From Sphingomonadales bacterium (lineage in GTDB: Bacteria; Pseudomonadota; Alphaproteobacteria; Sphingomonadales; Sphingomonadaceae), in assembly GCA_017309275.1 (NCBI GenBank), contig JAFKLT010000075.1, forward strand, positions 1 to 42,544: a stretch of 42,544 nucleotides of DNA. Direction: 5' to 3'. Positions 1 to 42,544 of this stretch are shown in pieces. The notes beneath the pieces are model-generated. The model saw nothing but the letters and a program-made list of their open reading frames with translations. It searched no databases and was not told where the DNA came from. Position numbers and translations under genes: made by a program. Every line of letters begins with the position of its first letter. The stretch's first letter is position 1.

Positions 1-2
1 CC

Positions 3-322
<320 letters not shown>

Positions 323-323
<1 letters not shown>

Positions 324-1108
324 TGATGACTGCGACCCATGACGCCGTCGCTCGCCGCCTGCGCGATGCTTATGCGGGCGCGGTCGTGCCGCCGCTGCGT
401 GATGCGCTGGAGCCGACCGATGCCGAGGGTGCCTATGCGGTGCAGACGATCAACACGCGCTTCTGGCAGGCCCAGGGGCGACGGATCGTGGGGCGCAAGG
501 CGGGGCTGACGGCGAAGGCGGTCCAGGCGCAGCTTGGCGTCGACCAGCCCGACTTCGGTGTCCTGTTCGACGATATGCGGGTCGCGGACGGCGGACGCCT
601 TGATCCCGCCCGCACGATCCAGCCCAAGGCCGAGGCCGAGATCGCTTTCGTTCTGGGAGCGGATCTTCCCGATCCGGCGACGACGGCGGATCAGATCGCA
701 GCAGCGGTTGCAAGCGTCCACGCGGCGATCGAGATCGTCGACAGCCGGATCGCCGACTGGAAGATCAGCTTTGCCGATACCGTCGCCGACAATGGCTCGT
801 CGGCCTTCTTCGTGCTGGCCGGCGAAGGATTGCCGCTTGCGGGGATCGATCTCGAAGGGGCGGCGATGGAAATGGACGTCGGCGGCAAGACTGCGTCGAC
901 CGGGGTTGGCGCCGCCGCGCTGGGCAATCCGCTGAACGCCGCGGCGTGGCTCGCGCAAACGCTGGCGGCGCGCGGCGAGCCGTTGAAGGCGGGGGACATA
1001 CTGCTCGCGGGTGCGCTGGGGCCGATGGTCGCGCTGACGCCGGGCGATCATGTCGAGGCGCGGATTGCCGGCATCGGCCGCTGCAGCTTCACCTATGCGA
1101 AGGGCTGA
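323..1108 (+). CDS. 2-oxopent-4-enoate hydratase (2-keto-4-pentenoate hydratase family)
   Basis: A protein of about 261 residues of the 2-keto-4-pentenoate hydratase/4-oxalocrotonate decarboxylase (FAA hydrolase-like) family. Visible family stretches are [21 protein letters not shown] near residue 50, the metal-site region [12 protein letters not shown] near residue 100, and [24 protein letters not shown] near residue 140. The family hydrates 2-hydroxypenta-2,4-dienoate to 4-hydroxy-2-oxovalerate using a divalent metal. Two adjacent ATG codons occur (323 and 326); the first overlaps the upstream TGA. Because the acetaldehyde dehydrogenase and hydroxyoxovalerate aldolase follow directly, the hydratase is more likely than the related 4-oxalocrotonate decarboxylase, but sequence alone does not fully separate the two. 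Confidence 0.87.
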
Positions 1109-1112
1109 GGGC

Positions 1113-2045
1113 GTGACGAAGAAGGTCAAAGTGGCGATCATCGGGTCGGGCAACATCGGTACCGACCTGATGATCAAGATCATGCGGCTGTCGGAAACGC
1201 TCGAAATGGGCGCGTTCGTCGGGATCGATCCGGAGAGCGACGGGTTGAAGCGTGCCGAACGGCTTGGTGTGCCGGTCACGGCCGAGGGCTTGGACGGGCT
1301 CGTCGCGATGCCCGGCTTTGCCGATATCGCCATCGTCTTCGACGCGACCTCGGCGGGCGCGCACAAGCGGCATAGCGACGTACTGATCGGCCATGGCAAG
1401 CGTGTCGTCGACCTGACGCCGGCGGCGATCGGTCCCTATACGATCCCGCCGGTCAACGGCGACGCGCACCTCGATGCCGCGAATGTCAACATGGTGACCT
1501 GTGGCGGGCAGGCGACGATTCCGATCGTCGCGGCGGTGAACCGCGTCGCCAAGGTGCATTACGGCGAGATCGTCGCATCGATCGCGTCGAAGAGCGCCGG
1601 GCCGGGCACGCGCGCCAATATCGATGAGTTTACCGAGACGACCAGCCAGGCGATCGTCGAGGTCGGCGGCGCGACGCGCGGCAAGGCGATCATCGTTCTC
1701 AACCCCGCCGAACCCCCGCTGATCATGCGCGACACCGTCTATTGCCTTTGCGACGACGGCGACCGCGAAGCGATCCGCGCCAGCGTCGAGGACATGGTGG
1801 CCGAGGTGCAGGCCTATGTTCCCGGATACCGGCTGAAGCAGGCGGTGCAGTTCGAGAATATCGGCAGCAACGCGCCGCTGCGCATCCCCGAAATGGGCGG
1901 CATCTTCACCGGGTTGAAAGTCAGCGTCTTCCTCGAGGTCGAGGGGGCGGCGCATTATCTGCCAGCCTATGCGGGCAACCTCGACATCATGACTTCTGCG
2001 GCGCTCAAGACCGCGGAAAAAATTGCAGAGAGGATCGCGGCATGA
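1113..2045 (+). CDS. mhpF: Acetaldehyde dehydrogenase (acylating)
   Basis: A 310-residue protein, the usual length for DmpF/MhpF-type enzymes. An N-terminal Rossmann motif ([13 protein letters not shown]) is followed by the catalytic cysteine region [12 protein letters not shown] with Cys130. It converts acetaldehyde, CoA and NAD+ to acetyl-CoA and normally forms a channelling complex with the aldolase encoded next. The GTG start at 1113 puts the Rossmann strand at the normal position. An upstream in-frame start at 1050 would lie inside the hydratase gene and add an unrelated basic tail. The spacing to the hydratase stop is 4 nt and the end overlaps the aldolase start (ATGA), so the three genes are co-translated. 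Confidence 0.95.
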
Positions 2046-3061
2046 GCTTCGACCCGACCACGACCAAGCTCTATATCCAGGACGTCACGCTTCGCGACGG
2101 CATGCACGCGATCCGGCACCAATATGGCCTGGGGCATGTGCAGGCGATCGCGCGGGCGCTCGACAAGGCAAAGGTCGACGCGATCGAGGTCGCGCATGGC
2201 GACGGATTGCAGGGATCGAGCTTCAACTATGGCTTTGGCGCCCACACCGACTGGGACTGGATCGGAGCGGTTGCCGAGGTGCTCGAGCACAGCGTGCTCA
2301 CCACGCTGCTGCTCCCGGGCATCGGGACGATCCACGACCTGAAACATGCCTATGAAATGGGTGTGCGCTCGGTCCGGATCGCAACGCATTGCACCGAGGC
2401 CGATGTCGCCAAACAGCATATCGAGTTCGCGCGCGGGATCGGCATGGACGTCTCCGGCTTTCTGATGATGAGCCATATGACGGAGCCTGAACCGCTCGCG
2501 CAGCAGGCAAAGCTCATGGAAAGCTATGGTGCGCACTGCGTCTATGTCACCGACAGCGGCGGCGCGTTGACGATGGACCAATATGCCGCGCGGCTGCAGG
2601 CCTATGACCGGGTGCTGAAGCCTGAAACCCAGCGCGGCGTTCACGCGCATCATAACCTCAGCCTGGGGGTCGCGAACAGTATCGTCGCGGTGCAGAACGG
2701 GGCGATACGCGTTGACGCCAGCCTTGCCGGCATGGGCGCGGGCGCGGGCAATGCTCCGTTGGAAGTCTTCATTGCCGCCGCCGATGTCCACGGCTGGAAC
2801 CACGGCTGCGACCTGTTCGCGCTGATGGATGCCGCCGAGGAGCTGGTGCGGCCGCTACAGGACCGCCCGGTCCGCGTTGATCGCGAAACGCTGACGCTCG
2901 GCTATGCGGGGGTCTATTCCAGCTTCCTGCGCCATGCCGAAAAGGCGGCCGCCGACCACGGCCTCGACACGCGTGCGATCCTAGTCGAACTGGGGCGGCG
3001 CAAGATGGTCGGCGGACAGGAAGACATGATCGTCGACGTGGCACTCGACATGCTGAGGTGA
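2042..3061 (+). CDS. dmpG: 4-hydroxy-2-oxovalerate aldolase
   Basis: A 339-residue DmpG/MhpE-type aldolase. The N-terminal TIM barrel carries the HMGL-like signature [19 protein letters not shown], with the Arg-Asp pair of the active site near residues 17-18. The metal-binding HAHHN motif lies near residue 200, followed by the [18 protein letters not shown] loop. The C-terminal part is the communication domain that docks with acetaldehyde dehydrogenase. It cleaves 4-hydroxy-2-oxovalerate to pyruvate and acetaldehyde, and the aldehyde is channelled to the preceding gene product. The start overlaps the upstream stop by 4 nt. It is the last gene of the operon, with an inverted repeat shortly after it. 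Confidence 0.95.
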
Positions 3062-3070
3062 TTGCCGCCT

Positions 3071-3122
3071 AAGCGGGTTCTTTTACGGCCGAACCGCGCC
3101 CGGACCCGCTTTTACACGGGTC
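3071..3122. terminator. Inverted repeats between convergent genes, candidate terminator
   Basis: The 100-nt gap between the aldolase stop and the converging PEP-CTERM gene contains AAGCGGGT (3071-3078) pairing with ACCCGCTT (3104-3111), followed by TTT. An overlapping alternative hairpin is GACCCG (3103-3108) with CGGGTC (3117-3122). The first has a long loop of 25 nt. The position between convergent genes suits a bidirectional terminator, but the structure is not a textbook one. Confidence 0.35.
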
Positions 3123-3162
3123 GCGGGTGGCGGTTAGCTCGCCGAGATGTACGTCGATCTGT

Positions 3163-3759
3163 TTATGCGTAACGGACGGTCGTCGAAATGCGCCTGCGGC
3201 GCATAAGGCCGCCGATGGCGCCGATCCCGATCATCATCATCATCCAGGTTGCCGGTTCGGGCACGGCACCGACCGACAGCGATACGCCGCCCGAATTGTC
3301 GCCCAGATTGTCGTCGTAGATGAAGAAGGTCACTGCGCTTGCGCTGTTCAGCGTGAACGAGCCGTTATAAATGCTCGACTTCGCGAACGACAGTGCGGCC
3401 GTGTTGTAATAGCCGTCGCCAACGCCAAGCGGGCCGATCCCGCCGGATGCGGCGCCATCACCGAAGAGGTAGGTGGTGTTGCCGATAATGTAGCGGGCGC
3501 TGTTCTCCCAGCCCAGCGCGCAGTTCATGCCTGCGCCGTCGCAGCCACTCGTCGAGCTGAAGCGGGTGAAAGCGGTGTAGGCGTCCTGGATGAACGACAG
3601 GCTATAGGTGCCGGCGGCAAGATTGAGCGTAACGCCGTTCGAGCCATTGAGCGAAGCGTTGGTCACGCCGTCCAGATTGACGACAGTCGCCGCCTGTGCC
3701 GACGGAGCGGCCACGGTCGCAAGCGCTGCGGCCGAAATTGCGGTCAATGCGAACTTCAT
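3163..3759 (-). CDS. PEP-CTERM sorting-domain protein (secreted/surface)
   Basis: A 198-residue protein with a signal peptide (MKFALTAISAAALATVAAPSAQA, cleavage near residue 23). The body is rich in Asn, Ser and Gly without a recognised enzymatic motif. The C-terminal sorting signal is PEPATWMMMMIGIGAIGG followed by MRRRR. Such tails direct exported proteins to the exosortase/archaeosortase-type system and are common in sphingomonads; no exosortase gene lies in this window. The start at 3759 is preferred over the ATG at 3774 because GGGGGA sits about 7 nt upstream of it and the signal peptide then begins in the usual way. Two similar palindromes lie in the upstream region, so expression is probably under specific control. 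Function unknown. Confidence 0.85.
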   Translation of the reverse strand: MKFALTAISAAALATVAAPSAQAATVVNLDGVTNASLNGSNGVTLNLAAGTYSLSFIQDAYTAFTRFSSTSGCDGAGMNCALGWENSARYIIGNTTYLFGDGAASGGIGPLGVGDGYYNTAALSFAKSSIYNGSFTLNSASAVTFFIYDDNLGDNSGGVSLSVGAVPEPATWMMMMIGIGAIGGLMRRRRISTTVRYA

Positions 3760-3807
3760 CGGAAAATCCCCCATCCAGGTCCTTGGAATCGATTCGCCGA
3801 CGTTAGC

Positions 3808-3820
3808 ATCTCATTGAGAT
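3808..3820. promoter_or_regulatory. Palindrome ATCTCATTGAGAT, candidate operator
   Basis: A perfect inverted repeat with 6-bp arms and a 1-bp centre (ATCTCA-T-TGAGAT), about 50 nt upstream of the PEP-CTERM start. It shares the half-site TCTCA/TGAGA with the palindrome at 3838-3854. The two centres are 32 bp apart, close to three helical turns. The binding protein is unknown. Confidence 0.5.
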
Positions 3821-3837
3821 CGCGTTAATTCAATTAT

Positions 3838-3854
3838 TGTCTCATATTGAGACA
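3838..3854. promoter_or_regulatory. Palindrome TGTCTCATATTGAGACA, candidate operator
   Basis: A perfect inverted repeat with 7-bp arms (TGTCTCA and TGAGACA) around TAT. It is the stronger of the two TCTCA/TGAGA palindromes upstream of the PEP-CTERM gene. The surrounding AT-rich stretch is compatible with a promoter. A tetracycline-repressor-like or other dimeric regulator could bind, but no candidate is identified. Confidence 0.5.
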
Positions 3855-3918
3855 CAAGGAGGGGCTGCGGCGACAGGCGGGTCAACGATACTCCGGCGCG
3901 CCCCGCAATAGGACGATG

Positions 3919-4200
3919 TTATGTGAAGGACGCTATTCTCGTCGAGGCCCATGCCGCGGCTGCGAGAAGCAGGAAGGCGGAGCCGGCAAACGCCAGTGCG
4001 GCATTGATCGAATGGGCGTCCACGGCAATGCCGGCCAGCGAGGGCAGCAGGGCAGCGCCGCCAAGCTGGAATGCGGTCAGGTAGAGGACGGCACGGCGGC
4101 CTGGGTCGATTTCGATCAGCCAGCCCGCGAAAAAGGGCAGAGTGAACAGCCAAACGAAACCGAACATGATGCTCACCGCGATGATCGTGCATTGCCATGG
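3919..4200 (-). pseudogene. MFS transporter remnant, C-terminal end only
   Basis: The minus-strand frame reads as the last part of a major facilitator: SIMFGFVWLFTLPFFAGWLIEIDPGRR, then a helix ending in AGIAVDAHS, then a final hydrophobic helix and a short tail ending IASFT. That is roughly the last three of twelve membrane segments (about 85 residues of an expected 400). Sequence beyond about 4185 no longer reads as a transporter and instead becomes, on the other strand, a truncated aldolase. An open frame continues to 4257 but encodes non-membrane residues. It is therefore a 5'-truncated remnant. The boundary at about 4185-4200 is approximate. Confidence 0.6.
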
Positions 4201-4564
4201 CCGCCACTCGACGATCCTGGCATGTGCGCACCGCGAGATTCCGCCCCTGCATAACATGGTCGCCGTCAGCGGAGGTCCGAACGTCCCGGTCGCGCCCTAT
4301 GCCACTTTTGGTAGCGAGGAACTGGCCGAGGGTGTCGTGCGGACGCTCGATGGACGTTTTGCGTGCCTGATGGCCAACCACGGTCTGATAGCCTTGGGAC
4401 CGAAGCTGTCCGTCGCGATGGCGATCGCCGAGGAAATCGAGGAGCAGGGGGCCGTTTATTGCGGCACGCTTGCGATCGGCGGCCCGCAACTGCTCGACCG
4501 TGCCGAGATGGACCGGATCCTCAAAGCCTTTGGGCAATATGGCCAGCGCGACGCCCAATCTTGA
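4185..4564 (+). pseudogene. Class II aldolase (fuculose-phosphate-aldolase-like) remnant, C-terminal half
   Basis: The plus-strand frame encodes the C-terminal half of a class II aldolase/adducin-family protein. It has the metal-binding VHCHGRHSTILACAH segment (HxH), then IPPLHNMVAVSGG, APYATFGSEELAEGV, the second metal-site histidine in LMANHGLIALG, and the closing EMDRILKAFGQYG. L-fuculose-1-phosphate and ribulose-phosphate aldolases of about 210-250 residues share these motifs. The N-terminal half, with the glycine-rich phosphate loop and the catalytic glutamate, is absent, so it should be inactive. The frame starts abruptly at the junction with the truncated MFS gene. A link to the fucosidase locus at 10774 is possible but unproven. 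Confidence 0.65.
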
Positions 4565-4588
4565 CGCTTGGTTCCGGCCAAACGCGGA

Positions 4589-5545
4589 CTAAACGGTAGG
4601 TACGAGGGCGTCCATCATCCGCACCGCCGCGCTGTCGAGCGGGCGGATGCCGAGATCGGTGCGGACGCGATCGATCGGGTCGGCGATGCGCTGGTGCCAG
4701 GGAACCGCGATCAGTTCCTTCGTCGCGCGGCCATGCCGCCAGCCATCGAAGGTAACCGACAAGAGCATGTCCATCAGCGCGGGCATGTCGAACGCGGCCT
4801 TGGTGGCCACCGTCGCAAGGAAACGCGTCGAATAATTCTGGCCGAACTGCGCCATCTGAAATCCGGAGATCGCAACCTCGCCCGCAGGGGTGAAGCCATA
4901 GCCCCCGACCAGGTGCCAGATATCGTGTAGCTGAAGGATGCGCCGGTTCGTGCGGTTCTGCGCCGGGTAGTCACCGGGCAAGACGACGGTGTCGGCGTCG
5001 ATCACCTCGATATCATAGCCATTGGCGGTCAGCATCGACAGGAGGTCGTGCGCCAGGCTGTCGGTCGAATGCCGTTCGAGGTCGGCGGTGGTCAGCCGCA
5101 CCTCCGGCTGTGCGATCAGGTCGTGCACGCTTTCGAATTCGAGCAGCGCGGCCTCGCACGCGTCGATCATTCGCTGGTCATAATGATTGCCGAGCGCAAC
5201 GACTGCGAGCGTCAGGTCGAGTTCGCCGTCCCCGGGCGAGGGAGGGCGGCCGATGATGTCCCAGAAACCGTCCCAAAGGGGACGCGGCAGGGCGACGCGT
5301 GGCTTGCCCTCGGCCACCCACGGCAGCGCGGCCGCGATCCGTGTCGCGCGTTCGGTGGGGTCGCCGCTGGCCGAGGTGGCATCCGAAATGGCGTCGAATA
5401 TCGGCACCTGCGCGACGAGATCGACGAAGGCGGCAGTGGTCATCAGCGCCGCCAAGCCCAGCGCCGGCTCGTCGGCGAGAGGCGGCCGGGCCGTTTCGAC
5501 CCACTGTTCGAATTCCTTGCGCAACGACATGTCGATCATGGCCAT
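4589..5545 (-). CDS. Coq4-family protein
   Basis: A 318-residue protein whose C-terminal half carries the Coq4 signature LHDIWHLVGGYGFTPAGE (HDxxH followed 11 residues later by Glu), then ISGFQMAQFGQNYSTRFL. Coq4 is needed for ubiquinone synthesis, and in bacteria and yeast this motif binds zinc and a polyprenyl substrate. Sphingomonads often carry extra Coq4-like paralogues outside quinone operons. This copy has an extra N-terminal domain of about 130 residues, so a housekeeping quinone role is not assured. ATG codons at 5545 and 5539 are both possible; GGAGG lies 3 and 9 nt upstream respectively, which favours 5539. It is divergent from a TetR regulator, which probably controls it. Confidence 0.75.
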   Translation of the reverse strand: MAMIDMSLRKEFEQWVETARPPLADEPALGLAALMTTAAFVDLVAQVPIFDAISDATSASGDPTERATRIAAALPWVAEGKPRVALPRPLWDGFWDIIGRPPSPGDGELDLTLAVVALGNHYDQRMIDACEAALLEFESVHDLIAQPEVRLTTADLERHSTDSLAHDLLSMLTANGYDIEVIDADTVVLPGDYPAQNRTNRRILQLHDIWHLVGGYGFTPAGEVAISGFQMAQFGQNYSTRFLATVATKAAFDMPALMDMLLSVTFDGWRHGRATKELIAVPWHQRIADPIDRVRTDLGIRPLDSAAVRMMDALVPTV

Positions 5546-5645
5546 CAGCCTCCAGATTTCTATCCGGATCAGAGATTACACTATAAGAATAGAATGATCA
5601 ACTTATATAGCTGGCACTTCGCGCGGTAATGGCTATAAGCGGCGC
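5546..5645. promoter_or_regulatory. Divergent promoter region between coq4-like and tetR genes
   Basis: A 100-nt AT-rich intergenic segment between divergent genes. It contains CTATAAG (about 5581-5587) and an imperfect mirror CTTATATAG (about 5602-5610), plus another CTATAAG copy just before the tetR start. This layout is typical of a TetR-type regulator acting on its own promoter and the neighbouring gene. No clean -35/-10 pair was assigned. Confidence 0.4.
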
Positions 5646-6287
5646 ATGGACGAACCAACCAAAGTCAGTTTCCCAAGGCGGGCGGCGGCAAAGGCCCGGA
5701 CGCGCCAGCGTATCGAGGAGGCGGCGCGGCGCCTGTTCGTTACTCTGGGCTATGCCGACGCGACGATGGCGGCGATTGCCGAAGCCGCTGACATCCACAT
5801 CACGACATTGTTCACGCACTTTGCCTCGAAGCGCGATCTCGCTGCGGCGATTGCGGTCACCGCTGGCACGCGATTCGAAGCCGTGGTCACGACGCAGCGC
5901 GCGCAGGGCGTGCCGGTGCTGACATTTTGGCGCAATCAGGTGGTCCGTCTCGCTCACGCCTATGAGCGCGACGGCGATGGTCAGATCAACCTCGGCCGCG
6001 CGCTCGCTGGCGAGCCCGAGTTGCTCCCCGTATGGTATGGGCATCAGCGGCTCCAGATCGAGCTGATGACCGACTATATCGCCGACGAACTCGGGGCCGA
6101 TCCCGCGAACGACCGCCGCCCGCAAATGGCGGCCGCGATGCTCGTCGCAGGTGGGCGGATGGCATTCGACAGCTGGATCGAAAGCGGCCGTGCCGGCGAT
6201 CTGGTCGCCGAGAACGAGCGACTGCTCGACGCCGCCGAAGCGATACTTGCCGGTGGCCTGCCCCTGATCCGGCGCGACGGTATCTAG
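5646..6287 (+). CDS. TetR/AcrR-family transcriptional regulator
   Basis: A 213-residue protein with a standard N-terminal TetR helix-turn-helix: RQRIEEAARRLFVTLGYADATMAAIAEAADIHITTLFTHFASKRDL (about residues 20-65). The C-terminal ligand-binding half has no family-specific signature I recognise. It is transcribed divergently from the Coq4-like gene, so local repression of that gene is the simplest model. It is distinct from the second TetR gene at 32070. No copy of the GGACA-N2-TGTCC palindrome lies near it, so it is not an obvious member of the catabolic regulon. Confidence 0.87.
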   Translation: MDEPTKVSFPRRAAAKARTRQRIEEAARRLFVTLGYADATMAAIAEAADIHITTLFTHFASKRDLAAAIAVTAGTRFEAVVTTQRAQGVPVLTFWRNQVVRLAHAYERDGDGQINLGRALAGEPELLPVWYGHQRLQIELMTDYIADELGADPANDRRPQMAAAMLVAGGRMAFDSWIESGRAGDLVAENERLLDAAEAILAGGLPLIRRDGI

Positions 6288-6318
6288 CGCGGGCATCCGC
6301 CGACTACCGGCCATGCGA

Positions 6319-7758
6319 TCATTCGGCCGGAGCGGTACCCAGCCGCCGGATATTCTCCTGATGGCTCGACCGGCTGATCGGGTAATAGGCAAGGCAGATG
6401 ATCGCGATCGCGGTCGCGACCGATAGCGCCGCGATATAGATGGTCGCCAGTCCGTGCAGGGCATCTGCGCCGACCTGGCCGGGCTGCGCATTGTCGGGAA
6501 AACCGACGAAAGACAGCAGCAATCCTGCCAACATGATCCCCATGCCCGATATCGCCTTGTTGACCATGGTTGCGGCCGAAAAGAGCAGGCCTTCGGAACG
6601 GCGGCCGGTTTCGAGCTGGATCTGGTCGGTCACGTCCGCGACCATCGACACTGCCAATATGCCGCCGGCGATGGTCGTCATCATGTTGAAGGCGAATTGC
6701 CCCATCAGCAGCCACAGCAGCAGCGGGTCGCCATTGGCCGGAAACAGGCCGGCAAGGCGTAGCCCCAGCGGCAACACACTGGCGATCAGCGAAAGGCTGA
6801 ACATCAGCATCGCCGCCGGCTTCTTGCCGAAACGCGCCGACAGCGGCAGGACAACCACAAAGGCGAGCAGGATGCCGGCAATCGCCGTGGAGGCAACGGT
6901 GGCAATCTGGCTGGCGCTCAATTCCCAGAAATAAGTCGAGAAATAGACGCCGAGCGACAGGCTGAGCCCCGATGCCACGGCGAAGAACAGGCTGGCGAGC
7001 AGGATCGAGATATAGGCGGGGTGGACGAGCACCCCCAGCATATCGCGCAGCATCCGCCCGACCGGAACCTGGACGACCGGCGGCGGTGGTGGGCGTTTCA
7101 GGACCTCCTTCTGCGTTCCCAGCGACGAGATCAGGACCGACAGCATCATGATCGCCGCCGCCACCCAGGCATAGGTGACATAGCCGCCGGCGTTCAGATG
7201 GCCGACCGGCTGCGCCGCGGTCGGGCGCAGGAAATAGCTGAAGGTGACGACGGTCATCCCGATGCCGCCGCACACGCCGAAGAAATAACGTGCCGCCACG
7301 AGCTTGGTCCGCTCGTCATAGTCGCTGGTGAATTCGGCGAGCAGCGCGGTGGAGGGTATCTCGTAGAGGCTGATCGAGAAGCGCACGAGGATCGCAGTGG
7401 CAACGAGCCACGCGAACTGCGCGCCGTGCGCCACCTCGGGCGGCGTCCAGAGCAACAGGTAGAAGAGCGCGATGGGCAGGGCGGCGGCGTACATGAAGGG
7501 ATGCCGCCGTCCCCAGCGCGTGCGGACATTGTCCGAATATTGCCCCAGCAGCGGATCGAACAGCGCATCGGCGACCATCGCGATCATGATCGCCGTTCCC
7601 ACCCATGCGGCGGGAAGCCCGACGACCTGGTTGTAGAACAGCATCAGCAGCGCGTTGAAGCCATGGTCCTTGATGCCGAAAGCGATCGTGCCCGAGCCGT
7701 AGAGCAGCCGCGTTCTCAGTGGCAGCGCGTCGGCCGGGCGGGCGTCGATCCTCTCCAC
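6319..7758 (-). CDS. GPH-family (glycoside/pentoside/hexuronide) sugar:cation symporter
   Basis: A 479-residue membrane protein with about 12 hydrophobic helices and the GPH/MelB hallmark motif DALFDPLLGQYSDNVRTRWGRRHPFM between helices 2 and 3, and FSISLYEIPSTALLAEFTSDYDERTKL later. Such proteins import glycosides across the inner membrane with Na+ or H+. The start is a GTG 9 nt after the stop of the TonB receptor gene, so the two form an operon. With the GH29 fucosidase encoded divergently, the likely cargo is a fucosylated saccharide or glycoside; this is inference from context. A proline run (RPPPPPVV) in the central cytoplasmic loop marks the junction of the two halves. Confidence 0.85.
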   Translation of the reverse strand: MERIDARPADALPLRTRLLYGSGTIAFGIKDHGFNALLMLFYNQVVGLPAAWVGTAIMIAMVADALFDPLLGQYSDNVRTRWGRRHPFMYAAALPIALFYLLLWTPPEVAHGAQFAWLVATAILVRFSISLYEIPSTALLAEFTSDYDERTKLVAARYFFGVCGGIGMTVVTFSYFLRPTAAQPVGHLNAGGYVTYAWVAAAIMMLSVLISSLGTQKEVLKRPPPPPVVQVPVGRMLRDMLGVLVHPAYISILLASLFFAVASGLSLSLGVYFSTYFWELSASQIATVASTAIAGILLAFVVVLPLSARFGKKPAAMLMFSLSLIASVLPLGLRLAGLFPANGDPLLLWLLMGQFAFNMMTTIAGGILAVSMVADVTDQIQLETGRRSEGLLFSAATMVNKAISGMGIMLAGLLLSFVGFPDNAQPGQVGADALHGLATIYIAALSVATAIAIICLAYYPISRSSHQENIRRLGTAPAE

Positions 7759-7767
7759 GCCGGCGAC

Positions 7768-10308
7768 CTAACGGAACCGGAATTCGAGCTGAAGGCCATA
7801 GGTTCGTGGCGGCGTGAACGAATAGGACTGCGCAACCTCGAGCGTCGGCGACGACGCGAGCAGATTGCCCTGCGCGCTGTCATAGCCTTTGCTGTCGAAC
7901 AGATTCTTGACGAAGGCGATGACCCGATAGCGGTCGCCGCTTCCCGTCCAGATCGCGCGCAGGTCGACCTGATCCCACGAGGGCATCCGGTTGTAGGGGC
8001 GGTTGAAAATGTTGCTGTAGGCCGAACTGCGCAGCACATAATTGCCCGACAGTGACAGCGTCCCCGGTTCGAAGTCGATGCTGTATATCGCATTCAGCGC
8101 CAGCTTGTGACGCGGGGTGTCCGACAATCGCGCGCCCACGACGCTTTGCGGCTGCTGGCCGCCCACCGCCGGACCGGACGGCTGCGCGCCGGGCTGCATC
8201 GCCAACGGATCCTGTCCGTCGACGAAGCAACATCCGCTGTCGATCCGCGAATGGCCATAGCCATAGTTAAACGACAGTTGCAGCGCGTCGGCGGGTTGCC
8301 AGGCAAGCTCGAACTCGGCGCCATAGCTTTTCGAGCTTTTGAGGTTGAAGAATTGCGTGAGCTGCGCGCCGCCGGGCTGCGATACCGTCAGCGGCACCTG
8401 AAGCCCCTGATAGTCATAATAGAAGCCCGCGAGATTGACGCGCAACCGCCGCCCTATCGAATGCTTGTAGCCCACCTCGAAGGCGTCGACATGCTCGGCG
8501 CCCGTTTGCGGCAGCACCGAAATGCCGCCGGCGTTGAATCCGCCCGACTTGTAGCCGCGGCTGTAGCGGAGGAAGGCAAGCTGGTCGTCGCTGGGCTGCC
8601 ACTCCACGGCGACGGTTCCGGTCACCGCGTTCCAGCTGTTGGCGAGGTCACGCCGCGCGATGCCCGTCGCAGGGTCGATGGTTACCGCCGAAGCGACCCC
8701 CGGTGCGGCCAGCGTGGAGATTTGCGACGCGGTGATGTCGAGAGCGGGGGTGGCTGACCCATAGAGGTCGGGCGAGAAGCCGCCGCAGCCGAAGCACAGG
8801 ATGCGGAAGGCTTCGTTGCCGCTTTTCTTGTCGTGCGTGTAGCGCAGCCCGGCGGTGATGCGCAGCGCGTCGGTGAAGCGATAATCGACCTGGCCAAAGA
8901 TCGCCGACGACTTGGTTGTCAGCGTCGAGGCGGCATAGACGAAATCGCCGAGCGGGTTGGCGGGGCCGTTGACCGGCGCGCGCAGTTGCAGCTGGTTGGG
9001 CGCGTTGAAATGCGATTCCTGCGCCAGCGTTTCCTGATAATAATAGACGCCAGCGACCCATTGCAGCGGGCCGTCGGTGTTCGACGTCAGGTTGAGTTCG
9101 CCGCTTCCGAAGCTTTTGTCGTTGTGCAGGTTTAGCTGTGTCGACGGAAAGGCCGTGAGCGGTCCGCAACCGGGGATGAAGGCGCAGATGCCACCGCCGG
9201 GAGCGAGCGGAAAGGCATAGGAAATCACGCTCGTCCCATCGAGTTCATAGGTGTTGTCGATGCGGTACTCCTGATAGCCGCCGAGCAGCCGGACGTCGAA
9301 GGTCGGCAGCGACCATTTGATATCGCCCGTCGCACCGAAATTGCCGCGCAGGCGTTCGGTCTGCGTCGTGTCCGCGCTGAAGCGCCGGATGTTGGTCGCG
9401 CCAGGCGGAACCGGATCGGGATCTAGCGCCACCACGCCCGGGATCAGGTAACCGAAGCCGGCGCCCGGGGTGATGGCTCCGGTGGGATAGGGGAAAAAGT
9501 CATATGGGCCGACGCGGTTGAGCGGGCGGGGATTGAGGTCGGTGCGGCCCGAGAAGACCTTTGCCCAGGCCGTCACATCGGGGCCCAGCTCCGCCTCGAG
9601 TTGCAGTTCGACATAGCGGCGCTCGCCGCGGCCGCCTTCGCTGACCCCGCCGGCCTCGTTTTTGAAATAGCCGCGCTCCTGCTTCGAATATCCACCGGCC
9701 AGCCGTGTGCGCAGCCCCTTGGTCAGCGAGCCCGAGGCCGAGGCTTCGAGCGTGTAGAGACCATAGTTGCCCACCGTGCCGCGCAGGTCGGCGCTGAAAT
9801 TCTCGGTCGGCCGCTTCGAGATCGCGTTGATCGCCCCGCCGATCGAGTTGCGGCCATACAGCGTGCCTTGCGGACCGCGCAGCACCTCGATCCGATCGAT
9901 GAAGAAATCGGACGCCGCGATCGACGTGGTCGAGGAGTCGTAGATGCCGTCGGTGTAGGTCGAAACGCCAGGGTCGCTGCCGTTGGTGTTGGTCTGGCGC
10001 CCGATGCCGCGGATGAATACGCGGTCGTTACCGGCCGAATAGCTCAACCCGGGAGTGAAATTGGCGAAATCCTGAAGCGTGTTGATGCCGGCGAGCTGGC
10101 GGGCATCGGAGGTGTAGGCCGATATGGCCAGCGGCACCTCCTGCAGGTTGGCGGTGCGCTTTTCCGCTGTGACGACGATTTCGGTCAGGCCGACGCCTTC
10201 TTCCGCCGCCGGGGACTGGCCCCCGGTAGTGGCCGTGCCCTGTGCAAGGGCCGCAGCCGGCATCGCCATGATTGCGACGCTCGCAAACATCCAAGATATA
10301 TTTCGCAT
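7768..10308 (-). CDS. TonB-dependent receptor (outer membrane), fucoside locus
   Basis: An 846-residue receptor with a signal peptide (about residues 1-22, ending AAALAQG), a TonB-box-like stretch TEIVVTAEKR, a plug domain (GLSYSAGNDRVFIRGIGRQ and RIEVLRGPQGTLYGRNSIGGAINAIS) and a large beta-barrel ending in aromatic FRFR. It imports large or scarce substrates through the outer membrane using TonB energy. It is co-transcribed with the GPH symporter, and the fucosidase gene is divergent from it across a 465-nt control region, so a saccharide substrate is likely. Carbohydrate-specific receptors in sphingomonads have this size. The exact substrate is not readable from sequence. Confidence 0.92.
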   Translation of the reverse strand: MRNISWMFASVAIMAMPAAALAQGTATTGGQSPAAEEGVGLTEIVVTAEKRTANLQEVPLAISAYTSDARQLAGINTLQDFANFTPGLSYSAGNDRVFIRGIGRQTNTNGSDPGVSTYTDGIYDSSTTSIAASDFFIDRIEVLRGPQGTLYGRNSIGGAINAISKRPTENFSADLRGTVGNYGLYTLEASASGSLTKGLRTRLAGGYSKQERGYFKNEAGGVSEGGRGERRYVELQLEAELGPDVTAWAKVFSGRTDLNPRPLNRVGPYDFFPYPTGAITPGAGFGYLIPGVVALDPDPVPPGATNIRRFSADTTQTERLRGNFGATGDIKWSLPTFDVRLLGGYQEYRIDNTYELDGTSVISYAFPLAPGGGICAFIPGCGPLTAFPSTQLNLHNDKSFGSGELNLTSNTDGPLQWVAGVYYYQETLAQESHFNAPNQLQLRAPVNGPANPLGDFVYAASTLTTKSSAIFGQVDYRFTDALRITAGLRYTHDKKSGNEAFRILCFGCGGFSPDLYGSATPALDITASQISTLAAPGVASAVTIDPATGIARRDLANSWNAVTGTVAVEWQPSDDQLAFLRYSRGYKSGGFNAGGISVLPQTGAEHVDAFEVGYKHSIGRRLRVNLAGFYYDYQGLQVPLTVSQPGGAQLTQFFNLKSSKSYGAEFELAWQPADALQLSFNYGYGHSRIDSGCCFVDGQDPLAMQPGAQPSGPAVGGQQPQSVVGARLSDTPRHKLALNAIYSIDFEPGTLSLSGNYVLRSSAYSNIFNRPYNRMPSWDQVDLRAIWTGSGDRYRVIAFVKNLFDSKGYDSAQGNLLASSPTLEVAQSYSFTPPRTYGLQLEFRFR

Positions 10309-10773
10309 ACCACGCCTCTCCCGCCGCCAGCGATCCTGCTGGTCGATTATTGGCGCGATGGGCCCGCTGATGCGGATCCCACGCTATGTACGGTGAAATG
10401 TCATGCGACATCCCCCGGGGACCATCGTTATAGGTGTTTTGTAGATTAGTCTATAATGATATATTTATCGGACGGGACTAGTGGAGAGGGTGACCGTCCT
10501 GGCGGATCCACGCGGTTTTCCCGGCGCTTTCGGCCTATATCTTTGGCAAATCGACGATGTCCGCTCCGGCAATTTCGGCCGCGGACGATATTGTCATTGC
10601 ATAATATATTTTTCAACTATTATAGAATCAACTCGATCGGCTCGCCTCCACGGGTCGAAATAAGCCGTCGCCCTGAAGGGCGCGGGACAGGGGAGAGGCA
10701 GGATGGATCGATATCGGTGCGCGGTGGACCGGCGGGGCGCTGACGGGGCATCCATCAACGGAGCCTCCGTCCG
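10309..10773. promoter_or_regulatory. Divergent control region between TonB receptor and fucosidase genes
   Basis: A 465-nt gap with no convincing gene. It holds the palindrome ATGTC-ATGC-GACAT (10398-10411), a smaller inverted repeat TAGA-TTAG-TCTA (10442-10453), and AT-rich stretches. On the plus strand, TTGCAT (10597-10602) is followed 18 nt later by TATAGA (10621-10626), a plausible promoter for the fucosidase gene. The palindrome at 10398 is about 90 nt upstream of the receptor start and is a candidate operator. None of these resembles the GGACA-N2-TGTCC motif of the catabolic island. Confidence 0.4.
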
Positions 10774-12225
10774 ATGACCTCCAACGCCCATATGCTGGCC
10801 GACCTCAACGCGCGCGCCGTCCCCGACTGGTATCAGGACGCGAAGTTCGGGATTTTCATCCACTGGGGCGCCTTCGCTATCCCCGGCTACGCTCCGCGTC
10901 TCGGTTCGATCGGCGAGGCCTTTGCCAAGGATTATGATCGCGCGGTTGCGATGGTCCCCTATACCGAATGGTATTGCAACGCGATCAAGGTGCCGGGCAG
11001 CCCCTCGGCCGAATTCCACCGCACCCACTATGGCGATGCGCCCTATGAGGATTTCAAGCAGCCGTTCGAGGCAGGGCTCGACCATTGGGATCCCGCCGCG
11101 TGGGCGGAGGCGTTTCGCGATGCCGGCGCACGCTATGTCGTGCTCGTCACCAAGCATCACGACGGGCTTTGCCTGTGGCCGAGCCAGATCGCGAACCCGC
11201 ATCAGGCGGGATGGACGACCCGACGCGATATCGTCGGCGAACTCGCCGCCGCGGTGCGCGCTGCTGGGCTGCGGTTCGGGGTCTATTATTCGGGCGGAAT
11301 CGACTGGACCTTCAACCGACGCCCGCTGCGGACGCTCGGTGACTTCATCGCTTCGACGCCCGGCGGCGACTATCCCGATTATGCGATGGCGCAGGTGCGT
11401 GAACTGATCGATCGCTATGAGCCGTCGGTGTTGTGGAACGACATCAGTTGGCCGACGCGGCCGGGGCCGCTCTACCGGCTGTTTGCCGACTATTATCGCG
11501 CGGTTCCCGACGGCGTGGTCAACGATCGCTGGGTGGCGACCAGCCTGCAGCGCGACCTTCTCAAAGTGCCGCTGGTACGGCGCTATGTTGATCGCAAGAT
11601 CAAGGCGGCGGTTGCCAAACAGGGCGCCGACGCATCGAAGGGCATCATCCCGCCCGAAATTCCGCACAGCGACTTCCGAACGCCCGAATATGCGGCCTTC
11701 GCCGAAATCCAGGCGAAGAAGTGGGAAGCGACCCGCGGGATGAGCCACTCTTTCGGCTTCAACCGCAACGATGATGAAAGCGACTATGCGAGCGCCGAAG
11801 CGCTGATCCACGATTTCATCGATGCCGTGTCGCGCAACGGCAATCTGCTGCTCAACGTCGGGCCGCGCGCGACCGATGCCGGAATTCCCGACGAACAGCT
11901 TCGCCGTTTGAAGCAATTCGGCGCATGGCTCCGCGCGAACGGCGACGCCATCTATGGCACGCGGCCATGGACGCGATCGGATGGCGAGACCGAATGCGGG
12001 CTTGCGGTACGCTTCACCGCAGCGCCGGGGCACGTGAATCTGATCGTCAAGGGGCCCGTGGCCTCCGACCGGCTGGTGATCAGGAACCTCTCCCTCTCCG
12101 GCAAGGGCATTCGTCTGGCCGACAACAGTCCGGTCAAGCTTGAGGCGAGGGGTCCCGATTTGCAATTGACCTTCGCTTCTCCCTCCGTCGATGCGATCGG
12201 TACCGCCGTTGCCGTCGCAGTATAG
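10774..12225 (+). CDS. Alpha-L-fucosidase (glycoside hydrolase family 29)
   Basis: A 483-residue GH29 enzyme. Motifs in order are WYQDAKFGIFIHWGAFAIPGY near residues 19-39, the KHHDGLCLWPS segment near 126-136, FGVYYSGGIDWTF near 169-181, and the nucleophile region YEPSVLWNDISWP with Asp223. GH29 enzymes remove alpha-linked L-fucose by a retaining mechanism. There is no signal peptide, so the enzyme should act in the cytoplasm on material imported by the divergent TonB receptor and GPH symporter. The C-terminal beta-sandwich is short. There is no fucose kinase, isomerase or dehydrogenase in the window; the only possible trace of fucose metabolism is the aldolase remnant at 4185. Confidence 0.92.
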   Translation: MTSNAHMLADLNARAVPDWYQDAKFGIFIHWGAFAIPGYAPRLGSIGEAFAKDYDRAVAMVPYTEWYCNAIKVPGSPSAEFHRTHYGDAPYEDFKQPFEAGLDHWDPAAWAEAFRDAGARYVVLVTKHHDGLCLWPSQIANPHQAGWTTRRDIVGELAAAVRAAGLRFGVYYSGGIDWTFNRRPLRTLGDFIASTPGGDYPDYAMAQVRELIDRYEPSVLWNDISWPTRPGPLYRLFADYYRAVPDGVVNDRWVATSLQRDLLKVPLVRRYVDRKIKAAVAKQGADASKGIIPPEIPHSDFRTPEYAAFAEIQAKKWEATRGMSHSFGFNRNDDESDYASAEALIHDFIDAVSRNGNLLLNVGPRATDAGIPDEQLRRLKQFGAWLRANGDAIYGTRPWTRSDGETECGLAVRFTAAPGHVNLIVKGPVASDRLVIRNLSLSGKGIRLADNSPVKLEARGPDLQLTFASPSVDAIGTAVAVAV

Positions 12226-12283
12226 GGCGGCAAAGCGATCCAAGTCATCGTCGCAGGCGCTGCATCTTGCATATCTTGAGGCT

Positions 12284-12312
12284 CGCGGCTGAAAGGCCTG
12301 GCCGCAGCCGCG
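12284..12312. terminator. Hairpin between convergent fucosidase and MFS genes
   Basis: A perfect 8-bp inverted repeat (CGCGGCTG at 12284-12291 and CAGCCGCG at 12305-12312, 13-nt loop) in the 109-nt gap between two convergent genes. There is no T-run. The position fits a bidirectional terminator, but without a poly-T tract this is only suggestive. Confidence 0.35.
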
Positions 12313-12334
12313 CAATCTATCTGGCGTTGTCGTT

Positions 12335-13570
12335 CTAAACAGCTCGCTTTGCATCAGGGAGCAAGATTGTGGCGAGCCCGAGCAGCGGCAGATAGGCGCA
12401 GAATTTGTATACCCACACGATGCCGTAGATGTCGGCGAGCTGGCCAAGGCCGGCTGCACCGATGCCGCTGATCCCGAACATCAATCCGAACATCAGTCCC
12501 GAGACGAGGCCTACGCGGCCCGGCACCAGCTCCTGTGCATAGACGACGAGTGCCGCGAAGGCCGACGACATGATCAGGCCGATCGAAATGGCAAAAACTG
12601 CCGTCCAGAACAGGTTCGCGTGAGGCAGGATCATCGCGAACGGCGCGACGCCAAGGAATGAGGCCCAGATTACGGCCTTTCTGCCGATCCGGTCGCCCAC
12701 CGGACCGCCGGCGAAGGTGCCGGCAGCGACCGCTGCGAGGAAGCAGAAGAGATAGAACTGGGATTCACGCACGCTGAGGTCGAAGCGCTCGATCAGGTAG
12801 AAGGTGAAATAGTTGGTGAAGGCGCCGATATAGATGAACTTCGCGAACATCAGGATGCCGATGGCTGACAAGGCGCCGATGATTTCGCGGCGGTTGTACG
12901 GAGATGTCTGGGTCGTTCCCGTGTTGACGGACTGCGCGCCGGCTCCCGTCAGGCGCCAGCGGGTGACACCGAACAGCACCCATATGGCCGCGATAGCGGC
13001 GAAGGCGAGCCAGCCGACGGCGGTCTGGCCAAAGGGCAGGATGATCGCCGACGCGACGACCGGCCCCAGGGCGGACCCCGTGTTGCCGCCAACCTGAAAG
13101 GCGGACTGCGCGGTGCCGAAGCGTCCGCCAGACGCCATGCGGGCCACGCGAGAGGCTTCGGGGTGAAATGTCGCCGACCCTATGCCGATCACTGCCGATG
13201 CAAGAATCAGCGAAGAATAGCTGCTGGCGGCCGCGAGCCACCCCACGCCGGCAAGCGTCACGAACATTCCGAGCGGCAGCAGATAGGGCAGGGGGCGCTT
13301 GTCGGTATAGAGACCGACCCACGGCTGAAGCAGCGAGGCGGTGAACTGGTAGACGAGGGCGATCCAGCCGATCTGGCCGAAGCTGAGATGATATTTGTCC
13401 TTGAGCATCGGATAGATGGCAGGAAGCACGGCCTGGATCAGGTCGTTCAGCAAGTGGGCAATGGCCACGGCGCCGACGATCTGCACGACAAGCTTCGGTC
13501 CATCCTGCCGGGTAATAGTGGGAGGAACCAGGTCTGGAGTGTTCGGCAGGTTGGCGGTCGTGTCGGTCAT
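12335..13570 (-). CDS. MFS transporter, fosmidomycin-resistance (Fsr) type
   Basis: About 411 residues and 12 predicted helices. The early AHLLNDLIQAVLPAIYPMLKDKYHLSFGQIGWIAL stretch is diagnostic of the Fsr branch of the major facilitators. Also present is the sequence GLMFGLMFGISGIGAAGLGQLADIYG near the end. Fsr members export fosmidomycin and related small acids, but most relatives are uncharacterised. The ATG at 13570 is chosen; a TTG at 13606 would add 12 residues, and neither has a strong ribosome-binding site. It is divergent from an AraC-type regulator across a 90-nt gap, a common exporter-regulator pairing. A direct role in fucoside use is not evident. Confidence 0.85.
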   Translation of the reverse strand: MTDTTANLPNTPDLVPPTITRQDGPKLVVQIVGAVAIAHLLNDLIQAVLPAIYPMLKDKYHLSFGQIGWIALVYQFTASLLQPWVGLYTDKRPLPYLLPLGMFVTLAGVGWLAAASSYSSLILASAVIGIGSATFHPEASRVARMASGGRFGTAQSAFQVGGNTGSALGPVVASAIILPFGQTAVGWLAFAAIAAIWVLFGVTRWRLTGAGAQSVNTGTTQTSPYNRREIIGALSAIGILMFAKFIYIGAFTNYFTFYLIERFDLSVRESQFYLFCFLAAVAAGTFAGGPVGDRIGRKAVIWASFLGVAPFAMILPHANLFWTAVFAISIGLIMSSAFAALVVYAQELVPGRVGLVSGLMFGLMFGISGIGAAGLGQLADIYGIVWVYKFCAYLPLLGLATILLPDAKRAV

Positions 13571-13659
13571 GGGGAGAGCTTTCGAAATGTCCGGCGCGCC
13601 TACCAACCGGCACCATTTCCCGCTTTGTTGTATGAGCCAAACTTTTCTGCGAATGGGAC

Positions 13660-14427
13660 ATGATGGATTTTTATCCCGACGATAATGATCATGTCGCCCG
13701 TCCGTTGATCGCGATCGGGCACGATTATCCCGATTCGTACGAACTCGCCGAGCATCGCCATCGCCGCAGCCAGTTTCTCTATGCCGCCACCGGCGTGATG
13801 GCCGTCAGCACGCCCAACGGATCATGGGTTGCCCCACCCGAACGTGCGGTCTGGATTCCAGCTGGCACGCCGCATTCGGTTCGCATGGTCGGCGCGGTGC
13901 AAACCCGCAGTGTGCTTATCGAACCTGGGGAATGTACGGGCCGCGGCGACGAGTGCCAGGTTGTCGGCGTGTCGCCGCTGGTTCGTCACTTGCTTGGCGC
14001 TGCCGCCGACGTGCCGCCCGAATATGATGTTTCAGGTCGCGATGGGCTGGTGATGCGTCTTCTGCTCGCGGAGATCGAGCGCGCACCGTCGATCCCGCTA
14101 GCCGTCCCGTTTCCGACCCACACGGTCCTTGCGCGCCGGTGTCATGCCTTTCTGGAACGGCCGAATGCGGCGGCGACGATCGACGAGTGGGCATGGGAAA
14201 TGGCGATGAACCGGCGCAGCTTCACGCGGCTCTTCAGGCGCGAGACGGGAATGAGCTTCGCCGAGTGGCGTCAGCAAGCGTGCTTGTCGGTGGCCCTGCC
14301 AAAGCTTGCAGCGGGTGAGGCCATTACCTCGATCGCCTATGATCTCGGCTATGACGGTCCCGGCAATTTTTCGACGATGTTCAAGCGAATGCTAGGCGTT
14401 GCCCCGAGCCGTTATCTGAAGCCATAG
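13660..14427 (+). CDS. AraC-family transcriptional regulator with cupin sensor domain
   Basis: A 255-residue protein. The N-terminal cupin has HRHRRSQFLYAATG and the WVAPPERAVWIPAGTPHSV motif. The C-terminal AraC DNA-binding domain has two helix-turn-helix units, the second with YDLGYDGPGNFSTMFKRMLGVAPSRYL. This architecture matches the NimR/YeaM group, which typically represses or activates an adjacent MFS efflux gene. Here the Fsr-type exporter is divergent and adjacent, so local control of that gene is likely. Two ATG codons are adjacent at the start (13660 and 13663). The gene ends about 80 nt from the converging kinase gene. Confidence 0.9.
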   Translation: MMDFYPDDNDHVARPLIAIGHDYPDSYELAEHRHRRSQFLYAATGVMAVSTPNGSWVAPPERAVWIPAGTPHSVRMVGAVQTRSVLIEPGECTGRGDECQVVGVSPLVRHLLGAAADVPPEYDVSGRDGLVMRLLLAEIERAPSIPLAVPFPTHTVLARRCHAFLERPNAAATIDEWAWEMAMNRRSFTRLFRRETGMSFAEWRQQACLSVALPKLAAGEAITSIAYDLGYDGPGNFSTMFKRMLGVAPSRYLKP

Positions 14428-14465
14428 AGGATTGCGGACGCACCAGATGCCGCCGGCTTTTGCTC

Positions 14466-14492
14466 TGCGGGATCAAACACGGACAGCCCGCA
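14466..14492. terminator. Weak inverted repeat between convergent genes
   Basis: TGCGGG (14466-14471) pairs with CCCGCA (14487-14492) across a 15-nt loop, in the gap between the AraC gene and the last gene of the long minus-strand operon. There is no T-run. It is listed as a weak terminator candidate because both genes converge here. Confidence 0.25.
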
Positions 14493-14509
14493 ACCGGCCC
14501 ATTCCGCGC

Positions 14510-15568
14510 TTAACGCCACGCAGCCAGGGTTTGCAGATCCTCGACCGCTGCGAAGGCGCGTTCGGCGACGGCGCAGCATATGTCTTCGCGTTGCCACTCC
14601 GGCAGGCACATGGCCCATGAGCAGCTGTACATGGCGTGGCGACGATGTTCGAGCCACGCCTCGTCCGCGTCGAGCCGGATTTCCTGTTGCGCCAGAACGG
14701 TCAGGTAGCGGTCGAGCAGGTCGCGTTCGGCATGGCGGCGGTCCTCGATGCTGAGCGATGTGACGAGGAAATAGGAAAAGTCATGCGCCCAGAAGCCATG
14801 CATCGTCGATTGCCAGTCGAGGAAGCCCGCCGATCCGTCGGGTGTCGTGAAGGTATTCCCGACATGGCTGTCGCCGTGCACGAAACAGTGTGCGCGTTCG
14901 ACGTCGGTGCGCAGCGCGCGCAGCACCGGATCGCGCAGCTTTTCGAATTCGCGAAACGGCGGTGTGACAAATTCGCCGCGCGGCAGGCGAATGCATCGTT
15001 CCCATGTTTCGCGGCTGAGGAGAATCTCGCATGATTGCAACAGCGATCCGCCGCCGCCGAGCCAGCCCATCGTCTTCAGCTTGGGCGACAGCCAATAGGC
15101 GGCGTGCAGGTTCGCGAGCTCCTCGACGAGCACCGAAGCGTCGGCCGGCGACAAGGGACGTAGCGCGGTGCCGAAGCTGGCGTTGCGCGATAGAAGATCG
15201 TCCAGAAGCAGGAACGAACGGTTCGTCGTGGGATCGATCGCCGCCACGACGGCTTTCGGAATATCCATCTCCAGTGTTGCCGCCACCTCGTTGAAAAAGG
15301 CGGCTTCGCCGGCATAGACGATCAGCATGTCGTCGGTCAGGCTGTGATCCTCCAGCCCGCCCTTGAACCACATCGTGGGGGGCAGGCGGTGCTGGTGTCC
15401 GGCCTCGTTATAGTCGAGCAGGAGCCGTACCTTGGTCGCCGTGCCGCGGATGATCGTGCCATGCTGGACGGCGGTTACCACGGTGCCGGGATATCGTGCA
15501 CCAAGTGTGGCGGTCAGCCAGTCGGCCGTGATTTCCTCGACCGCGCCGGGCGCGAATTTGACCGACAT
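14510..15568 (-). CDS. APH/ecdysteroid-kinase-like phosphotransferase
   Basis: A 352-residue kinase-fold protein. The catalytic loop FVHGDSHVGNTF and the metal-binding GFLDWQSTMHG segment are intact, followed by HDFSYFLVTSLSIEDRRHAERDLLDRYL. This pattern matches the small-molecule (EcK/DUF1679-like) branch rather than aminoglycoside-resistance enzymes. It should phosphorylate a hydroxyl group on a small molecule in the cytoplasm. It is the last gene of the long minus-strand catabolic operon, 33 nt after a phosphatase gene, with a good purine-rich ribosome-binding site (AGGGAGAAGAGAG). A second, different kinase of the same superfamily lies at 21431. The substrate is unknown, but the context suggests an intermediate of the degraded compound. 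Confidence 0.8.
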   Translation of the reverse strand: MSVKFAPGAVEEITADWLTATLGARYPGTVVTAVQHGTIIRGTATKVRLLLDYNEAGHQHRLPPTMWFKGGLEDHSLTDDMLIVYAGEAAFFNEVAATLEMDIPKAVVAAIDPTTNRSFLLLDDLLSRNASFGTALRPLSPADASVLVEELANLHAAYWLSPKLKTMGWLGGGGSLLQSCEILLSRETWERCIRLPRGEFVTPPFREFEKLRDPVLRALRTDVERAHCFVHGDSHVGNTFTTPDGSAGFLDWQSTMHGFWAHDFSYFLVTSLSIEDRRHAERDLLDRYLTVLAQQEIRLDADEAWLEHRRHAMYSCSWAMCLPEWQREDICCAVAERAFAAVEDLQTLAAWR

Positions 15569-15601
15569 GTCTCTCTTCTCCCTATTCCGCCCGTGTCGGC
15601 T

Positions 15602-16456
15602 TCAATCGGCGTCGTCGCCCCGGGCCATGCAATGTCGCGCCGCGTCGATATCCGCCGCGGTCAGCCCCGACGCGCGTAGATAGGTCTCGACCGAACCGTA
15701 CCGGTCGCGGATCCCGGTCTGCGCCGCGGCGAGATAGGCGGGCGCGACGGCGAGCATCGCGCGAACCTCTTCTTCTGCTGGCTGTTCGCCCGATTGCTCG
15801 AACAATTGGCGGCCGACGGCGCGGGTGAACTCGGCGGTGACCACCTCTGCCGATCGCAGATAGTCGGCGCTGATGGCGTCGGCATCGACGCCCATCAGTT
15901 CGAGGAGCAGCGCGACCAATATGCCGGTGCGGTCCTTGCCCGCCGTGCAATGGATCAACACTGGCCCACGGGTCTGGCCAATCCGGCGGACCGCCTCGGC
16001 GAAAAGCGGGCGGTAAAGCGGATCGAACGGCAGGTCGCGGTAATAGGCGGTATAGACCTCGTCCATTCTCGCGGCGTTCGCGCGCGCCGCCATGAACATT
16101 TCGAAGTGTGGGGCTTCGCGTGCCGAGCCTTCGCTAAGCCCCAATCGGCCCTGCATTCCTTCGGGCCAGGGCGAGGGATCGCGGAGCTGTTCGTCGGGAT
16201 AGCGCAGGTCGATGACCAGGCGCCATCGATGTGCGAGCAGCGCGTTGCGGCTTGCCGGATCGAGGCGGGCGAGGTGGCCGCTACGAAAAAAACGCCCGAT
16301 GGGCAGCGCGTGCGAACCCGCGATCGCGCCAGCGGCAAAGTCGCGGAAATTTCGAAGGCCGGTCAAGGGACGAAGCGCGCGACGGCGACCCGGTCGGACA
16401 GCATCTTCCAGCGCGTCATCGCTGCCCGGCGATCCAGCGGACGAGGGCTGCGGCAT
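15602..16456 (-). CDS. Tyrosine-phosphatase-family protein (CX5R phosphatase)
   Basis: About 284 residues with the dual-specificity/tyrosine phosphatase active site HCTAGKDRTG (Cys and Arg of CX5R both present). Upstream is RNFRDFAAG, typical of the bacterial LipA/PTP-like group that acts on phosphotyrosine or phosphoinositides. The ATG at 16456 overlaps the end of the alpha/beta hydrolase gene by 41 nt. No better downstream start is visible, so the N-terminus is uncertain. It sits between an alpha/beta hydrolase and a small-molecule kinase gene in one operon, which makes a small phosphorylated metabolite a more natural substrate than a protein. That is inference. Confidence 0.78.
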   Translation of the reverse strand: MPQPSSAGSPGSDDALEDAVRPGRRRALRPLTGLRNFRDFAAGAIAGSHALPIGRFFRSGHLARLDPASRNALLAHRWRLVIDLRYPDEQLRDPSPWPEGMQGRLGLSEGSAREAPHFEMFMAARANAARMDEVYTAYYRDLPFDPLYRPLFAEAVRRIGQTRGPVLIHCTAGKDRTGILVALLLELMGVDADAISADYLRSAEVVTAEFTRAVGRQLFEQSGEQPAEEEVRAMLAVAPAYLAAAQTGIRDRYGSVETYLRASGLTAADIDAARHCMARGDDAD

Positions 16457-17156
16457 AGACGGGATCGAGGAAGGCCGTGATGTGATCGCCCGGAATCTCG
16501 ATCGGTTCGATGCCCAATGCATCGGCGGCGGAGGCGACGGGTTCGCGATAAGGGTCGTCGCGGCCGACGCCGAGCATGATCGGGACGTCGTGCTCGATCA
16601 GGGTCGTGATCGACGGCAGGTCGCGGAACAGCCTTTCATATGTATCGGCATAGCCGGCCATACGGGCCGTGTCAGGCTGCGATCGGCCTGCGGTTTGCGC
16701 CGTCAGTGCCAGGATCCGGTCGATGAATTCGCCGCGGCGCTCGGCCATGTCGGTGAATTTGGTGAAGCGGCGCGCGCCGTCGATCGGGTCCCAGCCGGTG
16801 ATCGACAGGGAAAGCAGTCGTTCCGGCGCATCGCGGAGGAGGCCGATACCGAGCCACCCGCCCATCGAATAGCCGGCATAGTGGAAACGATCGAGGACGA
16901 GGGCGTCTACCACCGCGATCAGATCACGGACGCGACTGTCCAGGTCGACGCGGCCGGGATCCGCAGGTCCCGACCGTCCGTGGCCGAGGGCGTCGGGCAA
17001 TATTACCCGAAAGCCCTGCGCGACGAGCGCGTCGGCGACACCGATCGCATCCCACGAGCGCGCATCGGCGCTGAGCGCGTGTTGCAGGATGACCGCCGGC
17101 CCGGAGCCGCGCTCCGTGAAATGGAGCGTCGCGCCGTCGCGTTCGATCGTTGGCAT
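16416..17156 (-). CDS. Alpha/beta-fold hydrolase
   Basis: A 246-residue alpha/beta hydrolase. It has the oxyanion region LQHALSADARSW, the nucleophile elbow GYSMGGWLG, an acidic residue in GVGRDDPYREP, and the catalytic histidine in IPGDHITAFLDP. The fold covers esterases, lactonases, C-C hydrolases and thioesterases. Its place directly after the oxocamphor-hydrolase-like gene and in an island that also encodes a Baeyer-Villiger enzyme makes a lactonase/esterase role attractive, but no specificity motif is visible. It lies 8 nt after the preceding gene. Confidence 0.85.
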   Translation of the reverse strand: MPTIERDGATLHFTERGSGPAVILQHALSADARSWDAIGVADALVAQGFRVILPDALGHGRSGPADPGRVDLDSRVRDLIAVVDALVLDRFHYAGYSMGGWLGIGLLRDAPERLLSLSITGWDPIDGARRFTKFTDMAERRGEFIDRILALTAQTAGRSQPDTARMAGYADTYERLFRDLPSITTLIEHDVPIMLGVGRDDPYREPVASAADALGIEPIEIPGDHITAFLDPVYAAALVRWIAGQR

Positions 17157-17164
17157 CGCCCGGT

Positions 17165-17953
17165 TCAGCTCTTCAACGAGAGCGGCCAGTGATTGATATT
17201 GCCGAGACCTTCGAGCGCGAGGCCGAAAGGCAGGTCTTCGGCGATGGCGCGCTTCAGGACGCGCGTGAAGAGATAGCGCGTGCCGCGCAGGGTGACGTCG
17301 GGTTGCTTCGCAAGCAGGCGGGCGAGCTCATAGGCACGCGGCATCAGGGCATCGCCGGCCAGCACCTCGTTGACGAAACCGAGCCGCTTGCCTTCTTCGG
17401 CCGAGATCTTCTCGGCCGTCAGCAGGAAATAGCGCGCGCGGTTGAGGCCGATCATGATCGGCCAGATCACCTGCACGCCATCGCCGGGAACGATGCCGTT
17501 CTGGAAATGGAAGGGATCGGCGAAATAGGCGTCGTCGCTGGCGAGCACGATGTCCGACAGGACCGGGATTTCGGCATGGGTGGTGCACGGCCCGTTGATC
17601 GCGGCGATCACCGGCACCTCGATCTTCAGGTAATTTTCGATGAGCCGCATGCTCTCCGGCATCGTGTGCGAATGCATCGCCGGGGTATAGGGCAGGAACT
17701 CTTCCATGATCGACATGTCCATGTCGCTCGACATCAGGAAGCGGTCGCCGGTCGCGGTGAAGATAATGATCCGGTTCGCGGCGTCGGATCCGATATCCTC
17801 GAACAGGTCACCCATCATCATGTGGATCGGCCCGTCGAACACCGCAGGGCCGCCATCCTTGTGCAGCCGGACTTCGAGGATGCCGTCGGCGTCGCGGGTG
17901 AGGATCGCGAAGCTTTCGTAACGCTTGCTATATTCGTCAAAGGTGGCGCGCAT
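17165..17953 (-). CDS. 6-oxocamphor-hydrolase-like crotonase (beta-diketone hydrolase)
   Basis: A 262-residue crotonase-fold protein. It resembles, from memory, 6-oxocamphor hydrolase of the Rhodococcus camphor pathway more than ordinary enoyl-CoA hydratases: the EYSKRYE opening, IEVPVIAAINGP, HAEIPVLSDIVLA, HFQNGIVPGDG and NRARYFLLT blocks are shared. The residues reported as important in that enzyme (His45, His122, His145, Asp154, Glu244) have counterparts here: His44, His126, His149, Asp158 and Glu248. That family cleaves a C-C bond of a cyclic 1,3-diketone by a retro-Claisen reaction without CoA. The gene follows an SDR by 9 nt in the P450/Rieske operon, which could supply the diketone. 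A generic enoyl-CoA hydratase is the alternative. Confidence 0.8.
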   Translation of the reverse strand: MRATFDEYSKRYESFAILTRDADGILEVRLHKDGGPAVFDGPIHMMMGDLFEDIGSDAANRIIIFTATGDRFLMSSDMDMSIMEEFLPYTPAMHSHTMPESMRLIENYLKIEVPVIAAINGPCTTHAEIPVLSDIVLASDDAYFADPFHFQNGIVPGDGVQVIWPIMIGLNRARYFLLTAEKISAEEGKRLGFVNEVLAGDALMPRAYELARLLAKQPDVTLRGTRYLFTRVLKRAIAEDLPFGLALEGLGNINHWPLSLKS

Positions 17954-17962
17954 AATCTGTCC

Positions 17963-18745
17963 TCAATTGCTGTCGGGGGCTGCGGCGGGCGGCAGGCAGC
18001 CAGAGCCGGAAATCGTGCCGCCATCGACCGGCATCGCGATGCCGGTGATATAGCTGGCGGCGGGCGAGGCGATGAAGGCAAGGGCTGCCGCCACTTCCTG
18101 CGGTTCGCCCCAGCGCTGCACCGGAATCGCCTTGGCAAGCCCATGGAATACGTCGGGGGCCTGCTCCTCGAATTCGGTGCTGAGGCCGGTCGCGCGCGTC
18201 GGCCCTGGGCAGACAGCGTTGACGCGGATGCCTTCCCAGCCCACTTCGCGTGCGACACACTTTACGACGCCGACGACCGCGTGCTTGGTCGAGGAATAGG
18301 CCCAGAAGCCGACGTCGCCGCCCAGCCCGTGCGCCGACGCGGTGACGGTGATCGATCCGCCGCCACGCCGCCGCAGTGCGGGCAACGCGGCGCGAATGCC
18401 GAGTACGGTGCCGCGCAGGTTCACTGCGACGAGGCGGTCGAAATCCTCCATCGGGAAATCGTCGATGCCGCCGTTCAGCGAAAGCGCCGCGTTCAGGATG
18501 ACGGCGTCGACGCCGCCGAACGCGCTTTCGCATTCGGCGACGATGCGCTGGTTGTCCGCCTCGCTCGAAATGTCGGCGACCGCCGAACGGATGCCGTCGC
18601 TGGCATCGGTCCACGCCAGTTTCTCGGCGTCGCGGTCGACCGCCAGAACCTTCCAGCCCTGGCGCGCCATCAACTCGCAGGTCGCCCTGCCGATCCCGCC
18701 GGCAGCGCCGGTCACGATCACGCTCTTTCCTTCAACGGATGTCAT
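17963..18745 (-). CDS. Short-chain dehydrogenase/reductase (SDR)
   Basis: A 260-residue classical SDR. The cofactor motif TGAAGGIG is at residues 12-19, with VDRD (NAD-type acidic residue) after the second strand, and the catalytic Ser137, Tyr150 and Lys154 (YSSTK). The normal NNAG is replaced by LNAAL. It likely oxidises a secondary alcohol to a ketone. Encoded between the P450 and the oxocamphor-hydrolase-like gene, it is the natural candidate for oxidising a hydroxyl made by the P450 or Rieske enzyme to the diketone needed for ring cleavage. It starts 34 nt after the P450 stop. Confidence 0.9.
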   Translation of the reverse strand: MTSVEGKSVIVTGAAGGIGRATCELMARQGWKVLAVDRDAEKLAWTDASDGIRSAVADISSEADNQRIVAECESAFGGVDAVILNAALSLNGGIDDFPMEDFDRLVAVNLRGTVLGIRAALPALRRRGGGSITVTASAHGLGGDVGFWAYSSTKHAVVGVVKCVAREVGWEGIRVNAVCPGPTRATGLSTEFEEQAPDVFHGLAKAIPVQRWGEPQEVAAALAFIASPAASYITGIAMPVDGGTISGSGCLPPAAAPDSN

Positions 18746-18779
18746 TCATCACCTCGGTAAATGTCGCCCTGTCGGCGGT

Positions 18780-20021
18780 TCAGGCGGCGGAGCGCGCCCT
18801 TTCGGTCGGTTGGAGCGTGACGGGCAGGTTGGTTATCCCGCGCAGAATCCAGTCGTCGAGCCACTCGCGCGGGTCGCCGATCTCGATATCCGGGTAGTGC
18901 GTGCCGATCGCGGCGAGTACTTCCTGGATCTCGACGCGCGCGACGAACTGGCCGGGGCAGATATGGATGCCGCCGCCGAAGGCGAGGTGGCGGTTCACCT
19001 TGCGGCCGATGTCGAACGTTTCGGGATCCGGGAACATCGCGGGATCGCGGTTCGCGGAGCTTTCGACGCCGATGACCATCTCGCCGGCCTTGATCGCGAC
19101 GCCTGCGAGTTCGGTATCTTCGGTCGCCCAACGCGGGACGAGCGCGCGGCCCGCGGACTCGAAGCGCAGAATTTCGTCGGCGGCGGTCTTCTTGAAGCCT
19201 TCGGGATCGGTCAGGAAGCGCGCCCACTGATCGGGGTGCCGCTTCATCGTATAGAGCGCGTTGGTCATCGTCGTCGTGGTCGTCGACTGGCCGCCGACCA
19301 GCGTGAAGAGGACATAGCTCGGGATTTCCTCTTCGCTCATCAGCCCGGCTTCGTGCGCGCGGACCCACTCGCTGATCAGATCCTCGCGCGGTTCCTTGCG
19401 GCGCGCGTCGATCGTCGGCTGGAGATAGGCGAAGAATTCGTCGAATTCGCGGTCGGCGGTCTGCTCCATTTCAGGCGTAACCTCGAAAGAGAGCATCGAT
19501 GCATAGCTGTTCGACCAGCGGACGAGGTCTTCGTAGCGTTCCTGCGGAATGCCGAGGACGTCGCAGATCATGTACATTGGGATAAGGCGGGCGATGCCCT
19601 CCTTGAAATCGACCGGCCCCTGCGCCGCGGCGTCGGCAAGCACCTGTTCGATATGCTCGCGAAACTCCTCGCGCTTCCTTTCGGCCGCCGGCATGATGAA
19701 GATGCGGCCGAGCAGGTCGCGCAGCCGCGTATGGTGCGGCGGATCGCGGAACAGCACCATCTCGTTGACCATCGTGCGCGCCAGACCCATCGGGCAGCCG
19801 CTGGCCTTTGCCATCGCCGGGTTCTGGTGCGACCACCGCTTGTCTCGGGTCAGCGCGGCGCAGCTTGCATAGTCGAACGCCCACCATGTGCCGTCGGGCG
19901 AACGGACGACGGGTGAGGTCTCGCGGATCGCCTTGTAAAAGGGATAGGGGTCGGTGCGCGCCTTGGGGTCGCCGATGAAGGCCAGCAGCCGCGCCTCCAG
20001 ATTTTCGCTTGTCTCACTCAC
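18780..20021 (-). CDS. Cytochrome P450 with altered I-helix
   Basis: A 413-residue bacterial class I P450. The ExxR motif is EILR (283-286), and the heme loop is FGGGIHICPG with the ligand at Cys355. The I-helix reads VGGQSTTTTT. The position of the usual Asp/Glu before the conserved Thr (Asp251-Thr252 in P450cam) is Ser246 here, so proton delivery must differ. The GTG start at 20021 is preceded by GGGAGAG and gives the normal family length; a longer frame to 20114 would run into the Rieske gene. It needs a ferredoxin; a putidaredoxin-type gene lies at 34011, but no reductase is present in the window. It is encoded 46 nt after the Rieske oxygenase gene. Confidence 0.92.
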   Translation of the reverse strand: MSETSENLEARLLAFIGDPKARTDPYPFYKAIRETSPVVRSPDGTWWAFDYASCAALTRDKRWSHQNPAMAKASGCPMGLARTMVNEMVLFRDPPHHTRLRDLLGRIFIMPAAERKREEFREHIEQVLADAAAQGPVDFKEGIARLIPMYMICDVLGIPQERYEDLVRWSNSYASMLSFEVTPEMEQTADREFDEFFAYLQPTIDARRKEPREDLISEWVRAHEAGLMSEEEIPSYVLFTLVGGQSTTTTTMTNALYTMKRHPDQWARFLTDPEGFKKTAADEILRFESAGRALVPRWATEDTELAGVAIKAGEMVIGVESSANRDPAMFPDPETFDIGRKVNRHLAFGGGIHICPGQFVARVEIQEVLAAIGTHYPDIEIGDPREWLDDWILRGITNLPVTLQPTERARSAA

Positions 20022-20067
20022 GTTCAAAACTCTCCCGTTACAAACTTGGCCCCTGTCTTTTCGTTTT

Positions 20068-21051
20068 TCAGGCCGGTTCGTAGAATTGCTTCGCCCATTT
20101 GCGCAGTTTGACATGCCCCTGGATTTCCTCGGCGACGAGCAGGGGGTGCGCCTCGTAGACCATCGTTTCCCACAGCGGCAGATCCTGCTCCTGCGAGTCG
20201 AGGTGCGACTTGATCAGGCGCTGCATCTTTTCGGGTAGGTCCGCCGCCTTTTCGGGCTTTTCCAGACCCGCGGGCAGGGTGATGAAGATGCTGGCGCGCA
20301 TGTCGCAGCGGTCTTCCTCGATCGGGGTCGTCGTCAGCACGTTGACGACGCGATAGTCGCCGAACTGCATCTTTGAAATCTGGGTGCCGACGCCCAGCGA
20401 GTCATTATAGGTCTTGCCGAGCACGGGACCGCGGCGCGTGCGGAAGGTCTGGTCGACCTCGACGCTGAAGACCGGCCCCTTGATGTCGATATTGGCGATA
20501 TGGCCGCCATCTTCGGCGAGGTGGACATATTCGATGTGGGGGCCGTCGACGATATTTTCGGCGACCATCTGCGGCGTCAGTCGGACATTTGTCCAAACCC
20601 GCTTCGAGGCTTCATCGTCCCAGAAGAACTCCGGGCCGCTCAGGAAGTCGAGGTCGGGCGCTTCCCACGTCGGCTCGGCCGAACGCCAGCTGTTCCACAT
20701 CCACACGATGTTGCCGCTCTCGACCACCGGATAGGTCTTGAGCTTCGCCTTCATCGTCTTTTCGGCATAGGGAATGTCGACATTATTGCCGTCGGCGTCC
20801 CATTTCCAGCGATGGAAGGGGCAGGTGATGCATTCGCCCTCGACCTTGCCGCCCACGTCGAGACGCGCGCCCATGTGCGGGCAATAGGCGTATACCGCGA
20901 CCATCCGGCCGGTCTCCGCCCGATACAGAACCATGTCTTCGCCGAAATAGCGGCGCAGGACGGGCTCCCCCACCGCGAAGTCCGACGACCAGCCGACGCC
21001 GAACCATCCTTCGGGGAAACCCTTGTGCGGAAAACCGGGCATCTTGCTCAT
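20068..21051 (-). CDS. Rieske non-heme iron oxygenase, KshA-like terminal component
   Basis: A 327-residue protein. The N-terminal Rieske centre is at Cys57, His59, Cys77 and His80 (CPHMGARL and CPFHRWKW). The mononuclear iron site lies in ENIVDGPHIEYVH with Asp169, His172 and His177, the D-x2-H-x4-H spacing seen in 3-ketosteroid 9-alpha-hydroxylase (KshA) and related monooxygenases. It lacks a separate beta subunit, as expected for this group. It probably hydroxylates an alicyclic or steroid-like substrate with electrons from a ferredoxin-type partner. It is the first gene after the palindrome at 21159-21172, which lies about 110 nt upstream of its start. Confidence 0.9.
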   Translation of the reverse strand: MSKMPGFPHKGFPEGWFGVGWSSDFAVGEPVLRRYFGEDMVLYRAETGRMVAVYAYCPHMGARLDVGGKVEGECITCPFHRWKWDADGNNVDIPYAEKTMKAKLKTYPVVESGNIVWMWNSWRSAEPTWEAPDLDFLSGPEFFWDDEASKRVWTNVRLTPQMVAENIVDGPHIEYVHLAEDGGHIANIDIKGPVFSVEVDQTFRTRRGPVLGKTYNDSLGVGTQISKMQFGDYRVVNVLTTTPIEEDRCDMRASIFITLPAGLEKPEKAADLPEKMQRLIKSHLDSQEQDLPLWETMVYEAHPLLVAEEIQGHVKLRKWAKQFYEPA

Positions 21052-21140
21052 ACGTCTCTCCGTTCGATCGTGCCGGCTGTGGCCGGTCGAAATTCAATCC
21101 GTCGCTGCGGTCCGGGAATCGGGAATGACGGTGCTGCGAC

Positions 21141-21185
21141 GCGTTGGATATAATTTTTAGGACAAGTGTCCTTATAATGCAATTG
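21141..21185 (-). promoter_or_regulatory. Promoter with operator AGGACAAGTGTCCT for the Rieske/P450 operon
   Basis: The perfect 14-bp palindrome AGGACA-AG-TGTCCT lies at 21159-21172. On the minus strand, a TTGCAT -35-like element is followed after 17 nt by TAAAAA (4 of 6 to the -10 consensus). The palindrome fills the spacer just before the -10 element, a classic repressor position. The same GGACA-N2-TGTCC core occurs at five other promoter regions of the island. It would allow the Rieske/P450 operon to be induced separately from the upstream CrtC-like/SDR/kinase genes. Confidence 0.6.
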
Positions 21186-21189
21186 GCAA

Positions 21190-21450
21190 TTAGCGGGGCG
21201 GTCGCGCTTTCGCCGTTTCGACGATCCGCATGTCAAAGGCGGCCAGTTCCTCGAGTGCCGCAAGGTCGGTTGCGCCCGCCAGCGCCGCCGGCGGGGCGCC
21301 GACGGCCAGCGTGGCGGCGCTCATCTCGTGCAACGTTGCCAATGCCACGGTTTCGGCGCGCGAGAGCGCGGGGCCGTCCGCACGGGCGCGAAGCTCGCGC
21401 GCGGCGGCCTGCGACAGGCAGCGCACCAGTTCAGAGAGTAAAGTCGTCAT
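21190..21450 (-). CDS. Small protein next to kinase gene, possible LvaB-like partner
   Basis: An 86-residue, Ala/Leu/Glu-rich, probably all-helical protein without a motif I can name. It overlaps the 3' end of the APH-type kinase gene by 20 nt, so the two are made together. In the levulinate pathway of Pseudomonas, the kinase LvaA needs a small partner protein, LvaB, encoded directly after it. The same order here suggests an equivalent pair. The sequence itself does not prove homology, and it is shorter than LvaB as I remember it (about 110 residues). It could also be an unrelated small protein. Confidence 0.55.
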   Translation of the reverse strand: MTTLLSELVRCLSQAAARELRARADGPALSRAETVALATLHEMSAATLAVGAPPAALAGATDLAALEELAAFDMRIVETAKARPPR

Positions 21451-22441
21451 TTTCGAAGCTCCGGACAGCGCGGACGAGGTCGTGATGAAGCCGGCCGATC
21501 AGCGGCAGCGGACGCACGCCGGTAAGCCGGCCGCGGCCCTGCGCGAGCCGCGCCATCGCGCGGACCATCAGGCACAGTTCGCCGAAAATGGCGAGGATGC
21601 GAAAATAGGCGGCGGCGCGAAGGTCCAGCGGGGTCCCTGTCAGATCGAGCCAGGCATCGGCCAGTTCCTGTTGGGTCAGCACCCCGCAGATATGATCGCC
21701 GATCTTCATGCCGGGAAGGCAGAGGAAGCCGAGGTCGTGGAGCGGGTGCCCCTCCATCGCGCGTTCCCAATCGAGCAGCGCCGCAATGTCGCCGCCGTCG
21801 AACACCGCATTGCCGAGGCGGAAGTCGCCGTGACACAGGACGGTGGGGGCCTCCATCGACGGCAGGCGCGATACCAGCCAGTCGTGCACGACCCGGATCG
21901 TCGGCGGGAGCGCGAGGACCCCGTCCGCCGCTTCCTCGACCTTCGCGACGAGATCGCCGAGATAGTCGGTGTATATCGCCTGCTGGGTCCGCGGACCGCG
22001 AGAGGCGAGGGCCAGGCGCGGCAGCGTCGACAACAGGCTGTGGCCGATGTCGATACGGTCGGTATCGGGCCGGTCCTTCAGCCATTCGCGCACCTCCCAC
22101 AGCGACGGGGAGTCGCCCTCGACCCGGCGCATCAGGATGAACTGCACGTCGCCTTCGTGGTGCACGCCGACCAGCGCGGGCGCGGGGACCCCGGCCGCTT
22201 CGGCCTGCGCCATCATCGCGGCTTCGTGCTTTACGTCATAGGGCGCGAGTGGGCCGTCGGGCTGGGCGATCTTGACCACCAGGTCGCGGGCGGGGTCGCC
22301 GGTAAGCAGCCGCCAGGTGATGTGCGAATTGCCGCCGGAAAGCAGTTCATAGTCCAGGATGGCATCGGCGGGCACGGCATCGTGCCGGCGGGCCAAAATT
22401 TCGATCGCCTGCGCGACCGGTTCAGGGGGGCGAGCCGACAT
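21431..22441 (-). CDS. APH-family kinase, LvaA/ACAD10-11 kinase-domain type
   Basis: A 336-residue kinase-fold protein. The N-terminal nucleotide-binding lobe has LSGGNSHITWRL. The catalytic loop is LCHGDFRLGNAVFD, and the metal loop ALLDWERAMEGHPLHDLGFL follows. The HGDxRLGN...LDWExAxxGxPLxDL pattern is characteristic of the ACAD10/ACAD11 kinase domain and of LvaA. LvaA phosphorylates the 4-hydroxyl of 4-hydroxyvaleryl-CoA so that an acyl-CoA-dehydrogenase-like enzyme can remove it. A similar step on a hydroxyacyl-CoA from the unknown substrate is therefore likely. The start overlaps the SDR stop (TGATG), and the end overlaps the small gene at 21190. Confidence 0.82.
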   Translation of the reverse strand: MSARPPEPVAQAIEILARRHDAVPADAILDYELLSGGNSHITWRLLTGDPARDLVVKIAQPDGPLAPYDVKHEAAMMAQAEAAGVPAPALVGVHHEGDVQFILMRRVEGDSPSLWEVREWLKDRPDTDRIDIGHSLLSTLPRLALASRGPRTQQAIYTDYLGDLVAKVEEAADGVLALPPTIRVVHDWLVSRLPSMEAPTVLCHGDFRLGNAVFDGGDIAALLDWERAMEGHPLHDLGFLCLPGMKIGDHICGVLTQQELADAWLDLTGTPLDLRAAAYFRILAIFGELCLMVRAMARLAQGRGRLTGVRPLPLIGRLHHDLVRAVRSFENDDFTL

Positions 22442-23238
22442 CAGCCGCGCCCGAAAGCGGTTTCGGGAACGAGGTTCCCGGTGTGAACGAACCCGCCGTC
22501 GGCGACGATCACCTCGCCCGCGATGAACGCCGCGGCGTCGGAGAGGAGGAAGACGATCGTATCGGCGATCATCTGCGGCGTCGCCCACATGCGCAGCGCA
22601 TTGCCTTGGGCGGCGGCGTCCATGAAGGCCTTGTCTTCGGTTGCCGCGCCCCACATTTCGGTGGCGACAAGGCCCGGAGCGACAGCATTGACGCGAATGC
22701 CGTGGGGACCAAGTTCGCGTGCGAGCGCCCGCGTCATTGCGTCGACGGCGCCCTTGGTCGAGGCGTAGGCGATCTGGTGCGGCGTTCCGACCGCGCCCTG
22801 CACCGACGAAAGGTTGACGATCGCGCCGCGACGGCGCTCCTTCATCGCTTCGCCGAGTGCGATCGCGATCAACATCGGGGCCCGGACATTCACCGCGAAG
22901 TGACGGTCGATCTCTTCCTCGGTAAAGCGCTTGCTTGCCTTCACCTGGCCGAAGCCGGCGCAGTTGACGAGGCCGTCGACATCGCCGGTTTCGAGCGCCT
23001 GTCGCGCCAGCTTGTCGGCTGCGCCCGCTTCATCGAGCGCCGCGGGCAATACAATGCTTCCGGGCAGGTCGGCGCTGAGCGCCGCGAGCTTTGCCTCGTC
23101 GCGTCCCGACGCCAGCACGCGCGCGCCGACGGCAGCGAGGGCGCGCGCGGTCGCGGCGCCGATGCCCGAGGTCGCGCCGGTCACAAGGATCGTGCGGCCG
23201 GCGAGCAGGTCGGCGTTGAAGGTGGGATGGCCGGTCAT
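22441..23238 (-). CDS. Short-chain dehydrogenase/reductase (SDR)
   Basis: A 265-residue classical SDR with TGATSGIG at about residues 20-27, VNCAG at 91-95, NLSSVQG with the catalytic serine, and Tyr158/Lys162 in YASTK. SGRD after the second strand suggests NADP(H) preference. It lies between the CrtC-like gene (overlapping starts/stops) and the kinase gene, so it should act on the same intermediate, perhaps reducing or oxidising the hydroxyl that the kinase later phosphorylates (inferred). The ATG at 23238 is chosen because a longer frame to 23418 would lie inside the upstream gene. Confidence 0.9.
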   Translation of the reverse strand: MTGHPTFNADLLAGRTILVTGATSGIGAATARALAAVGARVLASGRDEAKLAALSADLPGSIVLPAALDEAGAADKLARQALETGDVDGLVNCAGFGQVKASKRFTEEEIDRHFAVNVRAPMLIAIALGEAMKERRRGAIVNLSSVQGAVGTPHQIAYASTKGAVDAMTRALARELGPHGIRVNAVAPGLVATEMWGAATEDKAFMDAAAQGNALRMWATPQMIADTIVFLLSDAAAFIAGEVIVADGGFVHTGNLVPETAFGRG

Positions 23239-24281
23239 TTCCAACGTGCCTTGGCGGGCAGCGTGTCGGGGTTCTGCTTCAGCGCCTCGAAGATCGCTTC
23301 GACCGAAAGATCGGGGTCGGTCTTGCGCGCATGGCGGACGATGCGCTGCATTTCGGGAATGTCCCAGTGCCACATGCACTCGCCATAGCCGGTTTTGCCG
23401 CGCCAGCGCGGGACGCAATAGTGCATGACGGTAATGCCGTTCGATCCCTGATCCTGCGTGATCGCATAGCTTGTGTCGGCTTCGATCTCGTGCGTCTCGC
23501 CGGTTTCGTCCTCCAACTCATAGCGGAGGCTTTCGGTCAGGAAGCCCTTGCGCTGATAGCTGACCTCTGCCCGCTTCACGCGGCGCAGGTCGCGGCCGAG
23601 GAGGATATAGGCGCCGCTGACCGCGGCCTTGCCGAACGGCGTTTCGAGCGCCTGCGCGGAGAAGCTCATTTCCTCGCCGAAGTGCAGATTGTCGAACGTG
23701 CCGGGCAGGCTGTTGAACTCGGCGCGCGGACTCCACGACTGGTCGCGGTTCGAGACGCAGTCGACATCATAGCGGTCGCCGTCCATCCAGAGCTCGCCGC
23801 GCACCCTGAAGGTCTGGTCGATATGGCCGGTCGGCACGCCGACGCCGGAGTCGCGGTGAAAGGCGGCGAAACCGGCGGGGCCATCGGGCAGCGTCGTGAA
23901 TTCGAGGTCGGCCGGCGGCATCAGCGCCTCATATTCGAGATTGAGGTGTATCCGCTTGCAGCGCGACACGAATTTGACGGTGTATTTCTCGGGCGCCGGA
24001 TGACCCTTGTAGGACAGCCCGCTGGTCAGCGAGAAGTCCGAATAGCGATCGGTCGACGCGAGCGGGACGTGCATCTGGCTGTCATAGAAATCCATGTCGA
24101 GCAGATCGCCGCCGCGCGAGTAGATGTTCACCATATGATAGACGACTTCCTGATTGACCCGGAAGGCCGCGCGGACATGGCCGCGGATGCCGTGCTCGGG
24201 CACCCAGAAACCAAACCAGCTCGTCTCGAGCCAGCGGTTGTCGCGGAAGGCGGGGCGGTGGAAGTCCGACCACTCGTTCAT
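23235..24281 (-). CDS. CrtC/AttH-like lipocalin-fold protein (DUF7064/7065 type)
   Basis: A 348-residue protein with no signal peptide. The motif NRDQSWSPR (residues about 180-190) matches the RDxSWxxR signature of a family related to hydroxyneurosporene synthase (CrtC) and AttH, built of two beta-barrel halves. CrtC adds water to an isoprenoid double bond, and fungal relatives catalyse pericyclic ring closures; most bacterial members are uncharacterised. The start at 24281 follows GGGAGAG by 6 nt. It is the first gene of the minus-strand operon, and the palindrome at 24302-24313 lies just 20 nt before the start. A hydratase or isomerase role on a terpenoid-like molecule is plausible but unproven. 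Confidence 0.7.
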   Translation of the reverse strand: MNEWSDFHRPAFRDNRWLETSWFGFWVPEHGIRGHVRAAFRVNQEVVYHMVNIYSRGGDLLDMDFYDSQMHVPLASTDRYSDFSLTSGLSYKGHPAPEKYTVKFVSRCKRIHLNLEYEALMPPADLEFTTLPDGPAGFAAFHRDSGVGVPTGHIDQTFRVRGELWMDGDRYDVDCVSNRDQSWSPRAEFNSLPGTFDNLHFGEEMSFSAQALETPFGKAAVSGAYILLGRDLRRVKRAEVSYQRKGFLTESLRYELEDETGETHEIEADTSYAITQDQGSNGITVMHYCVPRWRGKTGYGECMWHWDIPEMQRIVRHARKTDPDLSVEAIFEALKQNPDTLPAKARWK

Positions 24282-24301
24282 CAGATGCTCTCCCAATATT
24301 C

Positions 24302-24313
24302 GGACACTTGTCC
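24302..24313. promoter_or_regulatory. Operator GGACACTTGTCC upstream of the CrtC-like gene
   Basis: A perfect 5-bp-arm palindrome with a 2-bp centre. Read on the minus strand it is GGACAAGTGTCC followed by GAATATT. These 19 nt are identical to the sequence before the acyl-CoA ligase gene (27553-27571). It lies 20 nt upstream of the CrtC-like start codon, and on the other side faces the TonB receptor promoter. Confidence 0.6.
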
Positions 24314-24425
24314 CTATTTCGATTCACTAGCGAAAGTGATTGACGATGTCCAGTCGTGCGTCGGTCGATAAAAAACGGCGGATTTCCTTCATATAATGCA
24401 CCATATTGCGTTTTGTGACGGGGTC

Positions 24426-24460
24426 TTGACAGGTCGTCCTTCAATTTAATACATATGTCC
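24426..24460 (+). promoter_or_regulatory. Promoter of the TonB receptor gene with degenerate operator
   Basis: A perfect -35 hexamer TTGACA (24426-24431) is followed by an 18-nt spacer and TACATA (24450-24455). Overlapping the -10 is ATACA-TA-TGTCC (24449-24460), which keeps the right arm of the island palindrome exactly and has two mismatches in the left arm. A repressor bound here would block the polymerase directly. It lies about 50 nt upstream of the receptor start codon. Confidence 0.5.
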
Positions 24461-24510
24461 CAATCACTCCGCCAGAGAGCGGCATGATATTGGATAGGGA
24501 GGACGGCTTC

Positions 24511-26706
24511 ATGGCAAAATCATATCATCAAATTCTCCGTTGCGGGGTGGCTCTTGGCGTTCTCTTCACGCCGCTCGCCGCGCATGCGCAGGACGAGTCG
24601 GCGTCGCCGGTTCCGGCCGCGCAGGGGGAGGATGACGCCGGGCCGCTCGGTGAGATCATCGTCACTGCGAACCGTCGCGCGACGAACCTGCAAAATACGG
24701 CGCTCTCGATCACCGCGATCGGCGGCGATGCGCTCGAAACGCAGGGCATCAATGACACGATCGCGCTGCAGCAGGTTACGCCGGGCCTGACCTTCAACCA
24801 GAACAGCAGCTTCGCGCAGCCCTATATCCGCGGGATCGGGACCGACATCACGACGCCGGGCAGCGAGTCGAGCGTCGCCACCTTCATCGACGGCGTGTAT
24901 CAGCCCTTTCCGTTCGTCGGCGTCCAGGTGCTGAATGCGATCGAGTCGATCGAGGTTCTGAAGGGGCCGCAGGGCACGCTTTACGGTCGCAACGCGACGG
25001 GCGGCGCGATCAACGTCCAGACGCGCAATCCCGACAAGGATTTCGTCGCCGAGGGCGATTTCAGCTATGGCAATTTCGACGCCAAGCTTGGGCGCATCTA
25101 TGTCTCGGTTCCGCTCGGTGACAATCTGGCGTTCAACGTTGCCGGCGCGATCAGCTCGCGCGATGGCTATGGCACCAACCTCACCACGGGCGAGGATTAT
25201 AACCGCGAAAATTACAAATATATCCGGGCCAAGCTGCGCTGGAATCCGACCGACACGCTCGAGGTGTTGCTGTCGGGCTATTATTTCCGTCGCAACGACG
25301 ATTCGAACATGGCCTATACCTATGACCCGCGCTGGGGTTCGATCCCGGCGCCGGGCGCGTTCGGCGGCAATGTGTCGTTGCTGTCCCACGACGTCTACAC
25401 CGCCTATCCGCTGATCAACCGTATCCGCGATTATGGCGGTAACCTGCGCTTCAATCTGGATGTCGGGCAGGGGACGCTCACGTCGATCACGGCCTTCCAG
25501 CGCGCTCGTGCCTTCATCGGTCCCGATTTCGTATCGACCGACGTGCCGATCTTCGATTTCCAGGCGGTCGATACCGGCCGGAATTTCTCGCAGGATCTTT
25601 ATTATTCGGGCGATTTCGGCGACGCGAGCGTTGTCGTCGGCGGCACTTATGCAAAGGCGTCGGCGCGGTTCGATCCGCTGCTGGTCCTGCTTGGCACGAC
25701 ACCGGCGACCAACTCGTACCAATATATCGATACCCAGGCGTTCGCCGCCTATGGCGAACTCACCTACAAGCTGACCGACCGTTTCTCGGTCACCGGCGGC
25801 ATCCGCTATTCGAACGAGAAGAAGACGCAGGATCGCCTCGACACCTATCTGACCGACGGCACGCAGATCGTCTCGACCCCGCGGTCGTCGCGGTCGTGGG
25901 ACAATGTGTCCTTCAAGGCGCTCGCGCAATATGACCTCGGCGATGCGATGCTCTATGCGAAGTTCGAAAGCGGCTTCAAAAGCGGATCGGTCGTCGCGGC
26001 CGAGCCCGGCCTCTATATCGAGCCCGAGACGATCGATTCTTTGGAAGTGGGCCTGAAGTCCGAATGGCTCGACCGCACGCTGCGCTTCAATCTCGCCGGC
26101 TTCTATTACAGCTACAAGAATGTGCAGGTCCAATATACCGATACGACGACCGGCCAGGCGCTGGTGGAATCGGCGGACAAGGCGCGTATCTGGGGCATCG
26201 AGGGGCAGTTGACGGCGGCGCCGAGCGATAATTTCACCTTCAACCTCGGCTTCACCTATCTCAATTCGCGCTACACCGATTTCATCAGCAGCGGTGCCTT
26301 CGTCCCGAACACGGTCCTCGTCGGACCCGGTGTTCCCGGGAACGGCAATGTGACGCTCGACGTCGCAGGCAACGACCTGGTCCGCTCGCCGCCGATCACG
26401 ATCAGCACCGACGTGAACTGGAAGATTCCGTTCGCGAACGGAAGCAGCCTCAACAATTCGGCGTCGCTCTATTTCTCCGACTCCTATTTCTTCGAGGTGA
26501 CGAACCGGACCCGGCAGAAAGCTTATGCGGTCGCCGGCGCGCAGATCCGGTATGACTTCGCGGGCGACAAATTTTCGATCGCGGTGTTCGGGCGCAACCT
26601 TACCAATACGCGCTATCTGACCAGTCTTGCGCCGAACAGCTTCGGCGATGCCGGCCAGCTCGCGCCGCCGCGTACCTATGGCGTGACGCTGTCGGCCAAA
26701 TATTGA
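24511..26706 (+). CDS. TonB-dependent receptor (outer membrane), catabolic island
   Basis: A 731-residue receptor. The start at 24511 follows AGGGAGG by 7 nt and gives a clean signal peptide (MAKSYHQILRCGVALGVLFTPLAAHAQ); an upstream ATG at 24484 would bury it. A TonB-box-like stretch (GEIIVTANRRATNLQ) and a plug with PYIRGIGTDITTPGSESSVATFIDGVYQ and IEVLKGPQGTLYGRNATGGAINVQT follow, then the barrel ending in SAKY. Receptors of this size next to aromatic or terpenoid degradation genes in sphingomonads are thought to import hydrophobic substrates. It heads the plus-strand half of the regulon; an SDR gene follows, nearly overlapping. Confidence 0.92.
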   Translation: MAKSYHQILRCGVALGVLFTPLAAHAQDESASPVPAAQGEDDAGPLGEIIVTANRRATNLQNTALSITAIGGDALETQGINDTIALQQVTPGLTFNQNSSFAQPYIRGIGTDITTPGSESSVATFIDGVYQPFPFVGVQVLNAIESIEVLKGPQGTLYGRNATGGAINVQTRNPDKDFVAEGDFSYGNFDAKLGRIYVSVPLGDNLAFNVAGAISSRDGYGTNLTTGEDYNRENYKYIRAKLRWNPTDTLEVLLSGYYFRRNDDSNMAYTYDPRWGSIPAPGAFGGNVSLLSHDVYTAYPLINRIRDYGGNLRFNLDVGQGTLTSITAFQRARAFIGPDFVSTDVPIFDFQAVDTGRNFSQDLYYSGDFGDASVVVGGTYAKASARFDPLLVLLGTTPATNSYQYIDTQAFAAYGELTYKLTDRFSVTGGIRYSNEKKTQDRLDTYLTDGTQIVSTPRSSRSWDNVSFKALAQYDLGDAMLYAKFESGFKSGSVVAAEPGLYIEPETIDSLEVGLKSEWLDRTLRFNLAGFYYSYKNVQVQYTDTTTGQALVESADKARIWGIEGQLTAAPSDNFTFNLGFTYLNSRYTDFISSGAFVPNTVLVGPGVPGNGNVTLDVAGNDLVRSPPITISTDVNWKIPFANGSSLNNSASLYFSDSYFFEVTNRTRQKAYAVAGAQIRYDFAGDKFSIAVFGRNLTNTRYLTSLAPNSFGDAGQLAPPRTYGVTLSAKY

Positions 26707-26717
26707 CGGGGCTGGTC

Positions 26718-27488
26718 GTGGGGGGACGTCTCGACGACCGGGTCGCACTGATCACCGGCGCAAGCTCGGGGATAGGTGCGGCCATCGCCCGGCGGTTTGC
26801 GGCTGAAGGCGGCCGCCTGATCGTCGCCGGCCGCGACGCGGACGGCCTCGACCGCCTGGCCGAAGAGCTCGGCCCGTCCGTCCGTCCGCTGGTCCTCGAC
26901 GTGACGCTGGCCGAGGATTGGTCCGCCGCCTGCGCCTTCGTGCTGGCGATCGAGGCGCGGCTCGACATTCTGGTCAACTGTGCGGGCGCCGGGGTCGAGG
27001 GCAATATCGAGACGCTGGACGCGGAAAGCTGGCGCAGCGGCATGGCATTGAACTGCGACAGCGTTTTCCTAGGGACGCAGGCGATGCTGCCGGCGCTCCG
27101 TCGAACCGCCGCGCCATCGGCGTCGGTCATCAATATCGCGTCGGTCGGCGGGCTTCGTCCGCAGGCCGGCTGGCTCGCCTATTGCACCGCAAAGGCGGCG
27201 GTCATCCAGATGACGCGCTGCATCGCCTTGCACGGGGCGACGCTGTCGCCGCCGCTGCGCGCGAACAGCCTGTGCCCCGGCGTGACCGAGACGCCGCTGT
27301 TCGACGCCTATGTCGACCAGTTCGGAAGCCGCGAGGCGACGCTGGCGGCCTTTGCGAAAGCGACCGCGCTGAAGCGTGTCGCGCAGCCCGAAGAGATCGC
27401 CGGCCTCGCGCTCTATCTGGCGTCGGACGAGGCTGGCTTCGTCACCGGCACCGAATATCTGATCGACGGAGGATCGGCATTGCTCTGA
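26718..27488 (+). CDS. Short-chain dehydrogenase/reductase (SDR)
   Basis: About 256 residues with TGASSGIG near the N-terminus, AGRDADGL (NADP-type region), VNCAGAG, the serine in NIASVGG and the Tyr/Lys pair in YCTAK. It ends with the usual C-terminal FVTGTEYLIDGGS. The start is uncertain: a TTG at 26703 overlaps the receptor stop, and a GTG at 26718 has GACGGGG a few nt upstream and gives the usual short lead-in; the latter is used here. It is probably co-transcribed with the TonB receptor gene. Substrate unknown; an alcohol/ketone step on the imported compound is likely. Confidence 0.87.
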   Translation: MGGRLDDRVALITGASSGIGAAIARRFAAEGGRLIVAGRDADGLDRLAEELGPSVRPLVLDVTLAEDWSAACAFVLAIEARLDILVNCAGAGVEGNIETLDAESWRSGMALNCDSVFLGTQAMLPALRRTAAPSASVINIASVGGLRPQAGWLAYCTAKAAVIQMTRCIALHGATLSPPLRANSLCPGVTETPLFDAYVDQFGSREATLAAFAKATALKRVAQPEEIAGLALYLASDEAGFVTGTEYLIDGGSALL

Positions 27489-27552
27489 CCTGCGCGCGTA
27501 TTGGCGCGGGTCCGGGCAACAGGGCGATTGCCAGCTGCGAAAATGCATATTA

Positions 27553-27564
27553 GGACAAGTGTCC
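27553..27564. promoter_or_regulatory. Operator GGACAAGTGTCC upstream of the acyl-CoA ligase gene
   Basis: A perfect palindrome with a 2-bp centre, preceded by A and followed by GAATATT. It begins 37 nt upstream of the ligase start codon (27590). The 19 nt from the palindrome on match the minus-strand sequence before the CrtC-like gene exactly. A separate promoter for the ligase operon is implied, although no convincing -35 box was found. Confidence 0.6.
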
Positions 27565-27589
27565 GAATATTTGTGGAAGAAGGATTCGC

Positions 27590-29146
27590 ATGTTCAGCGA
27601 TATGATGCGCGCAACGGCCCAGCGTCATGGCGATCGGCCGGCGGTCGTTTTCGGCGACGCGCGGCTGACGCATGCCGAGGTTTACGAGCGCGCTTGCCGC
27701 CTCGCCAATCTGCTGCGCGAGCATGGCGTCGCGCCGGGCGAGGGCGTCGCGTCGCTGGGCCGAAACCGGCTGTCCTCGATCGAGGAATTGGGCGCGGTCG
27801 CGCTTGGCGGGTTCGTCCGCTCGCCGCTGTATCTGCAGGATGCGCCCCAGCGCCAGGCCTTCATGCTGCAGCGCGTGCGCTCCGCCGCGCTGATCGTCGA
27901 CGCCGCGTGCTGGCCGCCGCTGGCGGAAGCGCTGGGAGCCGAGGGGCGCGCTGCGCTGAAGCTGGTCCTCGTGCGCGACAGCGGCCCCGATGCCGCGGCG
28001 CCGGCGATCGATTATGAAGCCGCGCTCGCGAGCAGCTCCGCGCAGGACCCGCGCGCCGAAGCCGATCCCGATGAAACCCATGTCATCCGCTTCTCCGCCG
28101 GCACGACCGGGATGCCGAAGCCGATCGCCCATTCGCAGCGCGCCTATTGCCTCGCGAACGAGGAGGTTCTGTCGAGCACCGCGCCGCTGGCGCCCGACGA
28201 CGTTTATCTGGCGGTTTCGCCCTATTCGCACGCCTCGGGCAATCTGATCTGGCCGTTCGTGCGCGCGGGCGCCTCGCACGTCCTGATGAGCGGCGGCTTC
28301 GATGCCGACGCCGCGCTCGACCTGATCGAGCGGCACCGCGTGACGACGCTCTTTCTGGTGCCGACGATGATCCAGCGCCTGCTTTCCTCGCCGCGCTGCG
28401 CCACGACCGATCTCAGTTCGGTGCGCCGCATCGTGTACGGCGCGGCGCCGATCCCGCAGGACCTGATCCGCCGCGCGCTCGACACCTTCGGCGATGTGCT
28501 TAGCCAATCCTATGGTCAGTCCGAAATCGTTCCGATCACCTGTCTGACGCCCGCCGATCACCGGGCGGAGGCCGAGCATCCGACCGGGCGCCTCGCATCG
28601 GCGGGGCGGCCGACGCCGAACACCGCGGTGCGGATCGAGGGGGCCGACGGCGCGATCCTGGGCGTGGGCGAAGTCGGGCAGATCGTCGGCCGCAGCCCGG
28701 GCGCGATGCAGGGCATCTATGGCGACCCCGCCGCAACCGCGGAGCGGATTACCGCCGACGGCTGGGTCCGCACCGGCGATCTCGGCCGGATCGACGAGGC
28801 AGGCTTCCTGTTCGTGGTCGACCGCATGGACGACATCATCATTTCGGGCGGGTTCAACATCGCGCCGTCCGAAATCGAGGATGCGCTCAACCTCCATGCC
28901 GAGGTCGTCGAGGCGGTGGCTTTCGGCATAGCCGATCCGAAATGGGGCAGCGCGCCGGTTGCGGTGGTTCGGCTCGACGCCGGTTCGAAACTGGATGGCG
29001 AGGCGCTGATCGAATGGTGCCGCCAGCATGTCGGGCCGGTGAAGAAGCCCGCGCAGATCCTGCTCGTCGACGATCCGCTGCCGGTGAACGCCGCGGGCAA
29101 GCTGATGCGGCGCGTGGCAAAGGATGTGTATGCCGACCGTTTCTGA
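27590..29146 (+). CDS. Acyl-CoA synthetase (AMP-forming)
   Basis: A 518-residue ANL-superfamily enzyme. The P-loop-like motif FSAGTTGMPKPIAHSQRAY is near residues 165-185, YGQSE near 305, and the hinge region VRTGDLGRIDEAGFLFVVDRMDDIIISGGFNIAPSEIEDAL near 395-435. The C-terminal lysine lies in NAAGKLMRR. It activates a carboxylic acid with ATP and CoA in the cytoplasm, marking the entry of the degraded molecule into beta-oxidation. The start follows AAGAAGGA. The 3' end overlaps the thioesterase gene by 17 nt. The acid chain it prefers cannot be predicted from these motifs. Confidence 0.93.
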   Translation: MFSDMMRATAQRHGDRPAVVFGDARLTHAEVYERACRLANLLREHGVAPGEGVASLGRNRLSSIEELGAVALGGFVRSPLYLQDAPQRQAFMLQRVRSAALIVDAACWPPLAEALGAEGRAALKLVLVRDSGPDAAAPAIDYEAALASSSAQDPRAEADPDETHVIRFSAGTTGMPKPIAHSQRAYCLANEEVLSSTAPLAPDDVYLAVSPYSHASGNLIWPFVRAGASHVLMSGGFDADAALDLIERHRVTTLFLVPTMIQRLLSSPRCATTDLSSVRRIVYGAAPIPQDLIRRALDTFGDVLSQSYGQSEIVPITCLTPADHRAEAEHPTGRLASAGRPTPNTAVRIEGADGAILGVGEVGQIVGRSPGAMQGIYGDPAATAERITADGWVRTGDLGRIDEAGFLFVVDRMDDIIISGGFNIAPSEIEDALNLHAEVVEAVAFGIADPKWGSAPVAVVRLDAGSKLDGEALIEWCRQHVGPVKKPAQILLVDDPLPVNAAGKLMRRVAKDVYADRF

Positions 29147-29552
29147 CGCGCCGTTGCTTCGGCGTCCGGCATGGTCGGTACGGCTGCCGGTGGATCCTGA
29201 ATATGCCGGGCTTCGGCATGTGGGAAACCTGGAGTTCGCGCGCCTGTTTCAGGAGGCGCGGCTCGGCTTCAGCCGGTATCTGGTCGGCCGGATGCAGGGG
29301 GTACAGCATTTCGGCGACCAGATGATCGTCCACATCAGCATGGATTTCGCCCGCGAGATCCTCTGGAGCCCCGATATCGAGGTCCATGTTCGCGTGGGGA
29401 ATATCGGCCGGTCTTCCTACGAACTCGATCTGAGTATCTGGGACGGCGACACGGTGGCGGTGCGCTCGAAGACCGTCAATGTCTGGATGGAGGACGACGC
29501 ACCCGCCCCGATCAATGACGAGGCGAGGGCGCTGCTGGTCGCCTCCCGATAA
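29130..29552 (+). CDS. Hotdog-fold acyl-CoA thioesterase
   Basis: About 140 residues of the 4-hydroxybenzoyl-CoA thioesterase type. VDPEYAGLRHVGNLEFARLFQEARLGF corresponds to the usual D...GHVNNxxYxxxFExAR signature; one Asn of the NN pair is Gly here. The fold has a long central helix followed by beta strands. Such enzymes hydrolyse acyl-CoA thioesters, often to recycle CoA from dead-end intermediates. The ATG at 29130 has AAAGGA 5 nt upstream; another ATG at 29124 is in frame. It overlaps the ligase gene, so both are coupled. Confidence 0.78.
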   Translation: MPTVSDAPLLRRPAWSVRLPVDPEYAGLRHVGNLEFARLFQEARLGFSRYLVGRMQGVQHFGDQMIVHISMDFAREILWSPDIEVHVRVGNIGRSSYELDLSIWDGDTVAVRSKTVNVWMEDDAPAPINDEARALLVASR

Positions 29553-29633
29553 AGCAGGACAAGGCAGGCGAAGCATGGGGCCCGGGCATTATCCGATGCC
29601 CTTCGCATGCCGCGCCGCGCTGAAAGGTGGAAC

Positions 29634-30764
29634 ATGGAATTTCAACTGTCTGATCTGCAGCGCGAGCTGGTCGAGGGCGTCGAACGCTATCTTCGCGATG
29701 CTGCGACGCCGGAGGCGGCGCGCGCCTCGCTCGATCGCGAGCCCCACGGTTATGATCGCGAACTCTGGCGGGGGCTGGCTTCGCTCGGCGTGACCGGGCT
29801 CTCCATCGGCGAGGCTTATGGAGGCATGGGCCTTGGCGACCTGGAACTGGGTTTCGTCGCGGAATGCGCGGGCCGCTTTCTCGTGCGCGCGCCGCTGGGG
29901 TCGACGATATGGCGCTCGGCGGCGGCGATCGAATTGCTCGGCAGCGAGGCACAGAAAGAGCGGTGGCTGACGAAAATTGCGGCTGGCGACATTGCCGTTG
30001 CCTATGTCGATGTCGCCGCGCACGCGTTCGCCGAACCTGAGATCGCGGGCGGCCGCCTGACGGCCCGCTTCTCGGTCGTCGCGGATGCGATGGCGGCAGA
30101 CCTGTTCGTCGTCGTTGCGCCCGGCGGCGCATGGCTGATCGAGGCCGAGGATGAAGGCGTCGCGCGCACGGCGCTCGAAACATTCGATCTTCTGCAGCCG
30201 AGCGCCGACGTCGCGCTGACGGGCGCGACGGCGGAACCGATGGGCGCCGCGGCGGAGCCGATGGGCGCCGCGGCGGAGCCGATGGGCGAGCGCGACGTGC
30301 GGGATGCCATCCGGTTCCTGCGACAGCGGGCGGCCGTGCTCACGGCATTCGAACAGGTCGGCATGTGTCAGGCCGCGATCGATGGGGCGGTCGCCTATGC
30401 CAAGGAAAGATACGCCTTCGGGCGCGCGATCGGGTCGTTCCAGGCGGTCAAGCATCTGCTCGCCGACATGTATGTCAAAATGGAGATCGCCCGGTCGAAC
30501 AGCTATTATGCGGGCTGGGCGCTGGCGACGCGCGATGCGAACCTGACGGCCGCCGCCGCCGCGGCGCATTTGTCCGCGACCGACGCGCTGCGCCACTGTG
30601 CCGCCAACGCGATCCAGGTTCATGGCGGGATCGGCTTCACCTGGGAACTCGATTGCCACCTTCGCTATCGCCGCGCGCACCATCTTGCGCTCCAGTCGGG
30701 GCCGGCGCGCCTTTGGCAGGATGATCTGATCGACGCGCTCGCCCGGCAGAGGGAGGCCGCCTGA
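29634..30764 (+). CDS. Acyl-CoA dehydrogenase, subunit of a probable heteromeric pair (1)
   Basis: A 376-residue acyl-CoA dehydrogenase. The flavin-contact stretch YAFGRAIGSFQAVKHLLADMY and the C-terminal QVHGGIGFTWELDCHLRYRRAH are present. The middle domain is short and lacks the usual TEP/WITN-type flavin motifs; in their place, at about residue 200, is a 7-residue repeat (AEPMGAA, nearly three copies). A second dehydrogenase gene follows with a 1-nt overlap (TGATG). Adjacent, co-translated pairs form alpha2-beta2 enzymes in steroid side-chain degradation (ChsE/FadE types), with one full flavin site per pair. The start at 29634 follows AAGGTGG. Confidence 0.88.
   Translation: MEFQLSDLQRELVEGVERYLRDAATPEAARASLDREPHGYDRELWRGLASLGVTGLSIGEAYGGMGLGDLELGFVAECAGRFLVRAPLGSTIWRSAAAIELLGSEAQKERWLTKIAAGDIAVAYVDVAAHAFAEPEIAGGRLTARFSVVADAMAADLFVVVAPGGAWLIEAEDEGVARTALETFDLLQPSADVALTGATAEPMGAAAEPMGAAAEPMGERDVRDAIRFLRQRAAVLTAFEQVGMCQAAIDGAVAYAKERYAFGRAIGSFQAVKHLLADMYVKMEIARSNSYYAGWALATRDANLTAAAAAAHLSATDALRHCAANAIQVHGGIGFTWELDCHLRYRRAHHLALQSGPARLWQDDLIDALARQREAA
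30231..30287 (+). repeat. 21-bp in-frame tandem repeat (AEPMGAA) inside acyl-CoA dehydrogenase gene
   Basis: About 2.7 copies of a 21-bp unit encoding AEPMGAA (30231-30251, 30252-30272, 30273-30287). Copies two and three are identical over the shared 15 nt, and copy one differs by one base (GAA for GAG). The near identity suggests recent expansion by slippage. It falls in the linker between the middle and C-terminal domains. Confidence 0.85.
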
Positions 30765-31969
30765 TGGATTTTTCGGACAACGCCCGCGATGCCGCCTTTC
30801 GCGCGGAGGCGCGCGCCTGGCTCGATGCCAATCGCCCGGTCGAACTGGCGCCGCAACTTGCCGAACTCGGGTTCGCGCCGAACAGCCTGCGCGATGCCGA
30901 CCTGCTTGCGGAATCGCGCAAATGGCAACGCCGCAAGGCCGACGCCGGATGGGCGTGCATCCACTGGCCCGGCGCCTATGGCGGCCGCGACGCGTCGCCG
31001 GTCGAGCGGATCATCTGGAAACAGGAAGAGGGGATTTACGCCAATCTCTCGCACCTGTTCTTCATCGGTCAGAATATGTGCGGGCCGACGCTGATCGACC
31101 ATGCGACCGAAGAGCAGAAGCGTCGTTACCTGCCGCCGATCGTTTCGGGCGATGAAATCTGGTGCCAGCTCTTTTCCGAGCCGACGGCGGGATCGGATCT
31201 CGCGGCGGTTCAGACGCGCGCCGTGCGCGACGGCGACGACTGGGTCGTCAACGGGCAAAAGGTCTGGACCAGCGGGGCGCATTTCTCGAACTTCGGCCTG
31301 TTGCTTGCGCGGACCGATCCCACCGTCGCCAAGCATCAGGGGCTGACCATGTTCTTCCTCGATATGGCATCGCCGGGCATCGACATCCGGCCGATCCGCC
31401 AGGCCGACGGCGGCGCCGAATTCAACGAGGTGTTCTTTGCCGATGTGCGCATTCCCGACAGCCAGCGGCTGGGCGCGCCGGGCGAAGGCTGGAAGGTGGC
31501 GCTTGGCACCCTGATGAACGAACGGCTTTCGCACGGCACCGGTATGCCGACGGGCTTTCCCGAACTGCTCGATCTTGCCCAGTCCGATCGCGCGGGCGGG
31601 CGACCGATCGACGATCCGGCAGTCCGCGCGAAGCTTGCCTCGCTGGCGGTTCGTGAAAGCGGTCTGCGGCTGACCGGGCTGCGGCTGGTCGGGGGACTGA
31701 AACGCGGCGAGGCGCCCGGTCCCGCCAGTTCGATCGGCAAGCTGGTCGCGGGACCGATGATGCAGGAGGTCGCCGCGCTGGCGATCGAGATGCAGGGGGC
31801 GATGGGCGTGGTGTCCGAATATGGAAAGGCCGAGGCCGCGGCGCGATTCCAGACGATGCTGCTCCGTTCGGCGGCGACGCGGATCGAGGGCGGGACCGAC
31901 GAAATATTGAGGAACATCATCGCCGAGCGCGTTTTGGGGCTTCCGCCCGAACCACGTGTTGACAAATAG
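30764..31969 (+). CDS. Acyl-CoA dehydrogenase, subunit of a probable heteromeric pair (2)
   Basis: A 401-residue acyl-CoA dehydrogenase with a complete middle domain: QLFSEPTAGSDLAAVQTRAVRDGDDWVVNGQKVWTSGAHFSNFGLLLART carries the flavin/substrate-binding motifs missing from its partner. The C-terminal part has RIEGGTDEILRNIIAERVLGLP. It begins on the last base of the preceding gene. Homologues in cholesterol and bile-acid degradation are arranged the same way. The pair should introduce an alpha-beta double bond into the CoA ester of the unknown substrate. It could alternatively take part in removal of a phosphorylated hydroxyl, as LvaC does. Confidence 0.9.
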   Translation: MDFSDNARDAAFRAEARAWLDANRPVELAPQLAELGFAPNSLRDADLLAESRKWQRRKADAGWACIHWPGAYGGRDASPVERIIWKQEEGIYANLSHLFFIGQNMCGPTLIDHATEEQKRRYLPPIVSGDEIWCQLFSEPTAGSDLAAVQTRAVRDGDDWVVNGQKVWTSGAHFSNFGLLLARTDPTVAKHQGLTMFFLDMASPGIDIRPIRQADGGAEFNEVFFADVRIPDSQRLGAPGEGWKVALGTLMNERLSHGTGMPTGFPELLDLAQSDRAGGRPIDDPAVRAKLASLAVRESGLRLTGLRLVGGLKRGEAPGPASSIGKLVAGPMMQEVAALAIEMQGAMGVVSEYGKAEAAARFQTMLLRSAATRIEGGTDEILRNIIAERVLGLPPEPRVDK

Positions 31970-31989
31970 GACGCGCGTCTCGTTATGGT
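31959..31989 (+). promoter_or_regulatory. Promoter of tetR with a weak operator-like palindrome
   Basis: TTGACA (31959-31964), overlapping the end of the acyl-CoA dehydrogenase gene, is followed by TATGGT (31984-31989) after a long 19-nt spacer, or by GTTATG after 17. Inside the spacer is GGACG-CG-CGTCT (31969-31980), whose core GACGC/GCGTC is a perfect palindrome and which resembles a degenerate form of the island operator. Autoregulation is plausible, but the site differs in both inner half-site bases. Confidence 0.4.
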
Positions 31990-31998
31990 TGCGTGACG

Positions 31999-32034
31999 GG
32001 AGTGCAAAGCACGCAAAGGCGTGTTAGGCACTCC
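31999..32034 (+). other. Two-step hairpin upstream of tetR
   Basis: Outer arms GGAGTGC (31999-32005) and GCACTCC (32028-32034) are perfectly complementary. Inner arms CACGC (32010-32014) and GCGTG (32019-32023) are also complementary, with an AAAG loop. AAAG and TTAG form a symmetrical internal loop. It lies in the probable tetR leader, 36 nt before the start codon, and has no T-run. It could control translation, act as a weak terminator of the upstream operon, or stabilise RNA. Confidence 0.55.
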
Positions 32035-32069
32035 GTGGCTCGCAAGAATATGGACGAAGATCGGACGCG

Positions 32070-32696
32070 ATGACGGTAAATCCCAAACCCAGCCTGCTAG
32101 ATCCCAATGATCTCAGTCCCAATCAGCTCGCCAAGCGCAAGAAGATCATCCAGGCCGCCGGCCGGGTAATGGTGCGCGACGGTATCGCGGCGTGCACGGC
32201 ACGATCGGTTACGGCCGAAAGCGGCATGTCGACTTCGGCGATGCATTATTATTTCAGCGATACCGACGAGATTCTCGATCTGGCGTTCCGCTCGGTGATG
32301 GAGGGCTTTCTCGATCTCATCGAAAGCGCGGCGGCGCGGCATGAAAATCCTGTTCGCGCCCTGTGGGCGGCGGCGAATGCCTATTTCGAACGGTCGAGCG
32401 ACAGTATCCGCGCGACCGGCGAGCATGGCGAACAGCACGCTCCGATGATCTGGTTCGAATTTCACGCGCAGAGTCTGCGCACCGGAAACATCACAACGGT
32501 GAAGGAATTGTCCGACCGCGGTTCGGCCTTTTTCCAGACCCTGCTCGAACGGTGCGACGTCGAGGCTCCGCAACAGAAGGCAGAGACGCTGTACTGCGCC
32601 CTGCTCGGCGCGGCGGTCCGCGATTCGCTTTCGCGCCGTCCAACCTCCGAGTGGGTGGCCTCTCTCTTTGCCGCGCTGGCTCTGCCGTTGCCGTAA
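32070..32696 (+). CDS. TetR/AcrR-family regulator, probable master repressor of the catabolic island
   Basis: A 208-residue TetR protein. The helix-turn-helix covers KKIIQAAGRVMVRDGIAACTARSVTAESGMSTSAMHYYFSDTDEIL (about residues 24-69). The ligand domain includes WFEFHAQSLRTGN, which may form part of the effector pocket. It is the only regulator encoded inside the catabolic island, and lies between promoters that carry the palindrome GGACA-N2-TGTCC. TetR proteins typically bind 10-20-bp palindromes overlapping promoters, so it is the best candidate for the binding protein. The inducer is probably a CoA ester or the substrate itself (inferred). The ribosome-binding site is weak. Confidence 0.88.
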   Translation: MTVNPKPSLLDPNDLSPNQLAKRKKIIQAAGRVMVRDGIAACTARSVTAESGMSTSAMHYYFSDTDEILDLAFRSVMEGFLDLIESAAARHENPVRALWAAANAYFERSSDSIRATGEHGEQHAPMIWFEFHAQSLRTGNITTVKELSDRGSAFFQTLLERCDVEAPQQKAETLYCALLGAAVRDSLSRRPTSEWVASLFAALALPLP

Positions 32697-32717
32697 AACC
32701 GGGCATTTCACTCGATA

Positions 32718-32729
32718 GGACGCTTGTCA
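32718..32729. promoter_or_regulatory. Weak operator GGACGCTTGTCA upstream of the thiolase gene
   Basis: It matches the island palindrome with one mismatch per arm (GGACG and TGTCA). It lies 35 bp centre-to-centre upstream of the better site at 32753-32764, just after the tetR stop. It could be an auxiliary site. Confidence 0.35.
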
Positions 32730-32740
32730 CAAAAATCGGG

Positions 32741-32769
32741 TTGCAAATTTAAGTACACTTGTCCTAATT
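32741..32769 (+). promoter_or_regulatory. Promoter with operator GTACACTTGTCC for the thiolase operon
   Basis: GTACA-CT-TGTCC (32753-32764) matches the island operator with one mismatch. TTGCAA (32741-32746) as -35 and CCTAAT (32763-32768) as -10 are separated by 16 nt, with the operator between them. The layout matches the Rieske promoter. It implies the thiolase, ferredoxin, SDR and HisD-like genes start from their own promoter rather than only reading through from tetR. Confidence 0.5.
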
Positions 32770-32827
32770 AACTGGACAGTCGTACTGAATGTGCTGCCGA
32801 CTGATTTTTGGGACGAGGAGCGAACGA

Positions 32828-34000
32828 GTGGAAGCCTATATTGTCGAGGCGTTGAGGACGGCTGGCGGTCGGCGGAACGGCCGATTGCGCGACTGGCATC
32901 CTTCGGATCTGGCGGGCCGGGTGATCGATGCCGTCGTCGATGGCAGCGGCATAGACCCCGCTGCGGTCGAGGACGTCGTCATGGGCTGCGTCAGCCAGGC
33001 CGGCGAGCAGAGCTTCCACATCGGCCGCAACGCGGTCCTCGCTTCGAGGCTGCCGCAAAGCGTGCCCGCGGTCACCATCGACCGCCAGTGCGGTTCGTCG
33101 CAGCAGGCGATCCAGTTCGCGGCGCAGGCGGTGATGTCGGGAACGCAGGACGTCGTTCTTGCGGCGGGCGTCGAATCGATGACCCGCGTGCCGATGGGGC
33201 TCCCCACCAGCCTTGCCGCACGGGCCGGGATCGGCGTCGGTCCCTGGTCGGACAGGGTGAAACAGCGGTTCGGCGTCGATGGCTTCAGCCAGTTCGTCGG
33301 CGCCGAGATGATCGCCGAGAAATACGGCCACAGCCGCGAGGCGCTCGACCGCTTCGCGCTGTCGAGCCACGAAAAGGCGGTTGCGGCGACCCGCGCCGGC
33401 GCGTTCGAGCGCGAGATCGTGCCGATCGAGGTCGCGGGCGCCGACGGGGCGAGCGAACTGCACATCGCCGACGAAGGCATTCGCTATGACGCGACGCTTG
33501 AGAGCATCGGTGCGGTCAAGCTGGTGCAGGAGGGCGGGCGGATCAGCGCGGCGAATGCCAGCCAGATCTGCGACGGCGCCTCTGCGGTTCTGGTGGTCAA
33601 CGAACGCGCGCTGAAGGCGCATGGCCTGACTCCGCTGGCGCGCATCCACAATCTGACCGTGACCGCGGGCGACCCGGTGATCATGCTCGAGGAGCCGATT
33701 CCGGCAACGCGCCGCGCGCTCGAACGCGCGGGCATGTCGATCGCCGACATCGACCTTTACGAGGTCAACGAAGCGTTTGCGCCGGTGCCGCTGGCCTGGC
33801 TGGAGGCGATCGGTGCCGATCCCGATCGTCTCAACGTCAATGGCGGCGCGATTTCGCTCGGGCATCCGCTCGGGGCGTCGGGAACCAAATTGATGGCCAC
33901 GCTCGTCCATGCGCTTCGCGCACGCGGCAAGCGCTACGGACTCCAGACGATGTGCGAGGGCGGCGGCATTGCCAACGTCACCATCGTCGAAGCGCTCTGA
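32828..34000 (+). CDS. Acetyl-CoA acyltransferase (thiolase)
   Basis: A 390-residue thiolase. The nucleophile Cys88 is in IDRQCGSSQQA, the NEAFAPVPLAW segment is conserved, the histidine lies in GGAISLGHPLGASGTK, and the second active cysteine in TMCEGGGIAN near the C-terminus. It performs thiolytic cleavage of a 3-ketoacyl-CoA to a shortened acyl-CoA. The GTG start at 32828 follows GAGGAG by 7 nt and matches the usual VEAYIVEALRT opening of FadA-type thiolases; a longer frame from 32789 adds an atypical tail. It is the first gene of the third plus-strand operon, with ferredoxin 10 nt downstream. Confidence 0.94.
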   Translation: MEAYIVEALRTAGGRRNGRLRDWHPSDLAGRVIDAVVDGSGIDPAAVEDVVMGCVSQAGEQSFHIGRNAVLASRLPQSVPAVTIDRQCGSSQQAIQFAAQAVMSGTQDVVLAAGVESMTRVPMGLPTSLAARAGIGVGPWSDRVKQRFGVDGFSQFVGAEMIAEKYGHSREALDRFALSSHEKAVAATRAGAFEREIVPIEVAGADGASELHIADEGIRYDATLESIGAVKLVQEGGRISAANASQICDGASAVLVVNERALKAHGLTPLARIHNLTVTAGDPVIMLEEPIPATRRALERAGMSIADIDLYEVNEAFAPVPLAWLEAIGADPDRLNVNGGAISLGHPLGASGTKLMATLVHALRARGKRYGLQTMCEGGGIANVTIVEAL

Positions 34001-34010
34001 GGAACCGACC

Positions 34011-34328
34011 ATGGCGAAAATTTTTGTGACCGGCGCCGACGGCGTCGAGCGGGCGATCGAGGCCGAGGATGGCGGCAACCTGATGGAGGCGCTGCGCGAT
34101 AACGGGTTCGAGGAACTGGCGGCGCTTTGCGGCGGCTGCTGCGCCTGCGCGACCTGTCACATCTATGTCGACCCCGACTGGATGGCGCAGGTGGGGACGC
34201 CGACGGGCGACGAGGACGATCTGCTCGACAGTTCGGACGCGCGCGCGGCCAATTCGCGACTGAGCTGCCAGATTCCGGTCGGGCCGGAGATCGAGGGCAT
34301 GCGCGTCACGATCGCGCCGATGGATTGA
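34011..34328 (+). CDS. 2Fe-2S ferredoxin, putidaredoxin/adrenodoxin type
   Basis: A 105-residue ferredoxin. The cluster cysteines follow the C-x5-C-x2-C...C pattern (LCGGCCACATC and a later Cys in RLSCQIPV). Two extra cysteines lie inside the loop (CGGCCAC). Proteins of this type carry electrons from an FAD reductase to P450s and some Rieske oxygenases. Placement in an operon away from the P450 and Rieske genes, but under the same operator motif, suggests it serves one or both. No ferredoxin reductase is encoded in the window, so a reductase from elsewhere must supply it. Confidence 0.93.
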   Translation: MAKIFVTGADGVERAIEAEDGGNLMEALRDNGFEELAALCGGCCACATCHIYVDPDWMAQVGTPTGDEDDLLDSSDARAANSRLSCQIPVGPEIEGMRVTIAPMD

Positions 34329-34340
34329 GGGAGACGGGAC

Positions 34341-35123
34341 ATGTTGTTGAACAAGGATGTGGCGGCGGTCGTCGTCGGCGGTGCGTCGGGGCTGGGCGCC
34401 GCGACTGCGCGGGCGCTCGCGGCGCGCGGGGTAAAGGTCGGTATCTTCGATCTCAATGCCGAGCTGGGTGAAGCGCTGGCGGCCGAAATCGGCGGCGCCT
34501 TCGCGCGCGTCGATGTCCGCTCCGACGCCGATGTCGCCGCCGGTTTCGCGGCGGTCCGCGCGGTCAACGGGCAGGAGCGCATTTTGGTGAACTGCGCCGG
34601 CGTCGGCGATGCGATCAAGACGGTCGGCCGCGACAAGCAAAGCGGCGAGGTGAAGGTCTTCCCGATCGAGACCTTCGTTCGCACGATCGATATCAACCTC
34701 ATCGGTACCTTTCGCTGCGTCGCGGCATCGGCGGCGGGGATGCTGACCCTCGATCCCCTGGAGCATGGCGAACGCGGGGCGATCGTCAACACCGCGAGCG
34801 TCGCGGCGGAGGATGGCCAGATGGGCCAGGCGGCCTATTCGGCGTCGAAGGCGGGCGTTGTCGGCATGACCTTGCCGGTCGCGCGCGACCTGATGGGGGA
34901 GGGGATTCGGGTGAACACGATCCTGCCCGGCATCTTCGATACGCCGCTGCTGGGGACGCTTCCCGAACATGTGCGCGGTGCGCTTGCGGCGTCGGTGCCC
35001 TTTCCGAAGCGTCTCGGCGATCCGACCGATTACGCGGCGCTGGCCGTCCACCTGATCGAGAACGGCTATTTCAACGGAGAGGATATCCGCCTCGACGGCG
35101 GTATCCGCATGGCTGCCCGCTGA
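34341..35123 (+). CDS. SDR, 17-beta-HSD10 / 3-hydroxyacyl-CoA dehydrogenase type II-like
   Basis: A 260-residue SDR with GGASGLGAATARALAARGVKVGIFDLN (NAD-binding, acidic residue after strand two), LVNCAGVGDAIKT, the serine in NTASVAAEDGQMGQ, and YSASK. The DLN...DVRSDADV spacing and the VGDAIKTVGRDKQSG insertion are typical of the HSD10 group, which oxidises 3-hydroxyacyl-CoAs, often branched or cyclic ones. Encoded between the ferredoxin gene and the HisD-like gene, and in one operon with thiolase, it fits the beta-oxidation step before thiolysis. It is 12 nt from the ferredoxin gene. Confidence 0.9.
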   Translation: MLLNKDVAAVVVGGASGLGAATARALAARGVKVGIFDLNAELGEALAAEIGGAFARVDVRSDADVAAGFAAVRAVNGQERILVNCAGVGDAIKTVGRDKQSGEVKVFPIETFVRTIDINLIGTFRCVAASAAGMLTLDPLEHGERGAIVNTASVAAEDGQMGQAAYSASKAGVVGMTLPVARDLMGEGIRVNTILPGIFDTPLLGTLPEHVRGALAASVPFPKRLGDPTDYAALAVHLIENGYFNGEDIRLDGGIRMAAR

Positions 35124-35159
35124 CACCGGCAATCGCCGAATTTTGGGAGGGGTTGAGAT

Positions 35160-36476
35160 ATGGCGCGCATATTGAAGCAGGGCGCAGCGACCGCGGAGCG
35201 AGGCAATGTCGACCGGCAGGTACGTGAAACGGTGGAGAAAATTCTCGCCGACGTCGAAGCGCGCGGCGACGATGCGGTCCGCGAATTGTCGATCCGTTTC
35301 GACGGTTGGGACCGCGACAGCTATCGACTGACCGACAGCGAGATCGATCAATGCATCGCCTCGCTGAGCGAGCAGGATCGCAGGGATATCGCCTTCGCGC
35401 AGGAACAGGTGCGCGGCTTTGCCGAAATCCAGCGCAGATCGATGGTCGACGTCGAGGTCGAGACTTTTCCGGGCGTGGTGCTCGGCCATCGCAATATCCC
35501 GGTGAATGCGGCGGGGTGCTATGTTCCCGGCGGCAAATATCCGCTCCTCGCCTCGGCGCACATGAGCGTGATCACCGCGAAGGTCGCCGGTGTGAAGCGC
35601 GTCGTCACCTGCGCGCCGCCTTTTCAGGGAAAGCCCGCCGCCGCGATCGTCGCGGCGCAGGCGATGGCCGGCGCGGATGAAATCTACTGCCTCGGCGGTG
35701 TGCAGGCGATCGCGGCGATGGCGGTGGGGACGCCCGGCATCGCTCCCGTCGATATGCTCGTCGGACCGGGCAACGCCTATGTCGCCGAAGCGAAGCGCCA
35801 GTTGTTCGGGCGCGTCGGGATCGACCTGTTCGCGGGGCCGACCGAGACGCTGATCATCGCCGACGAGACGGTCGACGGCGAACTCTGCGCGACCGACCTC
35901 CTGGGGCAGGCCGAGCATGGTCCCGACAGCCCGGCGATCCTCCTCACGACGTCGGAGCAGCTCGCGCGGGATACGATGCGCGAGGTGGACCGGCTCCTGA
36001 CGATCCTGCCGACCGCCGACCATGCCGGGCGCGCCTGGCGCGACTATGGCGAGGTGATCGTTGCCGACGATATTGACGAAATGGTGCGCATTGCTGACGA
36101 AATCGCGTCGGAACATGTTCAGGTCATGACCGCCGATCCGGACTATTTCCTTGAAAACATGTCGAATTACGGCGCTCTATTTCTAGGTCCTCGGACAAAT
36201 GTCGCCTACGGAGACAAAGTAATCGGCACCAACCACACCCTGCCGACGCGCAAGGCCGCGCGGTACACCGGTGGACTGTGGGTCGGGAAATTCCTGAAAA
36301 CCTGCACATATCAGCGTGTCCTAACCGACGAAGCGTCGACGATCATGGGTAGCTACTGCAGCCGTTTATGTGCGCTTGAGGGTTTCGCGGGGCATGGTGA
36401 GCAGGCGAACGTCCGCGTGCGGCGGCACGGAGGGCAGAATGTCCCCTATGCCGGCGCAGCTGAGCCGGTCGCGTGA
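35160..36476 (+). CDS. Histidinol-dehydrogenase-like NAD-dependent alcohol dehydrogenase
   Basis: A 438-residue HisD-fold protein. The metal-binding region [14 protein letters not shown], the Glu/His pair in ASEHVQVM, the [11 protein letters not shown] segment, and [31 protein letters not shown] are all present, with a late His in [10 protein letters not shown]. True HisD oxidises histidinol to histidine, but no histidine gene is nearby and the NxxNYGALF and [11 protein letters not shown] variants point to the HpsN-type branch, which oxidises other primary alcohols to acids. Here it probably oxidises a hydroxymethyl group of the substrate or a side-chain alcohol. It is the last gene of the thiolase operon. 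Confidence 0.87.
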
Positions 36477-36501
36477 GAGAGGGCCATAGTAGCGGCGGCA
36501 A

Positions 36502-36545
36502 TTGACCGTTATGGCCAATTGTCCTAATGATAAGGACAAATGTCC
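36502..36545 (+). promoter_or_regulatory. BVMO promoter with tandem operators
   Basis: Two copies of the island palindrome lie exactly 21 bp (two helical turns) apart: GGCCA-AT-TGTCC (36513-36524, one mismatch) and GGACA-AA-TGTCC (36534-36545, perfect arms). A promoter TTGACC (36502-36507) with AATGAT (36526-36531) after an 18-nt spacer overlaps the first site. Tandem same-face sites suggest cooperative binding of two dimers. It lies about 100 nt upstream of the BVMO start, leaving a long leader. Confidence 0.6.
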
Positions 36546-36642
36546 CATTCATGCGAGGTGCGTGAAGGGGCGGGGCTAGAGAAAGTGATCCGAAGACGCG
36601 TCCGCAGACTGCGTTCTTCTTGGAGTTTTGGAGTGAGAGCGG

Positions 36643-38577
36643 ATGGCATCGGCGGCAGGGGATAATCTGTTGGAACAGGCCGGGATCGACTGGGACCGGC
36701 TCCGTGCGGGTGTGGAGGAGGCCAACATTCCTGCGCTTCTCATGTGCCTCGTGCAGATGACGGGCGATCGGAAATGGCTCGCCGATCCTTATGCGCCCCA
36801 ACGCGGTCGCGGCGTCGACAATAATGACGACGGCGGTCTGTCGCCTGAAATTCAAGCTGTAATCCGCGCTGCTGCCTTCGACGCTATCGTGAATTGGCTA
36901 AAGGGCCGTCCGCTCGCCCTGGCTCGCCCGGATAATGAAGAACTGGCGAACATGCTTGCCGTGTCGATGAGCGAGGAGGTTCCGCCCGAATATGGTGAGA
37001 TCATCGCCTCGTGGATGAAACTCGACCCGCAGGAGGTCGAACCGACGCTTGCGGGCAAGAAGGCAATCGTGATCGGCGGGGGAATTTCCGGTATCGCCGC
37101 CGCGGTGGAGATGCACCGGCGTGGTGCCGAATATCTACTTCTTGAAAAGAACGAGGATTTCGGCGGAACCTGGTGGGAAAATCGCTATCCGGGTTGCGGC
37201 GTCGACACGCCGAACCTTACCTATACCTTTTCATTCGAGCCCAATGACTGGGCGAATTATTTCCCGATGCGTGAGGAAATCGATCGCTACATCCGGGAGA
37301 CTGCCCGCAAACACGGTCTGTACGATTCGACGCGCTTCGAGACCAAGGTCGAGCGGGCTGAATGGATCGAGGCTGAGAATTGCTGGGAGGTCACGGCGAT
37401 CAACGCGGCAGGCGAGGTCGAACGCCATCGCGCGGACCTGTTGTTCAGTGCCGTCGGATTGCTCAATACGCCCAAATATCCTGACATTCCGGGAATCGAC
37501 AGCTTTGTCGGGCCGGTGATCCACAGCAGCCGCTGGCCGAAGGACATCGATCTGGCCGGCAAGCGTGTCGCCGTGGTGGGTAACGGCGCGTCGGCGATGC
37601 AGATCGTTCCCGAGGTGGCGGATCGTGTCGAGGAACTGATTGTGTTCGCGCGCTCGAAGCAATGGGCGGCGCCGTTCCCGCAATTCCGCAAGGCGGTGCC
37701 CGATGGGGTGCGATATCTTACCGCGCTTATTCCCCTCTATCGCGACTGGTTCGAACAACGGCTCGCGTGGATGTTCAACGACCGACTCTACCGCACCTTG
37801 TTCCGCGATCCGGACTGGCCTCATCAGGATCGGTCGATCAATCAGACCAACGATCGGCACCGCGAATTCTATACCCAATATATCCGCGAGGAGCTGGGGG
37901 ATCGGCAGGACCTGCTGCCAGACTTGCTCCCCGATTATCCGCCCTATCTCAAGCGGATGTTGATGGACAATGGCTGGTTCCGCACGATGACCAAGCAGAA
38001 TGTGCGCTTGATCCCGGACCGTCTTGCAAAGGTCGAAAACGGGACGCTGGTCGCTGCATCGGGGGCAACCGCCGAGGCCGACATCCTCGTCCTCGCGACC
38101 GGGTTTACCGCGTCGGCGCTTCTATCCTCCTATGAGGTGATCGGCCGTGAAGGCCGAGTCCTGCGCGAATATTGGGACGGCGACAATGTCGATGCCTTCC
38201 TTGGCACGCTCGTCGCGGGCTTTCCGAACATGTTCATTCTGACCGGTCCGCACACGGGATCTGGCCACGGCGGCAGCATGATGCGCACGATGGAAAACCA
38301 AATCCACTATGCGCTTTCGATCATCGAGCAAATGGAGGCCTGCGGCGCCGATGCGGTCGAAGTTCGCCAGGACGTCTACGACAGCTATCGCGACGAGGTT
38401 GATGCGATGCACGAAAAGCTGCTCTGGTCGCACAAGGGATCGGACAATTGGTATCGCAATTCGCGCGGGCGCGTGACGACGATTACGCCTTGGCGAAATG
38501 ATAAGTACTGGCGAATGACCCGGCGCGCCGACAAGGAGCATCTGTTGTTCGATGCCGCGAACGACGCCGAGTTTTAG
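36643..38577 (+). CDS. Type I Baeyer-Villiger monooxygenase, HAPMO-like with N-terminal extension
   Basis: A 644-residue flavoprotein. An N-terminal extension of about 135 residues precedes the FAD motif IGGGISG (about 145-150). The BVMO fingerprint FVGPVIHSSRWP (288-299) fits FxGxxxHxxxWP exactly, and the NADP-binding VGNGASA follows. Length and the extension resemble 4-hydroxyacetophenone monooxygenase. It inserts oxygen next to a ketone, giving an ester or lactone, and uses NADPH and O2 without a separate reductase. In this island it may turn a cyclic ketone into a lactone or shorten a side chain; the alpha/beta hydrolase at 16416 could open the product. It is transcribed alone under tandem operators. 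Confidence 0.93.
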   Translation: MASAAGDNLLEQAGIDWDRLRAGVEEANIPALLMCLVQMTGDRKWLADPYAPQRGRGVDNNDDGGLSPEIQAVIRAAAFDAIVNWLKGRPLALARPDNEELANMLAVSMSEEVPPEYGEIIASWMKLDPQEVEPTLAGKKAIVIGGGISGIAAAVEMHRRGAEYLLLEKNEDFGGTWWENRYPGCGVDTPNLTYTFSFEPNDWANYFPMREEIDRYIRETARKHGLYDSTRFETKVERAEWIEAENCWEVTAINAAGEVERHRADLLFSAVGLLNTPKYPDIPGIDSFVGPVIHSSRWPKDIDLAGKRVAVVGNGASAMQIVPEVADRVEELIVFARSKQWAAPFPQFRKAVPDGVRYLTALIPLYRDWFEQRLAWMFNDRLYRTLFRDPDWPHQDRSINQTNDRHREFYTQYIREELGDRQDLLPDLLPDYPPYLKRMLMDNGWFRTMTKQNVRLIPDRLAKVENGTLVAASGATAEADILVLATGFTASALLSSYEVIGREGRVLREYWDGDNVDAFLGTLVAGFPNMFILTGPHTGSGHGGSMMRTMENQIHYALSIIEQMEACGADAVEVRQDVYDSYRDEVDAMHEKLLWSHKGSDNWYRNSRGRVTTITPWRNDKYWRMTRRADKEHLLFDAANDAEF

Positions 38578-38895
38578 CGGCGTGCCGGTCGACGCGGTGG
38601 GCTTGCAATGAAGGCGCGAGCATCCGCCTTCAGCGTGGCTGCTGCCGGATCGCGGCGGGTCTCGACCTATGGTCTACGCTCCCGCTTCCAATTTACGCGC
38701 GTAGGACGGAAAGCTTCTGCATGCGCGAACCGGGCCCACAAACCTATTCGAAGTCTCGGTTCGGCCGACATGTCTTCGACGAAGCAAATCTCAGCTTTTC
38801 AATGCTGACGACCAAAAGTGGACCGTCCCCAGCCGGCTATTCGTCGACAAGCTCGCGTGTATGAGAGGTGCTGGGAGACGAATGACATCGTATAG
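38578..38895. other. Intergenic region, no gene recognised
   Basis: About 320 nt between the BVMO stop and the palindrome of the next operon. No coding region with supporting features was found. It contains CCAAAAGTGGACCGTCC (about 38811-38827), similar to CCAAAAGCGGACGTGCG near the window end, and an inverted repeat TCGAAG/CTTCGA around 38748-38779 with a long loop. No T-run terminator is evident after the BVMO gene. Confidence 0.4.
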
Positions 38896-38927
38896 ACTTT
38901 GCATTGCAAAGTAGTTTGTCTATATGA
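38896..38927 (+). promoter_or_regulatory. Promoter with 17-bp palindrome ACTTTGCATTGCAAAGT
   Basis: A perfect palindrome with 8-bp arms and a 1-bp centre at 38896-38912. TTGCAT (38899-38904) and TATATG (38922-38927) form a -35/-10 pair with a 17-nt spacer, so the palindrome covers the -35 element. A further nested inverted repeat (TATAGAC at 38891 and GTCTATA at 38919) surrounds it. The first gene starts at 38933, leaving a very short leader. A 15-of-17 match recurs at 39963-39979, so the winged-helix protein encoded between the two is the likely ligand. Confidence 0.6.
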
Positions 38928-38932
38928 GTTGA

Positions 38933-39526
38933 ATGAACGATATCGATTCGGCGCTAAGCGACATCCAGCGAATTCGCGACAGATTGGCGGACGGTACGCG
39001 GTTTGAAGGCTTCGCGCCCGGAATCGTGGCGCTGACTGGTGTCTTCGCGTTCGCACTTTCTGCCTGGCAGGTGCATGGCCGCTCCGCCAGCTTGTTGGCG
39101 TGGATCATCCTCGCTCTGGTTTGCGCGCTGATGATCGGGACGGAGGCGATTGTCCGCGCGCGCGCCGTGCACCGGGCGATGGCTGACCGGCTGATCAACA
39201 GCACATTGCAGCGCTTTCTTCCAGTCGGGCTTGCGGGTGCGATCGTGGGTTTCGTTATCCTCCTGCAATTCCCCGAACAGGTCCGACTTCTCCCCGGACT
39301 TTGGCAGTTGCTGATGGCGGTCGGAATCTGCGCCGCACTTGGCAATCTGCCTGCGGCGATGCGGTGGCCCGCCGCTTTCTATTTTGTGGCCGGAACGATC
39401 AGCCTTGCGGTAAGCGGCGATGCCTTGATCGATACCGCCTGGCTGATGGGGCTACCGTTCGGTATCGGACAGTTTCTAGTCGCTGCTACGCTTTACGTCT
39501 CTTCTGGAAGGACGCCCCATGACTGA
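38933..39526 (+). CDS. Integral membrane protein of unknown function
   Basis: A 197-residue protein. After a soluble N-terminal helix (MNDIDSALSDIQRIRDRLADGTRF) there are five or six hydrophobic segments, including GIVALTGVFAFALSAW, LLAWIILALVCALMIG, FLPVGLAGAIVGFVILL, LLPGLWQLLMAVGICAALG and FYFVAGTISLAVSG. No enzymatic motif is visible. Such proteins are often encoded just before winged-helix regulators of this type. Its end overlaps the regulator gene by 8 nt, so the two are co-translated. A sensory or regulatory role through the membrane is possible, but nothing in the sequence shows it. Confidence 0.8.
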   Translation: MNDIDSALSDIQRIRDRLADGTRFEGFAPGIVALTGVFAFALSAWQVHGRSASLLAWIILALVCALMIGTEAIVRARAVHRAMADRLINSTLQRFLPVGLAGAIVGFVILLQFPEQVRLLPGLWQLLMAVGICAALGNLPAAMRWPAAFYFVAGTISLAVSGDALIDTAWLMGLPFGIGQFLVAATLYVSSGRTPHD

Positions 39527-39887
39527 CCGCAGGGAAGCTCCCTTCGCCTTCGAAGGCCTCGATCGCGTCCTTCACGAAAAGGCGCGGCTAGGGATATTGA
39601 CCTCGCTCGCGGACTATCGTGAGGGGCTGAGCTTCGGCGAGCTGCGCGATCTCTGTGGATTGACCGACGGCAATCTCAGTCGCCACGTGCAGATTCTTGA
39701 GGAGGCCGGCCTGATCGAGGTTACGAAGGGGTTTGAGGGGCGGCGCCCGCACACGAACTGCAAACTGACGCCGGAGGGACGGCAGCGCTTCGACGATTAT
39801 CTCGCGGTTCTGGAGCAGGTGTTGCTCCGCGCCCGCGGCGATGCCGTGTCGGGCAGCGCCCGGCCGAAGGAAGGGAAACCGGCATGA
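39519..39887 (+). CDS. Winged-helix transcriptional regulator
   Basis: A 122-residue protein with a winged-helix DNA-binding domain over nearly its whole length: FEGLDRVLHEKARLGILTSLADYREGLSFGELRDLCGLTDGNLSRHVQILEEAGLIEVTKGFEGRRPHTNCKLTPEGRQRF. It resembles MarR/ArsR-like HTH proteins (the HTH_27 type) that bind as dimers to palindromes. Two ACTTTGCA-type palindromes lie upstream of its operon and downstream of its own gene, so it probably controls both the operon promoter and the Ldi-like gene. The effector is unknown; there is no separate ligand domain. Confidence 0.85.
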   Translation: MTDRREAPFAFEGLDRVLHEKARLGILTSLADYREGLSFGELRDLCGLTDGNLSRHVQILEEAGLIEVTKGFEGRRPHTNCKLTPEGRQRFDDYLAVLEQVLLRARGDAVSGSARPKEGKPA

Positions 39888-41809
39888 TCGATCGCAGACT
39901 CGCCCGCAGAACAGGAGCCGCGTCTGCGGCCCGGCGAGCTACCGCCCCTTTTTTATTCACTTACTTTGCAATACAAAGTTATTTGCATAAGAAAAATCAT
40001 AGGCAGCCGAGGCATTCCCGGCGGCAACAAGGCCGGACCCTTCTCCTCTATGGCCTCGTGGTCGGGTTCGCTGCGATGGCCAGCCTGTCTGGCGATGCCG
40101 ACGACGGGGTGAGGGCAGGGCTTCTCGGTCTCGCCTTTCCCGGCCTCGGATTTGCGCATTGGGCGTCGGGAAATCAAATTTGGCTCGCGCTCGGTTGGAT
40201 GGCCATATCGCTGTCCGCGTTTGGCCTTTCACTGGCGATCTGGTTTGGAACCGGCAACGTCCTTGCGCCGCCGGCCCTGTGGAGCGCGTCGGCGCTGGCC
40301 GCGAGCCGCCCCGACTGGGTAGGGCTCGATCCCGTCCCGCTGGCGCCCGCCGCGCTGGTCGGGGTGGGCCCCGCGCTCTTTTGTATCGCGGCTATCGCCT
40401 GGCTCGCGTCCGGAATGCGAACGCCGCGGCCTTTAGCGCGGACGATATCGACGGGCTGGGATCAGGCGCCGGTGCCCAGTGCGCCGGACGAATTGTCGCT
40501 CGAAGACCTCCAGCGCCAGCGGCTTCTGCTTGACCGGGCACTCCAGCCTGTCGAGAGTTTCCAGGGCTTTGAGTGGCGCGACCAGTTCCAGACTGCTGCG
40601 GTCCGCTATCAGGTCAATTTTCTGTCCTACGCCCTTGCCACCACACGCGCGCGCTATGCCCCGGCTGCCGATGCCTGTTTCGAAGAGGCACAGGAGAAGC
40701 TGCTGCACAAGATCGGTGATCGGCGCCTGTGGCAATACTGGCAGCTCGAAAATGCGTGGGGGAGGCTTCGCCTCGAGGCCGATCCCGTTCCCGACGAGAA
40801 CATAATGTACTCGGGCTTCACTGCGCTGCAGATGGCGCTGTCGGGCCTGCACGACGATTTGATTTTGCATCGGCGGGGCCGTGAATGGCGGCGCTACTCT
40901 CTCGACGACATCGCGGGGCGTCTGGCGGATCAGTATCGTGCGTCGTCCTATGGCTTGCTGGCCTGCGAGCCCAACTGGATCTATCCGCTCTGCAACCTGA
41001 TCACCGCCGCGGGGATCAAGGCATCCGACACCCGCAACGACCGCGCCCGTTGGCCGGCGATGGCCGGGGAGTTCCGCAGTGCCCTGCTGCGGGAGGGAAT
41101 GCGCGCCGACGGACGATTCATCGCCTTCCGTTCGGCACTGACCGGCATCGCGCCGCCGGCGCCTGGGGGGATCGTAATGCAGAGCTTTCCCTGCTTCTTC
41201 CTCAATGCGCTCGATCCCGAACTCGCGCAGGAACAGTGGCATATGGTGCGCGGCGAACTCGACCGGGGCGACTGGAAAAAGCTCTTCTGGCCGATCGACG
41301 TCGGCAATTACGGCTTCAGCCGCGTCGCGGGCTATGCTGCGACGGCGTCGGCGGCAGCCGAGATGGGCGACGCAGCGGTGATGCGCGAATGCTTTGAAAG
41401 ACTGGAGGCTGAATGCCCACTGCGTAGCGAGGGCGGCGTGCTCCATCGGCATCGTGCATCGCTGTGGGCGCATTGCCTCGAGATGATCGCGCGTAGTGTC
41501 GGCCGCGACGGACTGCGCGCGATGGTTGCCGCCCGGCCGCGGACAGCAGGCCCCCGGTTGGCCAGCGCAAGCTATCCGGATGTTCTTGTTGCGCGGGCTG
41601 TGGCAGGTCCCCGGTCGCTGGATCTGGTATTGTATCCCGGCGCCGATGCGACGGTGTCGAGGATCGGGATCGCGGGCCTCTTGCCCTGCCGTCATTATTT
41701 GACCGGCCTTGCCGCGCAGAAATTTCTGCGCGCCGACGCTTCGGGCGCTGCGACGATCGACGTACCCCTTCATGGCCGGACGCAGCTGTCGATCGAATTG
41801 TTCGTCTGA
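39884..41809 (+). CDS. Membrane-anchored linalool dehydratase/isomerase (Ldi)-like protein
   Basis: A 641-residue frame. The first ~60 residues are odd and basic. Four hydrophobic segments follow (about residues 50-170), then a soluble domain matching linalool dehydratase/isomerase: GFEWRDQFQTAAVRYQVNFLSYALA, DENIMYSGFTALQM, and LACEPNWIYPLCN with Cys361 and Cys370 spaced as in the CEPxxxxxxCN motif of Castellaniella Ldi. That enzyme interconverts geraniol and linalool and dehydrates linalool to myrcene. The catalytic histidine after ENIMYxG in Ldi is Phe here, so activity may differ. The ATG at 39884 has a good ribosome-binding site and overlaps the previous stop, but an operator and possible terminator lie inside the first 30 codons; a later start (for example ATG 40076) is possible. 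Confidence 0.78.
   Translation: MIDRRLARRTGAASAARRATAPFLFTYFAIQSYLHKKNHRQPRHSRRQQGRTLLLYGLVVGFAAMASLSGDADDGVRAGLLGLAFPGLGFAHWASGNQIWLALGWMAISLSAFGLSLAIWFGTGNVLAPPALWSASALAASRPDWVGLDPVPLAPAALVGVGPALFCIAAIAWLASGMRTPRPLARTISTGWDQAPVPSAPDELSLEDLQRQRLLLDRALQPVESFQGFEWRDQFQTAAVRYQVNFLSYALATTRARYAPAADACFEEAQEKLLHKIGDRRLWQYWQLENAWGRLRLEADPVPDENIMYSGFTALQMALSGLHDDLILHRRGREWRRYSLDDIAGRLADQYRASSYGLLACEPNWIYPLCNLITAAGIKASDTRNDRARWPAMAGEFRSALLREGMRADGRFIAFRSALTGIAPPAPGGIVMQSFPCFFLNALDPELAQEQWHMVRGELDRGDWKKLFWPIDVGNYGFSRVAGYAATASAAAEMGDAAVMRECFERLEAECPLRSEGGVLHRHRASLWAHCLEMIARSVGRDGLRAMVAARPRTAGPRLASASYPDVLVARAVAGPRSLDLVLYPGADATVSRIGIAGLLPCRHYLTGLAAQKFLRADASGAATIDVPLHGRTQLSIELFV
39917..39954 (+). terminator. 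Possible terminator inside the 5' end of the Ldi-like frame
   Basis: A hairpin GCCGC-GTCT-GCGGC (39917-39930), then GGCG-AGCTAC-CGCC (39933-39946) followed by CC and T6 (39949-39954). The T-run after a GC-rich stem looks like an intrinsic terminator or attenuator for the first two genes of the operon. The stems are short, so it is weak. Confidence 0.3.
39963..39979. promoter_or_regulatory. Second copy of the palindrome, ACTTTGCAATACAAAGT
   Basis: It matches the operator at 38896-38912 in 15 of 17 positions; arms ACTTTG/CAAAGT remain perfect. It lies in an AT-rich stretch about 80 nt after the regulator gene and inside the longest Ldi-like reading frame. It suggests either a second promoter for the Ldi-like gene or a roadblock/loop site. 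Confidence 0.55.
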
Positions 41810-41818
41810 GGAGGCAGT

Positions 41819-42349
41819 ATGGTCTGTTGCACATTGATCGCGGGCCTGCTGGCGCTCGCCTTTTTCCCCGTCGCCCTGTGGCAACCGAGTCCGCTGGCGT
41901 GGCGGCCGCATGGCCAGCCCGAGCCGAAGCCGGCGGCCTGGACGGCCCGGATCCGCAGCTTTGGATACGCCCTTTCAGGACTTTCCTTTGCGTTGCGCAA
42001 CGAGCCGAATATGCGAATCCACGCTGGGGCCTCGCTGTGCGTCACCATTCTCGGTCTGTGGTTAGGGCTCGATGCAGCCGACTGGCGCTGGCTGATCGTC
42101 GCGGTGACCCTTGTCATCGCCGCAGAGGCCCTCAATACGGCGGTCGAGCAATGCTGTAATGCCGTCAGCCAGAGCTTTCATCCGGCGATCAAGGCCGCCA
42201 AAGATGTTGCAGCCGGAGCCGTCCTCGTGAGTGCAGTGGGTGCCGGCCTGATCGGTATCAGCATCTTCGCGCCGTACGTCCTGAATGCCGGAGTTTCGCC
42301 TATGTGTGGAGAGGCCACCATTCAGGCCCCAAGTGCGAAATCCTTTTGA
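41819..42349 (+). CDS. Diacylglycerol/undecaprenol kinase (DgkA)-family membrane protein
   Basis: A 176-residue membrane protein. An extra N-terminal hydrophobic segment precedes the DgkA/undecaprenol kinase core: FGYALSGLSFALRNEPNMRIH, three membrane helices, and the catalytic region AEALNTAVEQCCNAV...FHPAIKAAKDVAAGAVL. The Glu and Asn of ExLNTAxE and the Lys-Asp pair are conserved, but the Asp expected after ExxV is Asn here and a nearby Glu is Ser. The family transfers phosphate from ATP to a lipid alcohol (diacylglycerol or undecaprenol). It follows the Ldi-like gene by 9 nt with a strong GAGGAGG ribosome-binding site. The link of an isoprenoid-alcohol enzyme to a lipid-alcohol kinase is suggestive. 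Confidence 0.83.
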   Translation: MVCCTLIAGLLALAFFPVALWQPSPLAWRPHGQPEPKPAAWTARIRSFGYALSGLSFALRNEPNMRIHAGASLCVTILGLWLGLDAADWRWLIVAVTLVIAAEALNTAVEQCCNAVSQSFHPAIKAAKDVAAGAVLVSAVGAGLIGISIFAPYVLNAGVSPMCGEATIQAPSAKSF

Positions 42350-42409
42350 TTGGCCGGTATTCCCAATCTGCACACAAAAGCTGACTGTCTCCAACCGTTG
42401 AGAGTTTCG

Positions 42410-42425
42410 GACGCCGTCAGGCGTC
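42410..42425. terminator. Hairpin after the DgkA-like gene
   Basis: A perfect 6-bp stem GACGCC (42410-42415) and GGCGTC (42420-42425) with a 4-nt loop, about 60 nt after the stop codon. There is no T-run. It may be a terminator or RNA-stabilising hairpin. The rest of the sequence to the window end (about 120 nt) shows no gene. Confidence 0.35.
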
Positions 42426-42544
42426 AGAAAGTCTTCGGTGCCCGAACCGCGGTGATCATGGGCTGAGCTATGGGGAAAGCAGTTTTGCGCTGATGCTAGG
42501 ATAGCGAGATGCTGCCCAAAAGCGGACGTGCGCGATAGCGGACC

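Follow-up and report, generated by a model that had tools for sequence, protein, structure and literature searches.

Does the 12 bp palindrome GGACA-N2-TGTCC, which recurs before oxygenase, uptake and CoA-degradation genes in a 42.5 kb stretch of DNA (the window), mark the operators of one regulator? And if so, which protein binds it? The answer that we favor, from the sequence and its comparison with other genomes, is a local TetR repressor regulon, whose repressor is most likely the product of the gene at 32070-32696 (Table 1).

Copies of the palindrome in the window and the genome

A mismatch scan of the window recovers all eight copies listed by a sequence-only reading, with the first at 21160-21171 instead of 21159-21172. 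Four have a perfect core (those starting at 21160, 24302, 27553 and 36534), two have one mismatch (32753 and 36513) and two have two (24449 and 32718). That reading had overlooked a perfect core within the Rieske gene (20583) and a core with one mismatch within the histidinol-dehydrogenase-like (hisD-like) gene (36193-36204). With up to one mismatch the window holds eight copies, six intergenic and two in genes. The two within genes are a point against reading the copies as operators of a repressor. We dropped the 36193 copy as a site because it is at background level (38 background positions score as well).

The flanks of the sites are symmetric, with an A at position +3 in 14 of 16 arms. As had been claimed, two sites have 19 identical nucleotides (GGACAAGTGTCCGAATATT, found at 27553 and in the reverse complement of 24302). 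Beyond this pair, the sites have no longer sequence in common.

Five of the eight perfect copies in the genome (5.1 Mb) fall in the window (binomial P 2e-9). For cores with up to one mismatch, it is 8 out of 68 (P 1e-7). The extended form TWN-GGACA-N2-TGTCC-NWA, with up to one mismatch, occurs seven times in the genome, always in the window and within 16 kb (P 3e-15); this pattern was derived from the same sites, and a leave-one-out matrix test is fairer. In that test each of the eight intergenic sites is recovered when omitted. A matrix scan, a check of the kind that the sequence-only reading had suggested, places nine sites above the best position in 454 kb of background, including the 20583 site, though it was left out of matrix building. 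Across 298 genomes of the family, no other genome has more than three copies of the extended form, making this genome an outlier. The observation is real and above chance.

Recurring palindromes could also arise by chance, as terminator stems or as a small mobile repeat. The bare core with up to two mismatches is indeed not enriched in the window (18 seen vs 14.1 expected, a number reached in 17 of 100 shuffles), so the objection that the motif is no commoner than chance stands at two mismatches and fails for perfect copies. Outside the window the genome has three perfect copies, and one of these also resembles a terminator stem. Yet the density of the sites, their placement in gaps, their symmetric flanks and their confinement to the island make a non-operator origin extremely improbable, as does the lack of longer shared sequence apart from the one pair. 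The hairpin before tetR is single copy in the genome and therefore not a repeat family. None of the three perfect copies elsewhere was taken as a regulon member: C42:35445 is the GC-rich, terminator-like stem, set between A and T runs, C48:77553 adjoins polysaccharide genes, and C40:22952 is without full T/A arms.

The predicted operators are confined to the cluster, in their extended form (7/7) as well as among the nine matrix sites, which supports the proposal of one regulon. One operator type confined to cluster promoters is a feature of a local TetR-controlled catabolic regulon. It is well supported that the sites are operators of one regulator, joining the operons into one regulon.

Table 1. 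Predicted sites and genes of the catabolic island (window coordinates).
Feature	Position	Strand	Remarks
SDR, enoyl-CoA hydratase, alpha/beta hydrolase genes	16416..18745	-	same minus operon as Rieske/P450
Cytochrome P450	18780..20114	-	
Rieske oxygenase, KshA-like	20068..21051	-	
Perfect core within Rieske gene, likely auxiliary operator	20583..20594		offset 457 from gene start
Predicted operator, perfect core	21160..21171		108 bp before start of Rieske-P450 operon (minus strand)
DUF7064/DUF7065, SDR, APH-like genes	21431..24281	-	
Predicted operator, perfect core	24302..24313		20 bp before start of DUF7064-SDR-APH operon (minus strand)
Predicted operator, 2 core mismatches	24449..24460		before TonB receptor-SDR operon; leave-one-out: 0 background hits
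TonB-dependent receptor and SDR	24484..27488	+	
Predicted operator, perfect core	27553..27564		25 bp before CoA ligase-thioesterase-ACAD-ACAD operon; tetR follows
CoA ligase, 4HBT thioesterase, two acyl-CoA dehydrogenases	27590..31969	+	
Weak look-alike GGACGCGCGTCT, possible degenerate self-operator	31969..31980		in gap before tetR
TetR-type regulator, candidate repressor, 208 aa	32070..32696	+	Pfam TetR_N (PF00440) 27.9 bits, cut-off 24; recognition helix STSAMHYYF
Predicted operator, 2 mismatches	32718..32729		before thiolase operon
Predicted operator, 1 mismatch	32753..32764		before thiolase operon
Possible weak second half of pair	32774..32785		21 bp from 32753; background-level score
Thiolase, 2Fe-2S ferredoxin, SDR, histidinol-dehydrogenase-like	32789..36476	+	
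Predicted operator, 1 mismatch	36513..36524		before BVMO, in spacer of TTGACC-18-AATGAT promoter-like pair
Predicted operator, perfect core	36534..36545		before BVMO, 21 bp from 36513
Baeyer-Villiger-type monooxygenase (BVMO)	36643..38577	+	

Sites, operons and promoters

On the gene models used, the eight copies listed earlier are all intergenic, as had been stated. Eight of the nine high-scoring sites lie in gaps heading six operons, with operon limits as predicted here; the ninth is the copy in the Rieske oxygenase gene, and this copy and the promoter site at 21160 are 577 bp apart. Between 21 and 39 kb, five of the seven gaps longer than 60 bp contain sites. The position 32774-32785 is kept merely as a possible site (21 background positions score as high). 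The claim that sites overlap a -35/-10 pair at several promoters is weaker than proposed: a consensus scan gives just one overlapping pair (36502-36531), and promoter-like pairs are at chance level (3 in 16.5 kb vs 2.4 expected).

An activator or dual regulator could use the same sites, given that the promoter positions are guessed and that the sites speak only indirectly on activation versus repression. We consider this highly improbable. Two sites precede their start codons by 20 and 25 bp, where a bound dimer would more likely block, and KstR2, the nearest known analogue, is described as repressing from 22-39 bp (PMC3068626).

The gene cluster looks suited to degrading a steroid- or terpene-like compound. 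From one regulon the sequence-only reading had concluded one pathway. This is plausible, and the genes for uptake, ring attack and CoA degradation fit it. It does not follow from a regulon by itself. No site above background goes with the meta-cleavage-type genes at the start of the contig, with the linalool dehydratase-like gene (39884) or with the AraC gene (13660).

BVMO relatives (57-64%) occur in 13 other genomes. Besides the locus in the window, 29 BVMO loci (L045-L073) were compared with up to 1.5 kb of flank on each side, and a single copy with up to one mismatch was found, a perfect core with GC arms at L070. Twenty regions of 15-20 kb surrounding BVMO relatives or TetR relatives do not share the gene order of the island. 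Among 384 further genomes of the class, 10 have a match to the Rieske protein at E 1e-30 or better (26-34% identity).

The candidate repressor

The sequence-only reading had the TetR encoded at 32070 repress the whole set. Its location and the TetR genes that the core marks elsewhere favor this claim; a different recognition helix and the missing orthologue speak against it. The tetR gene follows the 27553 operon and precedes the 32718 and 32753 sites. The protein has an N-terminal TetR helix-turn-helix. For the C-terminal part, TetR_C_31 scores 14.2 bits, under the cut-off of 27.4, and the quality of a structure prediction made without an alignment is too low to be useful (mean pLDDT 43).

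Tandem cores occur at no fewer than 119 loci, of which the 80 listed ones were analysed: 44 have a TetR gene within 400 bp and 36 have none, and the control, scored with the same TetR model, gives 11 of 1173 positions. The fraction 44/80 leans slightly upward because the model was retrained on earlier hits and on two TetRs seen by eye (L153 and L159). All 44 TetRs have a common recognition helix, G[QR][GA]x.YR, and we call them the GQGT-YR class (in part SbtR-like, PF21597). Their operator core, often paired, is the same 12 bp core that the window sites carry. Unlike the T/A arms in the window, the arms of their sites are mostly C/G. The helix of the window TetR differs from all 44, a point against 32070 as the regulator. 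The PF21597 C-terminal domain was not found in 32070 and is present in two of five operator-associated TetRs tested. A literature search did not find the pattern GGACANNTGTCC as a literal string; the operator of the class may still be described.

The LmrA/YxaF-like TetR of another genome (G153, locus L117) has three AT-armed palindromes like TTAGGACAATTGACCTAA directly upstream of its gene, and a YYHF-type helix to compare with STSAMHYYF. The two proteins are 27% identical over 91 residues, and an inner position differs in most half-sites of these palindromes (GGTCA or GGGCA). L117 is one of 20 single-site loci inspected, and 1/20 may be low because the first TetR model, used on these loci, later missed L153 and L159.

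Two more points count against 32070. In a matrix scan, the gap directly before tetR has nothing beyond the weak look-alike, which 22 or 10 positions of the 454 kb background equal, depending on the matrix. An orthologue of 32070 was not found in 298 family genomes, 80 genus genomes and plasmids; hence there is no phylogenetic footprint and no basis for comparing the co-evolution of protein and site. Matches in these searches are at most 43% identical, the best ones limited to the helix-turn-helix, and none of the five plasmid records covers 80% of the query. A contig scan, which detects just close relatives, gave 41 matching stretches, of which none was confirmed.

Real operators could also be bound by another regulator of the genome, a different TetR or a non-TetR dimer, with tetR a passenger. 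The deviating helix would fit, and the genome offers 39 TetR_N matches, 36 over the cut-off. We nonetheless judge this unlikely. The GQGT-YR helix is absent from all 38 matches read. The nearest helix, the YR-type GKAALYRRW, belongs to the TetR at C101:232942, but this protein has a TetR_C_11 and not an SbtR-like C-terminal domain, and no core with up to one mismatch lies in the surrounding 3 kb. Neither C100 nor C101 has an extended site at up to two mismatches. One sub-threshold match, which reads GIGRSTLYR (C73), comes from a sigma-54 activator whose helix is of the Fis type. The other regulators on the contig of the window (AraC 13660, TetR 5646 and HTH_34 39519) are without a nearby site above background. 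A TetR gene on C76 has a core with one mismatch (GGACATATGTTC) about 70 bp before its ORF; such copies near TetR genes are at chance level (2 in 52 loci checked vs 2.0 expected).

The TetR at 32070 is the best candidate: its gene sits among the marked operons, and elsewhere the core is a marker of TetR genes. As the identity of the regulator, it is our best reading, by indirect evidence.

The predicted regulon and known systems

In the mechanism that we infer, a dimeric TetR-type repressor, most likely the 32070-32696 product, would occupy the palindromes as operators of about 18 bp (TWA-GGACA-N2-TGTCC-TWA). Without inducer, it would be found on, or close to, the promoters of six operons: Rieske/P450; DUF7064/SDR; TonB receptor/SDR; CoA ligase/acyl-CoA dehydrogenases and then tetR; thiolase/ferredoxin/SDR/hisD-like; and BVMO. 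Bound there, it would keep the uptake and catabolic genes off, until it is released by the substrate or by a metabolite formed early in the pathway, which may be a CoA thioester. The repressor would also control itself, provided that the 27553 promoter drives co-transcription of tetR.

Local repressor regulons are already known as a type of system. KstR and KstR2 are TetR-type repressors of cholesterol catabolism in mycobacteria and rhodococci, and KstR2, under negative autoregulation, is described with a 14 bp operator (AnCAAGnnCTTGnT) and three sites per genome (PMC3068626). Like the window sites, these are short palindromes with an N2 center that occupy intergenic gaps of a local catabolic cluster, and several stand 22-39 bp from starts (20 and 25 bp for 24302 and 27553). 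The half-site sequence differs, none of the window sites matches the KstR2 operator, and there are nine sites here vs three (PMC3068626). Against KstR2 chains, the TetR of the window reaches no better than E 0.004, across the DNA-binding part. EdcR is the local repressor of the estradiol cluster of Caenibius tardaugens, a steroid cluster of the sphingomonad type; palindromes have been proposed for several of its promoters, with a weaker one at the promoter of EdcR itself (PMC8700777). The operator proposed for EdcR (TnnCnnTACnAnTnGTAnnGnnA, PMC8700777) differs from the window-site consensus in a comparison of operator sequences.

The control is of an ordinary kind and the candidate repressor unusually divergent. 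A more elaborate joint reading is tentative, and we would not bet on it: an orphan TetR without detected orthologue may have reached the GGACA-N2-TGTCC core of the GQGT-YR class via a different helix, reading T/A arms; the intragenic Rieske operator may contribute to repression of the Rieske operon by looping or as a roadblock; and the spacing of the BVMO operators, 21 bp or two helical turns, may place two dimers on the same face of the DNA.

With the local TetR repressor regulon, a 24 kb run of operons becomes one predicted regulon, and a single reporter could therefore serve in substrate screens. Knowing what induces the repressor should lead to the compound degraded by the oxygenase-rich cluster. 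A familiar operator core vs an unfamiliar recognition helix would allow a clean test of DNA recognition by TetR proteins.

Concentration of the palindrome in the window

Contig C81, all 42,544 bp of which make up the window, is one of 121 contigs of a 5.1 Mb source genome. All eight GGACA-N2-TGTCC palindromes named by the sequence-only reading are found at the positions it gave, together with two that it overlooked, a perfect core at 20583 and a copy with one mismatch at 36193. When two mismatches are allowed, the bare core shows no enrichment in the window: 18 copies are counted where 14.1 are expected, and 17 of 100 shuffled sequences have at least as many. The window holds five of the eight perfect cores in the genome and eight of the 68 copies with at most one mismatch. 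Because a reversed control pattern reaches 80 copies genome-wide, the core is at background level outside the window.

The arms of the sites carry information. Among the eight intergenic sites, A stands at +3 outside TGTCC in 14 of 16 arms and A or T at +2 in all 16. For the extended form, TWN-GGACA-N2-TGTCC-NWA, the genome has seven copies with at most one mismatch; all of them fall within 20580-36548 of the window, and the control has none. With at most two mismatches there are 17 copies, eight in the window, and 14 for the control. At least one copy with at most one mismatch occurs in 61 of 298 family genomes; the source genome has seven, every other at most three. The P value for the confinement of the extended form to the window (3e-15) flatters, since the pattern was derived from the same sites, a bias of which the matrix test is free.

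The matrix was built from four perfect intergenic sites with 4-nt flanks and used to score both the window and 454,199 bp of background drawn from elsewhere in the genome. This background took in stretches picked for holding other core copies, which made the test harder. Nine window sites outscore the best background position: 27553, 21160, 24302 and 36534, and, outside the training set, 32753, 36513, 24449, 20583 and 32718. When each of the eight intergenic sites was left out of an eight-site matrix in turn, no background position scored equally high. Site 36193 was rejected, as 38 background positions score as high. The motif could have been as common elsewhere in the genome; sharper site definitions instead concentrate in the window. 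The palindrome observation is confirmed and strengthened.

Sites and other features of the window (site strand is that of the operon headed)
Feature	Position	Strand	Genes headed, or context
Site	21160	minus	Rieske-P450-SDR-enoyl-CoA hydratase-hydrolase
Site	24302	minus	DUF7064-SDR-APH-like
Site	24449	plus	TonB receptor-SDR
Site	27553	plus	CoA ligase-thioesterase-ACAD-ACAD, then tetR after 100 bp
Sites	32718/32753	plus	thiolase-2Fe-2S ferredoxin-SDR-hisD-like
Sites	36513/36534	plus	BVMO
Intragenic site	20583-20594		within Rieske gene
Rejected copy	36193-36204		within histidinol-dehydrogenase-like gene
Hairpin	31990-32066		between second acyl-CoA dehydrogenase gene and tetR
Second TetR gene	5646-6287	plus	helix HITTLFTHF
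BVMO gene	36643-38577	plus	N-terminal extension of ~130 residues ahead of flavin domain
Lower-pathway set	149-3061	plus	contig start; FAA hydrolase-like, acetaldehyde dehydrogenase, HMGL/DmpG-like aldolase
Linalool dehydratase/isomerase-family gene	39884-41809	plus	3' of HTH_34 regulator gene, just beyond marked set

Placement of the sites

Gene models are mechanical ORFs backed by Pfam, with start codons as predicted. Eight of the nine sites are intergenic in a region (14.5-38.6 kb) that is 5.1% intergenic (P = 4e-10), a bias partly built in by the intergenic training sites of the matrix; for window copies with at most one mismatch the share is six of eight. From 21 to 39 kb, seven gaps exceed 60 bp, and five of them contain above-background sites. 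Before tetR there is just a weak look-alike (31969), and the matrix scan found no site in the gap 3' of the BVMO gene (38578-38932). The distance to the predicted start codon is 20 bp for site 24302 and 25 bp for site 27553, comparable to the 22-39 bp given for several KstR2 sites (PMC3068626). Several sites had been said to overlap -35/-10 pairs. Consensus pairs occur at chance level (three against 2.4), and the overlap holds for one promoter-like pair, TTGACC-18-AATGAT, which site 36513 overlaps and which sits immediately ahead of site 36534.

The intragenic site 20583 encodes W-T-N-V-R in the Rieske frame. When codons were redrawn at random among synonyms, weighted by their usage in 20 genes of the window, a core arose at this place in 35 of 3000 trials; the rate per 20-gene set was 0.0175. 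The peptide is constrained, since its W-T pair is partly common to distant Rieske relatives; this constraint does not account for ACA, a rare codon (5.8% of Thr). On this sequence evidence 20583 is likely a putative auxiliary site, 577 bp from 21160. Three spacings equal whole helical turns at 10.5 bp (36513-36534 and 32753-32774, 21 bp each; 24302-24449, 147 bp). Such phasing is only suggestive, because the pairs are few, 32774 scores at background level and the 35 bp between 32718 and 32753 are out of phase.

The strong, two-part hairpin before tetR (GGAGTGC..CACGC..GCGTG..GCACTCC) has one copy in the genome, and its predicted fold is much more stable than those of shuffled sequences (z -4.3). 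It may determine how much of the operon message includes tetR.

The candidate regulator

Tandem cores were sought in 84,980 species genomes, which gave at least 119 stretches; 80 of them are listed (L135-L214). In 44 of these 80 loci a TetR helix-turn-helix is encoded no more than 400 bp from the tandem pair, compared with 11 of 1173 control positions within these loci. By this comparison the core is a TetR-type operator, in support of the class first guessed. Among the matches listed, tandem cores are spread over many phyla. The other 36 listed loci have no TetR within 400 bp; many come from Lachnospiraceae or related groups and have GGCGGACATTTGTCC-like pairs.

All 44 TetRs carry a G[QR][GA]x.YR helix, and two of five tested have the SbtR-like C-terminal domain PF21597. 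Tandem core and helix together form a reusable operator-to-helix rule. The TetR encoded at 32070, to which the sequence-only reading gave control of the set, is the natural candidate by its location and probably the regulator. However, it lacks PF21597, and its helix, STSAMHYYF, is unlike all 44.

Could another TetR of the source genome act instead? It has 39 TetR_N matches (36 above cut-off), one of them the second TetR gene of the window. The GQGT-YR form is absent from all 38 helices read. Those closest to it, GKAALYRRW in a TetR_C_11 protein (C101:232942) and SATALYRHF (C100:15209), have no core with at most one mismatch in the surrounding 3-4 kb, and contigs C100 and C101 no extended site with at most two. 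A look-alike on contig C73, GIGRSTLYR, was rejected as a sigma-54 activator. The 52 loci around TetR genes hold two core copies with at most one mismatch, against 2.0 expected by chance; one of them, on contig C76, precedes a TetR ORF by ~70 bp. Near the second TetR gene of the window, which the sequence-only reading did not name, the matrix scan found no above-background site.

Twenty loci around single extended copies in family genomes were inspected. In one of them (L117, genome G153, 3960-4130), three AT-armed, TTAGGnCAATTGnCCTAA-like palindromes directly precede an LmrA/YxaF-like TetR gene whose helix is of YYHF type, a single case in which T/A arms and a non-YR helix do go together.

Function of the catabolic island

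The interpretation of the set is partly supported: the sites probably mark one regulon, but a shared regulon does not prove the single pathway that had been deduced from it. The matrix scan found no operator at the genes at the contig start, a meta-cleavage lower pathway set, nor before the linalool dehydratase/isomerase-family gene.

GC content, at 64.5%, matches that of 380 kb elsewhere in the genome (64.8%). Of 297 other family genomes, 13 have BVMO relatives (57-64% identity), and P450, TonB receptor or CoA ligase genes are often their neighbours. Since neither the TetR nor the Rieske protein had a close relative in the sequences searched, the island would seem to be rarely sampled.

By analogy, the site set resembles known local TetR catabolic regulons, such as those of KstR2 and EdcR. 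The nearest solved structures are the 3-ketosteroid 9alpha-hydroxylase oxygenase for the Rieske protein, CYP125-type and macrolide P450s for the P450, and Baeyer-Villiger enzymes (OTEMO, cyclohexanone and steroid monooxygenases) for the flavoprotein. These kin, with the CoA ligase, two acyl-CoA dehydrogenases and thiolase, suggest a polycyclic or terpenoid substrate, which would be taken up via the TonB receptor.
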